A stretch of DNA of 38,910 nucleotides from a virus. The notes under the pieces are model-generated. The model was not told the origin of the DNA and did not search any database. It was given only the letters and a program-made list of their open reading frames with translations. Positions within the stretch are counted from its first letter, which is position 1. Every line of letters starts with the position of its first letter. This document shows, in pieces, positions 1 through 38,910 of this stretch. The DNA is taken from the IMG/VR virus record IMGVR_UViG_3300024239_000353, positions 1-38,910 of that record. One strand, written 5' to 3'. A program made the translations under genes and the position numbers.

Positions 1-103
1 GTCGGTGGCGATGGTGAGATCGCCGCGCGCGGCTTCGGCAAGATCGGGGTCGGCCGAGGACAGATGGAGGGCATGCAGGCCGTCGCTCGATACGAAGCGG
101 TGG
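1..103 (-). CDS. Partial host gene interrupted by the prophage left end (unknown product)
   Basis: Read on the minus strand, positions 103 down to 1 stay open in one frame, giving a peptide that begins HHRFVSSDGLHALHLSSADP and runs off the window. An in-frame stop lies at 118-120, inside what I take to be phage DNA. The sequence has normal coding character but is too short for me to name a family. I infer that it is a chromosomal gene split by insertion, with its N-terminal part to the right of the prophage beyond this window. It could instead be an intact gene starting at a GTG near 111. Confidence 0.35.
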
Positions 104-341
104 TGTGACACGCAAGATCACTTGGGCAGTACGGGATTTCGCCGGATAAGGCTGGACATCGCAGGATAGAACAACGAAATCAACGCGTCGAACGACGCAT
201 TGTGCCCGGTAACCGGAAAAAGCTCATTTGGCACTTAGAGCGATGTATTAGGCGACGCGTAACGTCATTTGGCATATCAGAAAGGCCGCCAAAAGCACCG
301 GTCGGCCTTCAATATATTAGCGCAACGCTGACAACTCGGGT
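104..341. other. attL: Inferred prophage left end and gene-free terminal segment
   Basis: No convincing gene lies between the host fragment and the stop codon of the first phage gene at 342. Transposing phages of the Mu type begin with TG and carry several transposase-binding boxes in the outer 150-200 bp. TGTGACACGC begins at 104, just where the host-like frame breaks down, and similar decamers occur at 118-128, 224-233 and 265-274. The segment is less GC-rich than its surroundings, as phage ends often are. The exact end and the five-base target duplication (predicted GGTGG, 99-103) are inference, because the right end is outside the window. Confidence 0.45.
224..274 (+). repeat. Direct repeat TCATTTGGCA, candidate transposase-binding boxes
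   Basis: TCATTTGGCA occurs at 224-233 and again at 265-274, exactly 41 bp apart. A related copy, TCACTTGGGCA, lies at 118-128 near the proposed terminus. In Mu, the transposase binds three spaced boxes at the left end (L1-L3), so three related boxes in the terminal 170 bp fit that role. The match to a binding site is inferred from position and repetition only. Confidence 0.4.
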
Positions 342-563
342 CTATGGCGTAGGCTGCCACCCAGTGACCCCGACGACGATGGCTACAATGAAAAATAGGC
401 CGATCATCACGACAACGAGCCTACCAAAACCATTGACCATACTGTTAAAGCCAAGATTCAGCTTGTAGGCGGCTTGTTGGCCGAAAAACCAACGCGTCAG
501 GATAAGAATGGCCCCGTAGATAAAGAATCCAACGACCGCAAAAATGATAATTGCACCAAGCAT
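342..563 (-). CDS. Small two-helix membrane protein
   Basis: This 73-residue protein has two hydrophobic segments, about residues 2-24 and 49-68, joined by a loop with a few basic and polar residues (RWFFGQQAAYKLN). It looks like an inner-membrane protein. I do not recognise a family. It is the last gene of the leftward operon that begins with the repressor, and starts about 15 bases after the stop of the ORF6C-like gene, so it is probably made in the lysogen. Membrane proteins expressed from the repressor operon are sometimes superinfection-exclusion or lysogenic-conversion factors, but nothing in the sequence shows that here. Confidence 0.6.
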   Translation of the reverse strand: MLGAIIIFAVVGFFIYGAILILTRWFFGQQAAYKLNLGFNSMVNGFGRLVVVMIGLFFIVAIVVGVTGWQPTP

Positions 564-578
564 TTATCTCTCCGACGA

Positions 579-1211
579 TCAGCGTTTCCAGCCGAACACA
601 TATCGATAAACCTGCTCGAGCTGGGCGGCATCGAGTTCGGTAAGCGAAGAAGCTCCGAACTTCTCCATCATGTAAACCTTGCGTCTGGCGGTGCCATCGG
701 GAAACTCGCGGCATCGGGTCTGTATTGCTGTGATGCGGACGGCGGTAAAGTCCGAGCCGAGTTTCTTCGGAGCTGTTTTCGCACTCTTGATGCGTCCGGC
801 CGCCGTTTGAAGATATTTTAATGCCTCTTCGAAGCGCTCTTTAGGCAGTTCGCTATAAGAGCTGATGCAAAATCGTCTATAGAACGCCGACCACACAGAT
901 CCGAACCCACGAGGGCTCTGTTTCAGCTTGGCCTCCAGGTCTACAATATTTTTCACCGCCTCCTTGAGGATAAACTTCTGTTTGGCGTCGACAACGTCGT
1001 CACCAGTCTTAACGATCACCTTCCGAACCGGCGGTTTAGGAAAAACCGAGACGTTGTTCGTGACCGTGTTGCCGTCGCCAACGACGTTCCCAATACCAGA
1101 AATCGGTGACTCTGACTTGCGTCGGCGTGTCGACTTTGCCTCAGCAACTGGTTGATGTGCTTCTTGAAGTATCTCCTTGAGCCTATCCTCGCGTTCCCTA
1201 TCCATCGGCAT
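579..1211 (-). CDS. ORF6C-like phage protein with N-terminal GN-repeat segment
   Basis: The protein has 210 residues from the ATG at 1211, chosen because GGGG sits eight bases upstream; a second ATG lies two codons on at 1205. After a charged N-terminus comes a short Gly-Asn repeat (SGIGNVVGDGNTVTNN, about 38-53), a pattern often found ahead of phage regulatory domains. Residues about 66-140 resemble the ORF6C domain of phage antirepressor/regulator proteins, with the F-x-I-S-S-Y-S-E-L-P-x-x-x-F-E-E-A pattern around 114-130. The C-terminal 70 residues are basic and unassigned. It lies 14 bases after the repressor stop codon, so it is co-transcribed with it. A role in lysogeny control is inferred. 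Confidence 0.6.
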   Translation of the reverse strand: MPMDREREDRLKEILQEAHQPVAEAKSTRRRKSESPISGIGNVVGDGNTVTNNVSVFPKPPVRKVIVKTGDDVVDAKQKFILKEAVKNIVDLEAKLKQSPRGFGSVWSAFYRRFCISSYSELPKERFEEALKYLQTAAGRIKSAKTAPKKLGSDFTAVRITAIQTRCREFPDGTARRKVYMMEKFGASSLTELDAAQLEQVYRYVFGWKR

Positions 1212-1225
1212 AGTAGTTACCCCGT

Positions 1226-1660
1226 TTATGAAACTAGCCGCAAAAATCTCTCGACAACGCGCGGAGCGACGTCGACTGCAGACACATCGGCTTGTTTTTC
1301 CTCTTCTGTGCAAAAATCATAAGCTGTCGCGATAAACTCAGCTTTTTTGCGGGGCTCTAGTTGTTTGTGATTGCGTTCGAGCCAGCCCTCCAAGAGGAAA
1401 ATTACCTCGGCCAGCAAATCCAAATCGATCGTTACGGGCCTGTCTTCCTTCTCTTCCGGAGGGTCGGCGGAAACGTTCCAGCCAACATCGAACCCCATCC
1501 CGGACAACGTGCGCAAAACATGGCTTTTGGGTGCTCCTCCCTCAAGCTCGTACCTGGCATAGGTTCGAAGAGCGACACCCACCACCTGCGCCATCTGCTT
1601 TTGCGTCAATCCCTGCGATTCGCGCCATTGTCGCAGCCTAGCGCCAAAATCAGCATTCAT
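1226..1660 (-). CDS. XRE-family HTH transcriptional repressor (lysogeny repressor)
   Basis: This 144-residue protein starts at the ATG at 1660, preceded by AGGAAG at good spacing; a longer frame to 1756 has no such site. Residues about 5-60 form a helix-turn-helix of the XRE/Cro type (ARLRQWRESQGLTQKQMAQ, then a recognition-helix region near VALRTYARYE). The remainder is acidic and helical and may serve for oligomerisation. It is transcribed leftward, divergent from the Ner-like gene, in the place of the Mu c repressor, although Mu c itself belongs to a different family. I infer that it represses the early promoter at 1797-1824. Confidence 0.75.
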   Translation of the reverse strand: MNADFGARLRQWRESQGLTQKQMAQVVGVALRTYARYELEGGAPKSHVLRTLSGMGFDVGWNVSADPPEEKEDRPVTIDLDLLAEVIFLLEGWLERNHKQLEPRKKAEFIATAYDFCTEEEKQADVSAVDVAPRVVERFLRLVS

Positions 1661-1852
1661 TTCGAAGCTTCCTGCGACGCATTTCCCAGCCACAATCGAA
1701 AGTGTCGCACCCGAAATAAGACAATAATTGCATATTGATACGCCAAAAATCGCCAAACCCCTGGGCGCGACAGAGTGCGACGCGCAAAACTGCTCGTTGA
1801 CATGCCAAAATTTGCTTGTATTTTTGTTGGTATGTCAAAAAGAGCATCAACC
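1661..1852. promoter_or_regulatory. Divergent early/lysogeny control region with candidate operators
   Basis: This 192-bp gap separates the leftward repressor and rightward Ner-like genes and is AT-richer than the rest of the phage. It holds repeated boxes of the form A-T/C-G-C/T-C-AAAA: TACGCCAAAAAT at 1739-1750, ATGCCAAAAT at 1802-1811 and ATGTCAAAAA at 1832-1841. The last two are 30 bp apart and bracket the early promoter. TTTTTG at 1821-1826 and CAAAAA at 1836-1841 form an inverted repeat. Such repeats are expected for repressor or Ner operators, and in Mu this region also serves as the transposition enhancer. Assignment to a given protein is inference. Confidence 0.55.
1797..1824 (+). 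promoter_or_regulatory. Early promoter (sigma-70 type)
   Basis: TTGACA at 1797-1802 is a perfect -35 hexamer. TATTTT at 1819-1824 is a fair -10 with a 16-bp spacer. Transcription would start near 1831, which argues for the ATG at 1853 rather than 1832 as start of the first early gene. The promoter lies between the two best operator-like boxes, so occupation of either could block it. Confidence 0.6.
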
Positions 1853-2164
1853 ATGGACATCCCCAAAAGGCCCACGGAGCGCGCTCAGTGGATCCTGTTT
1901 CAACTGAAGGTCAGAGGGTCCAACTACAGCGCCCTCGCTCGCGAGCTCGGTTGTAGCAACCAAGCCGTTGCCTGGGCCGCCGGTGGGCGCCCTAGCCGCG
2001 AAATTGAGAAGGCGATTGCCGACAAGATCGGCGTTCGCCACGTAGACCTTTTCCCCGAGCATTTCGACGAGAACGGCGAGCGTGTTCCGCTTGCACGTCC
2101 AAGGCAGCGGAAGGGTATCCCGCAGACCGAAATTTGCAATGTCTATTCGCGGAAGGCGGTCTGA
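1853..2164 (+). CDS. ner: Ner-like (Nlp/SfsB family) HTH early regulator
   Basis: The protein has 103 residues from the ATG at 1853. An upstream in-frame ATG at 1832 would fall on the predicted transcription start. Residues about 8-80 match the Ner/Nlp pattern: an entry helix (ERAQWILFQLKVRG), the HTH (YSALARELGCSNQAVAWAA), then R-P-S-R-E-I-E-K-A-I-A-D-K-I-G and a conserved L-F-P-E-H-F end. In Mu, Ner is the first early protein and turns down both repressor and early transcription. It is the first rightward gene here, opposite the repressor. The basic C-terminal tail (RPRQRKG) is an extension I cannot assign. Confidence 0.75.
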   Translation: MDIPKRPTERAQWILFQLKVRGSNYSALARELGCSNQAVAWAAGGRPSREIEKAIADKIGVRHVDLFPEHFDENGERVPLARPRQRKGIPQTEICNVYSRKAV

Positions 2165-2165
2165 C

Positions 2166-2357
2166 ATGAACAGGCGCGTCCACTTTGTCACCGCAGATTT
2201 GACAATCACCCACGGCCTGCCGCGCCGGCGCCTCGTCGACGTGGTGCCGTTCACGCTACGAGACATATGCGGCCTCATCGCCGTGGCGCTGCTCGGCGCC
2301 GGGATGGCGAGTTGGGCCATCGTGCTCACCAGCGCGAGCGTTGGGGGCTGGCAATGA
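2166..2357 (+). CDS. Small hypothetical protein with one membrane segment
   Basis: This 63-residue protein begins at an ATG one base after the stop of the Ner-like gene. A basic N-terminal half (MNRRVH..., PRRRLVD) is followed by a hydrophobic stretch at about 35-56 (DICGLIAVALLGAGMASWAI). It would be a single-pass membrane protein with its N-terminus inside. I do not recognise a family. The close coupling to neighbours on both sides supports it being a real early gene. Confidence 0.5.
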   Translation: MNRRVHFVTADLTITHGLPRRRLVDVVPFTLRDICGLIAVALLGAGMASWAIVLTSASVGGWQ

Positions 2358-2476
2358 TCGGCGCCATCGTCTTCCTCGCCGTCATCGCGATGCTCTGCTC
2401 CGACGAGCACGCCACGATGATGATCCTGTTTCTGGCCATCGCCGGAATCGCGCTCGTTTCACTGGCGGGAGGGTGA
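2354..2476 (+). CDS. Tiny two-segment hydrophobic protein
   Basis: This 40-residue protein starts at an ATG that overlaps the stop of the previous gene (ATGA), a coupling used throughout the phage. It is almost wholly hydrophobic (IGAIVFLAVIAML, then MMILFLAIAGIALVSLAGG) apart from a short S-D-E-H turn in the middle, suggesting a hairpin of two membrane helices. No family is recognised. It could act together with the preceding membrane protein. Confidence 0.45.
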   Translation: MIGAIVFLAVIAMLCSDEHATMMILFLAIAGIALVSLAGG

Positions 2477-2478
2477 CC

Positions 2479-2718
2479 ATGGTCAACCTCGCCGGACTCC
2501 GCGATCAGGCGTGTCGGTATCAGCGCGAGGCGCACCTCGCGTCGGCCGAGGCGATGGACCTGCGCATCGCGCTTGCCCGCATGGGCTGCCGCCCCACCGA
2601 AGAGCAGATCGCCATGTCGCGCCGCTTCGACGAGACGGCGAAGGGCGCGGCCGAGCGCGCCAGCAACGCCCTGCAGTTCATCCTTTTCCAGCAGTCCGCC
2701 TTCGAGCGGGCTGCGTAA
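2479..2718 (+). CDS. Small helical hypothetical early protein
   Basis: This 79-residue protein has its ATG two bases after the previous stop, with GGGAGGG upstream as ribosome site. It is rich in Ala, Arg and Glu and predicted to be wholly helical (ACRYQREAHLASAEAMDLRI, ETAKGAAERASNALQFILF). It lacks a signal peptide or cysteine clusters. I do not recognise it. It ends the first tight group of early genes, before a gap that carries a terminator-like hairpin. Confidence 0.5.
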   Translation: MVNLAGLRDQACRYQREAHLASAEAMDLRIALARMGCRPTEEQIAMSRRFDETAKGAAERASNALQFILFQQSAFERAA

Positions 2719-2804
2719 GCCGTTCCCGGCCAGCCATGGCCGGGGATCGCCGTCACCTGCGCAGTGGTGAGTGGCCGGGGCTCCGGCGCTTTCCTCCCAA
2801 ACCT

Positions 2805-2838
2805 GGCCGCCGGGTTGTTCCGGCCTGGCGGCCCTTTT
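2805..2838 (+). terminator. Terminator-like hairpin in the early region
   Basis: GGCCGCC (2805-2811) pairs with GGCGGCC (2827-2833), leaving a 15-base loop that can pair further. It is followed by CTTTT (2834-2838). It sits in the 132-bp gap between 2718 and 2851. It may be a partial terminator that lowers early transcription before the peptidase gene. The run of T is short, so the call is moderate. Confidence 0.4.
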
Positions 2839-2850
2839 CAGGAGATAGAG

Positions 2851-3336
2851 ATGAGCGCTTCCCTTGCTTTGGTCGCCGGCATGACGGCGGCGCTTTACAC
2901 CCTGGCGCCAACGGGCTGGTACCAGCTCTGCCAGGCCGACCCGACGCAGTGCCAGACCGTGATCGGCGACATGCCGAGCGTCCGCGAGGCCGACGCGGTC
3001 AATCGCGCGGTCAACGCAGCGATGCAGCCGAAGGAGGAGATCGGCGGCGCCGACGTGTGGAAGGTGGGCGGACCGACCGGAGACTGCGAGGATTACGCGC
3101 TCGCCAAGCGCGACCTCCTCATCCGCTCGGGTGTCGGATCGGCCTACGTGCGGATCGCCATCGGCGAGACGGCGCGTGGCGAATCCCACGCGGTGGCCGT
3201 GGTCACCACCAAGAGCGGCACCTACGTGCTCGACAATCTCGACCAACGCCTGGTGCCGATCGCCAGATCCAAGCTGCGCATCACGGCCGTGCAGTCGCCG
3301 GCCGACCCGCGCCTGTGGCTTAGGCCTGCGCACTGA
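2851..3336 (+). CDS. Transglutaminase-like cysteine peptidase (BTLCP family)
   Basis: The protein has 161 residues; the ATG at 2851 is preceded by GGAGATAG. Residues about 1-19 form a hydrophobic, signal-like N-terminus. The catalytic triad of the bacterial transglutaminase-like cysteine proteinase family is visible: Cys79 in GDCEDYALAKR, His113 in SHAVAVV and Asp128 in VLDNLDQ. Family members are usually periplasmic or membrane-associated, and some cleave large adhesins (LapG type). Here the gene stands alone among early phage genes and is flanked by hairpin-rich gaps, which suggests an acquired cargo gene. The substrate is unknown; a role in envelope remodelling or host-surface change is inference. 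Confidence 0.75.
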   Translation: MSASLALVAGMTAALYTLAPTGWYQLCQADPTQCQTVIGDMPSVREADAVNRAVNAAMQPKEEIGGADVWKVGGPTGDCEDYALAKRDLLIRSGVGSAYVRIAIGETARGESHAVAVVTTKSGTYVLDNLDQRLVPIARSKLRITAVQSPADPRLWLRPAH

Positions 3337-3347
3337 CCCTCCGGCTG

Positions 3348-3401
3348 CCGGCCCGAGGGCCGGTTTCCCGAGTGCCAGACGGCCTCGCCGCCCGAGGGCG
3401 G
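3348..3401 (+). terminator. Two tandem hairpins with the same CGAG loop
   Basis: CCGGCC-CGAG-GGCCGG (3348-3363, then TTT) and CCGCC-CGAG-GGCGG (3388-3401, then TTC) lie 24 bp apart in the 80-bp gap between the peptidase and the DUF2829 gene. Both have perfect GC stems closed by CGAG. The first could work as a weak terminator; the second sits about 15 bases before the start codon and could affect translation. Confidence 0.45.
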
Positions 3402-3416
3402 TTCAGACGGGAGACC

Positions 3417-3779
3417 ATGATGAAGTTCAGTGAAGCTCTCGACCTCGCGCTGGCCGGACAGGCCATAGCCCGCGAGGGCAACTATGCCTATGACCGCATC
3501 TTCCTGGTGAAAGGCAGCATAGCCTCCACCCCACGCTCGATCGAGGATGCCCCCGAGCATTCCGCGGGAGAAACCAGCGATCTTCCGCTGAAGTATTTCG
3601 AGGCGGGCGACGAGAACACAGCGACGCGTTTGCCGCGCTTCGACGCCAAGGACTGCAACGGAAACACGGTCGTCGGTTGGACGCCCGAGCTGGTCGACAT
3701 GCTTGCCGAGGACTGGGACCTCGCCGAGAACATCTCCATCCCCTTTGAACAAGAATTCGGCGCCGAGGAGGCGGCCTGA
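3417..3779 (+). CDS. DUF2829 / Tad2-like protein (candidate anti-Thoeris sponge)
   Basis: This 120-residue protein starts at the first of two adjacent ATGs (3417, 3420) behind GGGAG. The DUF2829 pattern is clear: N-terminal F-S-E-A-L-x-L-A-L-A-G-x-x-I-A-R-E-G (4-21), then R-I-F-L-V-K-G-S (27-34), and the closing V-V-G-W-T-P-E-L-V-D-M-L-A-E-D-W-D-L (85-102). Members of this family include Tad2, which binds and sequesters cyclic ADP-ribose-type signals of Thoeris; some also bind CBASS-type cyclic dinucleotides. A roughly 35-residue insertion (35-70) and the loss of the usual Trp after R-E-G (here Asn-Tyr) make ligand prediction uncertain. It is an isolated gene between repeats among early genes, as expected for a protein needed soon after infection. 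Confidence 0.75.
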   Translation: MMKFSEALDLALAGQAIAREGNYAYDRIFLVKGSIASTPRSIEDAPEHSAGETSDLPLKYFEAGDENTATRLPRFDAKDCNGNTVVGWTPELVDMLAEDWDLAENISIPFEQEFGAEEAA

Positions 3780-3853
3780 CGCTCCGGCTTCCGGCCCTGG
3801 CGCCTGCCTCGGCCGGTCCCCCGAACGCCAGCCATTCAGAAGGCAACGGACAA

Positions 3854-4243
3854 ATGGCTAATCTTCCGCAAGTTCCGCCCGACATTCCGCCCAGAGCCAT
3901 GGCTTTGGCGGAGACGATCAACCGCGTTCTTCAGCTGGATCTGACAGAGCGTTCCATCCTGATCATGGGCGGCCTGATCGGTGAAGTCTTGATCGAGGAG
4001 CGGAACCACAACGCAATGCCCCCCGCCGCCCAGCCGCGCCTGGAACTCGAAGGTGGTGGCCGGCGGCCGAAGTTCTACTCGGACATTGAGGTGCGAGAGC
4101 ACCTGATCCGCCTTCATCGCGAAGCCACGATCGCCCAGGCTCGCGCCTCGTGCCTCGATCGGTTCGGCCCGGAGCGTTGCCCCAGTTCGTCGGCGATCGG
4201 CCGGTTTTGGCTGCAGCTCGACACCGCACGCAGGCGCCGCTGA
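3854..4243 (+). CDS. Hypothetical protein with C-terminal HTH-like segment
   Basis: This 129-residue protein starts at an ATG preceded by GAAGG at loose spacing. The N-terminal half is helical (MALAETINRVLQLDLTERSI) with a hydrophobic patch at about 36-46. The C-terminal part has the look of a DNA-binding HTH: H-L-I-R-L-H-R-E-A-T-I-A-Q-A-R-A, then R-F-G-P-E-R-C-P-S-S-S-A-I-G-R-F-W. Proteins with a closely similar ending are common ahead of the transposase gene in Mu-like phages, but I know of no assigned function. It ends two bases before the next start codon. Confidence 0.6.
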   Translation: MANLPQVPPDIPPRAMALAETINRVLQLDLTERSILIMGGLIGEVLIEERNHNAMPPAAQPRLELEGGGRRPKFYSDIEVREHLIRLHREATIAQARASCLDRFGPERCPSSSAIGRFWLQLDTARRRR

Positions 4244-4245
4244 AC

Positions 4246-4686
4246 ATGGCCCGCACGAACGACCATCGCCAGACTGACTTCCTGGAGGCTTTCGAGCCGG
4301 CCGAGCAGCCGATCGAACCGCAGTTCGGCAGCCTCGACATAGCCGCCGAACTATGCGCGGCGCTGGCGCTCGCCATCAAGGAATGTCCGCTCAGCCGGGC
4401 GGAGATCGCGGCGCGAATGAGCGACCTGACCGGCAAGACCATCACGGAAGACATGCTGAACAAATGGACCTCAAAGGCCGGTGAAAACTGGCGCTTTCCG
4501 ATGGAGTTCGCCCCGGCTTTCGAGGTCGCGACGGGCAGCCAGAACCTGATGCTGCTGATCGCCCGCAAGCGCGGCGTGCTGATCATGACGCCGAAGGAGG
4601 GCCGCGACGCGGAGATCGGTCGGGCCCAACGGGAAATCCGCGCGATGCAGCGCCGTCTGCGCCAACTGATGGGAGGAGTGGCATGA
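4246..4686 (+). CDS. Conserved Mu-like phage hypothetical protein upstream of transposase
   Basis: This 146-residue protein begins three bases after the previous gene and ends in an ATGA overlap with the transposase start. It contains a helical N-terminus (DIAAELCAALALAIKECPLS), an HTH-like stretch (RAEIAARMSDLTGKTITEDM) and a motif with the order K-W-T-S then R-F-P-M-E-F-A-P-A-F-E-V-A-T, followed by a basic C-terminal coiled segment. The same layout is seen directly before the A gene in many alphaproteobacterial Mu-like phages. The strict position suggests a role in transposition or early control. I do not recognise a characterised homologue. Confidence 0.6.
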   Translation: MARTNDHRQTDFLEAFEPAEQPIEPQFGSLDIAAELCAALALAIKECPLSRAEIAARMSDLTGKTITEDMLNKWTSKAGENWRFPMEFAPAFEVATGSQNLMLLIARKRGVLIMTPKEGRDAEIGRAQREIRAMQRRLRQLMGGVA

Positions 4687-6797
4687 CCACCACCGTCACA
4701 ATCGGTCAGATCGCAGACGCACTAGGCATTGCCAAGCGATCGGCGGAACGGAGAGCCAATAAACTCGCTTGGAAATACGCTGAAGTCACTGTCTCGGGTG
4801 GCCAACAACGCCTGTACCCCGTTTCCGACTTACCATCCGAAGTTCGCGATGCGCTCGCTCGCCACCAGCTGATGAACCGCGCCGGCGTGCCGGCTGTCGC
4901 CTCCTCCAACTTGCCGGTTGAAACGGAGGCCGTCTCGACGCCGGCTGTGACACGGCTTTCCGAGGCTGAGCTCAAGAGTTGGCAGCGCAAGATCATGCTG
5001 GCCCGCCTGACGCTGGTTCGCGAGGCGGATAGACTGTCGCGGACGACGCCGAAGATGCGGGCGATCGAGATGATCGTCGAGGCGGGTAATGCCGGGAATC
5101 TGCCGGCCGAGCTGCAGCGTGCCGCCGAGGCGGCCAATGCCAGGCGGGGCGACAAGACGCCACTTTCGGTCACTTCGCTCCGGCGCTGGATCGATGATTT
5201 GCATGCTTCGGGCGGACAACCGATCGCCCTGGCGCCGGCACCGTCGCCGCGCGAGAAGCATCTGCCGCCGCCGTGGCTGGCCTATTTCCTGGACTTCTAC
5301 GCACTGCCGTCAAAGCCTTCGGTGGCCGGGGCTGCCAAGGAGATGGCGAAGAAAAAACCAGGCGTGGCGCTGCCACCCCTCAGAACCATCCAGTTTCACA
5401 TCTCGAAGATGCCGGCGATCGAACGGGCGCGAGGCCGGCTTGGCCCGCGAGCGCTGCGCCAGCTCAAGGCTTTCGTGCGCCGCGACATTTCCGATCTGTG
5501 GCCTACCGCCGTCTATGTCACCGATGGCCATACCCACCATCGGATGGTGGCACACCCGCTTACCGGCAAGCCCTTCAGGCCGGAGATTACGTCGACGATC
5601 GACGTGGTGACGCGCCGTGCCGTCGGCTGGTCGGTGGCGCTGTCGGAAGCCACCTTCGGCACGATCGACGCGTTGCGCCATGCCTTCACGACGTCGGGCG
5701 TGCCTGACATCTGGTACGTCGACAACGGAAGCGGCTTCAACAACCAGGTGCTCGACGACGGCCTCGTCGGCCTGTTGTCCCGTTTTGATGTCGAGAAGCA
5801 CAACCGGCTTCCATACCGCTCACAGGCCGGCGGCGTCATCGAGCGGTTCCACCAAACCTGGATTTCGGCGGCGCGCAGCCAGTCCGGTTACGTCGGTGTC
5901 GACATGGACACCGAAGCCCGCAAGCGGTGGGATGACCGCGTGAAGGCCGACATCGAGGCGACCGGGACGAGCCCGCTGTTGATCTCCTGGGAAGCGTTTC
6001 TCACCGAGTGTCAGGGCGAGATCGACGACTACAACAACCGGCCGCATTCCAGCCTGCCGAAGGTATTCGACGCCGGTACCGGCCGCACACGGCACATGAG
6101 CCCGAACGAGGTTTGGAACAGCTGGCTCGCCAAGGGCTGGTCGCCCGACGTGGTCGAGGCTGACGACGCCGATTTCCGGCCGCAGGAAGTGCGCCAGGTG
6201 CGCCGCTGCGAGATCCAGTTGTTCACCAACCGGTATTTCTCCCTCGTGCTCGAGGAGTTCCACGAGCGCGATGTGCTGGTGGCCTACGACATCCATGACG
6301 CCTCGCGTGTCTGGGTATCGACGGTCGACCATCAGTTCATCTGCGAGGCGACGTTCTACGGCAACTCGGTCAGCTTCTTCCCACGTGCCGTCGTCGAGCA
6401 GGCCCACGAAAAGCGCGTCGAGAACCGCCTGAAGCGCGTCGATCGCAAGCGTCGCGCCGTGGAGGAGGAACGCGCGACGCCGGTGATCGAACTGGACGCG
6501 GTAAAGCGCGATCGCCTCGAAGCGATGATCGACGTGACGCCGATGATGCCGGCGCCGGTCGCCGAGGTGATCGCCATGCCGGCCGGACCGAAGCCCGGCG
6601 AGCGGCCGCGCTTCCAGACCGACCAGGACATGGCGGCCTGGCTCCTAGCCAATCCAGCCTCACTTACCGAGCGCGACCGGGCGCTGATGGCCGAGCGGAT
6701 GCGCTCGTGGACGTTCCGCCAGCTCTGCGGAATGGCCGGCATCGACGTCGACGCGCTCGCCACCCTCATCAAATCCAGCCAAGGGGCTCAAAAATGA
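4683..6797 (+). CDS. A: DDE transposase, MuA family
   Basis: The protein has 704 residues, close to Mu A (663). Domains in order: an N-terminal winged-helix DNA-binding domain (about 1-60, GQIADALGIAKRSAERRANK), further HTH end-binding domains (about 95-255), an RNase-H-like DDE core (about 270-400) and a C-terminal Mu-type beta-barrel and tail. The catalytic triad is Asp281 (YVTDGH), Asp347 (WYVDNGSG) and Glu387 (GVIERFHQTW). It would bind both phage ends, cut them and join them to target DNA, for both integration and replicative transposition. The start ATG overlaps the stop of the upstream gene. The last residues overlap the start of the B-type ATPase and would contact it, as in Mu. Confidence 0.95.
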   Translation: MTTTVTIGQIADALGIAKRSAERRANKLAWKYAEVTVSGGQQRLYPVSDLPSEVRDALARHQLMNRAGVPAVASSNLPVETEAVSTPAVTRLSEAELKSWQRKIMLARLTLVREADRLSRTTPKMRAIEMIVEAGNAGNLPAELQRAAEAANARRGDKTPLSVTSLRRWIDDLHASGGQPIALAPAPSPREKHLPPPWLAYFLDFYALPSKPSVAGAAKEMAKKKPGVALPPLRTIQFHISKMPAIERARGRLGPRALRQLKAFVRRDISDLWPTAVYVTDGHTHHRMVAHPLTGKPFRPEITSTIDVVTRRAVGWSVALSEATFGTIDALRHAFTTSGVPDIWYVDNGSGFNNQVLDDGLVGLLSRFDVEKHNRLPYRSQAGGVIERFHQTWISAARSQSGYVGVDMDTEARKRWDDRVKADIEATGTSPLLISWEAFLTECQGEIDDYNNRPHSSLPKVFDAGTGRTRHMSPNEVWNSWLAKGWSPDVVEADDADFRPQEVRQVRRCEIQLFTNRYFSLVLEEFHERDVLVAYDIHDASRVWVSTVDHQFICEATFYGNSVSFFPRAVVEQAHEKRVENRLKRVDRKRRAVEEERATPVIELDAVKRDRLEAMIDVTPMMPAPVAEVIAMPAGPKPGERPRFQTDQDMAAWLLANPASLTERDRALMAERMRSWTFRQLCGMAGIDVDALATLIKSSQGAQK

Positions 6798-7549
6798 AAC
6801 GAGATTTCGTGCCGCTGTCCAATACCACCGCGTTCATGGATTGCTATGCGCGGGTCGAAGAGCGCGGCGCGCCCGAGAACTGCTTCATGGTGGTCGACGG
6901 CAAGCCGGGCTACGGCAAATCGACGACGGCGCATTGGTTCGCGGTGCAGAACGACTTGCCATTCATTCGCGCCAAAAAGAACTGGCGGCCGACATGGATG
7001 CTGCGCGAGCTGCTGCAGACGATGCAGACGTCGCCCGGCACCAGCCACGAGGTGCTGTTCCAGCAGATCATCCAGGAGCTGGGCAAGCGATCGGCGATCG
7101 CCAGGCTTGCCGAACGGCCCTTCGCGTTGATCATCGACGAAGCCGATCACATCATCGGATCGTCAACGCTAATCGAAATGCTGCGCGACTTCACCGACCT
7201 GATCGAGGTGCCGATCATCCTGATCGGCATGGGCAAGATTGCCGCCGGCATCAAGCGCTACGACCAGGTCGCCTCGCGGGCCAGCGGCCATTTTGTCGAG
7301 TTCCAGCCGCTGTCTCTCGCCGATACCCGCACACTCGTCCAGCACTGCAGCGACGTCGAGGTCGATGACGATCTCATCCAGCTCCTGCATCGCCATGCCG
7401 AAGGATATGCGCGCGAAGTGATCGAGGGATTGGGGGCGATCGAGCGCGTCGGCAAGCGCCTCGACCGTCCGGTCACGATCTCAGACATGGCGGGTCAAAC
7501 GCTGCTGACCGTGCGCTCGACCGGCACCAACCTCGTCCTGAGAGGCTGA
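6794..7549 (+). CDS. B: Transposition target-activating AAA+ ATPase, MuB family
   Basis: This 251-residue protein starts at the ATG at 6794 in an ATGA overlap with the transposase. The Walker A motif is GKPGYGKST (36-44) and Walker B is ALIIDEAD with Asp115/Glu116. A sensor-like region (IILIGMG) and a C-terminal helical domain follow. In Mu, B binds target DNA in an ATP-dependent filament, delivers it to the transposase and gives target immunity. It is shorter than Mu B (312) and lacks an obvious long N-terminal HTH extension, which is common in Mu-like phages outside the enterics. Confidence 0.9.
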   Translation: MKRDFVPLSNTTAFMDCYARVEERGAPENCFMVVDGKPGYGKSTTAHWFAVQNDLPFIRAKKNWRPTWMLRELLQTMQTSPGTSHEVLFQQIIQELGKRSAIARLAERPFALIIDEADHIIGSSTLIEMLRDFTDLIEVPIILIGMGKIAAGIKRYDQVASRASGHFVEFQPLSLADTRTLVQHCSDVEVDDDLIQLLHRHAEGYAREVIEGLGAIERVGKRLDRPVTISDMAGQTLLTVRSTGTNLVLRG

Positions 7550-7550
7550 T

Positions 7551-8129
7551 ATGGCCGGAGAATCCACACGCCAGATGCCGGTAGTGGAGGCGCTGAAAGG
7601 CGGCGCCTGCCTGACGACGGCCGCACTTGCGGAAGTTACCCGCCTGGAAGGACGCGACGTCGCCAAAGCCTGTAGCAGCCTCGTGTCGCGCGGCTGGATC
7701 GTGCGGCGCGAACGCGGTTGCTTCGAGCTTTCGGAGACCGGCCGCAAGGCGGTCACCGCCGGCGAGATCATCACCAGCGGCCCGACCAGGCCGCTCACTC
7801 AGGCCGAACCTCGTCGCCCGAGTCGGCGCACCGTCCGCGACAAGATGTGGGCGGCGATGCGCGTGCTGCAGAAGTTCCGGATCGCTGACCTGCAGACGAT
7901 GGCCGGTGCGTCGCGCGACAACGCGCAGCGCTATGTCGGAGCCCTCGAAAGAACCGGATATCTTATCCGCCTTCGGCCCGAACCGGGCAGCGCGCCGACA
8001 TCGAACGGCTTCCAGCGCTGGCTGCTCACCCGCAATAGCGGCCCGGCCGCGCCGGTCTATCGAGCAAAACCTGGCGATATCTACGACCGCAACACGAGCA
8101 CCGCCTATCCGATCGGGGGTGCATCATGA
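7551..8129 (+). CDS. Double winged-helix hypothetical DNA-binding protein
   Basis: This 192-residue protein starts one base after the ATPase stop. It shows two winged-helix-like units: about 8-72 (MarR-like, ACLTTAALAEVTRLEGRDVA then GWIVRRERGCFELSETGRKA) and about 95-165 (KMWAAMRVLQKFRIADLQTM then RYVGALERTGYLIRL). A Thr/Pro-rich linker joins them. The C-terminal tail is unstructured. Proteins of this form follow the B gene in several Mu-like phages; the job is unknown. It ends in an ATGA overlap with the next gene, so the two are translated together. Confidence 0.6.
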   Translation: MAGESTRQMPVVEALKGGACLTTAALAEVTRLEGRDVAKACSSLVSRGWIVRRERGCFELSETGRKAVTAGEIITSGPTRPLTQAEPRRPSRRTVRDKMWAAMRVLQKFRIADLQTMAGASRDNAQRYVGALERTGYLIRLRPEPGSAPTSNGFQRWLLTRNSGPAAPVYRAKPGDIYDRNTSTAYPIGGAS

Positions 8130-8527
8130 ACCGCGGCCCAATCCCCGGCCGCTCGAAGACCGACTTCGTGAGCGCGCTGCGCGCCCGCGTCTCCGAGCCG
8201 GAGGACTGGCTGTTGGTGCTCGCCGAGGAGGCGGGCCGCGTCGGCCTCAATACCCTGGCGATGCGGATCAAAGTCTCGGCCGGCACGTTGTCGCAAGTGC
8301 TGTCGGGAACCTACGGCGCCAAGCCGGACCGCGTCCGTGAGGCGGTGCGCGGAGCCCTCATGGGTGTAACCGTGACCTGTCCGGCTCTCCATCAGGACAT
8401 CGGCCGCGAGGTTTGCATCAAGCACCAGCGGACGCCGCTTTCGACCGCCTCGCCATCGTCCGTGCGGCTTTATCACGCGTGCCGCAACGGCTGCCCGAAT
8501 GCAACGATCGAAGGAGACCAGCCGTGA
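8126..8527 (+). CDS. HTH protein with four C-terminal cysteines
   Basis: This 133-residue protein carries an XRE-like HTH at about 39-62 (GLNTLAMRIKVSAGTLSQVL), followed by a C-terminal half with Cys85, Cys97, Cys119 and Cys123. The C-x11-C-x21-C-x3-C spacing could hold a metal, although it is not a standard zinc-finger spacing that I recognise. It is coupled to both neighbours by ATGA and GTGA overlaps. A regulatory role is inferred from the HTH. Confidence 0.55.
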   Translation: MNRGPIPGRSKTDFVSALRARVSEPEDWLLVLAEEAGRVGLNTLAMRIKVSAGTLSQVLSGTYGAKPDRVREAVRGALMGVTVTCPALHQDIGREVCIKHQRTPLSTASPSSVRLYHACRNGCPNATIEGDQP

Positions 8528-8772
8528 TCGACCTGAAACTCAGCACCTGTCTCCGACAGGTGCGCGACCAGTTTGCGCCGCATTGCCTTACTGGCGTGAC
8601 GCTGTTGCCTGAAACGACACGCGACCTCGTCTCGCTGCTGACCGTCTACGCGACGACCGCCGAGCGGCTTGAGGGTACGACGGTACCGAAGGGCAAGGGC
8701 GAAATCATCACCCTGCGGGGGGACGAGTATGCCCGCATGGTACCGGTTGAGATCGTCGGGGGTGTGTCATGA
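8524..8772 (+). CDS. Small hypothetical protein
   Basis: The protein has 82 residues from a GTG at 8524 that overlaps the previous stop (GTGA), behind AAGGAG. It is mixed helical and strand with no cysteine cluster, signal or membrane segment (LSTCLRQVRDQFAPHCLTGV, VSLLTVYATTAERLEG). The next gene starts inside its stop (ATGA). I do not recognise a family. The coupling on both sides and normal codon use support it as real. Confidence 0.5.
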   Translation: MIDLKLSTCLRQVRDQFAPHCLTGVTLLPETTRDLVSLLTVYATTAERLEGTTVPKGKGEIITLRGDEYARMVPVEIVGGVS

Positions 8773-9479
8773 CCGGGCGGATCGCGATCAAGACGGTGCT
8801 CGCCGTCGTGGCCAAGGTTACCGGCGTCAGTGAGGCCGAGATGCTCGGCTATGTGCGGAACAGGCGGGTTTCGCGCATCCGCCATGCCGCCATCTGGATG
8901 GCTAGGCGCCATTGCCCGCACCTGACGTGCGCCGAAATCGGTCGCCGCGTTGGCGGGCGCGATCACACCACCATCCTCAACTCCGTCAATCGGATCGAGT
9001 CCGAAGTGGCTGAGGTCGGCATGGATAGCGAGCTGATGCAGATCGAGCTTGTGCTCGAGTCCACGCGCAAGGCGCTTGCCGGGTTGTCGATCGACGACGA
9101 CGATCTCGATCCGCTGGAAGTCGCCGGCCGAGCGATGACGGACCATGGCGTCTCCCGCCTTACGTTCGAGGAAATCCGTTGCCTCGCCGCCTACGTGATC
9201 CAGACGGACGGTGCCCCGAGCCCTGACGACGACCCCGCCACAGCGGTGATCGCCGTGCCGGCGCTGCCCGGCGGCGACGCGCTCGTCGGCGCTGCTCGCC
9301 ACGTGGTCAAAGCCTACCGCGACTATCAGCAGGCACGCTACGGCCGAGGCGAGGCCACGACGTCCACCATCCTTTCCGCTGCGATCAACGATCTGCACGA
9401 GGCCTATCTCGATCTTGCCGCTCCAGCCGCTTTCAACCCCGCTTCGAACGCCCCTCGAAAGGAGGCCAATCATGCTTGA
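8769..9479 (+). CDS. Stand-alone DnaA domain IV (DnaA-box-binding) protein
   Basis: In this 236-residue protein, residues about 8-77 match the DNA-binding domain IV of DnaA: V-L-A-V-V-A-K-V-T-G-V at the start, R-H-A-A-I-W-M-A-R-R in the middle and the signature V-G-G-R-D-H-T-T-I-L-N-S-V at 61-73. The AAA+ domain and domains I-II of DnaA are absent. The remaining 160 residues are acidic and helical and unassigned. It probably binds DnaA-box-like sites. Possible roles are competing with host DnaA, marking sites on the phage, or regulating transcription; the sequence does not decide. It overlaps the next gene by eight bases. Confidence 0.8.
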   Translation: MTGRIAIKTVLAVVAKVTGVSEAEMLGYVRNRRVSRIRHAAIWMARRHCPHLTCAEIGRRVGGRDHTTILNSVNRIESEVAEVGMDSELMQIELVLESTRKALAGLSIDDDDLDPLEVAGRAMTDHGVSRLTFEEIRCLAAYVIQTDGAPSPDDDPATAVIAVPALPGGDALVGAARHVVKAYRDYQQARYGRGEATTSTILSAAINDLHEAYLDLAAPAAFNPASNAPRKEANHA

Positions 9480-10095
9480 CATCCCTGCCGGATACCGCCG
9501 CAACGCGGCCGGCGACCTGGTCGCCGAGGTCAACATCAAGCCCGAGCACAAGCTCGAAGACGAGCTGGTGACGAGGCTGGCCGGCCGGGCGGCCGAGCTG
9601 AGCGAGAAGTTGGCGGCTTTTCGGGCCGATGCCTTGGCGGAGATCAACGCCTACCGCGACCTGATCGCCGCCGAGTATGGCGCCAAGGTCAGCGCCGGCG
9701 GCAACATGACGTTGACGGCCTTCGACGGCTCCCTGCAGGTGCAATTGGCCGTCGCCAAGTCGATCACGTTCGGGCCGGAGCTGCAGGCCGCCAAGGCGCT
9801 GATCGACCAGTGCGTGACGCGCTGGAGCGAGGGCGCCAACGACAACCTGCGCACCCTGGTGTTCGACGCCTTCCAGACGGACCGGCAAGGCAAGATCAGC
9901 ACCGACAAGGTGCTCGGCCTGCGCCGCCTGGCCATAGAGGACGAGGACTGGACGAAGGCCATGGAGGCGATCTCCAACGCCGTCCGCGTGACCGGCAGCA
10001 AGACCTACGTCCGCTTTTACCGCCGCACCGCCGCCGCGTTGGAGCCGATCGCCCTCGACCTCGCCAACGTGGGAGGCGCCGATGCTGCCGCCTGA
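9472..10095 (+). CDS. DUF3164 family protein
   Basis: This 207-residue protein has its ATG at 9472 behind a consensus AGGAGG (9460-9465), one of the strongest ribosome sites in the window. The N-terminal segment (DIPAGYRRNAAGDLVAEVNIKPEHKLEDELV), the central F-D-G-S-L-Q-V-Q-L-A-V and the closing helical half match DUF3164, found in most Mu-like phages between the transposition and gemA genes. Its function is not known. The strong ribosome site suggests that it is made in quantity early in lytic growth, perhaps as a DNA-binding or nuclease-protecting protein; that is inference. Confidence 0.8.
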   Translation: MLDIPAGYRRNAAGDLVAEVNIKPEHKLEDELVTRLAGRAAELSEKLAAFRADALAEINAYRDLIAAEYGAKVSAGGNMTLTAFDGSLQVQLAVAKSITFGPELQAAKALIDQCVTRWSEGANDNLRTLVFDAFQTDRQGKISTDKVLGLRRLAIEDEDWTKAMEAISNAVRVTGSKTYVRFYRRTAAALEPIALDLANVGGADAAA

Positions 10096-10234
10096 TGTCG
10101 AGCCCATCGAAGACACGGCCGGCCTGTCGCCGGAGTTCGACGGCGCCGGCGTGACGCTGGCGCTTTTCGCGGCCTTCAGCGGGTGTGTCGTCGGCATGCT
10201 GATCGGCGTTTTGATCGGGTTGGCGCTGTCATGA
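10082..10234 (+). CDS. Tiny single-pass membrane protein
   Basis: This 50-residue protein starts inside the end of the DUF3164 gene and ends in an ATGA overlap with the next gene. An acidic N-terminus (DVEPIEDTAGLSPEFDG) is followed by one hydrophobic helix at about 24-49 with G-x-x-x-G spacing (GCVVGMLIGVLIGLAL), which suits helix packing. No family is recognised. Confidence 0.45.
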   Translation: MLPPDVEPIEDTAGLSPEFDGAGVTLALFAAFSGCVVGMLIGVLIGLALS

Positions 10235-10422
10235 GCTACATCACCCACACCCGCAATGGCAGCTACTGCGATGTCTGCGGCACAGCCCTTTCGACCGAAG
10301 AGATCGAGTGGGAATGCTGCGATGTCTGCGGCGGCGAAGGCTTCGGCGACGAGGGCGATGACGCCTTCGATGATTACTTCCCCGACGAGCCGGCAAACCC
10401 AGCTGAGGCGACCAAGCCATGA
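10231..10422 (+). CDS. Small zinc-ribbon-like protein
   Basis: This 63-residue protein contains two C-x-x-C knuckles (CDVCG at about 12-16 and again at about 30-34), separated by a short acidic strand, which is a zinc-ribbon pattern. The C-terminal half is strongly acidic (GDEGDDAFDDYFPDEP). It may bind metal and act as an adaptor or regulator; nothing more specific can be said. It is coupled by ATGA overlaps on both sides. Confidence 0.55.
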   Translation: MSYITHTRNGSYCDVCGTALSTEEIEWECCDVCGGEGFGDEGDDAFDDYFPDEPANPAEATKP

Positions 10423-10631
10423 GCTTCGCCTCTCGCTCACTCCCACCCGAATCCGAGGATCCGCCGCCCTCGCGGCGGGACCTCCTCCAGATGGAGCGCG
10501 ACGTGCTCCTGAGACAGGTCCGTCCACGCGTGCGCTCCCACCATCAGGAGCGCATCCGCCGACAGATCGTGGCTCTCACCACAGAGATCATCAAAGAGGA
10601 GACGGAACATGGCCATTGCCTGCGCGGATGA
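10419..10631 (+). CDS. Small basic helical hypothetical protein
   Basis: This 70-residue protein has a Pro-rich N-terminus (SLPPESEDPPPSRRD) and then a long amphipathic helix rich in Arg, Glu and His (RDVLLRQVRPRVRSHHQERI). No family is recognised. It starts within the stop of the zinc-ribbon gene and overlaps the next gene by 23 bases in another frame. The overlap makes it the least secure gene of this run. Confidence 0.4.
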   Translation: MSFASRSLPPESEDPPPSRRDLLQMERDVLLRQVRPRVRSHHQERIRRQIVALTTEIIKEETEHGHCLRG

Positions 10632-10908
10632 GCTTCGGCGCCTGATCCAAGTCATCGACGATGAAATCGCAAAGCTGCCGCCACTCGGTAGCGGTTCATT
10701 TCGCACGCGATTTCACGAAGCGTCGGATGCAGCCGCGACGGCCATCGCTCAGCGCGAGGGTGGGAAGTTCCTGGTCACTTGGGACGGAGCCAAGCTGACC
10801 TTGGGCGGCATTCGATCCAGCTGCACCGCTGGTTCGCTCGGCGTCATGTCGAACTGGAAAGAGGCCGCCTTTCGATCGATCCAGAAGCAGATGGAAGCCG
10901 CATCATGA
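10609..10908 (+). CDS. Hypothetical early protein
   Basis: This 99-residue protein starts at the ATG at 10609 behind AGGAG (10596-10600). A helical N-terminus (DELRRLIQVIDDEIAKLPPL) leads into a stretch with strands (GGKFLVTWDGAKLTLGGIRS) and a C-terminal helix. No family is recognised. It overlaps the GemA gene start (ATGA), so it belongs to the same translation-coupled run. Confidence 0.5.
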   Translation: MAIACADELRRLIQVIDDEIAKLPPLGSGSFRTRFHEASDAAATAIAQREGGKFLVTWDGAKLTLGGIRSSCTAGSLGVMSNWKEAAFRSIQKQMEAAS

Positions 10909-11573
10909 CCGCGCTTGCCACCACCCAGCAGATCCGCGCCCTGCAGGCGAGCCGGCGCAGCGCCGGCATGGACGATGACGCCTGGCATGCGCGGCTCGAA
11001 GGCCGCTACGGCGTGACGTCGACCAAGCAGCTCACCATCGTCCAGGCACGCACCGAGCTGGACAGCCTCAGGGATCTGGCGCCGGAGCGCCGTCCGGACG
11101 GGCGGGCCAAGCTCTCCGGCCCCTTTGCCGGCAAGTTGCAGGCGCTGTGGATCGGCGCCTGGAACCTCGGCATCGTCCACGATCGCGACGACGCCGCGCT
11201 GATCGCCTTCGTGAGGCGGCAGACCGGCATCGAGCATGTGCGCTGGGTGCGGGACGCGGAGGATGCGGCCAAGGCGATCGAGGCGCTGAAGGGCTGGATG
11301 GCACGCGAGGCCGACGTGGACTGGACGGCCGCGAAAACTGCACCCGCTTGGTACAACAGCCCGCAATACCGGGTGGTGATGGCCCAATGGCGCATTCTCT
11401 GCGCCCTCGACCGGAAGCGGCCGGAGCCCAGGTGGAGCCTGTTCCCCGCCGTCGAGGCATTTCTGGCAGCCACCCTCGACGAAGACTTCGCCTTCCATAC
11501 GGCGTCCCCAGCCCTCTGGCGACAGTCCATGAACCACATGGGCAAGCTCATCCGCGACCTGAAGGGAGCCTGA
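10905..11573 (+). CDS. gemA: GemA-like protein (Mu gp16/DUF1018 family)
   Basis: This 222-residue protein starts in an ATGA overlap. The family hallmark is visible: an N-terminal helix with S-A-G-M-D-D-D-A-W-H-A-R-L, then G-K-L-Q-A-L-W-I-G-A-W-N-L-G-I-V-H-D-R-D-D-A-A-L, and F-V-R-R-Q-T-G-I-E. In Mu, GemA modulates host gene expression, DNA supercoiling and decatenation early in lytic growth. The C-terminal half (W-Y-N-S-P-Q-Y-R-V-V-M-A-Q-W-R-I) is long compared with the shortest members. Its position before the methylase and activator is usual. Confidence 0.85.
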   Translation: MTALATTQQIRALQASRRSAGMDDDAWHARLEGRYGVTSTKQLTIVQARTELDSLRDLAPERRPDGRAKLSGPFAGKLQALWIGAWNLGIVHDRDDAALIAFVRRQTGIEHVRWVRDAEDAAKAIEALKGWMAREADVDWTAAKTAPAWYNSPQYRVVMAQWRILCALDRKRPEPRWSLFPAVEAFLAATLDEDFAFHTASPALWRQSMNHMGKLIRDLKGA

Positions 11574-11575
11574 GC

Positions 11576-12406
11576 ATGGAAAACATCGACTTCAACAGCA
11601 TAGACGACTTCATTGACGTCATCCCCGAGGCCGCCAAAGACGAGCCGCTTGTGGTCTACGTCATGACGTCGGGCCGCCAAAAGGCACAGAAGCTTCGCCT
11701 TTCCTTCCTGGAAGGCCCGCTCGCCGAAATCAAGGGCCCCCGCTACCTCGTGCGCTGGAGTCCCACGCGCAGAGTGCTGCGCGTGGAAGCCAGCGACAGG
11801 CACCCCTACGAACCGTTCCGCATGGGCAAAGGCTCTCGGCGAGAGATCATTTCATGTCCGGTACCGGCGGGGTTCGCCATCGACGGCGACCGCTGTCTGC
11901 CGGAATTTTACGTCGATGCGGTCGGGCGAGCGATCAACATCGAGATTCCTGCGCCGGTTGGCCCAAGCATCCAGAGAATTGCTCCGCCGGCCGTGAGGGC
12001 GCTTCCGGCGCCCGAACCCAAACCGGTAGCAAAGACTGTCTCGGAGGCGCCCGTCGCTGCGAAGGCCTCGCCGGCGACAAAAGCAAAAGCGGAAAACCGC
12101 GACCGGTCATCCGGCTTCCCAACCCGGTTCGGCGATATCGTCCTCTCCAAGGAGGAAGCGCTCGTTTTCGAGCTGCTCTACCGTCGTGAGCTGGTCAACC
12201 GGCAAGCGATCCTGATGGCAACGACGGACGATATCATCCACGACGATCGCGACATTCGGGTCGCGGATACCTTCGTCACAAAGCTGCGCGAGAAGATCGA
12301 GCCTCTGGGTATCGTGATCTCGACCATCGTCGGCGAGGGCTACAGTATCAGCCCCAAATCCAAGCGCTTCATCGCCCAACTGCTCGGAGATCCAGTCAAT
12401 GGCTGA
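11576..12406 (+). CDS. Protein with C-terminal PhoB/OmpR-type winged helix
   Basis: This 276-residue protein comes two bases after gemA, with AAGGGAGC upstream. Residues about 189-260 match the response-regulator effector winged helix: L-S-K-E-E-A-L-V-F-E-L-L at the start, V-A-D-T-F-V-T-K-L-R-E-K-I-E-P in the recognition region and V-G-E-G-Y-S-I at the hairpin. A Pro/Ala/Lys linker (130-180) joins it to an N-terminal domain (1-125) that is not a receiver: no phosphate-accepting Asp pocket is seen. It is probably a transcription factor that works without phosphorylation. The target is unknown; position suggests control of middle genes. Confidence 0.65.
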   Translation: MENIDFNSIDDFIDVIPEAAKDEPLVVYVMTSGRQKAQKLRLSFLEGPLAEIKGPRYLVRWSPTRRVLRVEASDRHPYEPFRMGKGSRREIISCPVPAGFAIDGDRCLPEFYVDAVGRAINIEIPAPVGPSIQRIAPPAVRALPAPEPKPVAKTVSEAPVAAKASPATKAKAENRDRSSGFPTRFGDIVLSKEEALVFELLYRRELVNRQAILMATTDDIIHDDRDIRVADTFVTKLREKIEPLGIVISTIVGEGYSISPKSKRFIAQLLGDPVNG

Positions 12407-12710
12407 GTTCCGCGCACCCAAGCCGCAGTTCAGCCTGGCAACTAGGCGCGGCCATGTGAACCGCATGGCCAACCTGATGACAACGCACAACAAGCGCGAG
12501 GTCTCCGGCCGCCGCATGAAGGAGGAAGAGGCCGGCCTGATGGAACGGCATTCGGCCGACGTGATCGGCACTTTCAACTGGCTGATGGACAACGAGGCGG
12601 CGATCGCCGCCTGGCTGGCGCTGCCAGCCGAGGATCGCGCGGCCATCCTTGCGGCGCCGGCTGTGGCAGCCGAGGCGGCCAGGAAGGCGACGGAGGGCGT
12701 CGATGGCTGA
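12399..12710 (+). CDS. Hypothetical protein (helical)
   Basis: This 103-residue protein overlaps the previous gene by eight bases and the next by eight. It is basic at the N-terminus (RAPKPQFSLATRRGHVNRMA) and then helical and Ala-rich (DVIGTFNWLMDNEAAIAAWL). It has no membrane segment or cysteine motif. I do not recognise a family. Its overlap with coding neighbours in the same direction argues that it is genuine. Confidence 0.5.
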   Translation: MAEFRAPKPQFSLATRRGHVNRMANLMTTHNKREVSGRRMKEEEAGLMERHSADVIGTFNWLMDNEAAIAAWLALPAEDRAAILAAPAVAAEAARKATEGVDG

Positions 12711-13203
12711 TCCGATCAACACCTGGGATCACGTCATCCCCGAGGGGCGCGGCGAGTACGAAAGCGCTAGCTGGTCGCAGCTGTCGCTCGTATTCGGCGA
12801 CGACTTCGACCGATACTTCCTCGCCGCTTATGCCCTCGTCGTGCTGGACGAAAACGGCCACCTGACCGGCAGGCCTCACGAGCGCGTCGGGGCGCGACTC
12901 TGGGCGCTGGCGCACGGCGTGGCCGAGCTCGACGACTTCATGACGCCGTCGCTCGACGAGTTCGGCGCGAGGCAGCGCGAGAACTTCGAGCGGTTCCGGG
13001 ATTTCATCTACGTCTCGCTCGGACAGGCGCATCCGCTGGGGCTGCTGGAGCTGCTCGACTTTCGGGGCCTGCCGAAGCCCCGCGAGTGGATGCTCGCCTA
13101 CATGAACCACTACGTCACCAAACCGGCCTGGGAGAGATGGCTGGAGGAGTACCGCGAAGCCAAGGCCGGCGGAAACGCGCTGTTTGGAGGCGAGGCGGCA
13201 TGA
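12703..13203 (+). CDS. Hypothetical protein upstream of the methyltransferase
   Basis: This 166-residue protein starts at an ATG at 12703, overlapping the previous gene by eight bases, behind GGAGGG. It is acidic and rich in aromatics (DHVIPEGRGEYESASWSQLS, FGDDFDRYFLAAYALVVLDE). The C-terminal part is helical (YVTKPAWERWLEEYREAKAG). It ends in an ATGA overlap with the methylase gene, so it may be a partner of that enzyme, but there is no motif to prove it. I do not recognise a family. Confidence 0.5.
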   Translation: MADPINTWDHVIPEGRGEYESASWSQLSLVFGDDFDRYFLAAYALVVLDENGHLTGRPHERVGARLWALAHGVAELDDFMTPSLDEFGARQRENFERFRDFIYVSLGQAHPLGLLELLDFRGLPKPREWMLAYMNHYVTKPAWERWLEEYREAKAGGNALFGGEAA

Positions 13204-13805
13204 CCTTCGCCTTCGCCCCCCTCAAGCCGCGCCACTACGGCAAGATGCTGATCGACCCGCCATGGGCCTACGAGATGTGGAGTCCTGCGGGCTACGAGAA
13301 ATCGCCCGAAGCTCATTACCCGACCATGACGATCGGCGAACTCAGCCAACTGCCCATCCTGGAACTGCTCGCTCCGAATGCGCTGGTGTGGATGTGGTCG
13401 ACCTGGCCGCACCTCAAGAAGGCAATGGAGCTGATGGTCAGCCTCGGGCTGACCTACAAGACGGGCGGCGCGTGGCTGAAGCAGACGAAGGACGGCGGGC
13501 CTGTCATGGGCACCGGCAAGATTTTCCGCAGCTCGACCGAGCCCTACATCATCGGCACCGTCGGCCAGCCCAGAATCCATTCGAGATCGGTTCGGAACGT
13601 CATCATCACCGTGGTGGACGCCTTTCCGACAGCGATCGAGGCAATCCGCCGAGAACACTCGCGCAAGCCGCCTGAAACACGCGAGGCGCTGGACCTCCTG
13701 TTGCCAGACGTTCCCGGCGTCGAGCTGTTCGCCCGTGAGCCCTGGCCGGGTAACGACGTCTGGGGAAACGACATTGCGAAGTTTGGGGAGAGGATAAATG
13801 GGTAA
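13200..13805 (+). CDS. MT-A70-family adenine N6-methyltransferase
   Basis: This 201-residue protein has the catalytic motif D-P-P-W at 19-22 (MLIDPPWAYE), which defines the MT-A70 adenine methyltransferases. W-M-W-S-T-W follows at about 63-68 and a late motif with H-S-R-K-P-P-E at about 155-161, the usual SAM-binding and closing parts. It would methylate adenine in DNA, using S-adenosylmethionine. The sequence specificity cannot be read. Many temperate phages of alphaproteobacteria carry such an orphan enzyme, which may protect phage DNA from restriction or affect CcrM/GANTC-type control. It overlaps its neighbours by 4 and 8 bases. Confidence 0.85.
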   Translation: MTFAFAPLKPRHYGKMLIDPPWAYEMWSPAGYEKSPEAHYPTMTIGELSQLPILELLAPNALVWMWSTWPHLKKAMELMVSLGLTYKTGGAWLKQTKDGGPVMGTGKIFRSSTEPYIIGTVGQPRIHSRSVRNVIITVVDAFPTAIEAIRREHSRKPPETREALDLLLPDVPGVELFAREPWPGNDVWGNDIAKFGERING

Positions 13806-14040
13806 GCGCCGTCCGAAGTCCTATCGCGTCAATCTTACCTGGGAGGCAATGCAGGCGATCGCCCGCCAGCTCGTCGCCGGCGATGGGCTGATCGAAGCGG
13901 CGATCGGCGCGGGAGAGCTATGCCGGTCGTCGTCGCTCCATCGCACCAAGACGACCGGCCGCTACACGGCGCACTTGGTCTATCGCCGGGGCGACCAGTC
14001 CACGGCGATCACCATCCGCAACATCGAGGCTGCGCCGTGA
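13798..14040 (+). CDS. Small hypothetical protein upstream of the activator
   Basis: This 80-residue basic protein starts eight bases before the end of the methylase gene and ends in a GTGA overlap with the activator gene. An N-terminal R-R-P-K-S-Y-R-V-N-L-T segment and a helix (EAMQAIARQLVAGDGLIEAA) are followed by strands (TGRYTAHLVYRRGDQSTAIT). I do not recognise a family. Tight coupling to the activator could mean a joint regulatory role. Confidence 0.5.
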   Translation: MGKRRPKSYRVNLTWEAMQAIARQLVAGDGLIEAAIGAGELCRSSSLHRTKTTGRYTAHLVYRRGDQSTAITIRNIEAAP

Positions 14041-14450
14041 CCGAGCAACTGCCGCCTCCAACGCCCGACCTGAAGGGGCTCTGCGATCTTTGCGGATCGC
14101 GGGAGGCGGCGCTTGCGCTGATCGAGGCGCATGGCGGCACGGCGGTCTACGTGCCGCACAAGAGCGAGTCCTCGGCGCTGGCCGAGACGATCGACGGCGA
14201 GCTGATCGCCCGCCTGCAGAAGCGCTACGCCGGCGACTGGATGCGCGTGCCGCTGGCGCTCGCCTGGCGCATCCAGATCTATCGCGGACGCGACATGACG
14301 ATCCGCGACATTGCCCGGCGTCTGACCATGACCGAGAACGGCGTCTACAAAAGCTTGCGGCTCGCCGGGCTCTCGAATAGTCTCTCCGACGCATCCGGCA
14401 ACAAGCCGACGGCCGGCCAGCAGCTCGACCTGCTCGACCCGACCGGCTAG
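14037..14450 (+). CDS. Mor/C-family transcription activator (late gene activator)
   Basis: The protein has 137 residues from a GTG at 14037 that overlaps the previous stop. The layout follows the Mor/C family: a helical dimerisation part (AALALIEAHGG, 24-34), the short strand T-A-V-Y-V-P (35-40), then an HTH at about 87-110 (MTIRDIARRLTMTENGVYKS). In Mu, Mor turns on the middle promoter and C turns on four late promoters; they are related dimers that bind just upstream of -35. Only one such gene is seen here, last in the early/middle run and directly before the lysis block, so it may do both jobs. The 18-bp palindrome that begins two bases after its stop codon is a natural candidate site. Confidence 0.75.
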   Translation: MTEQLPPPTPDLKGLCDLCGSREAALALIEAHGGTAVYVPHKSESSALAETIDGELIARLQKRYAGDWMRVPLALAWRIQIYRGRDMTIRDIARRLTMTENGVYKSLRLAGLSNSLSDASGNKPTAGQQLDLLDPTG

Positions 14451-14451
14451 G

Positions 14452-14469
14452 CCCCTGCGGCGGCAGGGG
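14452..14469 (+). promoter_or_regulatory. 18-bp palindrome, copy 1 (upstream of lysis block)
   Basis: CCCCTGC-GGCG-GCAGGGG is a perfect 7-bp inverted repeat, followed by TAAACTC. It matches the boxes at 22740 and 34486. ATAAAT at 14485-14490 could serve as a -10. It lies 52 bases before the endolysin start, in the place of the Mu lys promoter. There is no run of T after the stem, so an ordinary terminator is less likely but not excluded. Confidence 0.55.
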
Positions 14470-14521
14470 TAAACTCCCACCACCATAAATCGCACTCTCG
14501 CCTCGACAACACGAGGCGACG

Positions 14522-15358
14522 ATGAAGCTCATCACCATTGACGGCAAGGCCCTGCTCCGGGCGATCGCTCCGACCGTTCGCGGCTACAAGGGTGCCCGCC
14601 AGGGTCAGATCATCGACGCCTTCGGCGGCATGTTGCCCGAGGTGCTCGACCTCGCCGATGCCGAAACTCCCCTTCGCATCGCTCATTTCCTCGCGCAGGT
14701 CGGTCACGAGAGCGACGGCTATTCGGCGCTCGAGGAGTATGACTCCGGAGCCGCCTACGAGGGCCGCGTCAAGACGCTGGGCAACACCCAGCCGGGTGAC
14801 GGCAAGCGCTTCAAAGGGCGCAGCCTGATTATGAACACCGGCCGCCGCAATTATGCGGAGTTCGGCCAGTGGATCCGGCGCTGGCGTTCCGACGCGCCGG
14901 ACTTCGAGACGCGCCCGGACCTGATGGCGCAGTTTCCGTGGGCGGGCTACGCCGCCGCCTGGTACTGGCTCGTTCACAATCTCAACGCCTACGCCGACGC
15001 CGACGACCTGGTCGGCGCCACCCGCGAGATCAACGGCGGCAAAAACGGCCTCGCCGATCGCCGGGCCTACCTGTCCCGCGCCAAGAAGGCCGTCGCCAAG
15101 GCGTTCGCCGCCGATCTGCCGACGGCGCCGGCCCTGCCGACGCTGCAGCGCGGCGCCGAGGGCGACGCCGTCGAAACGCTGCAGCGTGCGCTCAACGTCG
15201 CCAACTCGCGGACACTCATGCTGGGTGTCGACGGCGACTTCGGCGCGGCGACCGAGCTGGTCGTCAAGCATTTCCAGACCATGCGCGGGCTCAAGGTCGA
15301 CGGCATCGTCGCCGCCAAGACCTGGGCCGCGCTCAAGCCCTACATCCGGGAGAGCTGA
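14522..15358 (+). CDS. Endolysin: GH19-type hydrolase with C-terminal peptidoglycan-binding domain
   Basis: This 278-residue protein has an N-terminal catalytic domain (about 1-200) that looks like GH19 chitinase/lysozyme: H-F-L-A-Q-V-G-H-E-S with Glu63 as probable acid, E-E-Y at 71-73, Y-E-G-R, and the K-G-R-S-L-I-M-N-T-G-R-R-N-Y motif (98-111). Residues about 208-274 form a PG_binding_1 domain (L-Q-R-G-A-E-G-D-A-V-E-T-L-Q, then V-D-G-D-F-G-A-A-T and V-D-G-I-V-A-A-K-T-W-A-A-L). It would cleave the peptidoglycan glycan strand at lysis. No signal peptide is seen, so release needs the holin. It is the first gene after the first palindrome box. Confidence 0.85.
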   Translation: MKLITIDGKALLRAIAPTVRGYKGARQGQIIDAFGGMLPEVLDLADAETPLRIAHFLAQVGHESDGYSALEEYDSGAAYEGRVKTLGNTQPGDGKRFKGRSLIMNTGRRNYAEFGQWIRRWRSDAPDFETRPDLMAQFPWAGYAAAWYWLVHNLNAYADADDLVGATREINGGKNGLADRRAYLSRAKKAVAKAFAADLPTAPALPTLQRGAEGDAVETLQRALNVANSRTLMLGVDGDFGAATELVVKHFQTMRGLKVDGIVAAKTWAALKPYIRES

Positions 15359-15361
15359 CCC

Positions 15362-15985
15362 ATGTTGTCCTACCTCATCCACCTTGCGCTCATCTTCCTG
15401 GCGCTTGCCGCCGTGTGTTGGCTGGTTTTCATGCCCGGCCGGCGGCCGAAGCTTGGCGAGGCGGTCCTTGGGATCGTCATCGCGGCGACGGCGACGTTCT
15501 TGGTCGCCCCCGCCTGGGCTGCCGACGCTGCGACCACGCACGTGACCATTCCGATTGGCGACATTCTCAACGAGCTGGCGGTGCCTCTGTTCGCGCTGAT
15601 CACCGGCATCATCACCTGGATGATCCGCAAGCTGCCCGGCGCCGCTAAGGCCTGGATCGATACGCTGCGCGTCGAGCAACTGTTGGAGCGAGCCGTTGCC
15701 TACGGCATCAACTCGGTGGCCGGCGCGACCAAAGACAAGGTGCTGGACGTCAACGTCCGCCTGCCGGTGGCGGCCTACATCCTGCAGTACGCGCTCGATC
15801 GTATTCCCTCGGCGCTGCTGTCCTGGGTGGGTGGGCCGACTTCGCTCGCCGAAATGATCTGGTCGCGCCTCGATATCTCCGAAAGCGGTGGCAGGCCCGA
15901 CCTCGAGTCCCTGGCGCGAGAAATTGCGGCCGGTACGTCCGTTCGGGTGGCCGTGGCCAAGGTTCGGGCGACCGGCGGATCATGA
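15362..15985 (+). CDS. Putative holin / membrane protein of the lysis block
   Basis: This 207-residue protein has three hydrophobic segments at about 4-24, 32-54 and 70-88, followed by a roughly 115-residue soluble tail that is partly helical (WIDTLRVEQLLERAVAYGIN). Position directly after the endolysin and before the spanin-like pair favours a holin. The long C-terminal tail is larger than in classic class I holins, so another envelope role is possible. It ends in an ATGA overlap with the next gene. Confidence 0.55.
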   Translation: MLSYLIHLALIFLALAAVCWLVFMPGRRPKLGEAVLGIVIAATATFLVAPAWAADAATTHVTIPIGDILNELAVPLFALITGIITWMIRKLPGAAKAWIDTLRVEQLLERAVAYGINSVAGATKDKVLDVNVRLPVAAYILQYALDRIPSALLSWVGGPTSLAEMIWSRLDISESGGRPDLESLAREIAAGTSVRVAVAKVRATGGS

Positions 15986-16209
15986 CCCTCGTCGGCAAGA
16001 TCGTCCTTGCCCTGGTCGGTCTCGCCGTTGCCTACTTCGACGCGCGGGCCAAGGGTGGGGACACGGCGTCGGCAACCGTTTCAAAGGCGCTTCGAAATGC
16101 TCTCGACGAGATCGCAAAGGCGGATGCGGCAAGGCTCGCGGCTGCTGATGCTGCCCGCCGCGATCCTGCTGGCATCCTGCGCGACGACGACGGATGGCGG
16201 CGGGACTGA
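15982..16209 (+). CDS. i-spanin-like membrane protein with helical periplasmic part
   Basis: This 75-residue protein has an N-terminal hydrophobic helix (VGKIVLALVGLAVAYF, about 3-18) followed by an Ala-rich charged helix (RNALDEIAKADAARLAAADA). That is the topology of an inner-membrane spanin (Rz type), although it is short. The o-spanin-like lipoprotein gene starts inside it in another frame, an arrangement known for Rz/Rz1 pairs. No sequence family is recognised; the call rests on topology and place. Confidence 0.5.
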   Translation: MTLVGKIVLALVGLAVAYFDARAKGGDTASATVSKALRNALDEIAKADAARLAAADAARRDPAGILRDDDGWRRD

Positions 16210-16357
16210 CGCGGCGGCGATGGAGCCGATCGCTCACGCCACGTTCTGCTCGGTCGCAAAGCCGATCACCTGGTCGTCGAAGGACACCGAGACGACGGTT
16301 GCCGAGATCAAGGCGCACAACGCCGTCGGCAAGGCGCTGTGCGGATGGGGGCGATAA
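16097..16357 (+). CDS. Putative o-spanin-like lipoprotein overlapping the i-spanin-like gene
   Basis: The protein has 86 residues from the ATG at 16097 (AAAGG nine bases upstream), or 77 from the ATG at 16124. A basic start, a hydrophobic stretch and a lipobox (L-L-A-S-C, Cys28) give a typical lipoprotein signal, followed by a Thr/Gly linker. The mature part has a conserved-looking C-x-V-A-K-P-I-T-W-S, then D-T-E-T-T, H-N-A-V and a final L-C-G-W, known to me from lysis regions of alphaproteobacterial phages. It would be anchored in the outer membrane and join with the i-spanin to disrupt it. It begins inside the preceding gene and runs 148 bases past it. Confidence 0.65.
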   Translation: MLSTRSQRRMRQGSRLLMLPAAILLASCATTTDGGGTDAAAMEPIAHATFCSVAKPITWSSKDTETTVAEIKAHNAVGKALCGWGR

Positions 16358-16548
16358 AGGAGATCCTGGCGCTCGTCCGGGTGGTGATCCGGATCAGTGG
16401 CGGGCGAGAAGAGAGAGCTGCCGGTTGGCTGGCGGCGATCGAGGAGACAACCCGGGAGGCTCGGGTGTCGATCGAGGCGGCGGACGAGAGCCGCCGACGG
16501 TTCCAGGAAAGGTACGGACCATGCGGGGATGCTTTGCGGCGGCGGTGA
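16345..16548 (+). CDS. Small amphipathic hypothetical protein
   Basis: This 67-residue protein starts at an ATG inside the end of the lipoprotein gene (a GTG at 16339 is also in frame). A hydrophobic/basic helix (AIKEILALVRVVIRIS) is followed by a charged coiled stretch (WLAAIEETTREARVSIEAAD). It overlaps the start of the nuclease gene by 28 bases. No family is recognised. It could be a peripheral membrane part of the lysis system. Confidence 0.4.
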   Translation: MGAIKEILALVRVVIRISGGREERAAGWLAAIEETTREARVSIEAADESRRRFQERYGPCGDALRRR

Positions 16549-17057
16549 TCGTGATGGCGCTGATGGTGCCGGCGGTTGCGGCGCCGATCGACCTGACCGG
16601 GGCGTCGATCGAGACGGCCTTTGCGCCCGGCGACGCGCCGGCCCGGCTGGTCGCAACGGCGATCGGCGAGGCCAAGACCGACGTCCGGGTGATGACCTAC
16701 CAGCTTTCCAACGGACGGGTCGTCAACGCGCTGCGCGCCGCCGCTCATCGGGGCGTCGACGTCCGCGTCGTCATTGACGGCAAGACCTGCGACGCCGATC
16801 GGCTGGTGCCGGTGCTCGACGTCCTCGACAAGGCCGGAGTGGCGTGGGGCTGCGACTACCAGCACCCGATCAACCACAACAAGGTGGTGATCGTCGATGA
16901 CCGATCGGTGGTGACGGGGAGCTTCAACTTCAGCCCGTCGGCCGAACGGAACGCCGAGAACACCAACTACATCCGAGATTCGCCGGCGCTGGCGGCCAGT
17001 TACCTCGCCGTCTGGACGGGGCACCAAGCGCACTCCGAGCCGCGCCGGGGGAAATGA
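16521..17057 (+). CDS. Exported PLD-family endonuclease (Nuc-like)
   Basis: The protein has 178 residues, with an N-terminal signal peptide (residues 1-20, cleavage likely after A-V-A). One HKD motif is complete: His119-x-Lys121-x4-Asp126, followed by G-S-F-N at 133-136 and a conserved Asn/Glu region. A single-HKD protein of this size fits the Nuc group, which dimerises to make one active site and cuts DNA without sequence preference. It would act in the periplasm or outside. Placed in the lysis block, it may degrade released host DNA or competing incoming DNA; this is inference. It ends in an ATGA overlap with the gp25-like gene. Confidence 0.8.
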   Translation: MRGCFAAAVIVMALMVPAVAAPIDLTGASIETAFAPGDAPARLVATAIGEAKTDVRVMTYQLSNGRVVNALRAAAHRGVDVRVVIDGKTCDADRLVPVLDVLDKAGVAWGCDYQHPINHNKVVIVDDRSVVTGSFNFSPSAERNAENTNYIRDSPALAASYLAVWTGHQAHSEPRRGK

Positions 17058-17377
17058 TGGAAGAGCTGAGGCAGTGGGCGCCGGCGATCGGCGCGCTGAT
17101 ATCGACGGCGGCAGCGGTGTGGGTCTGGTTGACCAGCCCGGCCAAAGCGGCGTCGGCCGCGGCGGCCGCCGTCGGCGATCGGGTCAACGCCGTGGAGCGT
17201 CGCCTCGACAAGGTCGAGATTGAGCTCAAGCACCTGCCGGATGCCGATGATATTGCCGACGTCAACCAGCAGCTCGCGCGCACCGTCGCTCGGATGGAGT
17301 CCCTCGAGCGTGAGATGCAGTCGATCAACCGCGCCCTGACCCGCGTTGAAAACCACCTTTTGGGGGCCGCCCAGTGA
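17054..17377 (+). CDS. DUF2730 family protein (Mu gp25-like)
   Basis: This 107-residue protein starts at the first of two adjacent ATGs (17054, 17057). One membrane helix lies at about 9-28 (APAIGALISTAAAVWVWLTS), followed by a long coiled coil (VNAVERRLDKVEIELKHLPD, then VARMESLEREMQSINRALTR). This is the DUF2730 layout of Mu gp25, always found before the terminase genes. The job is unknown; the topology also resembles an inner-membrane spanin, so it might take part in lysis. Confidence 0.75.
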   Translation: MMEELRQWAPAIGALISTAAAVWVWLTSPAKAASAAAAAVGDRVNAVERRLDKVEIELKHLPDADDIADVNQQLARTVARMESLEREMQSINRALTRVENHLLGAAQ

Positions 17378-17679
17378 CCGATTTTGTCGACAACATCACC
17401 ACGTCCCGTCGCCTCGCCACACTCCGGGTGGTCCGCGAGAACGAGGGCGCCGTCAACGAGAGCGTCTTGCGCAAGGCGCTTGAGGCCCTTGGCTTTCGCG
17501 GGCGCCTCCAGTCCGACGAGGCGCTGGCCGGCGATGCCGAGATGATGGAGAAGGCCGGCCTGACCAAGACACTCTATTATGCGGGGCGCGTCCGCACGCT
17601 CGAAATCACCGAGCGCGGCCGCAGCTTCCTGAAGCGCCATATCGACCCGGTCCCCGGCATCGACTATCCGGAGGCCTGA
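17374..17679 (+). CDS. Mu gp26-like small protein (winged-helix type)
   Basis: The protein has 101 residues from a GTG at 17374 that overlaps the previous stop (GTGA). It looks like a winged helix: R-R-L-A-T-L-R-V-V-R-E-N-E-G-A-V-N-E-S-V-L-R-K-A-L then V-R-T-L-E-I-T-E-R-G-R-S-F-L. The position between DUF2730 and DUF3486 genes is that of Mu gp26. It has no assigned function, but may help DNA recognition in packaging. Confidence 0.7.
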   Translation: MTDFVDNITTSRRLATLRVVRENEGAVNESVLRKALEALGFRGRLQSDEALAGDAEMMEKAGLTKTLYYAGRVRTLEITERGRSFLKRHIDPVPGIDYPEA

Positions 17680-17680
17680 C

Positions 17681-18247
17681 ATGGCGCGGCCCTCCAAGAT
17701 CGATCGTTTGCCGCAGGAGCTGCGCGACGCCATCGGCGACCTGCGTCGGCAGGGCCGCACCATCGACGAGATCCTCGCCCATCTGCGCTCGCTCGGCGTC
17801 GCGGACGTAAGCCGGACCGGCCTCGGCGAGCACATCAAGAAATGGGACGCGGTTGCCAAGCGGCTGAACGACAGCCGGGCCGCTGCCGAGGCGATCATGT
17901 CGCGCATGGAGGACCAGGGCGCCGACGACCGGATGGCGCGCCTCAACGTGCAGATGTTGCACGCCAGTCTGATGGAACTGCAAAAGGGCGAGGACGGCGA
18001 GCCGGCCCAGCTCGATCCCAAGGAGGCCGGCCAGATCGCCAAGGCGCTGAAGGATCTGTCCACGGCGGCACGGTCCGACCAGGTGCGTTACGTCGAGGCA
18101 AAAAAGCTGCTCGAGCAGGAGCGGCAGCGCGCCGACAAGGTCAAGAAGACGGCGGAAGATGCGCTGAACCAAGCTGAAAATGGTGGCCGCATGGCCGATG
18201 CGATGGCGGCGCTAAAGGCGATCCGGGAAGCCTACGGGAGCGCGTGA
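17681..18247 (+). CDS. DUF3486 family protein, probable small terminase subunit (Mu gp27-like)
   Basis: This 188-residue protein has the DUF3486 start R-P-S-K-I-D-R-L-P-Q-E-L-R and an HTH-like region (GRTIDEILAHLRSLGVADVS) for DNA binding. A long helical, charged middle and C-terminus follow, suited to oligomerisation. It is directly upstream of the large terminase, with which it overlaps by four bases. It would recognise the pac site near the phage end and present DNA to the motor. Confidence 0.8.
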   Translation: MARPSKIDRLPQELRDAIGDLRRQGRTIDEILAHLRSLGVADVSRTGLGEHIKKWDAVAKRLNDSRAAAEAIMSRMEDQGADDRMARLNVQMLHASLMELQKGEDGEPAQLDPKEAGQIAKALKDLSTAARSDQVRYVEAKKLLEQERQRADKVKKTAEDALNQAENGGRMADAMAALKAIREAYGSA

Positions 18248-19605
18248 ACATGACACCGCTTCTCCTCAAGTATCAGCAGAAATGGGCGAAAGACAAAGCC
18301 CGTATGAAGATCGGGATGTTTGCCCGCCAGACCGGCAAGACCTTTACGACCACCTACGAGATCGTAGACCGAAATGTCGAGGCATCGATCCTCGGCAAGC
18401 GCGACCCGTGGGTGATACTCAGCCGCGGCGAGCGCCAGGCCAAGGAAACAATCGACGAGGGGGTCAAGCGCCATGCGAAGGCCCACGGATTGGCCTTCGA
18501 TGCCATGGACGGCTACGACTGGAAAAGCGACGCCGGCTTCAACTACACGGCTTTCGACGTCACCTTTGGCGACGGATCGAAGGTGACCGCCCTTCCGGCC
18601 AATCCGGATACGGCGCGCGGCTTTTCTCGCAATGTGTTTCTCGACGAGTTCGCCATCCATCGCGACAGCCGGGAAATCTGGGGCGCGCTGTTCCCCATCA
18701 TCTCGGCCGGCTGGGATATTCGCGTCACGTCGACGCCGAAGGGACGCCAGGGCAAGTTCTACGAGCTGATGACCGGCGACGACAAGGTCTGGTCCCGCCA
18801 TATCGTCGACATCTACCAAGCGGTCGCCGATGGATTGCCGCGCAACGTCGAAGAACTGCGCGCCGGCCTGGGCGACGACGATCTATGGGCGCAGGAGTTC
18901 GAGCTGCAATGGCTCGACGAGGCGAGCGCCTGGCTCACTTACGAGCTGATCGCCACCTGTGAGGAAGAACTCGCCGGCAAGCCGGAGTTCTACCAGGGCG
19001 GTGTATGCTTCGTGGGACGCGACATCGGCCGCCGACACGACCTGCACGTGATCTGGGTATGGGAGCTGATCGGCGACGTGTTGTGGTGCCGTGAAATCAT
19101 CGAGCAGAAGAGGGCGACGTTCGCCGAGATGGACGAGGCGTTCGACGATGTGATGGAGCGCTATCGGGTCGCTCGCGCCTGTATCGATCAGACCGGAATG
19201 GGCGAAAAGGTCGTGGAAGACGCGCAGCGCAGATATGGAGACAGCCGCGTCGAAGGCGTGCTGTTCACGCCGCCCAACAAGCTGATTATGGCAACGGCGG
19301 GCAAGGAGCGGTTTGAAGATCGCACTGTCCGCATTCCAGAGGGCAACAACGCACTGCGGACCGACCTGCACAAGCTCCGCCGTGTCGCCGGACCGACGGG
19401 CGCGTTCCGTTTCATCGCCGAGCGCGACGACGATCACGCCGACAGGACATGGGCCGCGTTCCTCGGCATCAATGCCGCCGGCAGCGAACGAGCCGAGTAT
19501 GCATACACGCCCGCCGGTGCCAGCAGTTCACCTGACGACGATGGTGAGAGCCCGCTTCTCTTCGACGAGTCCGACAGCCTGCTGCCCAACCTCAGGAGCC
19601 TCTGA
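18244..19605 (+). CDS. Terminase large subunit (Mu gp28-like)
   Basis: The protein has 453 residues from a GTG at 18244 (GTGA overlap) or an ATG at 18250. The ATPase part shows a Walker A region A-R-Q-T-G-K-T-F (27-34), an R-G-E-R-Q-A segment and Walker B N-V-F-L-D-E-F-A at about 128-135. The nuclease part has acidic residues expected of the RNase-H-like headful nuclease: V-G-R-D-I-G-R-R-H-D (about 258-267), A-C-I-D-Q-T-G-M-G-E and a late D-D-D-H-A-D. It drives packaging of DNA from the integrated phage. The C-terminal tail is acidic and Ser-rich. Its last base overlaps the portal ATG. Confidence 0.9.
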   Translation: MNMTPLLLKYQQKWAKDKARMKIGMFARQTGKTFTTTYEIVDRNVEASILGKRDPWVILSRGERQAKETIDEGVKRHAKAHGLAFDAMDGYDWKSDAGFNYTAFDVTFGDGSKVTALPANPDTARGFSRNVFLDEFAIHRDSREIWGALFPIISAGWDIRVTSTPKGRQGKFYELMTGDDKVWSRHIVDIYQAVADGLPRNVEELRAGLGDDDLWAQEFELQWLDEASAWLTYELIATCEEELAGKPEFYQGGVCFVGRDIGRRHDLHVIWVWELIGDVLWCREIIEQKRATFAEMDEAFDDVMERYRVARACIDQTGMGEKVVEDAQRRYGDSRVEGVLFTPPNKLIMATAGKERFEDRTVRIPEGNNALRTDLHKLRRVAGPTGAFRFIAERDDDHADRTWAAFLGINAAGSERAEYAYTPAGASSSPDDDGESPLLFDESDSLLPNLRSL

Positions 19606-21179
19606 TGGCGAAGAAATCGAAGCGCGGTCTGGTCGGGCCGGACAACAAGGCCATTGCCGCCTCGGACCTGGTCGGCGAGGCGTTGCCGCCGGACACGTCG
19701 TGGCGGTCGGTGCGGCCGTCGCAATATCCCTCGATGGGGATCACGCCTTATCGCCTGGCGCAGATCTTTCGCCAGGCCGACAACGGCGACCCGCGCGCCT
19801 TCCTGGAACTCGCCGAGGAGGCAGAGGAGAAGAGCGGCCATTACATGGCGGTGCTGTCGACCCGAAAGCGCGCGGTCATGCAGCTGCCGATCACGGTCGA
19901 GGCCGCCGGCGACGAGGAGCCCTACCAGCAGCACGCCCAGTTCGTGCGCGACTGGATCGAGACCGGCGTCGTGCAGGACTCGATGCTCGACATGCTCGAC
20001 GCGATCAGCAAGAGCTTCTCCGTCCTGGAGATAGATTGGCAGACGGACCGCGACCGTTTCTGGCCGAAGCGGCTGATCCACCGGCCGCCGACCTGGTTTG
20101 CGCCGGATCCGGTGGACGGTCAGACGATCCGGCTGCGCGAGGGCGTGACCTATGCACCGCTCGCCGAGCACAAGTTCGTCGTCCACACCCATCGCTACAA
20201 GAGCGGCCAGCTGATCCGCGGCGGCCTCGGCCGGGTGGCGCTGTGGGGCTGGATGCTCAAGATGTTCACCGACCGCGACTGGGCGATGTTCTGCGAGCGC
20301 TACGGCTTGCCGATCCGCGTCGGGCGCTACGAGTCGTCGTCGACCGACAAAGACCGGCGCGTGCTTTGGCAGGCGGTCAAGAACATCGCCGGCGACCTGG
20401 CTGCGATCTTCCCGAAGTCGATGGACGTCGAGTTCATCCAGACGGGACAGGTGGGGCAGTCGGCGGACCTCTACGAAAAGCGCGCCAAGTACCTCGACTA
20501 CGAGCTGTCCAAGGCGGTGCTGGGCCAGACGACCACGACGGACGCGGTCGCCGGCGGCCATGCGGTGGCGCAGGAGCATCGCCTCGTCCAGGAGGACATC
20601 GAGCGGTCGGACGGCGTCGCCGTCGGAACCACGATCACCCGCCAGCTGGTGCCGCTCATCGTCGCCCTCAACTTCGGGCCGCAGGACGAGTATCCGCGCG
20701 TCAACGTCGGCCGGCCGGACGAGCTGCCTGTCAAGGAGTTGGCGGACGCGCTGGGCAAGCTGTTGCCGGCCGGGCTGACGGTCAAGGCGTCGGAGATCCG
20801 GGGGCGCCTCGGCGTCAGCGATCCCGAGCCGGACGACGAGGTGATCGGCGGCAAGGCCACGCCGCCCGCCACCGAGCCGTCGGCGACGATCGGCGGCGCG
20901 CTGCAAAAGGCGCTCAACGCGCGCCAGCGCGGCAACGACCTGGCCGTCGAACGACTGACCGACCGCCTCGAGCGCGACGCCGCCGGCGCGCTCAACGGCC
21001 TGACCGAGGAGATCCGCGTGGCGCTGATGCAGGCAACCAGCCTGCCGGATGCGCTTACCCGCCTCGAGACGCTGAAGCTCGATGCCACGGAGCTGGCCAT
21101 CGCCATGCGACGCGGCATGGCGCTGGCCCACCTGGCCGGCCAGGCGGCGCTGATGGACGAGATCGAAGGCGAGCGCTGA
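19605..21179 (+). CDS. Portal protein (DUF935, Mu gp29-like)
   Basis: In this 524-residue protein the family features run in order: S-Q-Y-P-S-M-G-I-T-P near 40, a central K-R-A-V-M-Q-L-P segment, F-S-V-L-E-I-D-W and W-G-W-M-L-K-M-F-T-D-R-D-W-A-M-F-C-E-R-Y-G-L-P around 215-240, matching DUF935 portals. It forms the dodecameric ring at the capsid vertex through which DNA passes and to which the neck binds. It starts at the TGATG overlap with the terminase and ends three bases before the head morphogenesis gene. Confidence 0.9.
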   Translation: MAKKSKRGLVGPDNKAIAASDLVGEALPPDTSWRSVRPSQYPSMGITPYRLAQIFRQADNGDPRAFLELAEEAEEKSGHYMAVLSTRKRAVMQLPITVEAAGDEEPYQQHAQFVRDWIETGVVQDSMLDMLDAISKSFSVLEIDWQTDRDRFWPKRLIHRPPTWFAPDPVDGQTIRLREGVTYAPLAEHKFVVHTHRYKSGQLIRGGLGRVALWGWMLKMFTDRDWAMFCERYGLPIRVGRYESSSTDKDRRVLWQAVKNIAGDLAAIFPKSMDVEFIQTGQVGQSADLYEKRAKYLDYELSKAVLGQTTTTDAVAGGHAVAQEHRLVQEDIERSDGVAVGTTITRQLVPLIVALNFGPQDEYPRVNVGRPDELPVKELADALGKLLPAGLTVKASEIRGRLGVSDPEPDDEVIGGKATPPATEPSATIGGALQKALNARQRGNDLAVERLTDRLERDAAGALNGLTEEIRVALMQATSLPDALTRLETLKLDATELAIAMRRGMALAHLAGQAALMDEIEGER

Positions 21180-21182
21180 CCC

Positions 21183-22103
21183 ATGGTGATGACGTCAACC
21201 ATAGAGGCCATCGACCTGCCGTTTCAGGAGGCCATCGACTTCATGGCCCAGAAGACGGCGGTGCCGACACAGCGGTGGACGGACGTCTGGGAGACCGCCC
21301 ACTCGCGCGCCTTCATGGTCGCCGGCGCGGCCACCGAAGCGTTGGTGAAGGACTTTCAAACGGCCATCCAAAAGGCAATCGAGCAGGGCACGACGCTCGG
21401 CGAGTTCCGCAAGGACTTCTACTCGATCGTCGACAAGCACGGCTGGCATGGCTGGACGGGAGAAGGAAACCCGCGCAGCGAGGCCTGGCGCATTCGCACC
21501 ATCTACGAGACCAATCTCCGAATGGCCTACGCCGCCGGCCGCTACGCCCAGCAGACCGACCCCGACGTTCTCGCCATCTATCCGTTCTGGGTCTACCGGC
21601 ATTCCGGCAACCCGCACCCGCGGCTTGACCACAAGAGCTGGGACGGCCTGACGCTCCGGGCCGACGATCCGTGGTGGCTGACGAACTACCCGCCGAACGG
21701 TTTCGGCTGCGGCTGCATTAGCGAAAGCGTCACGGCCCGCGGGCTCGCCCGCCAGGGCAAGACGGGGCCTGACCAGGCGCCACCGCTGGACATCTCCGCA
21801 AAGCTTGTGGGACGCTCGTCGACCAGAACGCAGCTGACGCCGAAGGGCGTCGACCCGGGCTTTGCCTACAACCCCGGCATGGCCTGGAAAGGCGAGGTTC
21901 GCGTGCCGCACGATGCAGTGCTGCAGGCCGGGCCGAACTACCGCCCGCCGCCACCGACGCCGCCGGCGCCGCCGCTGCCGGACCGCGGCAAGATCGTCCG
22001 GACCTACAACCCGGCCGACGACGAACCGCCGCTGATCATCGAACCGGCGCCGGTTGCAGAGCCACCGAAGACGAAGCGCCGACGCAGGAAGGACAAGGGC
22101 TGA
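21183..22103 (+). CDS. Phage head morphogenesis protein (SPP1 gp7/Mu gpF-like)
   Basis: This 306-residue protein shows the minor head protein pattern: W-R-I-R-T-I-Y-E-T-N-L-R-M-A-Y-A-A-G-R-Y then S-G-N-P-H-P-R-L-D-H-K-S-W-D-G and N-Y-P-P-N-G-F-G-C-G-C. The conserved Cys-x-Cys near the end of the domain is typical. The C-terminal 80 residues are Pro-rich and basic (PPPPTPPAPPLPDRGK) and probably flexible. It is needed for head assembly, next to the portal as usual. Confidence 0.85.
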   Translation: MVMTSTIEAIDLPFQEAIDFMAQKTAVPTQRWTDVWETAHSRAFMVAGAATEALVKDFQTAIQKAIEQGTTLGEFRKDFYSIVDKHGWHGWTGEGNPRSEAWRIRTIYETNLRMAYAAGRYAQQTDPDVLAIYPFWVYRHSGNPHPRLDHKSWDGLTLRADDPWWLTNYPPNGFGCGCISESVTARGLARQGKTGPDQAPPLDISAKLVGRSSTRTQLTPKGVDPGFAYNPGMAWKGEVRVPHDAVLQAGPNYRPPPPTPPAPPLPDRGKIVRTYNPADDEPPLIIEPAPVAEPPKTKRRRRKDKG

Positions 22104-22603
22104 TGGCCGGCAGCGCGCTCGTCGCCAGGGTCGAAGACGAGGAATTGAGACGGCGGCTGCGATCGCTATCGGGCGCCTCGAAACAGGCCCTGATGCCGAT
22201 CGGCAGCGGGCTTGCGAAGATCCGCCGCGATCGACTGCGTCGCGGATCCGGACCCAATCACATCGGCTGGAAAGCTCTCCATCCCGGCTATGCACCCATC
22301 AAACGTGGGCCCGGCATCCTCAGGGCATCCGGCTCGCTCATGCAGTCGATCACCTTCGCGGCCGGCGCCAACGAGGTTCATGTCGGCACGAACAGCATCT
22401 ACGCCCGCCCTCACCAGATGGGCGCCGTCATCCGGCCGAAGAAAGGCAAGTACCTCGTGTTCAAGATGGCCAGCGGCCTCTTCTTCGCGACCAAGGTCAC
22501 CATACCGGCGCGACCCTATCTCGACTTCGACAAGGAGGACGAGGAGGAGATCCAGGACGTTCTGGAGCTGGTTTTGATGCGATCCGCGTCAGGCGGTCGC
22601 TGA
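22103..22603 (+). CDS. Virion morphogenesis protein (Mu gpG-like, PF05069)
   Basis: This 166-residue protein has its start one base into the previous stop (TGATG). Features of the family are an N-terminal helical part, I-L-R-A-S-G-S-L-M-Q-S-I, then V-G-T-N-S-I-Y-A-R-P-H-Q-M-G-A-V-I and a closing P-A-R-P-Y-L-D-F. In Mu, gpG is linked to tail/head completion. It is the last gene before a 192-bp gap holding the second palindrome box, so it likely ends the first late transcript. Confidence 0.85.
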   Translation: MAGSALVARVEDEELRRRLRSLSGASKQALMPIGSGLAKIRRDRLRRGSGPNHIGWKALHPGYAPIKRGPGILRASGSLMQSITFAAGANEVHVGTNSIYARPHQMGAVIRPKKGKYLVFKMASGLFFATKVTIPARPYLDFDKEDEEEIQDVLELVLMRSASGGR

Positions 22604-22795
22604 GGGCGATTGCCGATCGGGGCGGGCCGGTGTAGCCTCCGGACCGTGAATGGGCTTCCACGGGGCGATTTTCCCGTTTGAAACTCGTTTTAATCGCCAC
22701 CCTTATCCATGATGGCCCCGAACGGTGGTGGTGCGCGCACCCCTGCCGCCGATGGGGTGTATCGTGAGGGGTGCCCGTCGCATGGTCGGCGGGTC
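22604..22795 (+). promoter_or_regulatory. Late intergenic region upstream of protease/capsid block
   Basis: This 192-bp gene-free stretch contains TTTGAAACTCGTTTTAATCG (22677-22696), locally AT-rich, and the palindrome copy 2. A weak open frame starts at 22709 but lacks a ribosome site and runs in frame into the protease. In Mu the late promoter for the protease and head genes lies in this place. I see no clear -35/-10 pair, in keeping with an activator-dependent promoter. Confidence 0.5.
22740..22757 (+). promoter_or_regulatory. 18-bp palindrome, copy 2 (upstream of protease/capsid block)
   Basis: CCCCTGCCGCCGATGGGG has CCCC/GGGG arms in the same 18-bp spacing as copy 1, and is followed by TGTATCG, the same as copy 3. 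It lies 39 bases before the protease ATG. It is not next to a stop codon, so a terminator function is unlikely for this copy. Confidence 0.55.
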
Positions 22796-23845
22796 ATGAA
22801 CGAGACCATCGCCACCCTCATCCTCGAGCTCAATGCCGCCGATCTCGTCGACGGCAAAGATCTCTGGCTCCATCTTCTCCCAGCCGGCGAGTTCACCGGC
22901 GCCGACGGTCGCGGCCCCTACGTTCTCAAGGACCCGGCGGCCGTGATGAAGGCGTCGCTCGCTCGCGGCAAGATCGTCCTCGACGAATGTCACTCGACCG
23001 ACCTGGCCGCCCCCCGGGGCAGCCCGGCACCGGCGCGCGGCTGGATCGTCGAGATGAAGATGGAGGCGGACGGGATCTGGGGCCGGGTGGAGCTGAACAG
23101 GGCCGGCAAGGCTCTTTGGGACGATAAGGCCTATCGCGGAATCTCCCCGGTCATCACGGTCACCAAGTCTTCACCGGCCGAGGTGCGGACGATCGCCCGG
23201 GCGTCGTTCACCAACGACCCCAACCTCACTCTTCATTCACTTCACCAGAAGGCAGACACGATGCCGTTTCCGGAAGCACTGCTGACGCGCCTCGGTCTCA
23301 AGGCCGATGCCGACGAGGCCGCCGTCTCGGCGGCGATCGGCAAGGCGCTCGACCAGGTCGAAACCCACTCCAAGACGATCGCCTCGCTTGCGACGGCCGC
23401 CGGCGCCAAGGCCGACGCCAAGCCCGACGAGCTGATCGTCCACCTGCAGTCGGTGGTCAAAACCGCCGAGGCCGCCGGCGACAGCAAGAAGCTGGCCGAA
23501 ACGGTCGTGACGCTGCAGAGCCAGCTCGACACGCTCAGGGCCGACAACGCCAAGGACAAGGCGACGGCCTACGTCGACGGCGCCATCCGCGACGGCAAGC
23601 CGATCAAGGCGCTGCGCGACCATTACATCAGCCGCCACGCCAAGGATCCCGAAGGCGTCGAGAAGGAGGTCGCCGCCATGGCGTCGGTCCACTCGGGCGG
23701 CCTCGATCCGATCCGCCAGAAGGGCGCGACCCCGACCGCCGACGTCACCAACGTCGATGACATCATCACCAAGGCGCAGTTGCACCAGAAGGAACACCCC
23801 GGCAAGGCCTGGGCCGACTGCGTGCTCGCCGTCTCCGGAGGCTGA
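22796..23845 (+). CDS. Mu I-like head maturation protease with scaffold domain
   Basis: The protein has 349 residues from the ATG at 22796. The protease domain (about 1-150) shows the Mu-like prophage I pattern: L-W-L-H-L-L-P-A-G-E-F-T, D-E-C-H-S-T-D-L-A, then A-P-A-R-G-W-I-V-E-M and Y-R-G-I-S-P-V-I. The C-terminal half (from 156) is a long Ala/Lys/Asp-rich helix typical of a scaffold (VKTAEAAGDSKKLAETVVTL). It builds the prohead and then cleaves scaffold and itself. The nested start at 23261 would give the scaffold alone. Confidence 0.85.
   Translation: MNETIATLILELNAADLVDGKDLWLHLLPAGEFTGADGRGPYVLKDPAAVMKASLARGKIVLDECHSTDLAAPRGSPAPARGWIVEMKMEADGIWGRVELNRAGKALWDDKAYRGISPVITVTKSSPAEVRTIARASFTNDPNLTLHSLHQKADTMPFPEALLTRLGLKADADEAAVSAAIGKALDQVETHSKTIASLATAAGAKADAKPDELIVHLQSVVKTAEAAGDSKKLAETVVTLQSQLDTLRADNAKDKATAYVDGAIRDGKPIKALRDHYISRHAKDPEGVEKEVAAMASVHSGGLDPIRQKGATPTADVTNVDDIITKAQLHQKEHPGKAWADCVLAVSGG
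23261..23845 (+). CDS. Nested in-frame scaffold protein (Mu Z-like)
   Basis: An ATG at codon 156 of the protease, in the same frame, is preceded by AGAAGG at eight bases. It would give a 194-residue scaffold protein starting M-P-F-P-E-A-L-L-T-R-L-G, a start often seen in independent phage scaffold genes. In Mu, gene Z is made in just this way inside I. The site is seen; use of the start is inferred from that precedent. Confidence 0.6.
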   Translation: MPFPEALLTRLGLKADADEAAVSAAIGKALDQVETHSKTIASLATAAGAKADAKPDELIVHLQSVVKTAEAAGDSKKLAETVVTLQSQLDTLRADNAKDKATAYVDGAIRDGKPIKALRDHYISRHAKDPEGVEKEVAAMASVHSGGLDPIRQKGATPTADVTNVDDIITKAQLHQKEHPGKAWADCVLAVSGG

Positions 23846-23849
23846 TCCC

Positions 23850-24209
23850 GTGGACTACATCAAGGGCTATAAGGCTGGGGCGGCCATCGTCGGCAAGCGC
23901 TTCGCCAAATTCTCGGCCACCGACACCGTCGTCCAGGCCGCCGCCTCGACCGACCTGCTCATCGGTGTCGTCGATCTCGACGGCGCGTCAGGCGACATGG
24001 TCGACATCACCATGCTCGGTCCGGCCAAGATCACCTGCGGCGGCAACGTCACGCGCGGCGCCAAGCTGACCGCCGATGCCGATGGCAAGGCGGTGGCCGC
24101 CGCCCCGGCCACCGGCGTCAACGCTCAGACCGGCGCCATCGCCCTGTCGTCTGGTGTCGCCGGCGACATCATCGACGTCATCGTACTGCCCGGCGCGGTC
24201 CAGGGCTAA
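23850..24209 (+). CDS. DUF2190-type capsid decoration/cement protein
   Basis: The protein has 119 residues from a GTG at 23850 (GGAGG at 23837-23841). It has the strand-rich pattern of the DUF2190/capsid cement family: F-S-A-T-D-T-V-V-Q-A, L-I-G-V-V-D, then A-K-I-T-C-G-G-N-V-T-R-G-A-K-L-T-A-D-A-D-G and a final I-I-D-V-I-V-L-P-G. It would stud the outside of the head. It lies between protease and major capsid protein, where such genes are usual. Confidence 0.75.
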   Translation: MDYIKGYKAGAAIVGKRFAKFSATDTVVQAAASTDLLIGVVDLDGASGDMVDITMLGPAKITCGGNVTRGAKLTADADGKAVAAAPATGVNAQTGAIALSSGVAGDIIDVIVLPGAVQG

Positions 24210-24223
24210 GGAGCGAACACACC

Positions 24224-25183
24224 ATGGCCAACCCGCGTCCCTTCGTTGTCGATCCCGTTCTGACGGCGATCGCCATCGGCTATACCAATCCCGTCGCCGC
24301 GCTGATCGCCGACCAGGTGCTGCCGCGCGTCCCGACCGGCAGTTCGTTTCAGTACGACGTCTACGGTCTCGAAGACTTCTCGGCGCCCAACGGCAAGCTT
24401 GGCCGTCGCGGCAAGACCCCGCGCATCGAGTTCGCCTCCAAGAAGGAAGACTCGTCTGTCGAGGACTTCGGCTGGGAGTCGTCGATCCCGGTCACGGACA
24501 GCGACGACGCGGCCGCGCAGCGTGCCGCCAACGCCTCGCGCTACGATCCCCGCGCCCGCGCCACGACCGGTCTCACTGCGATCAAGCAGATCGCTCGCGA
24601 GAAGCGAGTGGCCGACATCGTGTTCGCGGCCGGCACCTACGCTTCGACCCGGCGCGTCCAGTTGTCCGGCACCAGCCAGCTCAGCGACTACGCCAACTCC
24701 GACCCAGTCGGCGTGATCAATGCGGCTCTCGACGGCACGTTCGTCGCGCGGCCGACACACGCGGTCCTGTCCAAGTACGGCTGGGGAAAGCTTCGCGCGC
24801 ATCCCAAGATGGTGAAGTCCGTCAAGGGCGGCATTTCCGGCGACGGCATGATCAGCCGCGAGCAGTTCGTCGAACTGTTCGAACTGCAGGGGCTGCTCGT
24901 CGGTGAAGGCCAGCTCAATGCGAGTGCGCCCGGCCAGGACGTTTCGATCGGTCAGGTGTGGGGCAAGCACATGGCGCTCCTTCACATCAACCCCGAGGGC
25001 GGCCCCGGTGGCAACTTGCCTACCTTCGGTTTCACCGCCGACTGCGGCGGCGCCGTGGCGCTCTCCTACTTCGACACGAACGTCGGTCTCAAGGGCGGCG
25101 AGGTCATCCGCGTCGGCGAGCGGGTGCGCGAGCATGTCTGCGCCAAGGACGTCGGCTACTTCATCCAGGACGCTTTCGCCTGA
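24224..25183 (+). CDS. Major capsid protein
   Basis: This 319-residue protein has its ATG at 24224 behind AAGGAG. It follows the protease and decoration genes and is followed by a terminator-like hairpin, as expected for the most abundant virion protein. The sequence (DPVLTAIAIGYTNPVAALIA, then VPTGSSFQYDVYGLEDFSAP, and a C-terminal G-G-A-V-A-L-S-Y-F-D-T-N) looks like an HK97-fold coat of the type used by several Mu-like phages of non-enteric hosts, rather than close to Mu gpT. The family name is therefore left open. Confidence 0.8.
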   Translation: MANPRPFVVDPVLTAIAIGYTNPVAALIADQVLPRVPTGSSFQYDVYGLEDFSAPNGKLGRRGKTPRIEFASKKEDSSVEDFGWESSIPVTDSDDAAAQRAANASRYDPRARATTGLTAIKQIAREKRVADIVFAAGTYASTRRVQLSGTSQLSDYANSDPVGVINAALDGTFVARPTHAVLSKYGWGKLRAHPKMVKSVKGGISGDGMISREQFVELFELQGLLVGEGQLNASAPGQDVSIGQVWGKHMALLHINPEGGPGGNLPTFGFTADCGGAVALSYFDTNVGLKGGEVIRVGERVREHVCAKDVGYFIQDAFA

Positions 25184-25210
25184 TTTCTGGTCTCGCGTCG
25201 GGCGACGGCT

Positions 25211-25267
25211 GCGGCGGGGCACTGCTCCGCCGCTCTTTCCCAGGGCGCCGCTTGCGTGCCGCAAGCG
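25211..25267 (+). terminator. Terminator-like hairpin after the capsid gene, plus second stem
   Basis: GCGGCGG (25211-25217) pairs with CCGCCGC (25227-25233), with two more pairs inside, and TCTTT follows. A second stem, CGCTTGC/GCAAGCG, lies at 25249-25267 with a five-base loop. Both are in the 108-bp gap after the capsid gene. A partial terminator or mRNA-end stabiliser here would keep capsid mRNA in excess over downstream genes. Confidence 0.5.
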
Positions 25268-25291
25268 ACACCCCGGCAAGGAGCACATCAC

Positions 25292-25615
25292 ATGGCTGTC
25301 AAGTCCTACACTGTCCTGTCCCAGACCTTCCGCCTCGGCCGTGTGGTCTTGGCGGGTGAAACCATCGAGATCGACGAGGACCTCGCCAGGGGCGACGTGA
25401 CGCTTCGCGAGAAGCCGGCGAAGAGCGAACCCACCGCCGCTTCGACGACTTCGCCGGCCACCCCGGCCGGCAAGGTCGGCAAGGTTGCGAAGGCGGATAC
25501 GGGCAAGAAGGCTGCCGCTGCCGCCGCGTCTCAGACCGGCGACGACCAGACGGGCGCTTCTCAGCCCGAAGCTGCCGTTGCCGATTCCACCGGTAGCGAA
25601 AACAAGGCTGAGTGA
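25292..25615 (+). CDS. Hypothetical head-region protein with Ala/Lys-rich tail
   Basis: This 107-residue protein has its ATG at 25292 behind AAGGAG. Residues 1-50 form a compact strand-rich part (KSYTVLSQTFRLGRVVLAGE); residues 50-107 are low-complexity Ala/Lys/Thr/Ser (GKVGKVAKADTGKKAAAAAA). Proteins of this build often follow the capsid gene in Mu-like phages and might be minor head components. I do not recognise an assigned function. Confidence 0.55.
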   Translation: MAVKSYTVLSQTFRLGRVVLAGETIEIDEDLARGDVTLREKPAKSEPTAASTTSPATPAGKVGKVAKADTGKKAAAAAASQTGDDQTGASQPEAAVADSTGSENKAE

Positions 25616-25626
25616 CGAGGGCGACC

Positions 25627-25890
25627 ATGGATACCAAGCACGAGGGCCTGCCGGTCGCCGGCTATCGGCCGCAAAGCGAACAGAGCGTCGCTGAAGTGAA
25701 CTACCACAAGGAACTCGAAGAGCGCGTTTTGCGGCAGATCGATCGCCTGACGCCCAAGGGACCCGGCGTGCTTCCTGTCGACGCGCGTTGGCTGGCCATC
25801 GCCAGAACCAACATCGAGCTCGGCTTCATGGCCCTCAACCGTGCCGTTTTTCAGCCAGGCCGGGTTTCTCTGCCCGAAGACGCCGAGTGA
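25627..25890 (+). CDS. Acb2/Tad1-hairpin family protein (candidate anti-CBASS/anti-Thoeris sponge)
   Basis: The protein has 87 residues from the ATG at 25627 behind GAGGG; a GTG at 25612 is a weaker alternative. It shows the features I know for the Acb2/Tad1 hairpin domain: G-Y-R near the N-terminus (Tyr13), a helix with E-V-N-Y-H-K-E-L-E-E-R (Lys28), and the hallmark second helix R-W-L-A-I-A-R-T-N-I-E-L-G-F-M-A-L-N-R-A at 54-73. In Pseudomonas phage PaMx33 Acb2, Tyr11 and Lys26 are, as I recall, ligand contacts; the same 15-residue spacing is seen here. Acb2 forms hexamers that sequester cyclic di- and trinucleotides made by CBASS. The place next to the capsid gene also matches Acb2 genes in Mu-like Pseudomonas phages. 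Confidence 0.8.
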   Translation: MDTKHEGLPVAGYRPQSEQSVAEVNYHKELEERVLRQIDRLTPKGPGVLPVDARWLAIARTNIELGFMALNRAVFQPGRVSLPEDAE

Positions 25891-25893
25891 CCC

Positions 25894-26349
25894 ATGTCCT
25901 ACGCCACCACCCAGCAGCTGATCGACAAGTACGGCGAGACCGAGATCGCCCGCCTCAGCGCCGCCTATGGCGCCGAGGTGGCTGTCGACGGCGCGCGCTG
26001 CGCGGGGGCGTTGGAAGAGGCGACGGCGATCGTCGACAGCTATCTCCGGGCCCGCTACCAGGTGCCGCTCTCCGATCCGCCGCGCGAGATCGTGACCGCG
26101 GTGCTTATCATCGCCCGCCACGAGCTGGCCCAGGGCGACGGCCGCGAGCCATCGACCCAGATGACGGACGCCCGAAAGGAAACGGTCGCCTGGCTCGGCA
26201 AGGTCGCCAAGGGCGAAGCGATGATCGCCGGGGCGTCGTCGGGCGATGACGGCACCGCGATCGCCGATGCCGCCGGCGCCGACAGCGGCGCCATGACCGA
26301 GGACCGCGAGCAGGTCATCTACTCCGGCCGCTATGGGGGGATCATCTGA
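25894..26349 (+). CDS. DUF1320 head-tail joining protein (Mu gp36-like)
   Basis: This 151-residue protein starts M-S-Y-A-T-T-Q-Q-L-I-D-K-Y-G-E-T-E-I, the usual DUF1320 opening, followed by D-S-Y-L-R-A-R-Y-Q-V-P-L and I-A-R-H-E-L-A. In Mu, gp36 sits after the capsid gene and is thought to be a head completion/adaptor protein. The C-terminal part has a Gly/Ala/Asp-rich insert. Its last base is the first of the next ATG. Confidence 0.85.
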   Translation: MSYATTQQLIDKYGETEIARLSAAYGAEVAVDGARCAGALEEATAIVDSYLRARYQVPLSDPPREIVTAVLIIARHELAQGDGREPSTQMTDARKETVAWLGKVAKGEAMIAGASSGDDGTAIADAAGADSGAMTEDREQVIYSGRYGGII

Positions 26350-26930
26350 TGGTCGACCCCATCGTGACGCTTCCGGAGCCCAAGACGCAGTTTCACCGCG
26401 TGTTCGATGCCGTGTCGAACAGACTTCGAACGGTGTTTCCGGAGCGACTGTTCGACCTGCAGATGATGTCGGCAACGCCGTCGAGGGACGAGTGGCTGAA
26501 GGTCACGCGGCGCAAGCCGTGCATTGCCATCTCCTGGGTCGACTTCAAACCCGCGGCAGCGTCGCAGCGGCTGTTGAAAGGCGACGCGTCCTTCACGGTC
26601 TACCTCGTCGTCGACAATGCCGAGATCTCGCGCCGGTTCCTCGGCGACGCGAGGGGCGTCGGCCTGTTCGGCATGCTCACCGCCGCCAGCTACCTGTTGC
26701 ACGGTTTCACGATCGACGACGTCGGAACAATAAAAGTCACCGGCGCCAACGCGATCGAGCGGGCCGACTGGATCGACGAGACGACCGAGATCGCCGGACT
26801 GACGACCTCCATTCCGATGTCGGTCGGCGACGGCATCGCATCCGCAACGCTCGAGGACTTCCTACGCCTCGGCGCCAGCTGGATGGCCAACGGCGCCGAC
26901 GCCGGCTTCGGCACCATCTCCATGGAGTGA
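26349..26930 (+). CDS. DUF1834 family protein (Mu gp37-like)
   Basis: This 193-residue protein starts at a TGATG overlap. The order of features fits DUF1834: an N-terminal helix, a strand stretch W-L-K-V-T-R-R-K-P-C-I-A-I-S-W, then S-F-T-V-Y-L-V-V and a late Y-L-L-H-G-F-T-I-D-D-V-G-T-I-K-V. This group lies between the head completion protein and tail sheath in Mu and is taken to be a tail terminator or neck protein. The role is by analogy. Confidence 0.75.
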   Translation: MVDPIVTLPEPKTQFHRVFDAVSNRLRTVFPERLFDLQMMSATPSRDEWLKVTRRKPCIAISWVDFKPAAASQRLLKGDASFTVYLVVDNAEISRRFLGDARGVGLFGMLTAASYLLHGFTIDDVGTIKVTGANAIERADWIDETTEIAGLTTSIPMSVGDGIASATLEDFLRLGASWMANGADAGFGTISME

Positions 26931-26933
26931 TCG

Positions 26934-27125
26934 ATGTATCTGGTGAAGCCCAAGACCTCCGACCTCGTCCTGATCGGCCCGGACGGCCGTCGTGTTCCCG
27001 ACGCCGGCATCACCGTGCCGGAGCTTACCCTGTTCTGGCGCCGGCGCGAGGCAGATGGCGATGCGGTCATCACCGACGCACCGCCTGAAACCGAGACCGC
27101 ACCCGAACCCAAGAAGAAGGGCTGA
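26934..27125 (+). CDS. DUF2635 family small protein (Mu gp38-like)
   Basis: This 63-residue protein starts M-Y-L-V-K-P, then V-L-I-G-P-D-G-R-R-V-P-D-A-G-I-T-V-P and F-W-R-R-R-E-A-D-G-D: the DUF2635 pattern. The C-terminal tail is Pro/Glu/Lys-rich. It is always directly upstream of the sheath gene in Mu-like phages; its function is unknown. It starts three bases after the previous stop and ends five before the sheath ATG. Confidence 0.8.
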   Translation: MYLVKPKTSDLVLIGPDGRRVPDAGITVPELTLFWRRREADGDAVITDAPPETETAPEPKKKG

Positions 27126-27130
27126 TCGCC

Positions 27131-28618
27131 ATGGCGTCGCCGTCCATTTCCTTCGACCAGATCCCATACTCCTGGAAGCGCAAGGGCACCTACGCCGAGA
27201 TCCGCCCGCGCTACGACCGGCGCGGTCTTTACGACTACCCGACCAAGGTGCTGCTTGTCGGCCAGATGGCAACCGGCGCCACCGCGTCGGCGCTCGTTCG
27301 AAAGCCGATAACCCGCGACACCGATGCGCCGGCCTTCTTCGGCGCCGGCTCGCCGCTGGCCCAGATGGTGGCGGCCTTCCGGAAGGTGAACCGGATCTCC
27401 GAGCTGTGGGCCATCGGCGTGGCCGACGCCGCGGGCGCCGTTGCCGCCGTGCGCACGATCACCGTGACCGGAGCGCCGACCGACAGCGGTACGTTGGCGC
27501 TTTATATTGGCGGCAAGCGTTTGCCGATCGGCGTCAGCAGCATCGACACCGTCACGACCATTGCCACGGCGATCGCCGCGGCCATCAACGAGGAGACGTC
27601 GCTTCTGTTCACGGCGACGTCGGCGGTCGGCGTGGTCACGCTTACCGCCAAGGCCAAGGGAACGTGCGGGTCGGCGGTCGATATCCGCCTCAACTATTAC
27701 GACGACGAGACGACGCCGGCGGGAATCTCCGTCGCCGTCGGGCAGACGACGGCCGGCGCCACCGATCCCACCGTTCAGGGCGTGTTCGATCTCGTCACCA
27801 ACGAGTGGTTCACCGACTTCCCGATCCAGTGGTCGGACAGCGCCAACATGGCCCTGGTCGACGCCGAGATGGCGCGCCGCTACGACGCGATGGCCAAGCT
27901 CGACGCGCACACCTATGTCGGCCTCTCCGCAACCTACGCCGCCGGCACGACCTGGTCGTCGAGCCGCAACTCGCCGTTCGTGTCGGCGCTACCGGCCAAG
28001 GCCTCGCCCAACGCGCCCTGGGAGTGGGCGGCCGTGATGGCCGCCGTCGCCACGCGCTATCTGACCGACGATCCGGCTCGCCAGCTCGGCAGTTTGGTGC
28101 TCGGCGGCCTCAAGGCCCCCAAGCCTGAGGACTGCTACACCGAGGAGGAACAGAACCTCCTCCTCAACAAGGGCCTCAGCACCTTCGACCGGCTCGACGA
28201 CGGCACGGTGACGGTCAACCGCATCGTGACGACCTACCAGAAGACGTCGGCCGGCGTCGACGACGAGGCGTGGCTGGACATCATGGTGCCCAAGACCATG
28301 AGCCGGATCCGCTACGACTGGAACACCTTCGTGACCAGCCAGTACCCGCGCGCCAAGCTGGTCCAGGACGAGTCGCCGGCGGCCTCCAGCCTCGACACCG
28401 ACGAGAGCGTGGTGACGCCGCGCAAGATGCTGGGCACCTGGATGGCGCGCGCCAAGAAGTACCTCGACGCCGTGTGGATCCAGGACATCGCCTACACGCG
28501 CGAGAACTCCATGTTCGCCATCGACGACGTCGACCGGAACCGCCTCAACGGGCGCCAGCCGGTGATGATCGCCGGCAACCTGATCGTGCTGGCCGGCCTG
28601 CTCGAGTTCGCGGCCTGA
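27131..28618 (+). CDS. L: Tail sheath protein (Mu gpL/gp39-like)
   Basis: This 495-residue protein has the N-terminal F-D-Q-I-P-Y-S-W-K-R-K-G-T-Y-A-E-I, the middle immunoglobulin-like insert (TVTGAPTDSGTLALYIGGKR), and the C-terminal part with D-R-L-D-D-G-T-V-T-V-N-R-I-V-T-T-Y and R-Y-D-W-N-T-F-V-T-S-Q-Y-P. It matches Mu-type contractile sheaths in size and pattern. Its subunits contract to drive the tube through the cell envelope. The tube gene follows after 12 bases, containing GGAGG. Confidence 0.9.
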   Translation: MASPSISFDQIPYSWKRKGTYAEIRPRYDRRGLYDYPTKVLLVGQMATGATASALVRKPITRDTDAPAFFGAGSPLAQMVAAFRKVNRISELWAIGVADAAGAVAAVRTITVTGAPTDSGTLALYIGGKRLPIGVSSIDTVTTIATAIAAAINEETSLLFTATSAVGVVTLTAKAKGTCGSAVDIRLNYYDDETTPAGISVAVGQTTAGATDPTVQGVFDLVTNEWFTDFPIQWSDSANMALVDAEMARRYDAMAKLDAHTYVGLSATYAAGTTWSSSRNSPFVSALPAKASPNAPWEWAAVMAAVATRYLTDDPARQLGSLVLGGLKAPKPEDCYTEEEQNLLLNKGLSTFDRLDDGTVTVNRIVTTYQKTSAGVDDEAWLDIMVPKTMSRIRYDWNTFVTSQYPRAKLVQDESPAASSLDTDESVVTPRKMLGTWMARAKKYLDAVWIQDIAYTRENSMFAIDDVDRNRLNGRQPVMIAGNLIVLAGLLEFAA

Positions 28619-28630
28619 TAGGAGGACACC

Positions 28631-28990
28631 ATGTCTCAGTCACTCGGCGTCATCGACGTCGTCTGGAATGGCGTGACGCTTGCCGTCGAACCCGGCGCGA
28701 AGTTCATGCTCGGAGGCCTGCAGAACAAGACGGTCGCCTATGGCCGGGGCGCCGCCCGCAGCCAGGAGTTCGTGCCGTCGACGCTCGAGATCACGACGCT
28801 GCTGGCCCGTGGGCAGCGTGCGTCGGACCTCTACACAACCGCCGAAGGCGAACTGCAGATCCACTGCGACACCGGACAGACGATCGTCGCCTACGCCGCC
28901 TGGATGACCGAGCGGCCCGACTTCTCCGGCGGCGATGGCGGCAAGGTTCCGCTCAAGTGGGCCTTCGGCGAGTACGAGGAGATCAGCTGA
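28631..28990 (+). CDS. M: Tail tube protein (Mu gpM/gp40-like)
   Basis: This 119-residue protein has its ATG behind a consensus AGGAGG. The pattern of Mu-like tube proteins is seen: an N-terminal strand with W-N-G-V-T-L-A-V-E-P-G-A-K-F-M-L-G-G, then F-V-P-S-T-L-E-I-T-T-L-L-A and L-Q-I-H-C-D-T-G-Q-T. It forms the inner tube for DNA passage. It lies after the sheath and before the chaperone, the fixed order in contractile-tailed Mu-like phages. Confidence 0.9.
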   Translation: MSQSLGVIDVVWNGVTLAVEPGAKFMLGGLQNKTVAYGRGAARSQEFVPSTLEITTLLARGQRASDLYTTAEGELQIHCDTGQTIVAYAAWMTERPDFSGGDGGKVPLKWAFGEYEEIS

Positions 28991-28991
28991 G

Positions 28992-29420
28992 ATGACCGCG
29001 CGAGACCAGACCAACACCGAAATCGTCGTCGACCTGGACGAGGCCGACAAGCCAGCGCCCGCCGTCGTCATTCCCGAAGGCGTGGACGCCGTCGAGACCG
29101 AGGCCGAGGACATCAAGAAGCTGCCCAAGGGCGCCATCCTCAACGAGAACGGATCGGTCACGCTGCCGCTTCTTTACCCCCGATCGGTGACCATCAAGGG
29201 CCAGGGCGGGGTGCGGGAAGAGCGTTTCGACGAGTTCCTGTTCCACCGGCTCAACGGCGCCGACATCAACGCCATTCGCGCGGCGTCCAAGGAGACCTCG
29301 CATATCGTGGCTCTGGCGCGGTCGCTGCACAAGCACGTCGCCATCATCAAGGCACTCTACGACAAGCTCGACAGCGCCGACATTACCCGGGCCGGCGAGG
29401 TGCTCGACAGCTTTTTTTGA
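28992..29420 (+). CDS. Tail assembly chaperone (Mu gp41-like), unshifted product
   Basis: This 142-residue protein starts at the ATG at 28992, one base after the tube stop. An acidic N-terminus is followed by the domain typical of Mu gp41: V-T-L-P-L-L-Y-P-R-S-V-T-I-K, then F-D-E-F-L-F-H-R-L-N-G-A-D-I-N-A-I and H-I-V-A-L-A-R-S-L-H-K. The end is D-S-F-F and a stop made from the last T of a T7 run. A shifted product extends beyond it. Such chaperones bind the tape measure protein during tail assembly. Confidence 0.85.
   Translation: MTARDQTNTEIVVDLDEADKPAPAVVIPEGVDAVETEAEDIKKLPKGAILNENGSVTLPLLYPRSVTIKGQGGVREERFDEFLFHRLNGADINAIRAASKETSHIVALARSLHKHVAIIKALYDKLDSADITRAGEVLDSFF
29412..29418 (+). promoter_or_regulatory. 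T7 slippery run for programmed frameshift in the tail chaperone
   Basis: The zero frame reads AGC-TTT-TTT-TGA, with seven consecutive T at 29412-29418. The downstream open frame (GAC-GTG-GAG) is reached by +1 or by -2 slippage, not by -1. Mu is known for a -2 shift at this gene pair. The stop codon directly after the run would pause the ribosome there. Confidence 0.7.
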
Positions 29421-29574
29421 CGTGGAGGAACGCGACCGGCGCCGGCGCATCGGCTACATCGCCGCCAATACCGGCTTCGGTCCCGACGTCATCCTGGCGA
29501 TGACGACCGATGAAATCTCCTTCTGGGCATCCTGCCTGTCGCTGCATTTCGAGTGGGTCAACAAGCAGAGTTGA
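29419..29574 (+). CDS. Frameshift extension of the tail chaperone (Mu gp41-prime-like)
   Basis: Open frame of 51 codons after the T7 run, translated D-V-E-E-R-D-R-R-R-R-I-G-Y-I-A-A and ending W-V-N-K-Q-S. It has no credible start of its own: the only early candidate is a GTG at 29422 without a ribosome site. The gap between the chaperone stop and tape measure start is otherwise unexplained. The peptide, with G-F-G-P-D-V-I-L-A-M-T and S-F-W-A-S, resembles the short C-terminal part of shifted chaperones. The full shifted protein would be about 193 residues (+1) or 194 (-2). Confidence 0.7.
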   Translation, partial: DVEERDRRRRIGYIAANTGFGPDVILAMTTDEISFWASCLSLHFEWVNKQS

Positions 29575-29583
29575 GGAGGTCAG

Positions 29584-31431
29584 ATGGGCGGGCGCGACAT
29601 GATCATGCAGGTCGTGCTGCGCCTCCGCGACGACCTCGGCGGCAAGCTCAACGGGCTGCTTGGCAAGATCCGCTCATGGGGATCGAAGGCCGTTTCGATC
29701 TTCAGCCTGGTCGGCCGCTCGATCGGGTTCATCTCGGAAAAGCTCGGGGCGCTCGGCCTGGTGCTGACCGGCGGCTTCGCGGCCGGCCTCAGGTCGCTGA
29801 CCGCCTTCGACGCATCGGCGCGCGATACCGCCATCATCCTCGGCAAGGCAGGCGCCGAGGCCGAACGCTGGATCAAGAAGACGGAAACCTGGGCCCAGAC
29901 GACGGCCAAGGCGGTCGGCCAGCGGTCGCAGGACATCGTCGGCGCCCAGAACCAATTGATCGGCGCCGGCCTGCCTGAAGACGCGGCGACCACCATGGTG
30001 CCGCAGATCGCCAAGGTGGCAACGGCCGCGAATGCTGCCCTTGAGGACATGACGACAACCTCCAAGGCGCTGTTCCAGAGCTTTGAAATCGGCGCCGACC
30101 GGATGGAAGCGAACCTCGCCAAGCTCTACGAGGCCGGCCGCCTGGGTGCGTTCGAACTGAAGTCCATGGCGCAGTACTTGCCGGAGATCGCGCCGCTGAT
30201 GGCGTCGATGGGCTCCAAAGGCGAAGGCGCGATCGGGCGGGTCGGCGCGCTGCTGCAGATCTCGCAGATGGGTGCAGGCGATCCGGCGACGGCCGCCAAC
30301 AACTTCAAGAATTTCCTGAGCCAGTCGACCGGCCCCGCTTTCAACAAGCGAATGGAGGAGATGGGCGTCAACATGCCCGCCGTGCTGGCCGACGCGGCGG
30401 CCAAGGGCATCGATCCTTTGGAAGCGACGCTCGCCAAGGTGCTGAAGGTGACAAACGCCGGCAGCGCCGCCGACAAGGCGGTCGCGGAGGCGAAGAAGCG
30501 CGGACTTTCGAAAGGCGATACCGAGCAGCTCGTCCGCGATCGCGTGACGTCGGCGATCGAGGCCTCCAAGCTTGGCGAGCTGTTTCCGGACATGCAGTCC
30601 AAGACCTTTCTGGCCACGTTCCTTCTGCATCGCGATGAGTATAAAGGGCTGCGCGACCAGATCAACGCGGCCGGTCTCGACACCACCAATGCCGCTTTCG
30701 ATACGCGCATGGCCGGCCCGGAGAAGCAGCAGCAGAGCGCCTATGAAAAATTCGAACAGTCGCTTCGGCGTCTTTCGGAGCCTCTTGAATGGATGGCCGG
30801 CAAGATGGGTGTTCTGGCCGATGGTGTCGATGGAACGATCAAAGCGTTGGACAGCCTGTCGCCGGCAATCGTCAACGTGGCGAGCGCCGCAGTGCAGGCC
30901 TGGGCCGTATTCAAAACCATAGGATTCGCTGCGGGGTTGCTGGGAATGAAGACGCCCGCCGCAGCAGCGGCTCCCGCAGCCGTACCCGCCGCAGCTGCGG
31001 CTTTTAGCCTCACGAGATTGGCCGGTGTGGCATCGACTGCCTATACCTCGCTCTACCCATTTTTCGAAATGGGCATGAACTTCGGCAGCCTGTTCGGTGG
31101 CAGGTCCAGTGAGGAAAACGCTGCCAATGAAAAAGCCGTGCAGTCGGCTCTTGATGACTACCATAAAAGGTGGGGTCCAGAGGGTTCCCCCCTCGACCAG
31201 GCGGTGAGCAAGTTCAAAGGGGCGTTCAAGCCGGGGGCGAACCCGGGCTATGACGCCTACGGAACCGCAGGGCCGATGCCGGGCTACAACCCTTATCCGG
31301 CCAACATGCCCCCGATCGGGGGACAGATCACGGTCAAAGTCGAAGGTCCGGGAACCGTAACGTCCGTAAGCTCCACCAACCCGAGCGTGCCGATCGTCAC
31401 TGATCGCGGCGCGAACGGCGGGAGGCCCTGA
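29584..31431 (+). CDS. Tail tape measure protein (Mu gp42-like)
   Basis: This 615-residue protein has its ATG behind GAGGAGG. The N-terminal half is helical and Ala/Gly-rich, with the tape measure core at about 80-260 (A-Q-N-Q-L-I-G-A-G-L, F-E-L-K-S-M-A-Q-Y-L-P-E-I-A, and A-G-D-P-A-T-A-A-N-N-F-K-N-F-L). A hydrophobic stretch lies near 440-480 (AAAAAPAAVPAAAAAF and neighbours). Its length sets the tail length; 615 residues suggests a tail of modest length, around 90 nm by the usual 0.15 nm per residue rule. The C-terminal tail is Gly/Pro-rich. Confidence 0.9.
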   Translation: MGGRDMIMQVVLRLRDDLGGKLNGLLGKIRSWGSKAVSIFSLVGRSIGFISEKLGALGLVLTGGFAAGLRSLTAFDASARDTAIILGKAGAEAERWIKKTETWAQTTAKAVGQRSQDIVGAQNQLIGAGLPEDAATTMVPQIAKVATAANAALEDMTTTSKALFQSFEIGADRMEANLAKLYEAGRLGAFELKSMAQYLPEIAPLMASMGSKGEGAIGRVGALLQISQMGAGDPATAANNFKNFLSQSTGPAFNKRMEEMGVNMPAVLADAAAKGIDPLEATLAKVLKVTNAGSAADKAVAEAKKRGLSKGDTEQLVRDRVTSAIEASKLGELFPDMQSKTFLATFLLHRDEYKGLRDQINAAGLDTTNAAFDTRMAGPEKQQQSAYEKFEQSLRRLSEPLEWMAGKMGVLADGVDGTIKALDSLSPAIVNVASAAVQAWAVFKTIGFAAGLLGMKTPAAAAAPAAVPAAAAAFSLTRLAGVASTAYTSLYPFFEMGMNFGSLFGGRSSEENAANEKAVQSALDDYHKRWGPEGSPLDQAVSKFKGAFKPGANPGYDAYGTAGPMPGYNPYPANMPPIGGQITVKVEGPGTVTSVSSTNPSVPIVTDRGANGGRP

Positions 31432-32708
31432 TGGCCGATCGCCTCGCCGCCATCCCGGGCTATCTGCGCGCCAGCTGGCGCGGCATCGCCTTTCACGCGC
31501 CCGACTTCCGGACATCGGCCGGCCGCCGGCTGATGGGCTTCGATCTGCCCGGTACCGATCGCACTCTCTTCGAGGATCTCGGACGCGCCAACGGGCCGAT
31601 ACCGGTGACCGGCTACATCCTGGGCGACGACATCGCCGCCCGCGGGCTGGCGCTGGAAGCCGCGTTCAATGCGCCCGGGCCGGGCACGCTCGTGCATCCG
31701 CTGTTCGGAGCCAGGCTGTGCATTCTCGATGAGAGCGGCGCCGAGCTGTCGGTGACCGACGATTTCTATCGAGGCCTCAAGTTTCAGGCGACGTTCCGCC
31801 GCTGGTCGGCGACGCCAGGCGCAGTGGTCTCGACCCTTGCGGCGATCGCCACGGCCGCGAGCGCTTTGACGGCGATCGTGGTAGGCGCGACCAGCCTTGC
31901 CGACGATCTGATCGGCGGGGACGTAGTCGGTGTTCTCAGCTCGTCCTGGTCGACGGCGATCGACACTCTGCCGTCGACGGCGATCGGCGCCGAGCTGGGA
32001 TCGGTGGCCGTCGGCCTGCGCATCGACGGGATGACCGTCACCGCGGCGGCCGCGTCCGTTGCCGACGCCGCCGGCGCCGCCACCTGGATCGCCTCGGCGT
32101 TCGGTCTCCTCGCCTCGGCCGGCGTGCCGCCGTCGTCGCCCTCGATCGGCGTGGGCCCGGCCGGCCGATCGACGGAAGCGGATACGGATCCGCTGACCAC
32201 GTCGCTGGCTCTCGCCGCCGTCGGAAACGCGCTCGCCTCCGAGGCCGCGTTGGCGGATCTCGAAGGGCAGTCGCTCGCCTGGCTGGCGGCGGCGATCGGC
32301 GCCATCCAGGCGCTCGTGGAGCCGCTAGCGGCGGTCGACTGGGAGAGCAGGCAGCAAGCGGAGGCGGCCCGATCGCGCCTGTCGGCGGCCATTTCGGCCG
32401 TCGCTGCCGCTTCGCTGTCTTCGGCGGCCGACAGCGACGACGGGCTGACGTTGCGCCACGACGCCTGGCGCGCTCTCGCCGAGCTGCGTCGGCGCATCCA
32501 CGAGGATCTCGACGACCGGATAGGACGCCTGCCGTCGGTGCTGACGATCGAGCCGCCCACCCGGACCAACGCCTGGGTGGTCGCCCAGTACGTCGCCGGC
32601 GACGATCCGACGGCCGTGCTGGCGGCATTCGAGGACATCGTCACCCGCAACGCGCTGGCCCATCCCTCCGTGGTCGACGTCGAGATGATCGAGGTACTGC
32701 CGCCGTGA
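31431..32708 (+). CDS. N: DNA circularisation / baseplate hub-adaptor protein (Mu gp43/N-like)
   Basis: In this 425-residue protein the N-terminal domain (about 1-125) has the conserved Y-L-R-A-S-W-R-G-I-A-F-H and G-R-R-L-M-G-F-D-L-P-G-T-D family pattern and L-V-H-P-L-F-G, as in Mu N. The long middle part is Ala/Ser-rich and low in complexity (residues about 130-330). The C-terminus has P-P-T-R-T-N-A-W-V-V-A-Q-Y. It joins tape measure and baseplate. The start overlaps the tape measure stop by one base (TGATG). Confidence 0.85.
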   Translation: MADRLAAIPGYLRASWRGIAFHAPDFRTSAGRRLMGFDLPGTDRTLFEDLGRANGPIPVTGYILGDDIAARGLALEAAFNAPGPGTLVHPLFGARLCILDESGAELSVTDDFYRGLKFQATFRRWSATPGAVVSTLAAIATAASALTAIVVGATSLADDLIGGDVVGVLSSSWSTAIDTLPSTAIGAELGSVAVGLRIDGMTVTAAAASVADAAGAATWIASAFGLLASAGVPPSSPSIGVGPAGRSTEADTDPLTTSLALAAVGNALASEAALADLEGQSLAWLAAAIGAIQALVEPLAAVDWESRQQAEAARSRLSAAISAVAAASLSSAADSDDGLTLRHDAWRALAELRRRIHEDLDDRIGRLPSVLTIEPPTRTNAWVVAQYVAGDDPTAVLAAFEDIVTRNALAHPSVVDVEMIEVLPP

Positions 32709-33940
32709 CCCAGAGCTGGTCGAAAACGCCGACCCAGCGGGTGACGCTGGAGATCGACGGCCGCCGCTTCACCTCGTTCAATGAGGCGACCATCACGCGC
32801 GACCTCGGCGAGGTATGCTCTTCATTCGACCTGATGACGGACGATATTGCCCGGTCCGCAGCGGCCTTGCCGGGCTCCCGCAACGTGGCTTCGAACGCCA
32901 TTCTAAAGCAGTTTCAGTCGGCGAAGATCTATCTCGACGGCGAGCTCGTCCTGAAGGGCTGGGTCGACGCCGTCTATCCCGAAATCACCGACCGAAGCGT
33001 CAGCGTCCGGATCTCCGGCCGGGACGTGACCGGCGACCTGATCGACTGCGCCGCCGCCCCCCTCGGGCCGGTCGAATACAAGGCTATCAAGCTCGAGGAT
33101 CTGGCCAGCAAGCTCTGCAAGCCATTCGGGATCACGGTAACCGCCGAGGTCGATACCGGCGACCCGATCAAGAAGGTGACGATCGAGCCGACCGAGACGG
33201 TGATGAGCGTTCTTGAGAAGTATGCCCGCAAGCGCGCCGTGCTGATCGTCTCCGACGGCGTCGGTGGACTGATCATCACCCGCTCCGGATCCGACCGCGC
33301 GCCCGGCGACATTCGCCTCGGCATCAACGTTGCCTATGGCTCGGGAGCTTTCGACGGCCGCGAGCGGTTCTCGGTGGTCTACGTCAAGGGACAGGCCGGC
33401 CACGCTGGCGGCAAGCGCAAGAGCAAGGCGGCGCTCGATGCGACGGCGGAACCGCTCGATGCGGTCCTCGATGGCGATGCCGATGCTGCGACCGGCCGGG
33501 AGGCGCGCGCCGTCACCATCATGGGAATTGCCTATGACGACGAGGTAGGCCGATATCGTCCGTCGGTGAGGACGCCACGCGCCTCCTCGCCCTCGGCCGA
33601 GGATCTGCAGCGCGAGGCCGAGTGGTACGTGTCGACCGCGCGCGGCGCCGGCGACAGCGTCGAGTACGATGCCCACGACTGGCGCGAGGGCGGCACGCTG
33701 TGGCGGGCCAACCAGATGACGCATGTGGTCGACGCGTTCCAGGACGTCGACAAGGATCTGCTGATCGCCGGCGTCACCTGGCGCTATGGCATGCGCGGCA
33801 CCTGGACGAGCCTGCGCGTCTGCGGCAAGGAGGCCTACGATCTTCTCCCCGAAGATGACGACGAGGGCGGCGGTTCGAAATCGAAGAAGAAGCGCACCAG
33901 GAAGACCGACGTCGACGTGACCGCGGAGCCGCTCGCATGA
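32705..33940 (+). CDS. P: Baseplate hub protein (Mu gp44/P-like)
   Basis: The protein has 411 residues from a GTG at 32705 in a GTGA overlap. The N-terminal domain shows V-T-L-E-I-D-G-R-R-F-T-S-F-N-E-A-T-I-T-R and V-S-V-R-I-S-G-R-D-V-T-G-D-L-I-D, as in the Mu gp44 hub. The C-terminus is basic and Lys-rich (SKSKKKRTRK). It forms the central trimer of the baseplate to which the spike attaches. ATGA overlap with the next gene. Confidence 0.85.
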   Translation: MTQSWSKTPTQRVTLEIDGRRFTSFNEATITRDLGEVCSSFDLMTDDIARSAAALPGSRNVASNAILKQFQSAKIYLDGELVLKGWVDAVYPEITDRSVSVRISGRDVTGDLIDCAAAPLGPVEYKAIKLEDLASKLCKPFGITVTAEVDTGDPIKKVTIEPTETVMSVLEKYARKRAVLIVSDGVGGLIITRSGSDRAPGDIRLGINVAYGSGAFDGRERFSVVYVKGQAGHAGGKRKSKAALDATAEPLDAVLDGDADAATGREARAVTIMGIAYDDEVGRYRPSVRTPRASSPSAEDLQREAEWYVSTARGAGDSVEYDAHDWREGGTLWRANQMTHVVDAFQDVDKDLLIAGVTWRYGMRGTWTSLRVCGKEAYDLLPEDDDEGGGSKSKKKRTRKTDVDVTAEPLA

Positions 33941-34485
33941 ACAAGATGTGGACCGAGATCGAGAACCGGCTTCGCGGCCTCGTCGTTCGTGCCAAGCCTC
34001 TTGCCATTGACGATTCCGGTGAAAGCCAGACGGCGTCGATCCGTACGCACAACGGGGTGGACCGCGACGACGTCGAGATCCTTCAGCCTTTCGGCGTTTC
34101 GTCGATGCCGCCGGCCGGATCTGTGATGATCGTGATGGCCGTCGCCGGCGATCAGGGCGATCTGGTCGGTCTGCCGGTTGGATCGCCCGGCGCCCGCATG
34201 GGCGGCTTGAAGGCAGGCGAGAGCGTCCTGTACGGCGCGGCGGGTCAGCGCGTCCATTGCAAGGCCGATGGCAGCGTCGACGTTTTGTCGGCGAGCAACG
34301 TCAAGGTGAAGGGCCAAAACGTGACGCTCGAGGGCGAGACCTTGACAGCCAAGGCGAGCGGGATCACGCTCGACGGACCGACCGTAATCAAGGGCGATCT
34401 CTCGGTCGAGGGTAGCGTGTCGATCGGCGGCTCGCTGACCGTTGGCGGATCGATCACCGCCGGCGGCACCATCACCGGGGGCTGA
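33937..34485 (+). CDS. V: Baseplate assembly/spike protein (Mu gp45/V-like)
   Basis: This 182-residue protein has an N-terminal OB-like domain (about 1-95) with V-E-I-L-Q-P-F-G-V-S-S-M-P-P-A-G-S-V, followed by a repetitive beta-helix tail (TVIKGDLSVEGSVSIGGSLT then VGGSITAGGTITGG) typical of the membrane-piercing spike. The tail lacks an obvious terminal His-x-His iron site; a separate tip protein or none may be used. It ends one base before palindrome copy 3. Confidence 0.85.
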   Translation: MNKMWTEIENRLRGLVVRAKPLAIDDSGESQTASIRTHNGVDRDDVEILQPFGVSSMPPAGSVMIVMAVAGDQGDLVGLPVGSPGARMGGLKAGESVLYGAAGQRVHCKADGSVDVLSASNVKVKGQNVTLEGETLTAKASGITLDGPTVIKGDLSVEGSVSIGGSLTVGGSITAGGTITGG

Positions 34486-34503
34486 CCCCCGACGCGGCAG
34501 GGG
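34486..34503 (+). promoter_or_regulatory. 18-bp palindrome, copy 3 (upstream of gp46-baseplate block)
   Basis: CCCCCGACGCGGCAGGGG, then TGTATCG (34504-34510), the latter identical to the flank of copy 2. The stem is imperfect (four to five pairs). It lies 37 bases before the gp46-like ATG, at the same distance as copy 2 from the protease (38 bases). It starts directly after a stop codon, so a terminator role is a competing view, but no T run follows. Confidence 0.55.
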
Positions 34504-34540
34504 TGTATCGGCCGGGGGCTATGGCCGATCCTTTGCCATC

Positions 34541-35005
34541 ATGGCCGGATTTCCCCACGACCTTTCGCTCATCTTCGACCCGACGCGGCTCGTCTGCGAC
34601 CTGGCGTTTGCCGACGGCGACCTGGTGCTGGCGAATACGCCGGCATCGGCCATGTTGATCAGCCTATTCTCGGATCGCCGTGCCGCCGTTGACGACGATC
34701 TGCCGGCCGGTGTGTCCGATCTCGGTGCGCCCGCCAGTTGGGACGAACGGCGCGGCTGGGTGGGCGACGCGCTCGATCGTGCCGGTCGTCGCACCGGCAG
34801 TCGTCTCTGGCTGCTGTCGCGCGCCCATGACGACGAGGAAACCAGGGCGCTTGCCGAATCCTATGTGGGCGAGGCGCTGTCCTGGTCCGAGGACGAGTAT
34901 GAGGTTGCGCCCGTCATCTCCGTCACGTGGGCGCGCCAGGGTATCCTGTCGGTGCGAGCCTCGATCGACGGCACCGCCGTGTCCCTGATGCGGAAGGTGG
35001 CGTGA
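34541..35005 (+). CDS. W: Baseplate wedge protein gp46-like (W family)
   Basis: This 154-residue protein starts at the ATG at 34541, after the 55-bp gap holding palindrome copy 3. The order fits Mu gp46: an N-terminal L-A-F-A-D-G-D-L-V-L-A, a helix L-I-S-L-F-S-D-R-R-A, the conserved R-R-G-W-V-G-D-A, G-S-R-L-W-L-L-S-R, and a strand-rich end (ISVTWARQGILSVRASID). It is a gp25/W-type wedge protein of the baseplate. The next gene starts at a TGATG overlap. Confidence 0.85.
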   Translation: MAGFPHDLSLIFDPTRLVCDLAFADGDLVLANTPASAMLISLFSDRRAAVDDDLPAGVSDLGAPASWDERRGWVGDALDRAGRRTGSRLWLLSRAHDDEETRALAESYVGEALSWSEDEYEVAPVISVTWARQGILSVRASIDGTAVSLMRKVA

Positions 35006-36102
35006 TGTCCTGGACCATCCCCAAGCCCGCGGAAATCGCCGACCAGGCTTCGACGGACTTCGAAGAGGCCTTCTCGACCGATGCCGACGGCAATCCGAGG
35101 GTGGTCGATGCTCGTTCGAACAGGTCGGTGTTGGCGACGTTCGCTCGCGTCCTCGGGCTCGGGCTCTACCCCGTCTATCTTTACCTCAGCTGGGTTACCA
35201 AGCAGCTGTTCCCCGATAGCTGTGCCGACGTCGTGTTGCCCTGGCATGCCCGGATATGGGGCGTCGACCGGCTGCCTGGCGCGATCGCCACCGGCAACGT
35301 GGTGTTCACGGGGGCGGATACGACCATCCCGGCAGGCACCGTTCTCACACTGTCGGGCGCTACCTGGTCGACTGCTTCGACGGTCACCATCGAAGGCACG
35401 GGAAGCGCCACGGTGGCCATCAGCGCCTCCGCGGTTGGCGCGCGCTTCAATCAGGCAGTCGATACCAAGCTGTCGTTGCAGACGGCGATCGCTGGCCTCT
35501 TCACGCAGACCGCGACCGTGGCAAGCGGCGGCATCGCCGGCGGTAGCGACCAGCAGAGCGTCGCCGACTGGCGCCAAGCGCTGCTCGACCACATCCGAGA
35601 GCCAGCCCATGGCGGCTCGAAAGCCGACTACAAGACTTGGGTCAAGGAGGCGCTGCCGTCGGTCGCCCGCATCGCCGTCTACGACGAGTGGATCGGATCA
35701 GGTTCCGTCGGGGTCGTGTTCTGCATGGCCGACGATGACGGCAACTTCATCGCCGCCAGTCCGACCGAGGTGGAGACCGTGCAGACCCACCTCGACGAGG
35801 TCAAGCCGGTAACCGCCAACGTGATCGTGGTGGCCGCGACGCTCCGGCTGCAGAATATCGCCGTCGCCGTGTCTCCCTATAGCGCCCAGGTCGAGGCGGC
35901 GGTCAAGACCTCCGTCGCCGCCTACTTCCGCACCAAGGACATTCAGGTGGGCGAGCCGCTTCGCTTCTCGCGCCTCGAGGAGAGGATCTCGCGGGCGGCC
36001 GGCGAGGACTGGCATCACCTGACGACACCGGCGGCCGACGTCTTGCCGACCAACGTCGAGATCCTGGTGCCGGGTACGGTCACGGTCACGGAGGCGCCAT
36101 GA
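35005..36102 (+). CDS. Baseplate J-like protein (Mu gp47)
   Basis: This 365-residue protein shows the baseplate J pattern: I-A-D-Q-A-S-T-D-F-E near the start, W-H-A-R-I-W-G-V-D-R, G-N-V-V-F-T-G-A-D-T-T-I-P-A-G-T-V-L (about 97-114), then A-H-G-G-S-K-A-D-Y-K-T-W-V-K-E and V-A-R-I-A-V-Y-D-E-W. It forms the wedge of the baseplate with gp46- and gp48-like proteins. The start is at a TGATG overlap and the end overlaps the next gene by four bases. Confidence 0.9.
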   Translation: MSWTIPKPAEIADQASTDFEEAFSTDADGNPRVVDARSNRSVLATFARVLGLGLYPVYLYLSWVTKQLFPDSCADVVLPWHARIWGVDRLPGAIATGNVVFTGADTTIPAGTVLTLSGATWSTASTVTIEGTGSATVAISASAVGARFNQAVDTKLSLQTAIAGLFTQTATVASGGIAGGSDQQSVADWRQALLDHIREPAHGGSKADYKTWVKEALPSVARIAVYDEWIGSGSVGVVFCMADDDGNFIAASPTEVETVQTHLDEVKPVTANVIVVAATLRLQNIAVAVSPYSAQVEAAVKTSVAAYFRTKDIQVGEPLRFSRLEERISRAAGEDWHHLTTPAADVLPTNVEILVPGTVTVTEAP

Positions 36103-36698
36103 GGGACGCTCGATCCAAGGCCGCCGTTCTGGCTGATCTGCTCTCCCTGCTGGCGCCTGGCCGCGCCTGGCCGCGGATGGCCGCAGCCAATCTCGTCAAG
36201 CTGCTCTCCGCGCTCGCGGCGGCGATCGCACGCCTTGAAGCGCTGGTCGCCACGCTCCGGACCGAGATCAATCCGGCATCGGCCGATGCCATGCTCGAGG
36301 ATTTCGAGCGGGTGCTCGGCCCCGATCCCTGCGGCCTCGACGACGGCGCCGGCGCACTGTCGGTGCGGCGTCTGCAGGCCTGGCGCCGATGGACGCGCAA
36401 GGGCGGTGCGTCCGTCGCCTACTTCGTCGCGCTGGCGGCCGCCTACGGCATCACGATCAGCGTCGAGACCACGTGGATCCTGCAATGCGGCGACGAGCTC
36501 GGCGACAATGACGAGATCGTCAACTCGCCCGAGCAGTACGTCTGGAAAGTCAACGTGCCGCTCGTCTGGGAGACGGATGCCGAGTGCGGCGCCACCGTCT
36601 GCGGCGATCCGCTCGGCGACCTCGGCCTGTCGCCCGTCGAGTGTCTTATCCGGCGGTACAAGCCGGCCCACACCACAGTGCTTTTTTCCTACTCTTGA
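36099..36698 (+). CDS. DUF2313 tail protein (Mu gp48-like)
   Basis: This 199-residue protein matches DUF2313: L-L-A-P-G-R-A-W-P-R near the start, D-F-E-R-V-L-G-P-D-P-C-G-L-D (about 68-81), R-R-L-Q-A-W and the end P-V-E-C-L-I-R-R-Y-K-P-A-H-T-T-V-L-F. This is the wedge component that carries the tail fibres. ATGA overlap with gp47. Confidence 0.9.
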   Translation: MRDARSKAAVLADLLSLLAPGRAWPRMAAANLVKLLSALAAAIARLEALVATLRTEINPASADAMLEDFERVLGPDPCGLDDGAGALSVRRLQAWRRWTRKGGASVAYFVALAAAYGITISVETTWILQCGDELGDNDEIVNSPEQYVWKVNVPLVWETDAECGATVCGDPLGDLGLSPVECLIRRYKPAHTTVLFSYS

Positions 36699-36706
36699 GG
36701 ATCGCC

Positions 36707-37324
36707 ATGGACCGCATCAACGGTGAACGCACCATCGACATCGGCTCCGGCCGGCGCGGTTTTCGACAGAAAAATGCAGGCTTGGGCGTCGCTGGTACCG
36801 AGCTGACCGCGCTGTGGTTTAACGCCGTCCAGGAGGAGCTGCTGCACCTGATCGAGGCGGCCGGCCTCGAGCCGGATCCCGACGACTGGACGCAGATCAG
36901 CGCGGCGATCACCACCATGATCACCAACGCGGCGCTTTCGGCGGCGAGCGTGTCGGAGATTCTCCAGAAGGTGGCGACGAAGGTGTTGCGAGTCGACCGG
37001 CTATGGGACGCCGGCGTGTTCGTGGCGTTGACCGATGCGGCCACCATTGCGCTCGACCTTCAGACGGGCCTCAATTTCTCGGTGACGCTCGGTGGCAACA
37101 GAACTCTGGGCGCGGCGACCCATCTCAAGGAAGGCCAGTCCGGCATCGTCAAGGTGAGCCAGGACGGGACCGGCGGCAGAACATTGTCGTTCGGATCCGG
37201 TTACAAGTTTTTTGATGGATTGACGCCGGATTTGAACACGGCCGCCAACGCCGTGAACCTCTTGCACTACGAGGTGGTGCCGGGCAGCATCGTGGCCGTC
37301 AGCTACATCCGGGGGCTGGCATGA
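36707..37324 (+). CDS. Putative tail fibre protein
   Basis: This 205-residue protein starts eight bases after the gp48-like gene. The N-terminal part is helical with R-Q-K-N-A-G-L-G-V-A-G-T-E-L-T-A-L-W-F-N-A-V-Q-E-E-L, the usual opening of phage fibre and collar proteins (the residues that bind the baseplate). The C-terminal part is strand-rich (G-G-N-R-T-L-G-A-A-T then G-T-G-G-R-T-L-S-F-G-S-G-Y-K-F). It is much shorter than Mu fibre S, so receptor binding may be shared with the next proteins. Confidence 0.75.
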   Translation: MDRINGERTIDIGSGRRGFRQKNAGLGVAGTELTALWFNAVQEELLHLIEAAGLEPDPDDWTQISAAITTMITNAALSAASVSEILQKVATKVLRVDRLWDAGVFVALTDAATIALDLQTGLNFSVTLGGNRTLGAATHLKEGQSGIVKVSQDGTGGRTLSFGSGYKFFDGLTPDLNTAANAVNLLHYEVVPGSIVAVSYIRGLA

Positions 37325-37863
37325 TCCCCTGTCTCGGTGCGATCGCCCCGGAAAGCATCATGCAGTTTCCATTGGTCGCCGCGCCGAGTGTTTCGGCCGA
37401 AGGCGTGACCGATCTCGCTATCCCCGCCTGGGTGCGCAACGTTGGTCGCTATAGCCTCCTCGTCAAAGTCGTTGGTGGCTGGGGGCAGTCCATGGAAGAC
37501 GCGGCCGTGCTGGTTTTGAACGGCAGCGGGACGGCGGTGCTTAGCTTGGTCGAGGGCTCAGCAATATCTCCGAGTCCAGTTCAGGCTGAGTTCTGGAACT
37601 ATTTCGGGCACACGACGGGCGCGACCGTATTCCCAGATATGGCGCAAACAGTCCCCAACGGGACATGGATCGCGATCGAGGGACTTTCTGGTGCTGCAGC
37701 GGTCCGCCTAGTTGGCTCTCCTCCAGCGTCAGGAAACCCCACCACTTTCTCCGGCCTCTCGGTCCTCGGACTTGGCCGAGGGCGTCGCGACCCAACCAAC
37801 CTTGCCGCACTGATTGCCGCCATAGCGGCCGGCGACTCAGTATTCAGGATTGTGATGTCATGA
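37321..37863 (+). CDS. Hypothetical tail-tip protein, candidate receptor-binding protein
   Basis: This 180-residue protein starts at an ATGA overlap with the fibre gene. It is strand-rich, Gly/Ser/Val-rich, with few charges (GRYSLLVKVVGGWGQSMEDA, then VPNGTWIAIEGLSGAAAVRL). Its base composition is a little less GC-rich than that of its neighbours. I recognise no family. Position after the short fibre and before the DUF4376 protein suggests a fibre tip or adhesin module. Confidence 0.5.
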   Translation: MIPCLGAIAPESIMQFPLVAAPSVSAEGVTDLAIPAWVRNVGRYSLLVKVVGGWGQSMEDAAVLVLNGSGTAVLSLVEGSAISPSPVQAEFWNYFGHTTGATVFPDMAQTVPNGTWIAIEGLSGAAAVRLVGSPPASGNPTTFSGLSVLGLGRGRRDPTNLAALIAAIAAGDSVFRIVMS

Positions 37864-38444
37864 CCCTATACTTCAAAACAGGTAACGCCTGGATTCCGTG
37901 GTTTGGTGAGCCGATCAACGACGTTCGCCACCCGTTGTCGATCGAGGCGGCCTGGTCTGCCGAGGATCTAGAGGCGATCGGTCTTTATGCCCCGTCGCCC
38001 GCCGACCCCGTGCCGAACGACAAGGTATCGACCGGCATTGTCGTCGCCGACGTCGGTGGGCGCCCAGCTCTTGTGCATCAGTTGCGCGATTTGACCGTCG
38101 CCGAGCTCAAGGCCTATGCGGCGCAAAAGCGCTGGCAGGTCGAGGCGGGCGGCATCGTCGTCGCTGGCGTCGCTGTTGCCACCGATGACCGATCGATGGC
38201 GCTTATCAATGGCACTGTTGGCTATCTCGATGACGGCGGTACCGGCCCGATCAAGTTCAAGGCAGCGTCGGGCTGGGTCGATGTCGATGCCGCCACGATC
38301 CTCGCGATCAAGCAGGCTATTGGCGCCCATATCCAGGCTTGCTTCGCCGCCGAGGCGGCCGTCGACGCGGCGATCGACGCCGGAACTATTACCTCGATTG
38401 CGGCGATCGACGCTTGGACCTGGCCCGCCGTGGGGAACGAGTGA
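37860..38444 (+). CDS. DUF4376-type tail fibre associated protein
   Basis: This 194-residue protein has an N-terminal segment rich in aromatics (KTGNAWIPWFGEPINDVRHP), a basic helix (VAELKAYAAQKRWQVEAGGI) and the C-terminal helix-strand pattern A-A-T-I-L-A-I-K-Q-A-I-G-A-H-I-Q-A-C-F-A-A-E-A. That resembles the DUF4376 domain found after tail fibres. The domain is usually at the end of fibre-assembly or fibre-attached proteins. Coupled by ATGA and TGATG overlaps. Confidence 0.65.
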   Translation: MTLYFKTGNAWIPWFGEPINDVRHPLSIEAAWSAEDLEAIGLYAPSPADPVPNDKVSTGIVVADVGGRPALVHQLRDLTVAELKAYAAQKRWQVEAGGIVVAGVAVATDDRSMALINGTVGYLDDGGTGPIKFKAASGWVDVDAATILAIKQAIGAHIQACFAAEAAVDAAIDAGTITSIAAIDAWTWPAVGNE

Positions 38445-38773
38445 TGGTACCCGAAGAGATCCGTCTGTGGCGTGGCGACACGGCCGAGCTGGCGTTCGAG
38501 CTGGTGTTCGAGGACGGGTCGATCGTCGACTTGCTCGGCTCGGAACTGACCCTTGCCGCCGTCTGGGAGGGCGGCAGCCTGACCCGCGCCACACCGGACG
38601 GCATCAGCGTGCCCGAACCGTCGGCCGGGCTCGCCTATCTGACCTTCACGGCCGAGGAAACGGCGGCGCTGCCGATCGACACGCGCATCCGTTACGAGCT
38701 GCGGCGCGTGTTCGAGGGCACGCGCACCACCATCCGCTACGGCAACATCGTCGTCGAGGACTGGGTGCCATGA
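38444..38773 (+). CDS. Small Ig-like-fold tail protein
   Basis: This 109-residue protein is strand-rich, with D-T-A-E-L-A-F-E-L-V-F-E-D-G-S, L-T-L-A-A-V-W-E, then Y-L-T-F-T-A-E-E-T-A-A-L and R-Y-E-L-R-R-V-F-E-G-T-R-T-T-I-R-Y-G-N-I-V-V. This looks like the beta-sandwich of small phage tail/baseplate upper proteins (BppU N-terminal type). The call is by pattern only. The start is a TGATG overlap, the end an ATGA overlap. Confidence 0.55.
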   Translation: MVPEEIRLWRGDTAELAFELVFEDGSIVDLLGSELTLAAVWEGGSLTRATPDGISVPEPSAGLAYLTFTAEETAALPIDTRIRYELRRVFEGTRTTIRYGNIVVEDWVP

Positions 38774-38910
38774 GCGAGATCCGGATCAAGGTGATCGTTC
38801 ACCGATCGCCGCGCCGCATCGTCGTCAAGCTCTGCGAGGATGTGACCGCGCGGGCGGCGACCATGGATTTCCTGACCTACGGCTTGCCGCTTTCACCGGA
38901 CAGAGGGTGA
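38770..38910 (+). CDS. Tiny basic hypothetical protein at the window end
   Basis: This 46-residue protein starts at an ATGA overlap and its stop codon is the last three bases of the window, so the gene is complete. The N-terminal part is basic (IRIKVIVHRSPRRIVVKLCE) and the rest is neutral. No family is recognised. It is the last tail-region gene visible; the phage right end should follow within a few kilobases. Confidence 0.45.
   Translation: MSEIRIKVIVHRSPRRIVVKLCEDVTARAATMDFLTYGLPLSPDRG

Follow-up and report, generated by a model that had tools for sequence, protein, structure and literature searches.

A 20-bp dyad ahead of three late gene blocks is a probable operator of a divergent Mor/C-type activator in a viral contig

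Introduction

The locus considered here raises the question of what a short palindromic box is doing at three separate places in a viral contig, each time directly ahead of a block of late genes, and whether it is connected with the Mor/C-like gene that ends beside the first copy. A sequence-only reading had proposed that the boxes are the sites at which the product of that neighboring gene activates the late blocks. Our analysis supports this proposal, and we consider it very probable that the phage's own Mor/C-type activator has its operators in the three boxes and would switch on three late blocks through them.

Results

The window, by which we mean the whole stretch of DNA that was analyzed, a viral contig of 38,910 bases, was searched in its entirety for boxes. 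The gene order 3' of the activator gene is endolysin, terminase, portal, Mu I-like protease, head protein, box 3 and gp46-like baseplate protein (Table 1). Each detail that had been given for the boxes was reproduced, namely copies at 14452–14469, 22740–22757 and 34486–34503 with a T next to each, a flank TGTATCG common to copies 2 and 3, and distances to the start codons of 52, 38 and 37 bases for copies 1, 2 and 3, respectively. When the flanking base is included, the box is a 20-bp dyad of the form ACCCCTGC-NNNN-GCAGGGGT, with the clade consensus ACCCCTGC-CGCC-GCAGGGGT.

Table 1. Genes, boxes and promoter-like elements of the window
Feature	Position	Strand	Details
Mor/C-type late activator gene	14037..14450	+	137 aa, GTG start; presumed binder of the three boxes; PHROG 836, E 4.4e-14
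Box 1, putative lysis promoter	14451..14470	.	20-bp dyad GCCCCTGC-GGCG-GCAGGGGT; same place in G001 and G002
-10-like hexamer CACTCT	14493..14498	+	22 nt after box 1; predicted +1 near 14505; identical in G001 and G002
Inverted repeat TCGCCTCG-acaaca-CGAGGCGA	14498..14519	+	over -7/+1 and endolysin ribosome site; fold z -3.3
Endolysin, first gene of lysis block	14522..15358	+	PHROG 9506, E 1.2e-58
Box 2, putative protease/capsid promoter	22739..22758	.	20-bp dyad ACCCCTGC-CGCC-GATGGGGT; same place in G002 and L068/L014
-10-like hexamer CATGGT	22781..22786	+	22 nt after box 2; predicted +1 near 22793, ATG at 22796
Mu I-like head maturation protease, start of capsid block	22796..23845	+	PF10123, E 1.5e-37; PHROG 328
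Box 3, putative baseplate promoter	34485..34504	.	20-bp dyad ACCCCCGA-CGCG-GCAGGGGT; same place in G002
-10-like hexamer GATCCT	34527..34532	+	22 nt after box 3; predicted +1 near 34539, ATG at 34541
Baseplate wedge protein (gp46-like), start of third block	34541..35005	+	PHROG 180, E 2.8e-23

Taken by itself, CCCC-N10-GGGG is no rarer than expected by chance, as shuffled sequence had a mean of 1.45 occurrences and yielded at least three in 19 of 100 shuffles, and it was dropped as evidence. The excess over chance is in the longer half-site CCCCTGCCG, which has three exact occurrences in the window, one per box. In a scan of the window with a PWM built from the clade, the boxes scored 24.7–26.5 bits and the fourth-best place 10.6; since the PWM includes the window's own boxes, the informative part of this result is the gap to the fourth place. 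The observation that there is no fourth copy was thus upheld, in that CCCC-N10-GGGG is absent elsewhere in the 38,910-base record and the next PWM match is so much weaker.

Among the close relatives, G002 (45 kb, with an activator 77% identical to that of the window) matches the window in carrying three boxes and no more, one each at lysis, protease and gp46. A single box, after the activator gene, is present in the 11.7-kb fragment G001, and L014/L068, which were found by a box-only scan of viral contigs, have one box ahead of the protease. That blind scan with the box pattern covered 2.9 million viral contigs and returned ~50 matches, mostly unrelated, with L014 among them.

The sequence-only reading had reported no -10 at constant spacing, and this claim did not hold: CACTCT, CATGGT and GATCCT, each of the form xAxxxT, lie exactly 22 nt past the respective 20-bp dyads of the window, and the hexamers are unchanged in the close relatives. 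In sigma-70 promoters, the A at position 2 and the T at position 6 are the two most important bases of the -10 element. The window hexamers resemble TATAAT poorly, and in the surroundings of copy 1 there was no sigma-70-like promoter match and no -35. The dyad centre is 32.5 bp 5' of the first base of the hexamer and would be located near -44.5 if the hexamer is taken as -12 to -7, the register from which +1 is predicted. An alternative placement, with TGTATCG directly after the box as the -10, was rejected, as the dyad would then be centred near -23 and copy 1 does not have TGTATCG.

The same spacing was found well beyond the window. The hexamer xAxxxT stands exactly 22 nt past the dyad at 19 of 22 non-redundant sites (the runner-up among 56 offsets gave 4/22), and three sites lack it or need 23 nt. 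As caveats, some distant dyads (G006, G007, P1 and Rhizobium) have registers of weak symmetry, a few registers may have been steered, and some second box copies were picked by similarity or by eye. Counting the sites in which at least six of the eight arm pairs are symmetric, the hexamer is at 22 nt in 13 of 15. All seven sites found later fit a spacing of 22–23 nt, the 23-nt cases loosening the rule by one base; they comprise five sites in L113, L114 and L115, found after the spacing rule had been set, and two in a Mu-like prophage on a Rhizobium lusitanum plasmid (CAAGGT and CAATGT), for which positions were read off visually, counting from the centre of the dyad. The rule has exceptions, as the late boxes of phages JBD25 and B3 are non-palindromic and those of Shewanella MuM16-2 are hairpins.

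The hexamers also stand close to the start codons of the protease genes. From the end of the hexamer to the ATG there are 6–7 nt in 13 of 14 protease genes and 9 nt in the window, and for comparison xAxxxT at 6–7 nt precedes only 14 of 184 other long-ORF starts. Based on these distances of 6–9 nt, the late protease mRNAs look leaderless, with a transcript start predicted from the hexamer at the ATG or no more than 3 nt from it.

A side finding concerns the inverted repeat ahead of the endolysin gene, which is strong and conserved within the window clade, its arms being unchanged in G001 and G002. This repeat would mask the endolysin ribosome site in read-through RNA only. An RNA switch at the lysis gene was rejected as a family rule, as the strength of the repeat (z -3.3 and -3.5 for the window clade) does not extend to other phages.

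The 137-aa product of the gene before box 1 is the sole match in the record to PHROG 836, the "late transcriptional activator" profile, and hhalign aligned it to Mu-type Mor/C with an E-value of 1.1e-5 and a probability of 82%. It falls under the cut-off of the Pfam Mor family PF08765 (18.2 versus 24.9 bits); this threshold is a cut-off and no biological feature, but it does mark the protein as a divergent one. Alignment A2 revealed a GG..YIP-like motif (GGTAVYVP) followed by an HTH with TENGVYKSLR. Between the YIP motif and the HTH, window-type activators have ~35 residues that are missing from Mu Mor, Mu C and the Mor of phage Bise, and these extra residues may accompany the longer dyad. An AlphaFold model of the activator (pLDDT 66, from seven sequences) was uninformative as to the fold, with no significant PDB match and no Mor/C structure found, and a single-sequence search of the PDB with the window protein gave no match. 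A profile search of the PDB with A2 was set aside, since Mu Mor and C are themselves part of A2 and the search is therefore circular. Genome-contig scans queried with the activator found no relative.

More distant relatives were obtained with a capsid query, which returned 13 viral contigs at 45–49% identity, five of them with a PHROG 836 gene. Most distant relatives carry a dyad of their own 5' of protease I, and several repeat it just after the mor-like gene: G014 (ACCCGCAC-CCTG-GTGCGGGT), G005 (CCCTGACACCTGTCAGGG), G006, G007, Rhodovulum RS1 (CTCCACAA-ACCG-TTGTGGGC) and Thiobacimonas P1. When the protease box was used as the query, the best genome-wide match was no more than 130 bp past the stop of the mor-like gene in eight of ten genomes (with ties in two); the match after the gene ranks lower in G007, and no box was found there in G009. 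The phage ThpS-P1 has been said to lack Mor (PMC5488378). Contrary to that report, its protein ALF02072.1 matches PHROG 836 at 1.4e-19.

The expectation that box and activator co-vary was borne out in part. The box differs from phage to phage, and more alike activators have more similar boxes, but the correlation is weak (Spearman 0.37 and Mantel p 0.04 across nine genomes, with the window clade as one point). Box similarity was 13.4/16 within genomes versus 7.6 between them (0/20,000 permutations), a contrast that is overstated, since similarity was itself the criterion by which some copies were looked for. The activator and its sites therefore appear, on these comparisons, to change together across phages.

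Discussion

The assignment of the boxes to the neighboring Mor/C-like gene draws on six lines of evidence: the same three places are used in G002; distant relatives with a mor-like gene have their own dyad after that gene and before protease I; a -10-like hexamer is at fixed spacing from the dyad; copy 1 has no -35-type promoter; the geometry is close to that of Mor on the Mu promoter Pm; and copies 2 and 3 are no better hairpins than shuffles, with no terminator at copy 1.

Other explanations need to be weighed against these observations. A palindrome alone names no protein, and the boxes could be operators of another phage regulator (a repressor or a Ner-like protein) or of a host regulator that controls the late blocks. 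This is unlikely in our judgment: PWM matches above 10.6 bits occur at the three late blocks only, with none in the early region, the protease box finds its best match just past the mor-like gene in most of the genomes queried, and the distance from dyad to hexamer suits an activator that replaces a -35. In addition, for a host regulator the sequence differences from one phage to another would be unexpected. Given the link between box and activator gene, together with the activator-like spacing, we consider such a regulator possible but less likely than the phage's own activator.

Lower still is the probability that the boxes work at the RNA level, as terminator hairpins between operons, and we rejected this explanation. 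Copy 1 does fold into a perfect 8-bp stem, and a T run follows the post-mor box in L114 and RS1, but copies 2 and 3 of the window show no folding advantage over shuffled sequence (z 0.63 and 0.15), no T run stands past any window copy, no terminator was found around copy 1 and the hexamer at a fixed distance would be left unexplained. That GC-rich intergenic DNA produced CCCC...GGGG by accident can be virtually dismissed: the bare 8-base pattern would be compatible with such an origin, but the extended half-site, the retention of the three places in G002 and the fixed hexamer spacing across many phages are not, and chance is also contradicted by conservation in G001, G002 and L068.

If the boxes are operators of the Mor/C-type activator, we envisage that the activator is produced as the last early gene and that a dimer of it binds the 20-bp dyad at about -54 to -35. 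The bound activator would substitute for the missing -35 and recruit the host RNA polymerase, or activate it, at a weak -10 of the form xAxxxT, a mode like that of Mor on Mu Pm and resembling class II activation. The lysis block, the protease/capsid block and the baseplate block from gp46 onward would in this way be turned on together, the protease and baseplate transcripts being near-leaderless, with starts at the ATG or within 3 nt of it, and the lysis transcript starting ~17 nt upstream. As the layout is kept across relatives and the dyad sequence varies, each activator would have its own site.

A broader proposal, to which we give only slightly better than even chances, is that a common Mor/C grammar (a phage-specific dyad, 22–23 nt, xAxxxT and, at the protease, 6–9 nt to the ATG) underlies leaderless late mRNAs, that activator and operator are swapped jointly, and that each lineage thereby has a switch that does not cross-react with others. 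Mor/C-type late promoters are already known in Mu, and what is new here are the phage-specific operators; in the open-access papers searched, operator sites of Mor/C are described for Mu and were found described for no other phage. With these results, a simple rule can locate the late promoters of many Mu-like phages from their sequence alone, the activator–operator pairs form a natural series with which the Mor/C HTH recognition code could be worked out, and leaderless late mRNAs are concretely predicted.

Comparison with known systems

On Pm of Mu, Mor binds a 16-bp dyad with 5-bp arms around a G/C-rich 6-bp spacer (PMC4390567); the centre of this dyad is at -43.5, and the promoter has a -10 but lacks a -35 (PMC4390567, PMC4287176). 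The window is similar in its predicted centre near -44.5, in its -10 without a -35, and in the central 16 bp of its box, CCCTG-CCGCCG-CAGGG, which fits the same arm and spacer form. It differs in that its symmetry extends over 20 bp versus 16 in Mu, its protein is ~35 residues longer between the YIP motif and the HTH, and its activator is predicted to act on the late blocks directly.

The second Mu activator, C, has dyads at Plys, PI, PP and Pmom, with a non-consensus -10 (PMC4461284, PMC4287176). As in the window, the activator gene is directly 5' of the lysis gene (PMC4461284, PMC4287176), separate late promoters serve lysis and protease I, the sites are dyads and the -10 is non-consensus. 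Unlike in Mu, the dyad of the window has what appears to be a different sequence (the CCCCTGC dyad was not evident upstream of Mu lys and I), the third site is 5' of gp46 and not of gene P, no mom site was seen, and there is one activator instead of a Mor-to-C cascade. Furthermore, Mu I has a leader, whereas the protease mRNA of the window is predicted to be near-leaderless.

Among other phages, RS1, Thiobacimonas P1 and prophages such as G014 and L114 share the layout and the Mor subgroup (PHROG 836) of the window and differ in having other dyads, with no third box identified. Pseudomonas phage Bise (OR683401) has a Mu-like Mor (93.6 bits in Pfam) and a 16-bp A/T-rich dyad, ACTAAAGCNCTTTAAT, which is present at lysis, protease, gp46 and an additional gene and is followed each time by 22 nt, xAxxxT, 6 nt and ATG. 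Bise is thus unlike the window in its fourth site, in the Mu-type Mor without the extra residues and in the ATG exactly 6 nt past the hexamer. It is alike in the 22 nt to xAxxxT and in having the dyad at the window's three places, and since gp46 is the third place in both phages, we argue that this arrangement is a recurrent one.

Predicted late promoters of other phages

The fourth box of Pseudomonas phage Bise lies within the end of one gene and ahead of the next (ATG at 15965), at the same spacing as the other boxes of that phage. The late gene starts of phages JBD25 and B3 carry repeats that are not palindromic (CTTCCAAAAGAC-like and CCGAAAAG, respectively), suggesting a different kind of late promoter. 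Thiobacimonas phage P1, for which a Mor-like gene is listed in the table, was described by its authors as being without Mor (PMC5488378).

Elements adjoining the dyads

GTATCG or its near match GTNTYG directly follows the dyad at protease/baseplate promoters in the window, the distant relative G014 and lineages L078, L079 and L082, at approximately -34 to -29 of the predicted promoters, and could touch sigma region 4 or the activator. It is missing at the lysis box of the window.

Features and their coordinates
Feature	Sequence	Location	Strand
Fourth Bise box		L105 15915-15930	
P1 Mor-like gene		L108 (KT381864) 26254-26643	minus
Protease flank	GTATCG	window 22759-22764	
Baseplate flank	GTATCG	window 34505-34510	
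Protease repeat	CCCGTCG-catggt-CGGCGGG	window 22774-22793	
Lysis repeat (perfect, 8-bp arms)	TCGCCTCG/CGAGGCGA	window 14498-14519	

A conserved inverted repeat immediately 5' of the protease ATG has the -10-like hexamer as its loop, and is retained in the close relative G002 with the arm CCCGCCG. Another, at the predicted lysis promoter, is identical in the window phage, G001 and G002 and is not a rule of the family; its 5' arm spans predicted positions -7 to +1 and its 3' arm the endolysin ribosome site. That site would be masked in read-through RNA and free in RNA begun at the activator-driven start, and we propose, by analogy, a masking similar to that of T4 gene e, whose ribosome site is masked in read-through RNA and exposed in promoter-started RNA.
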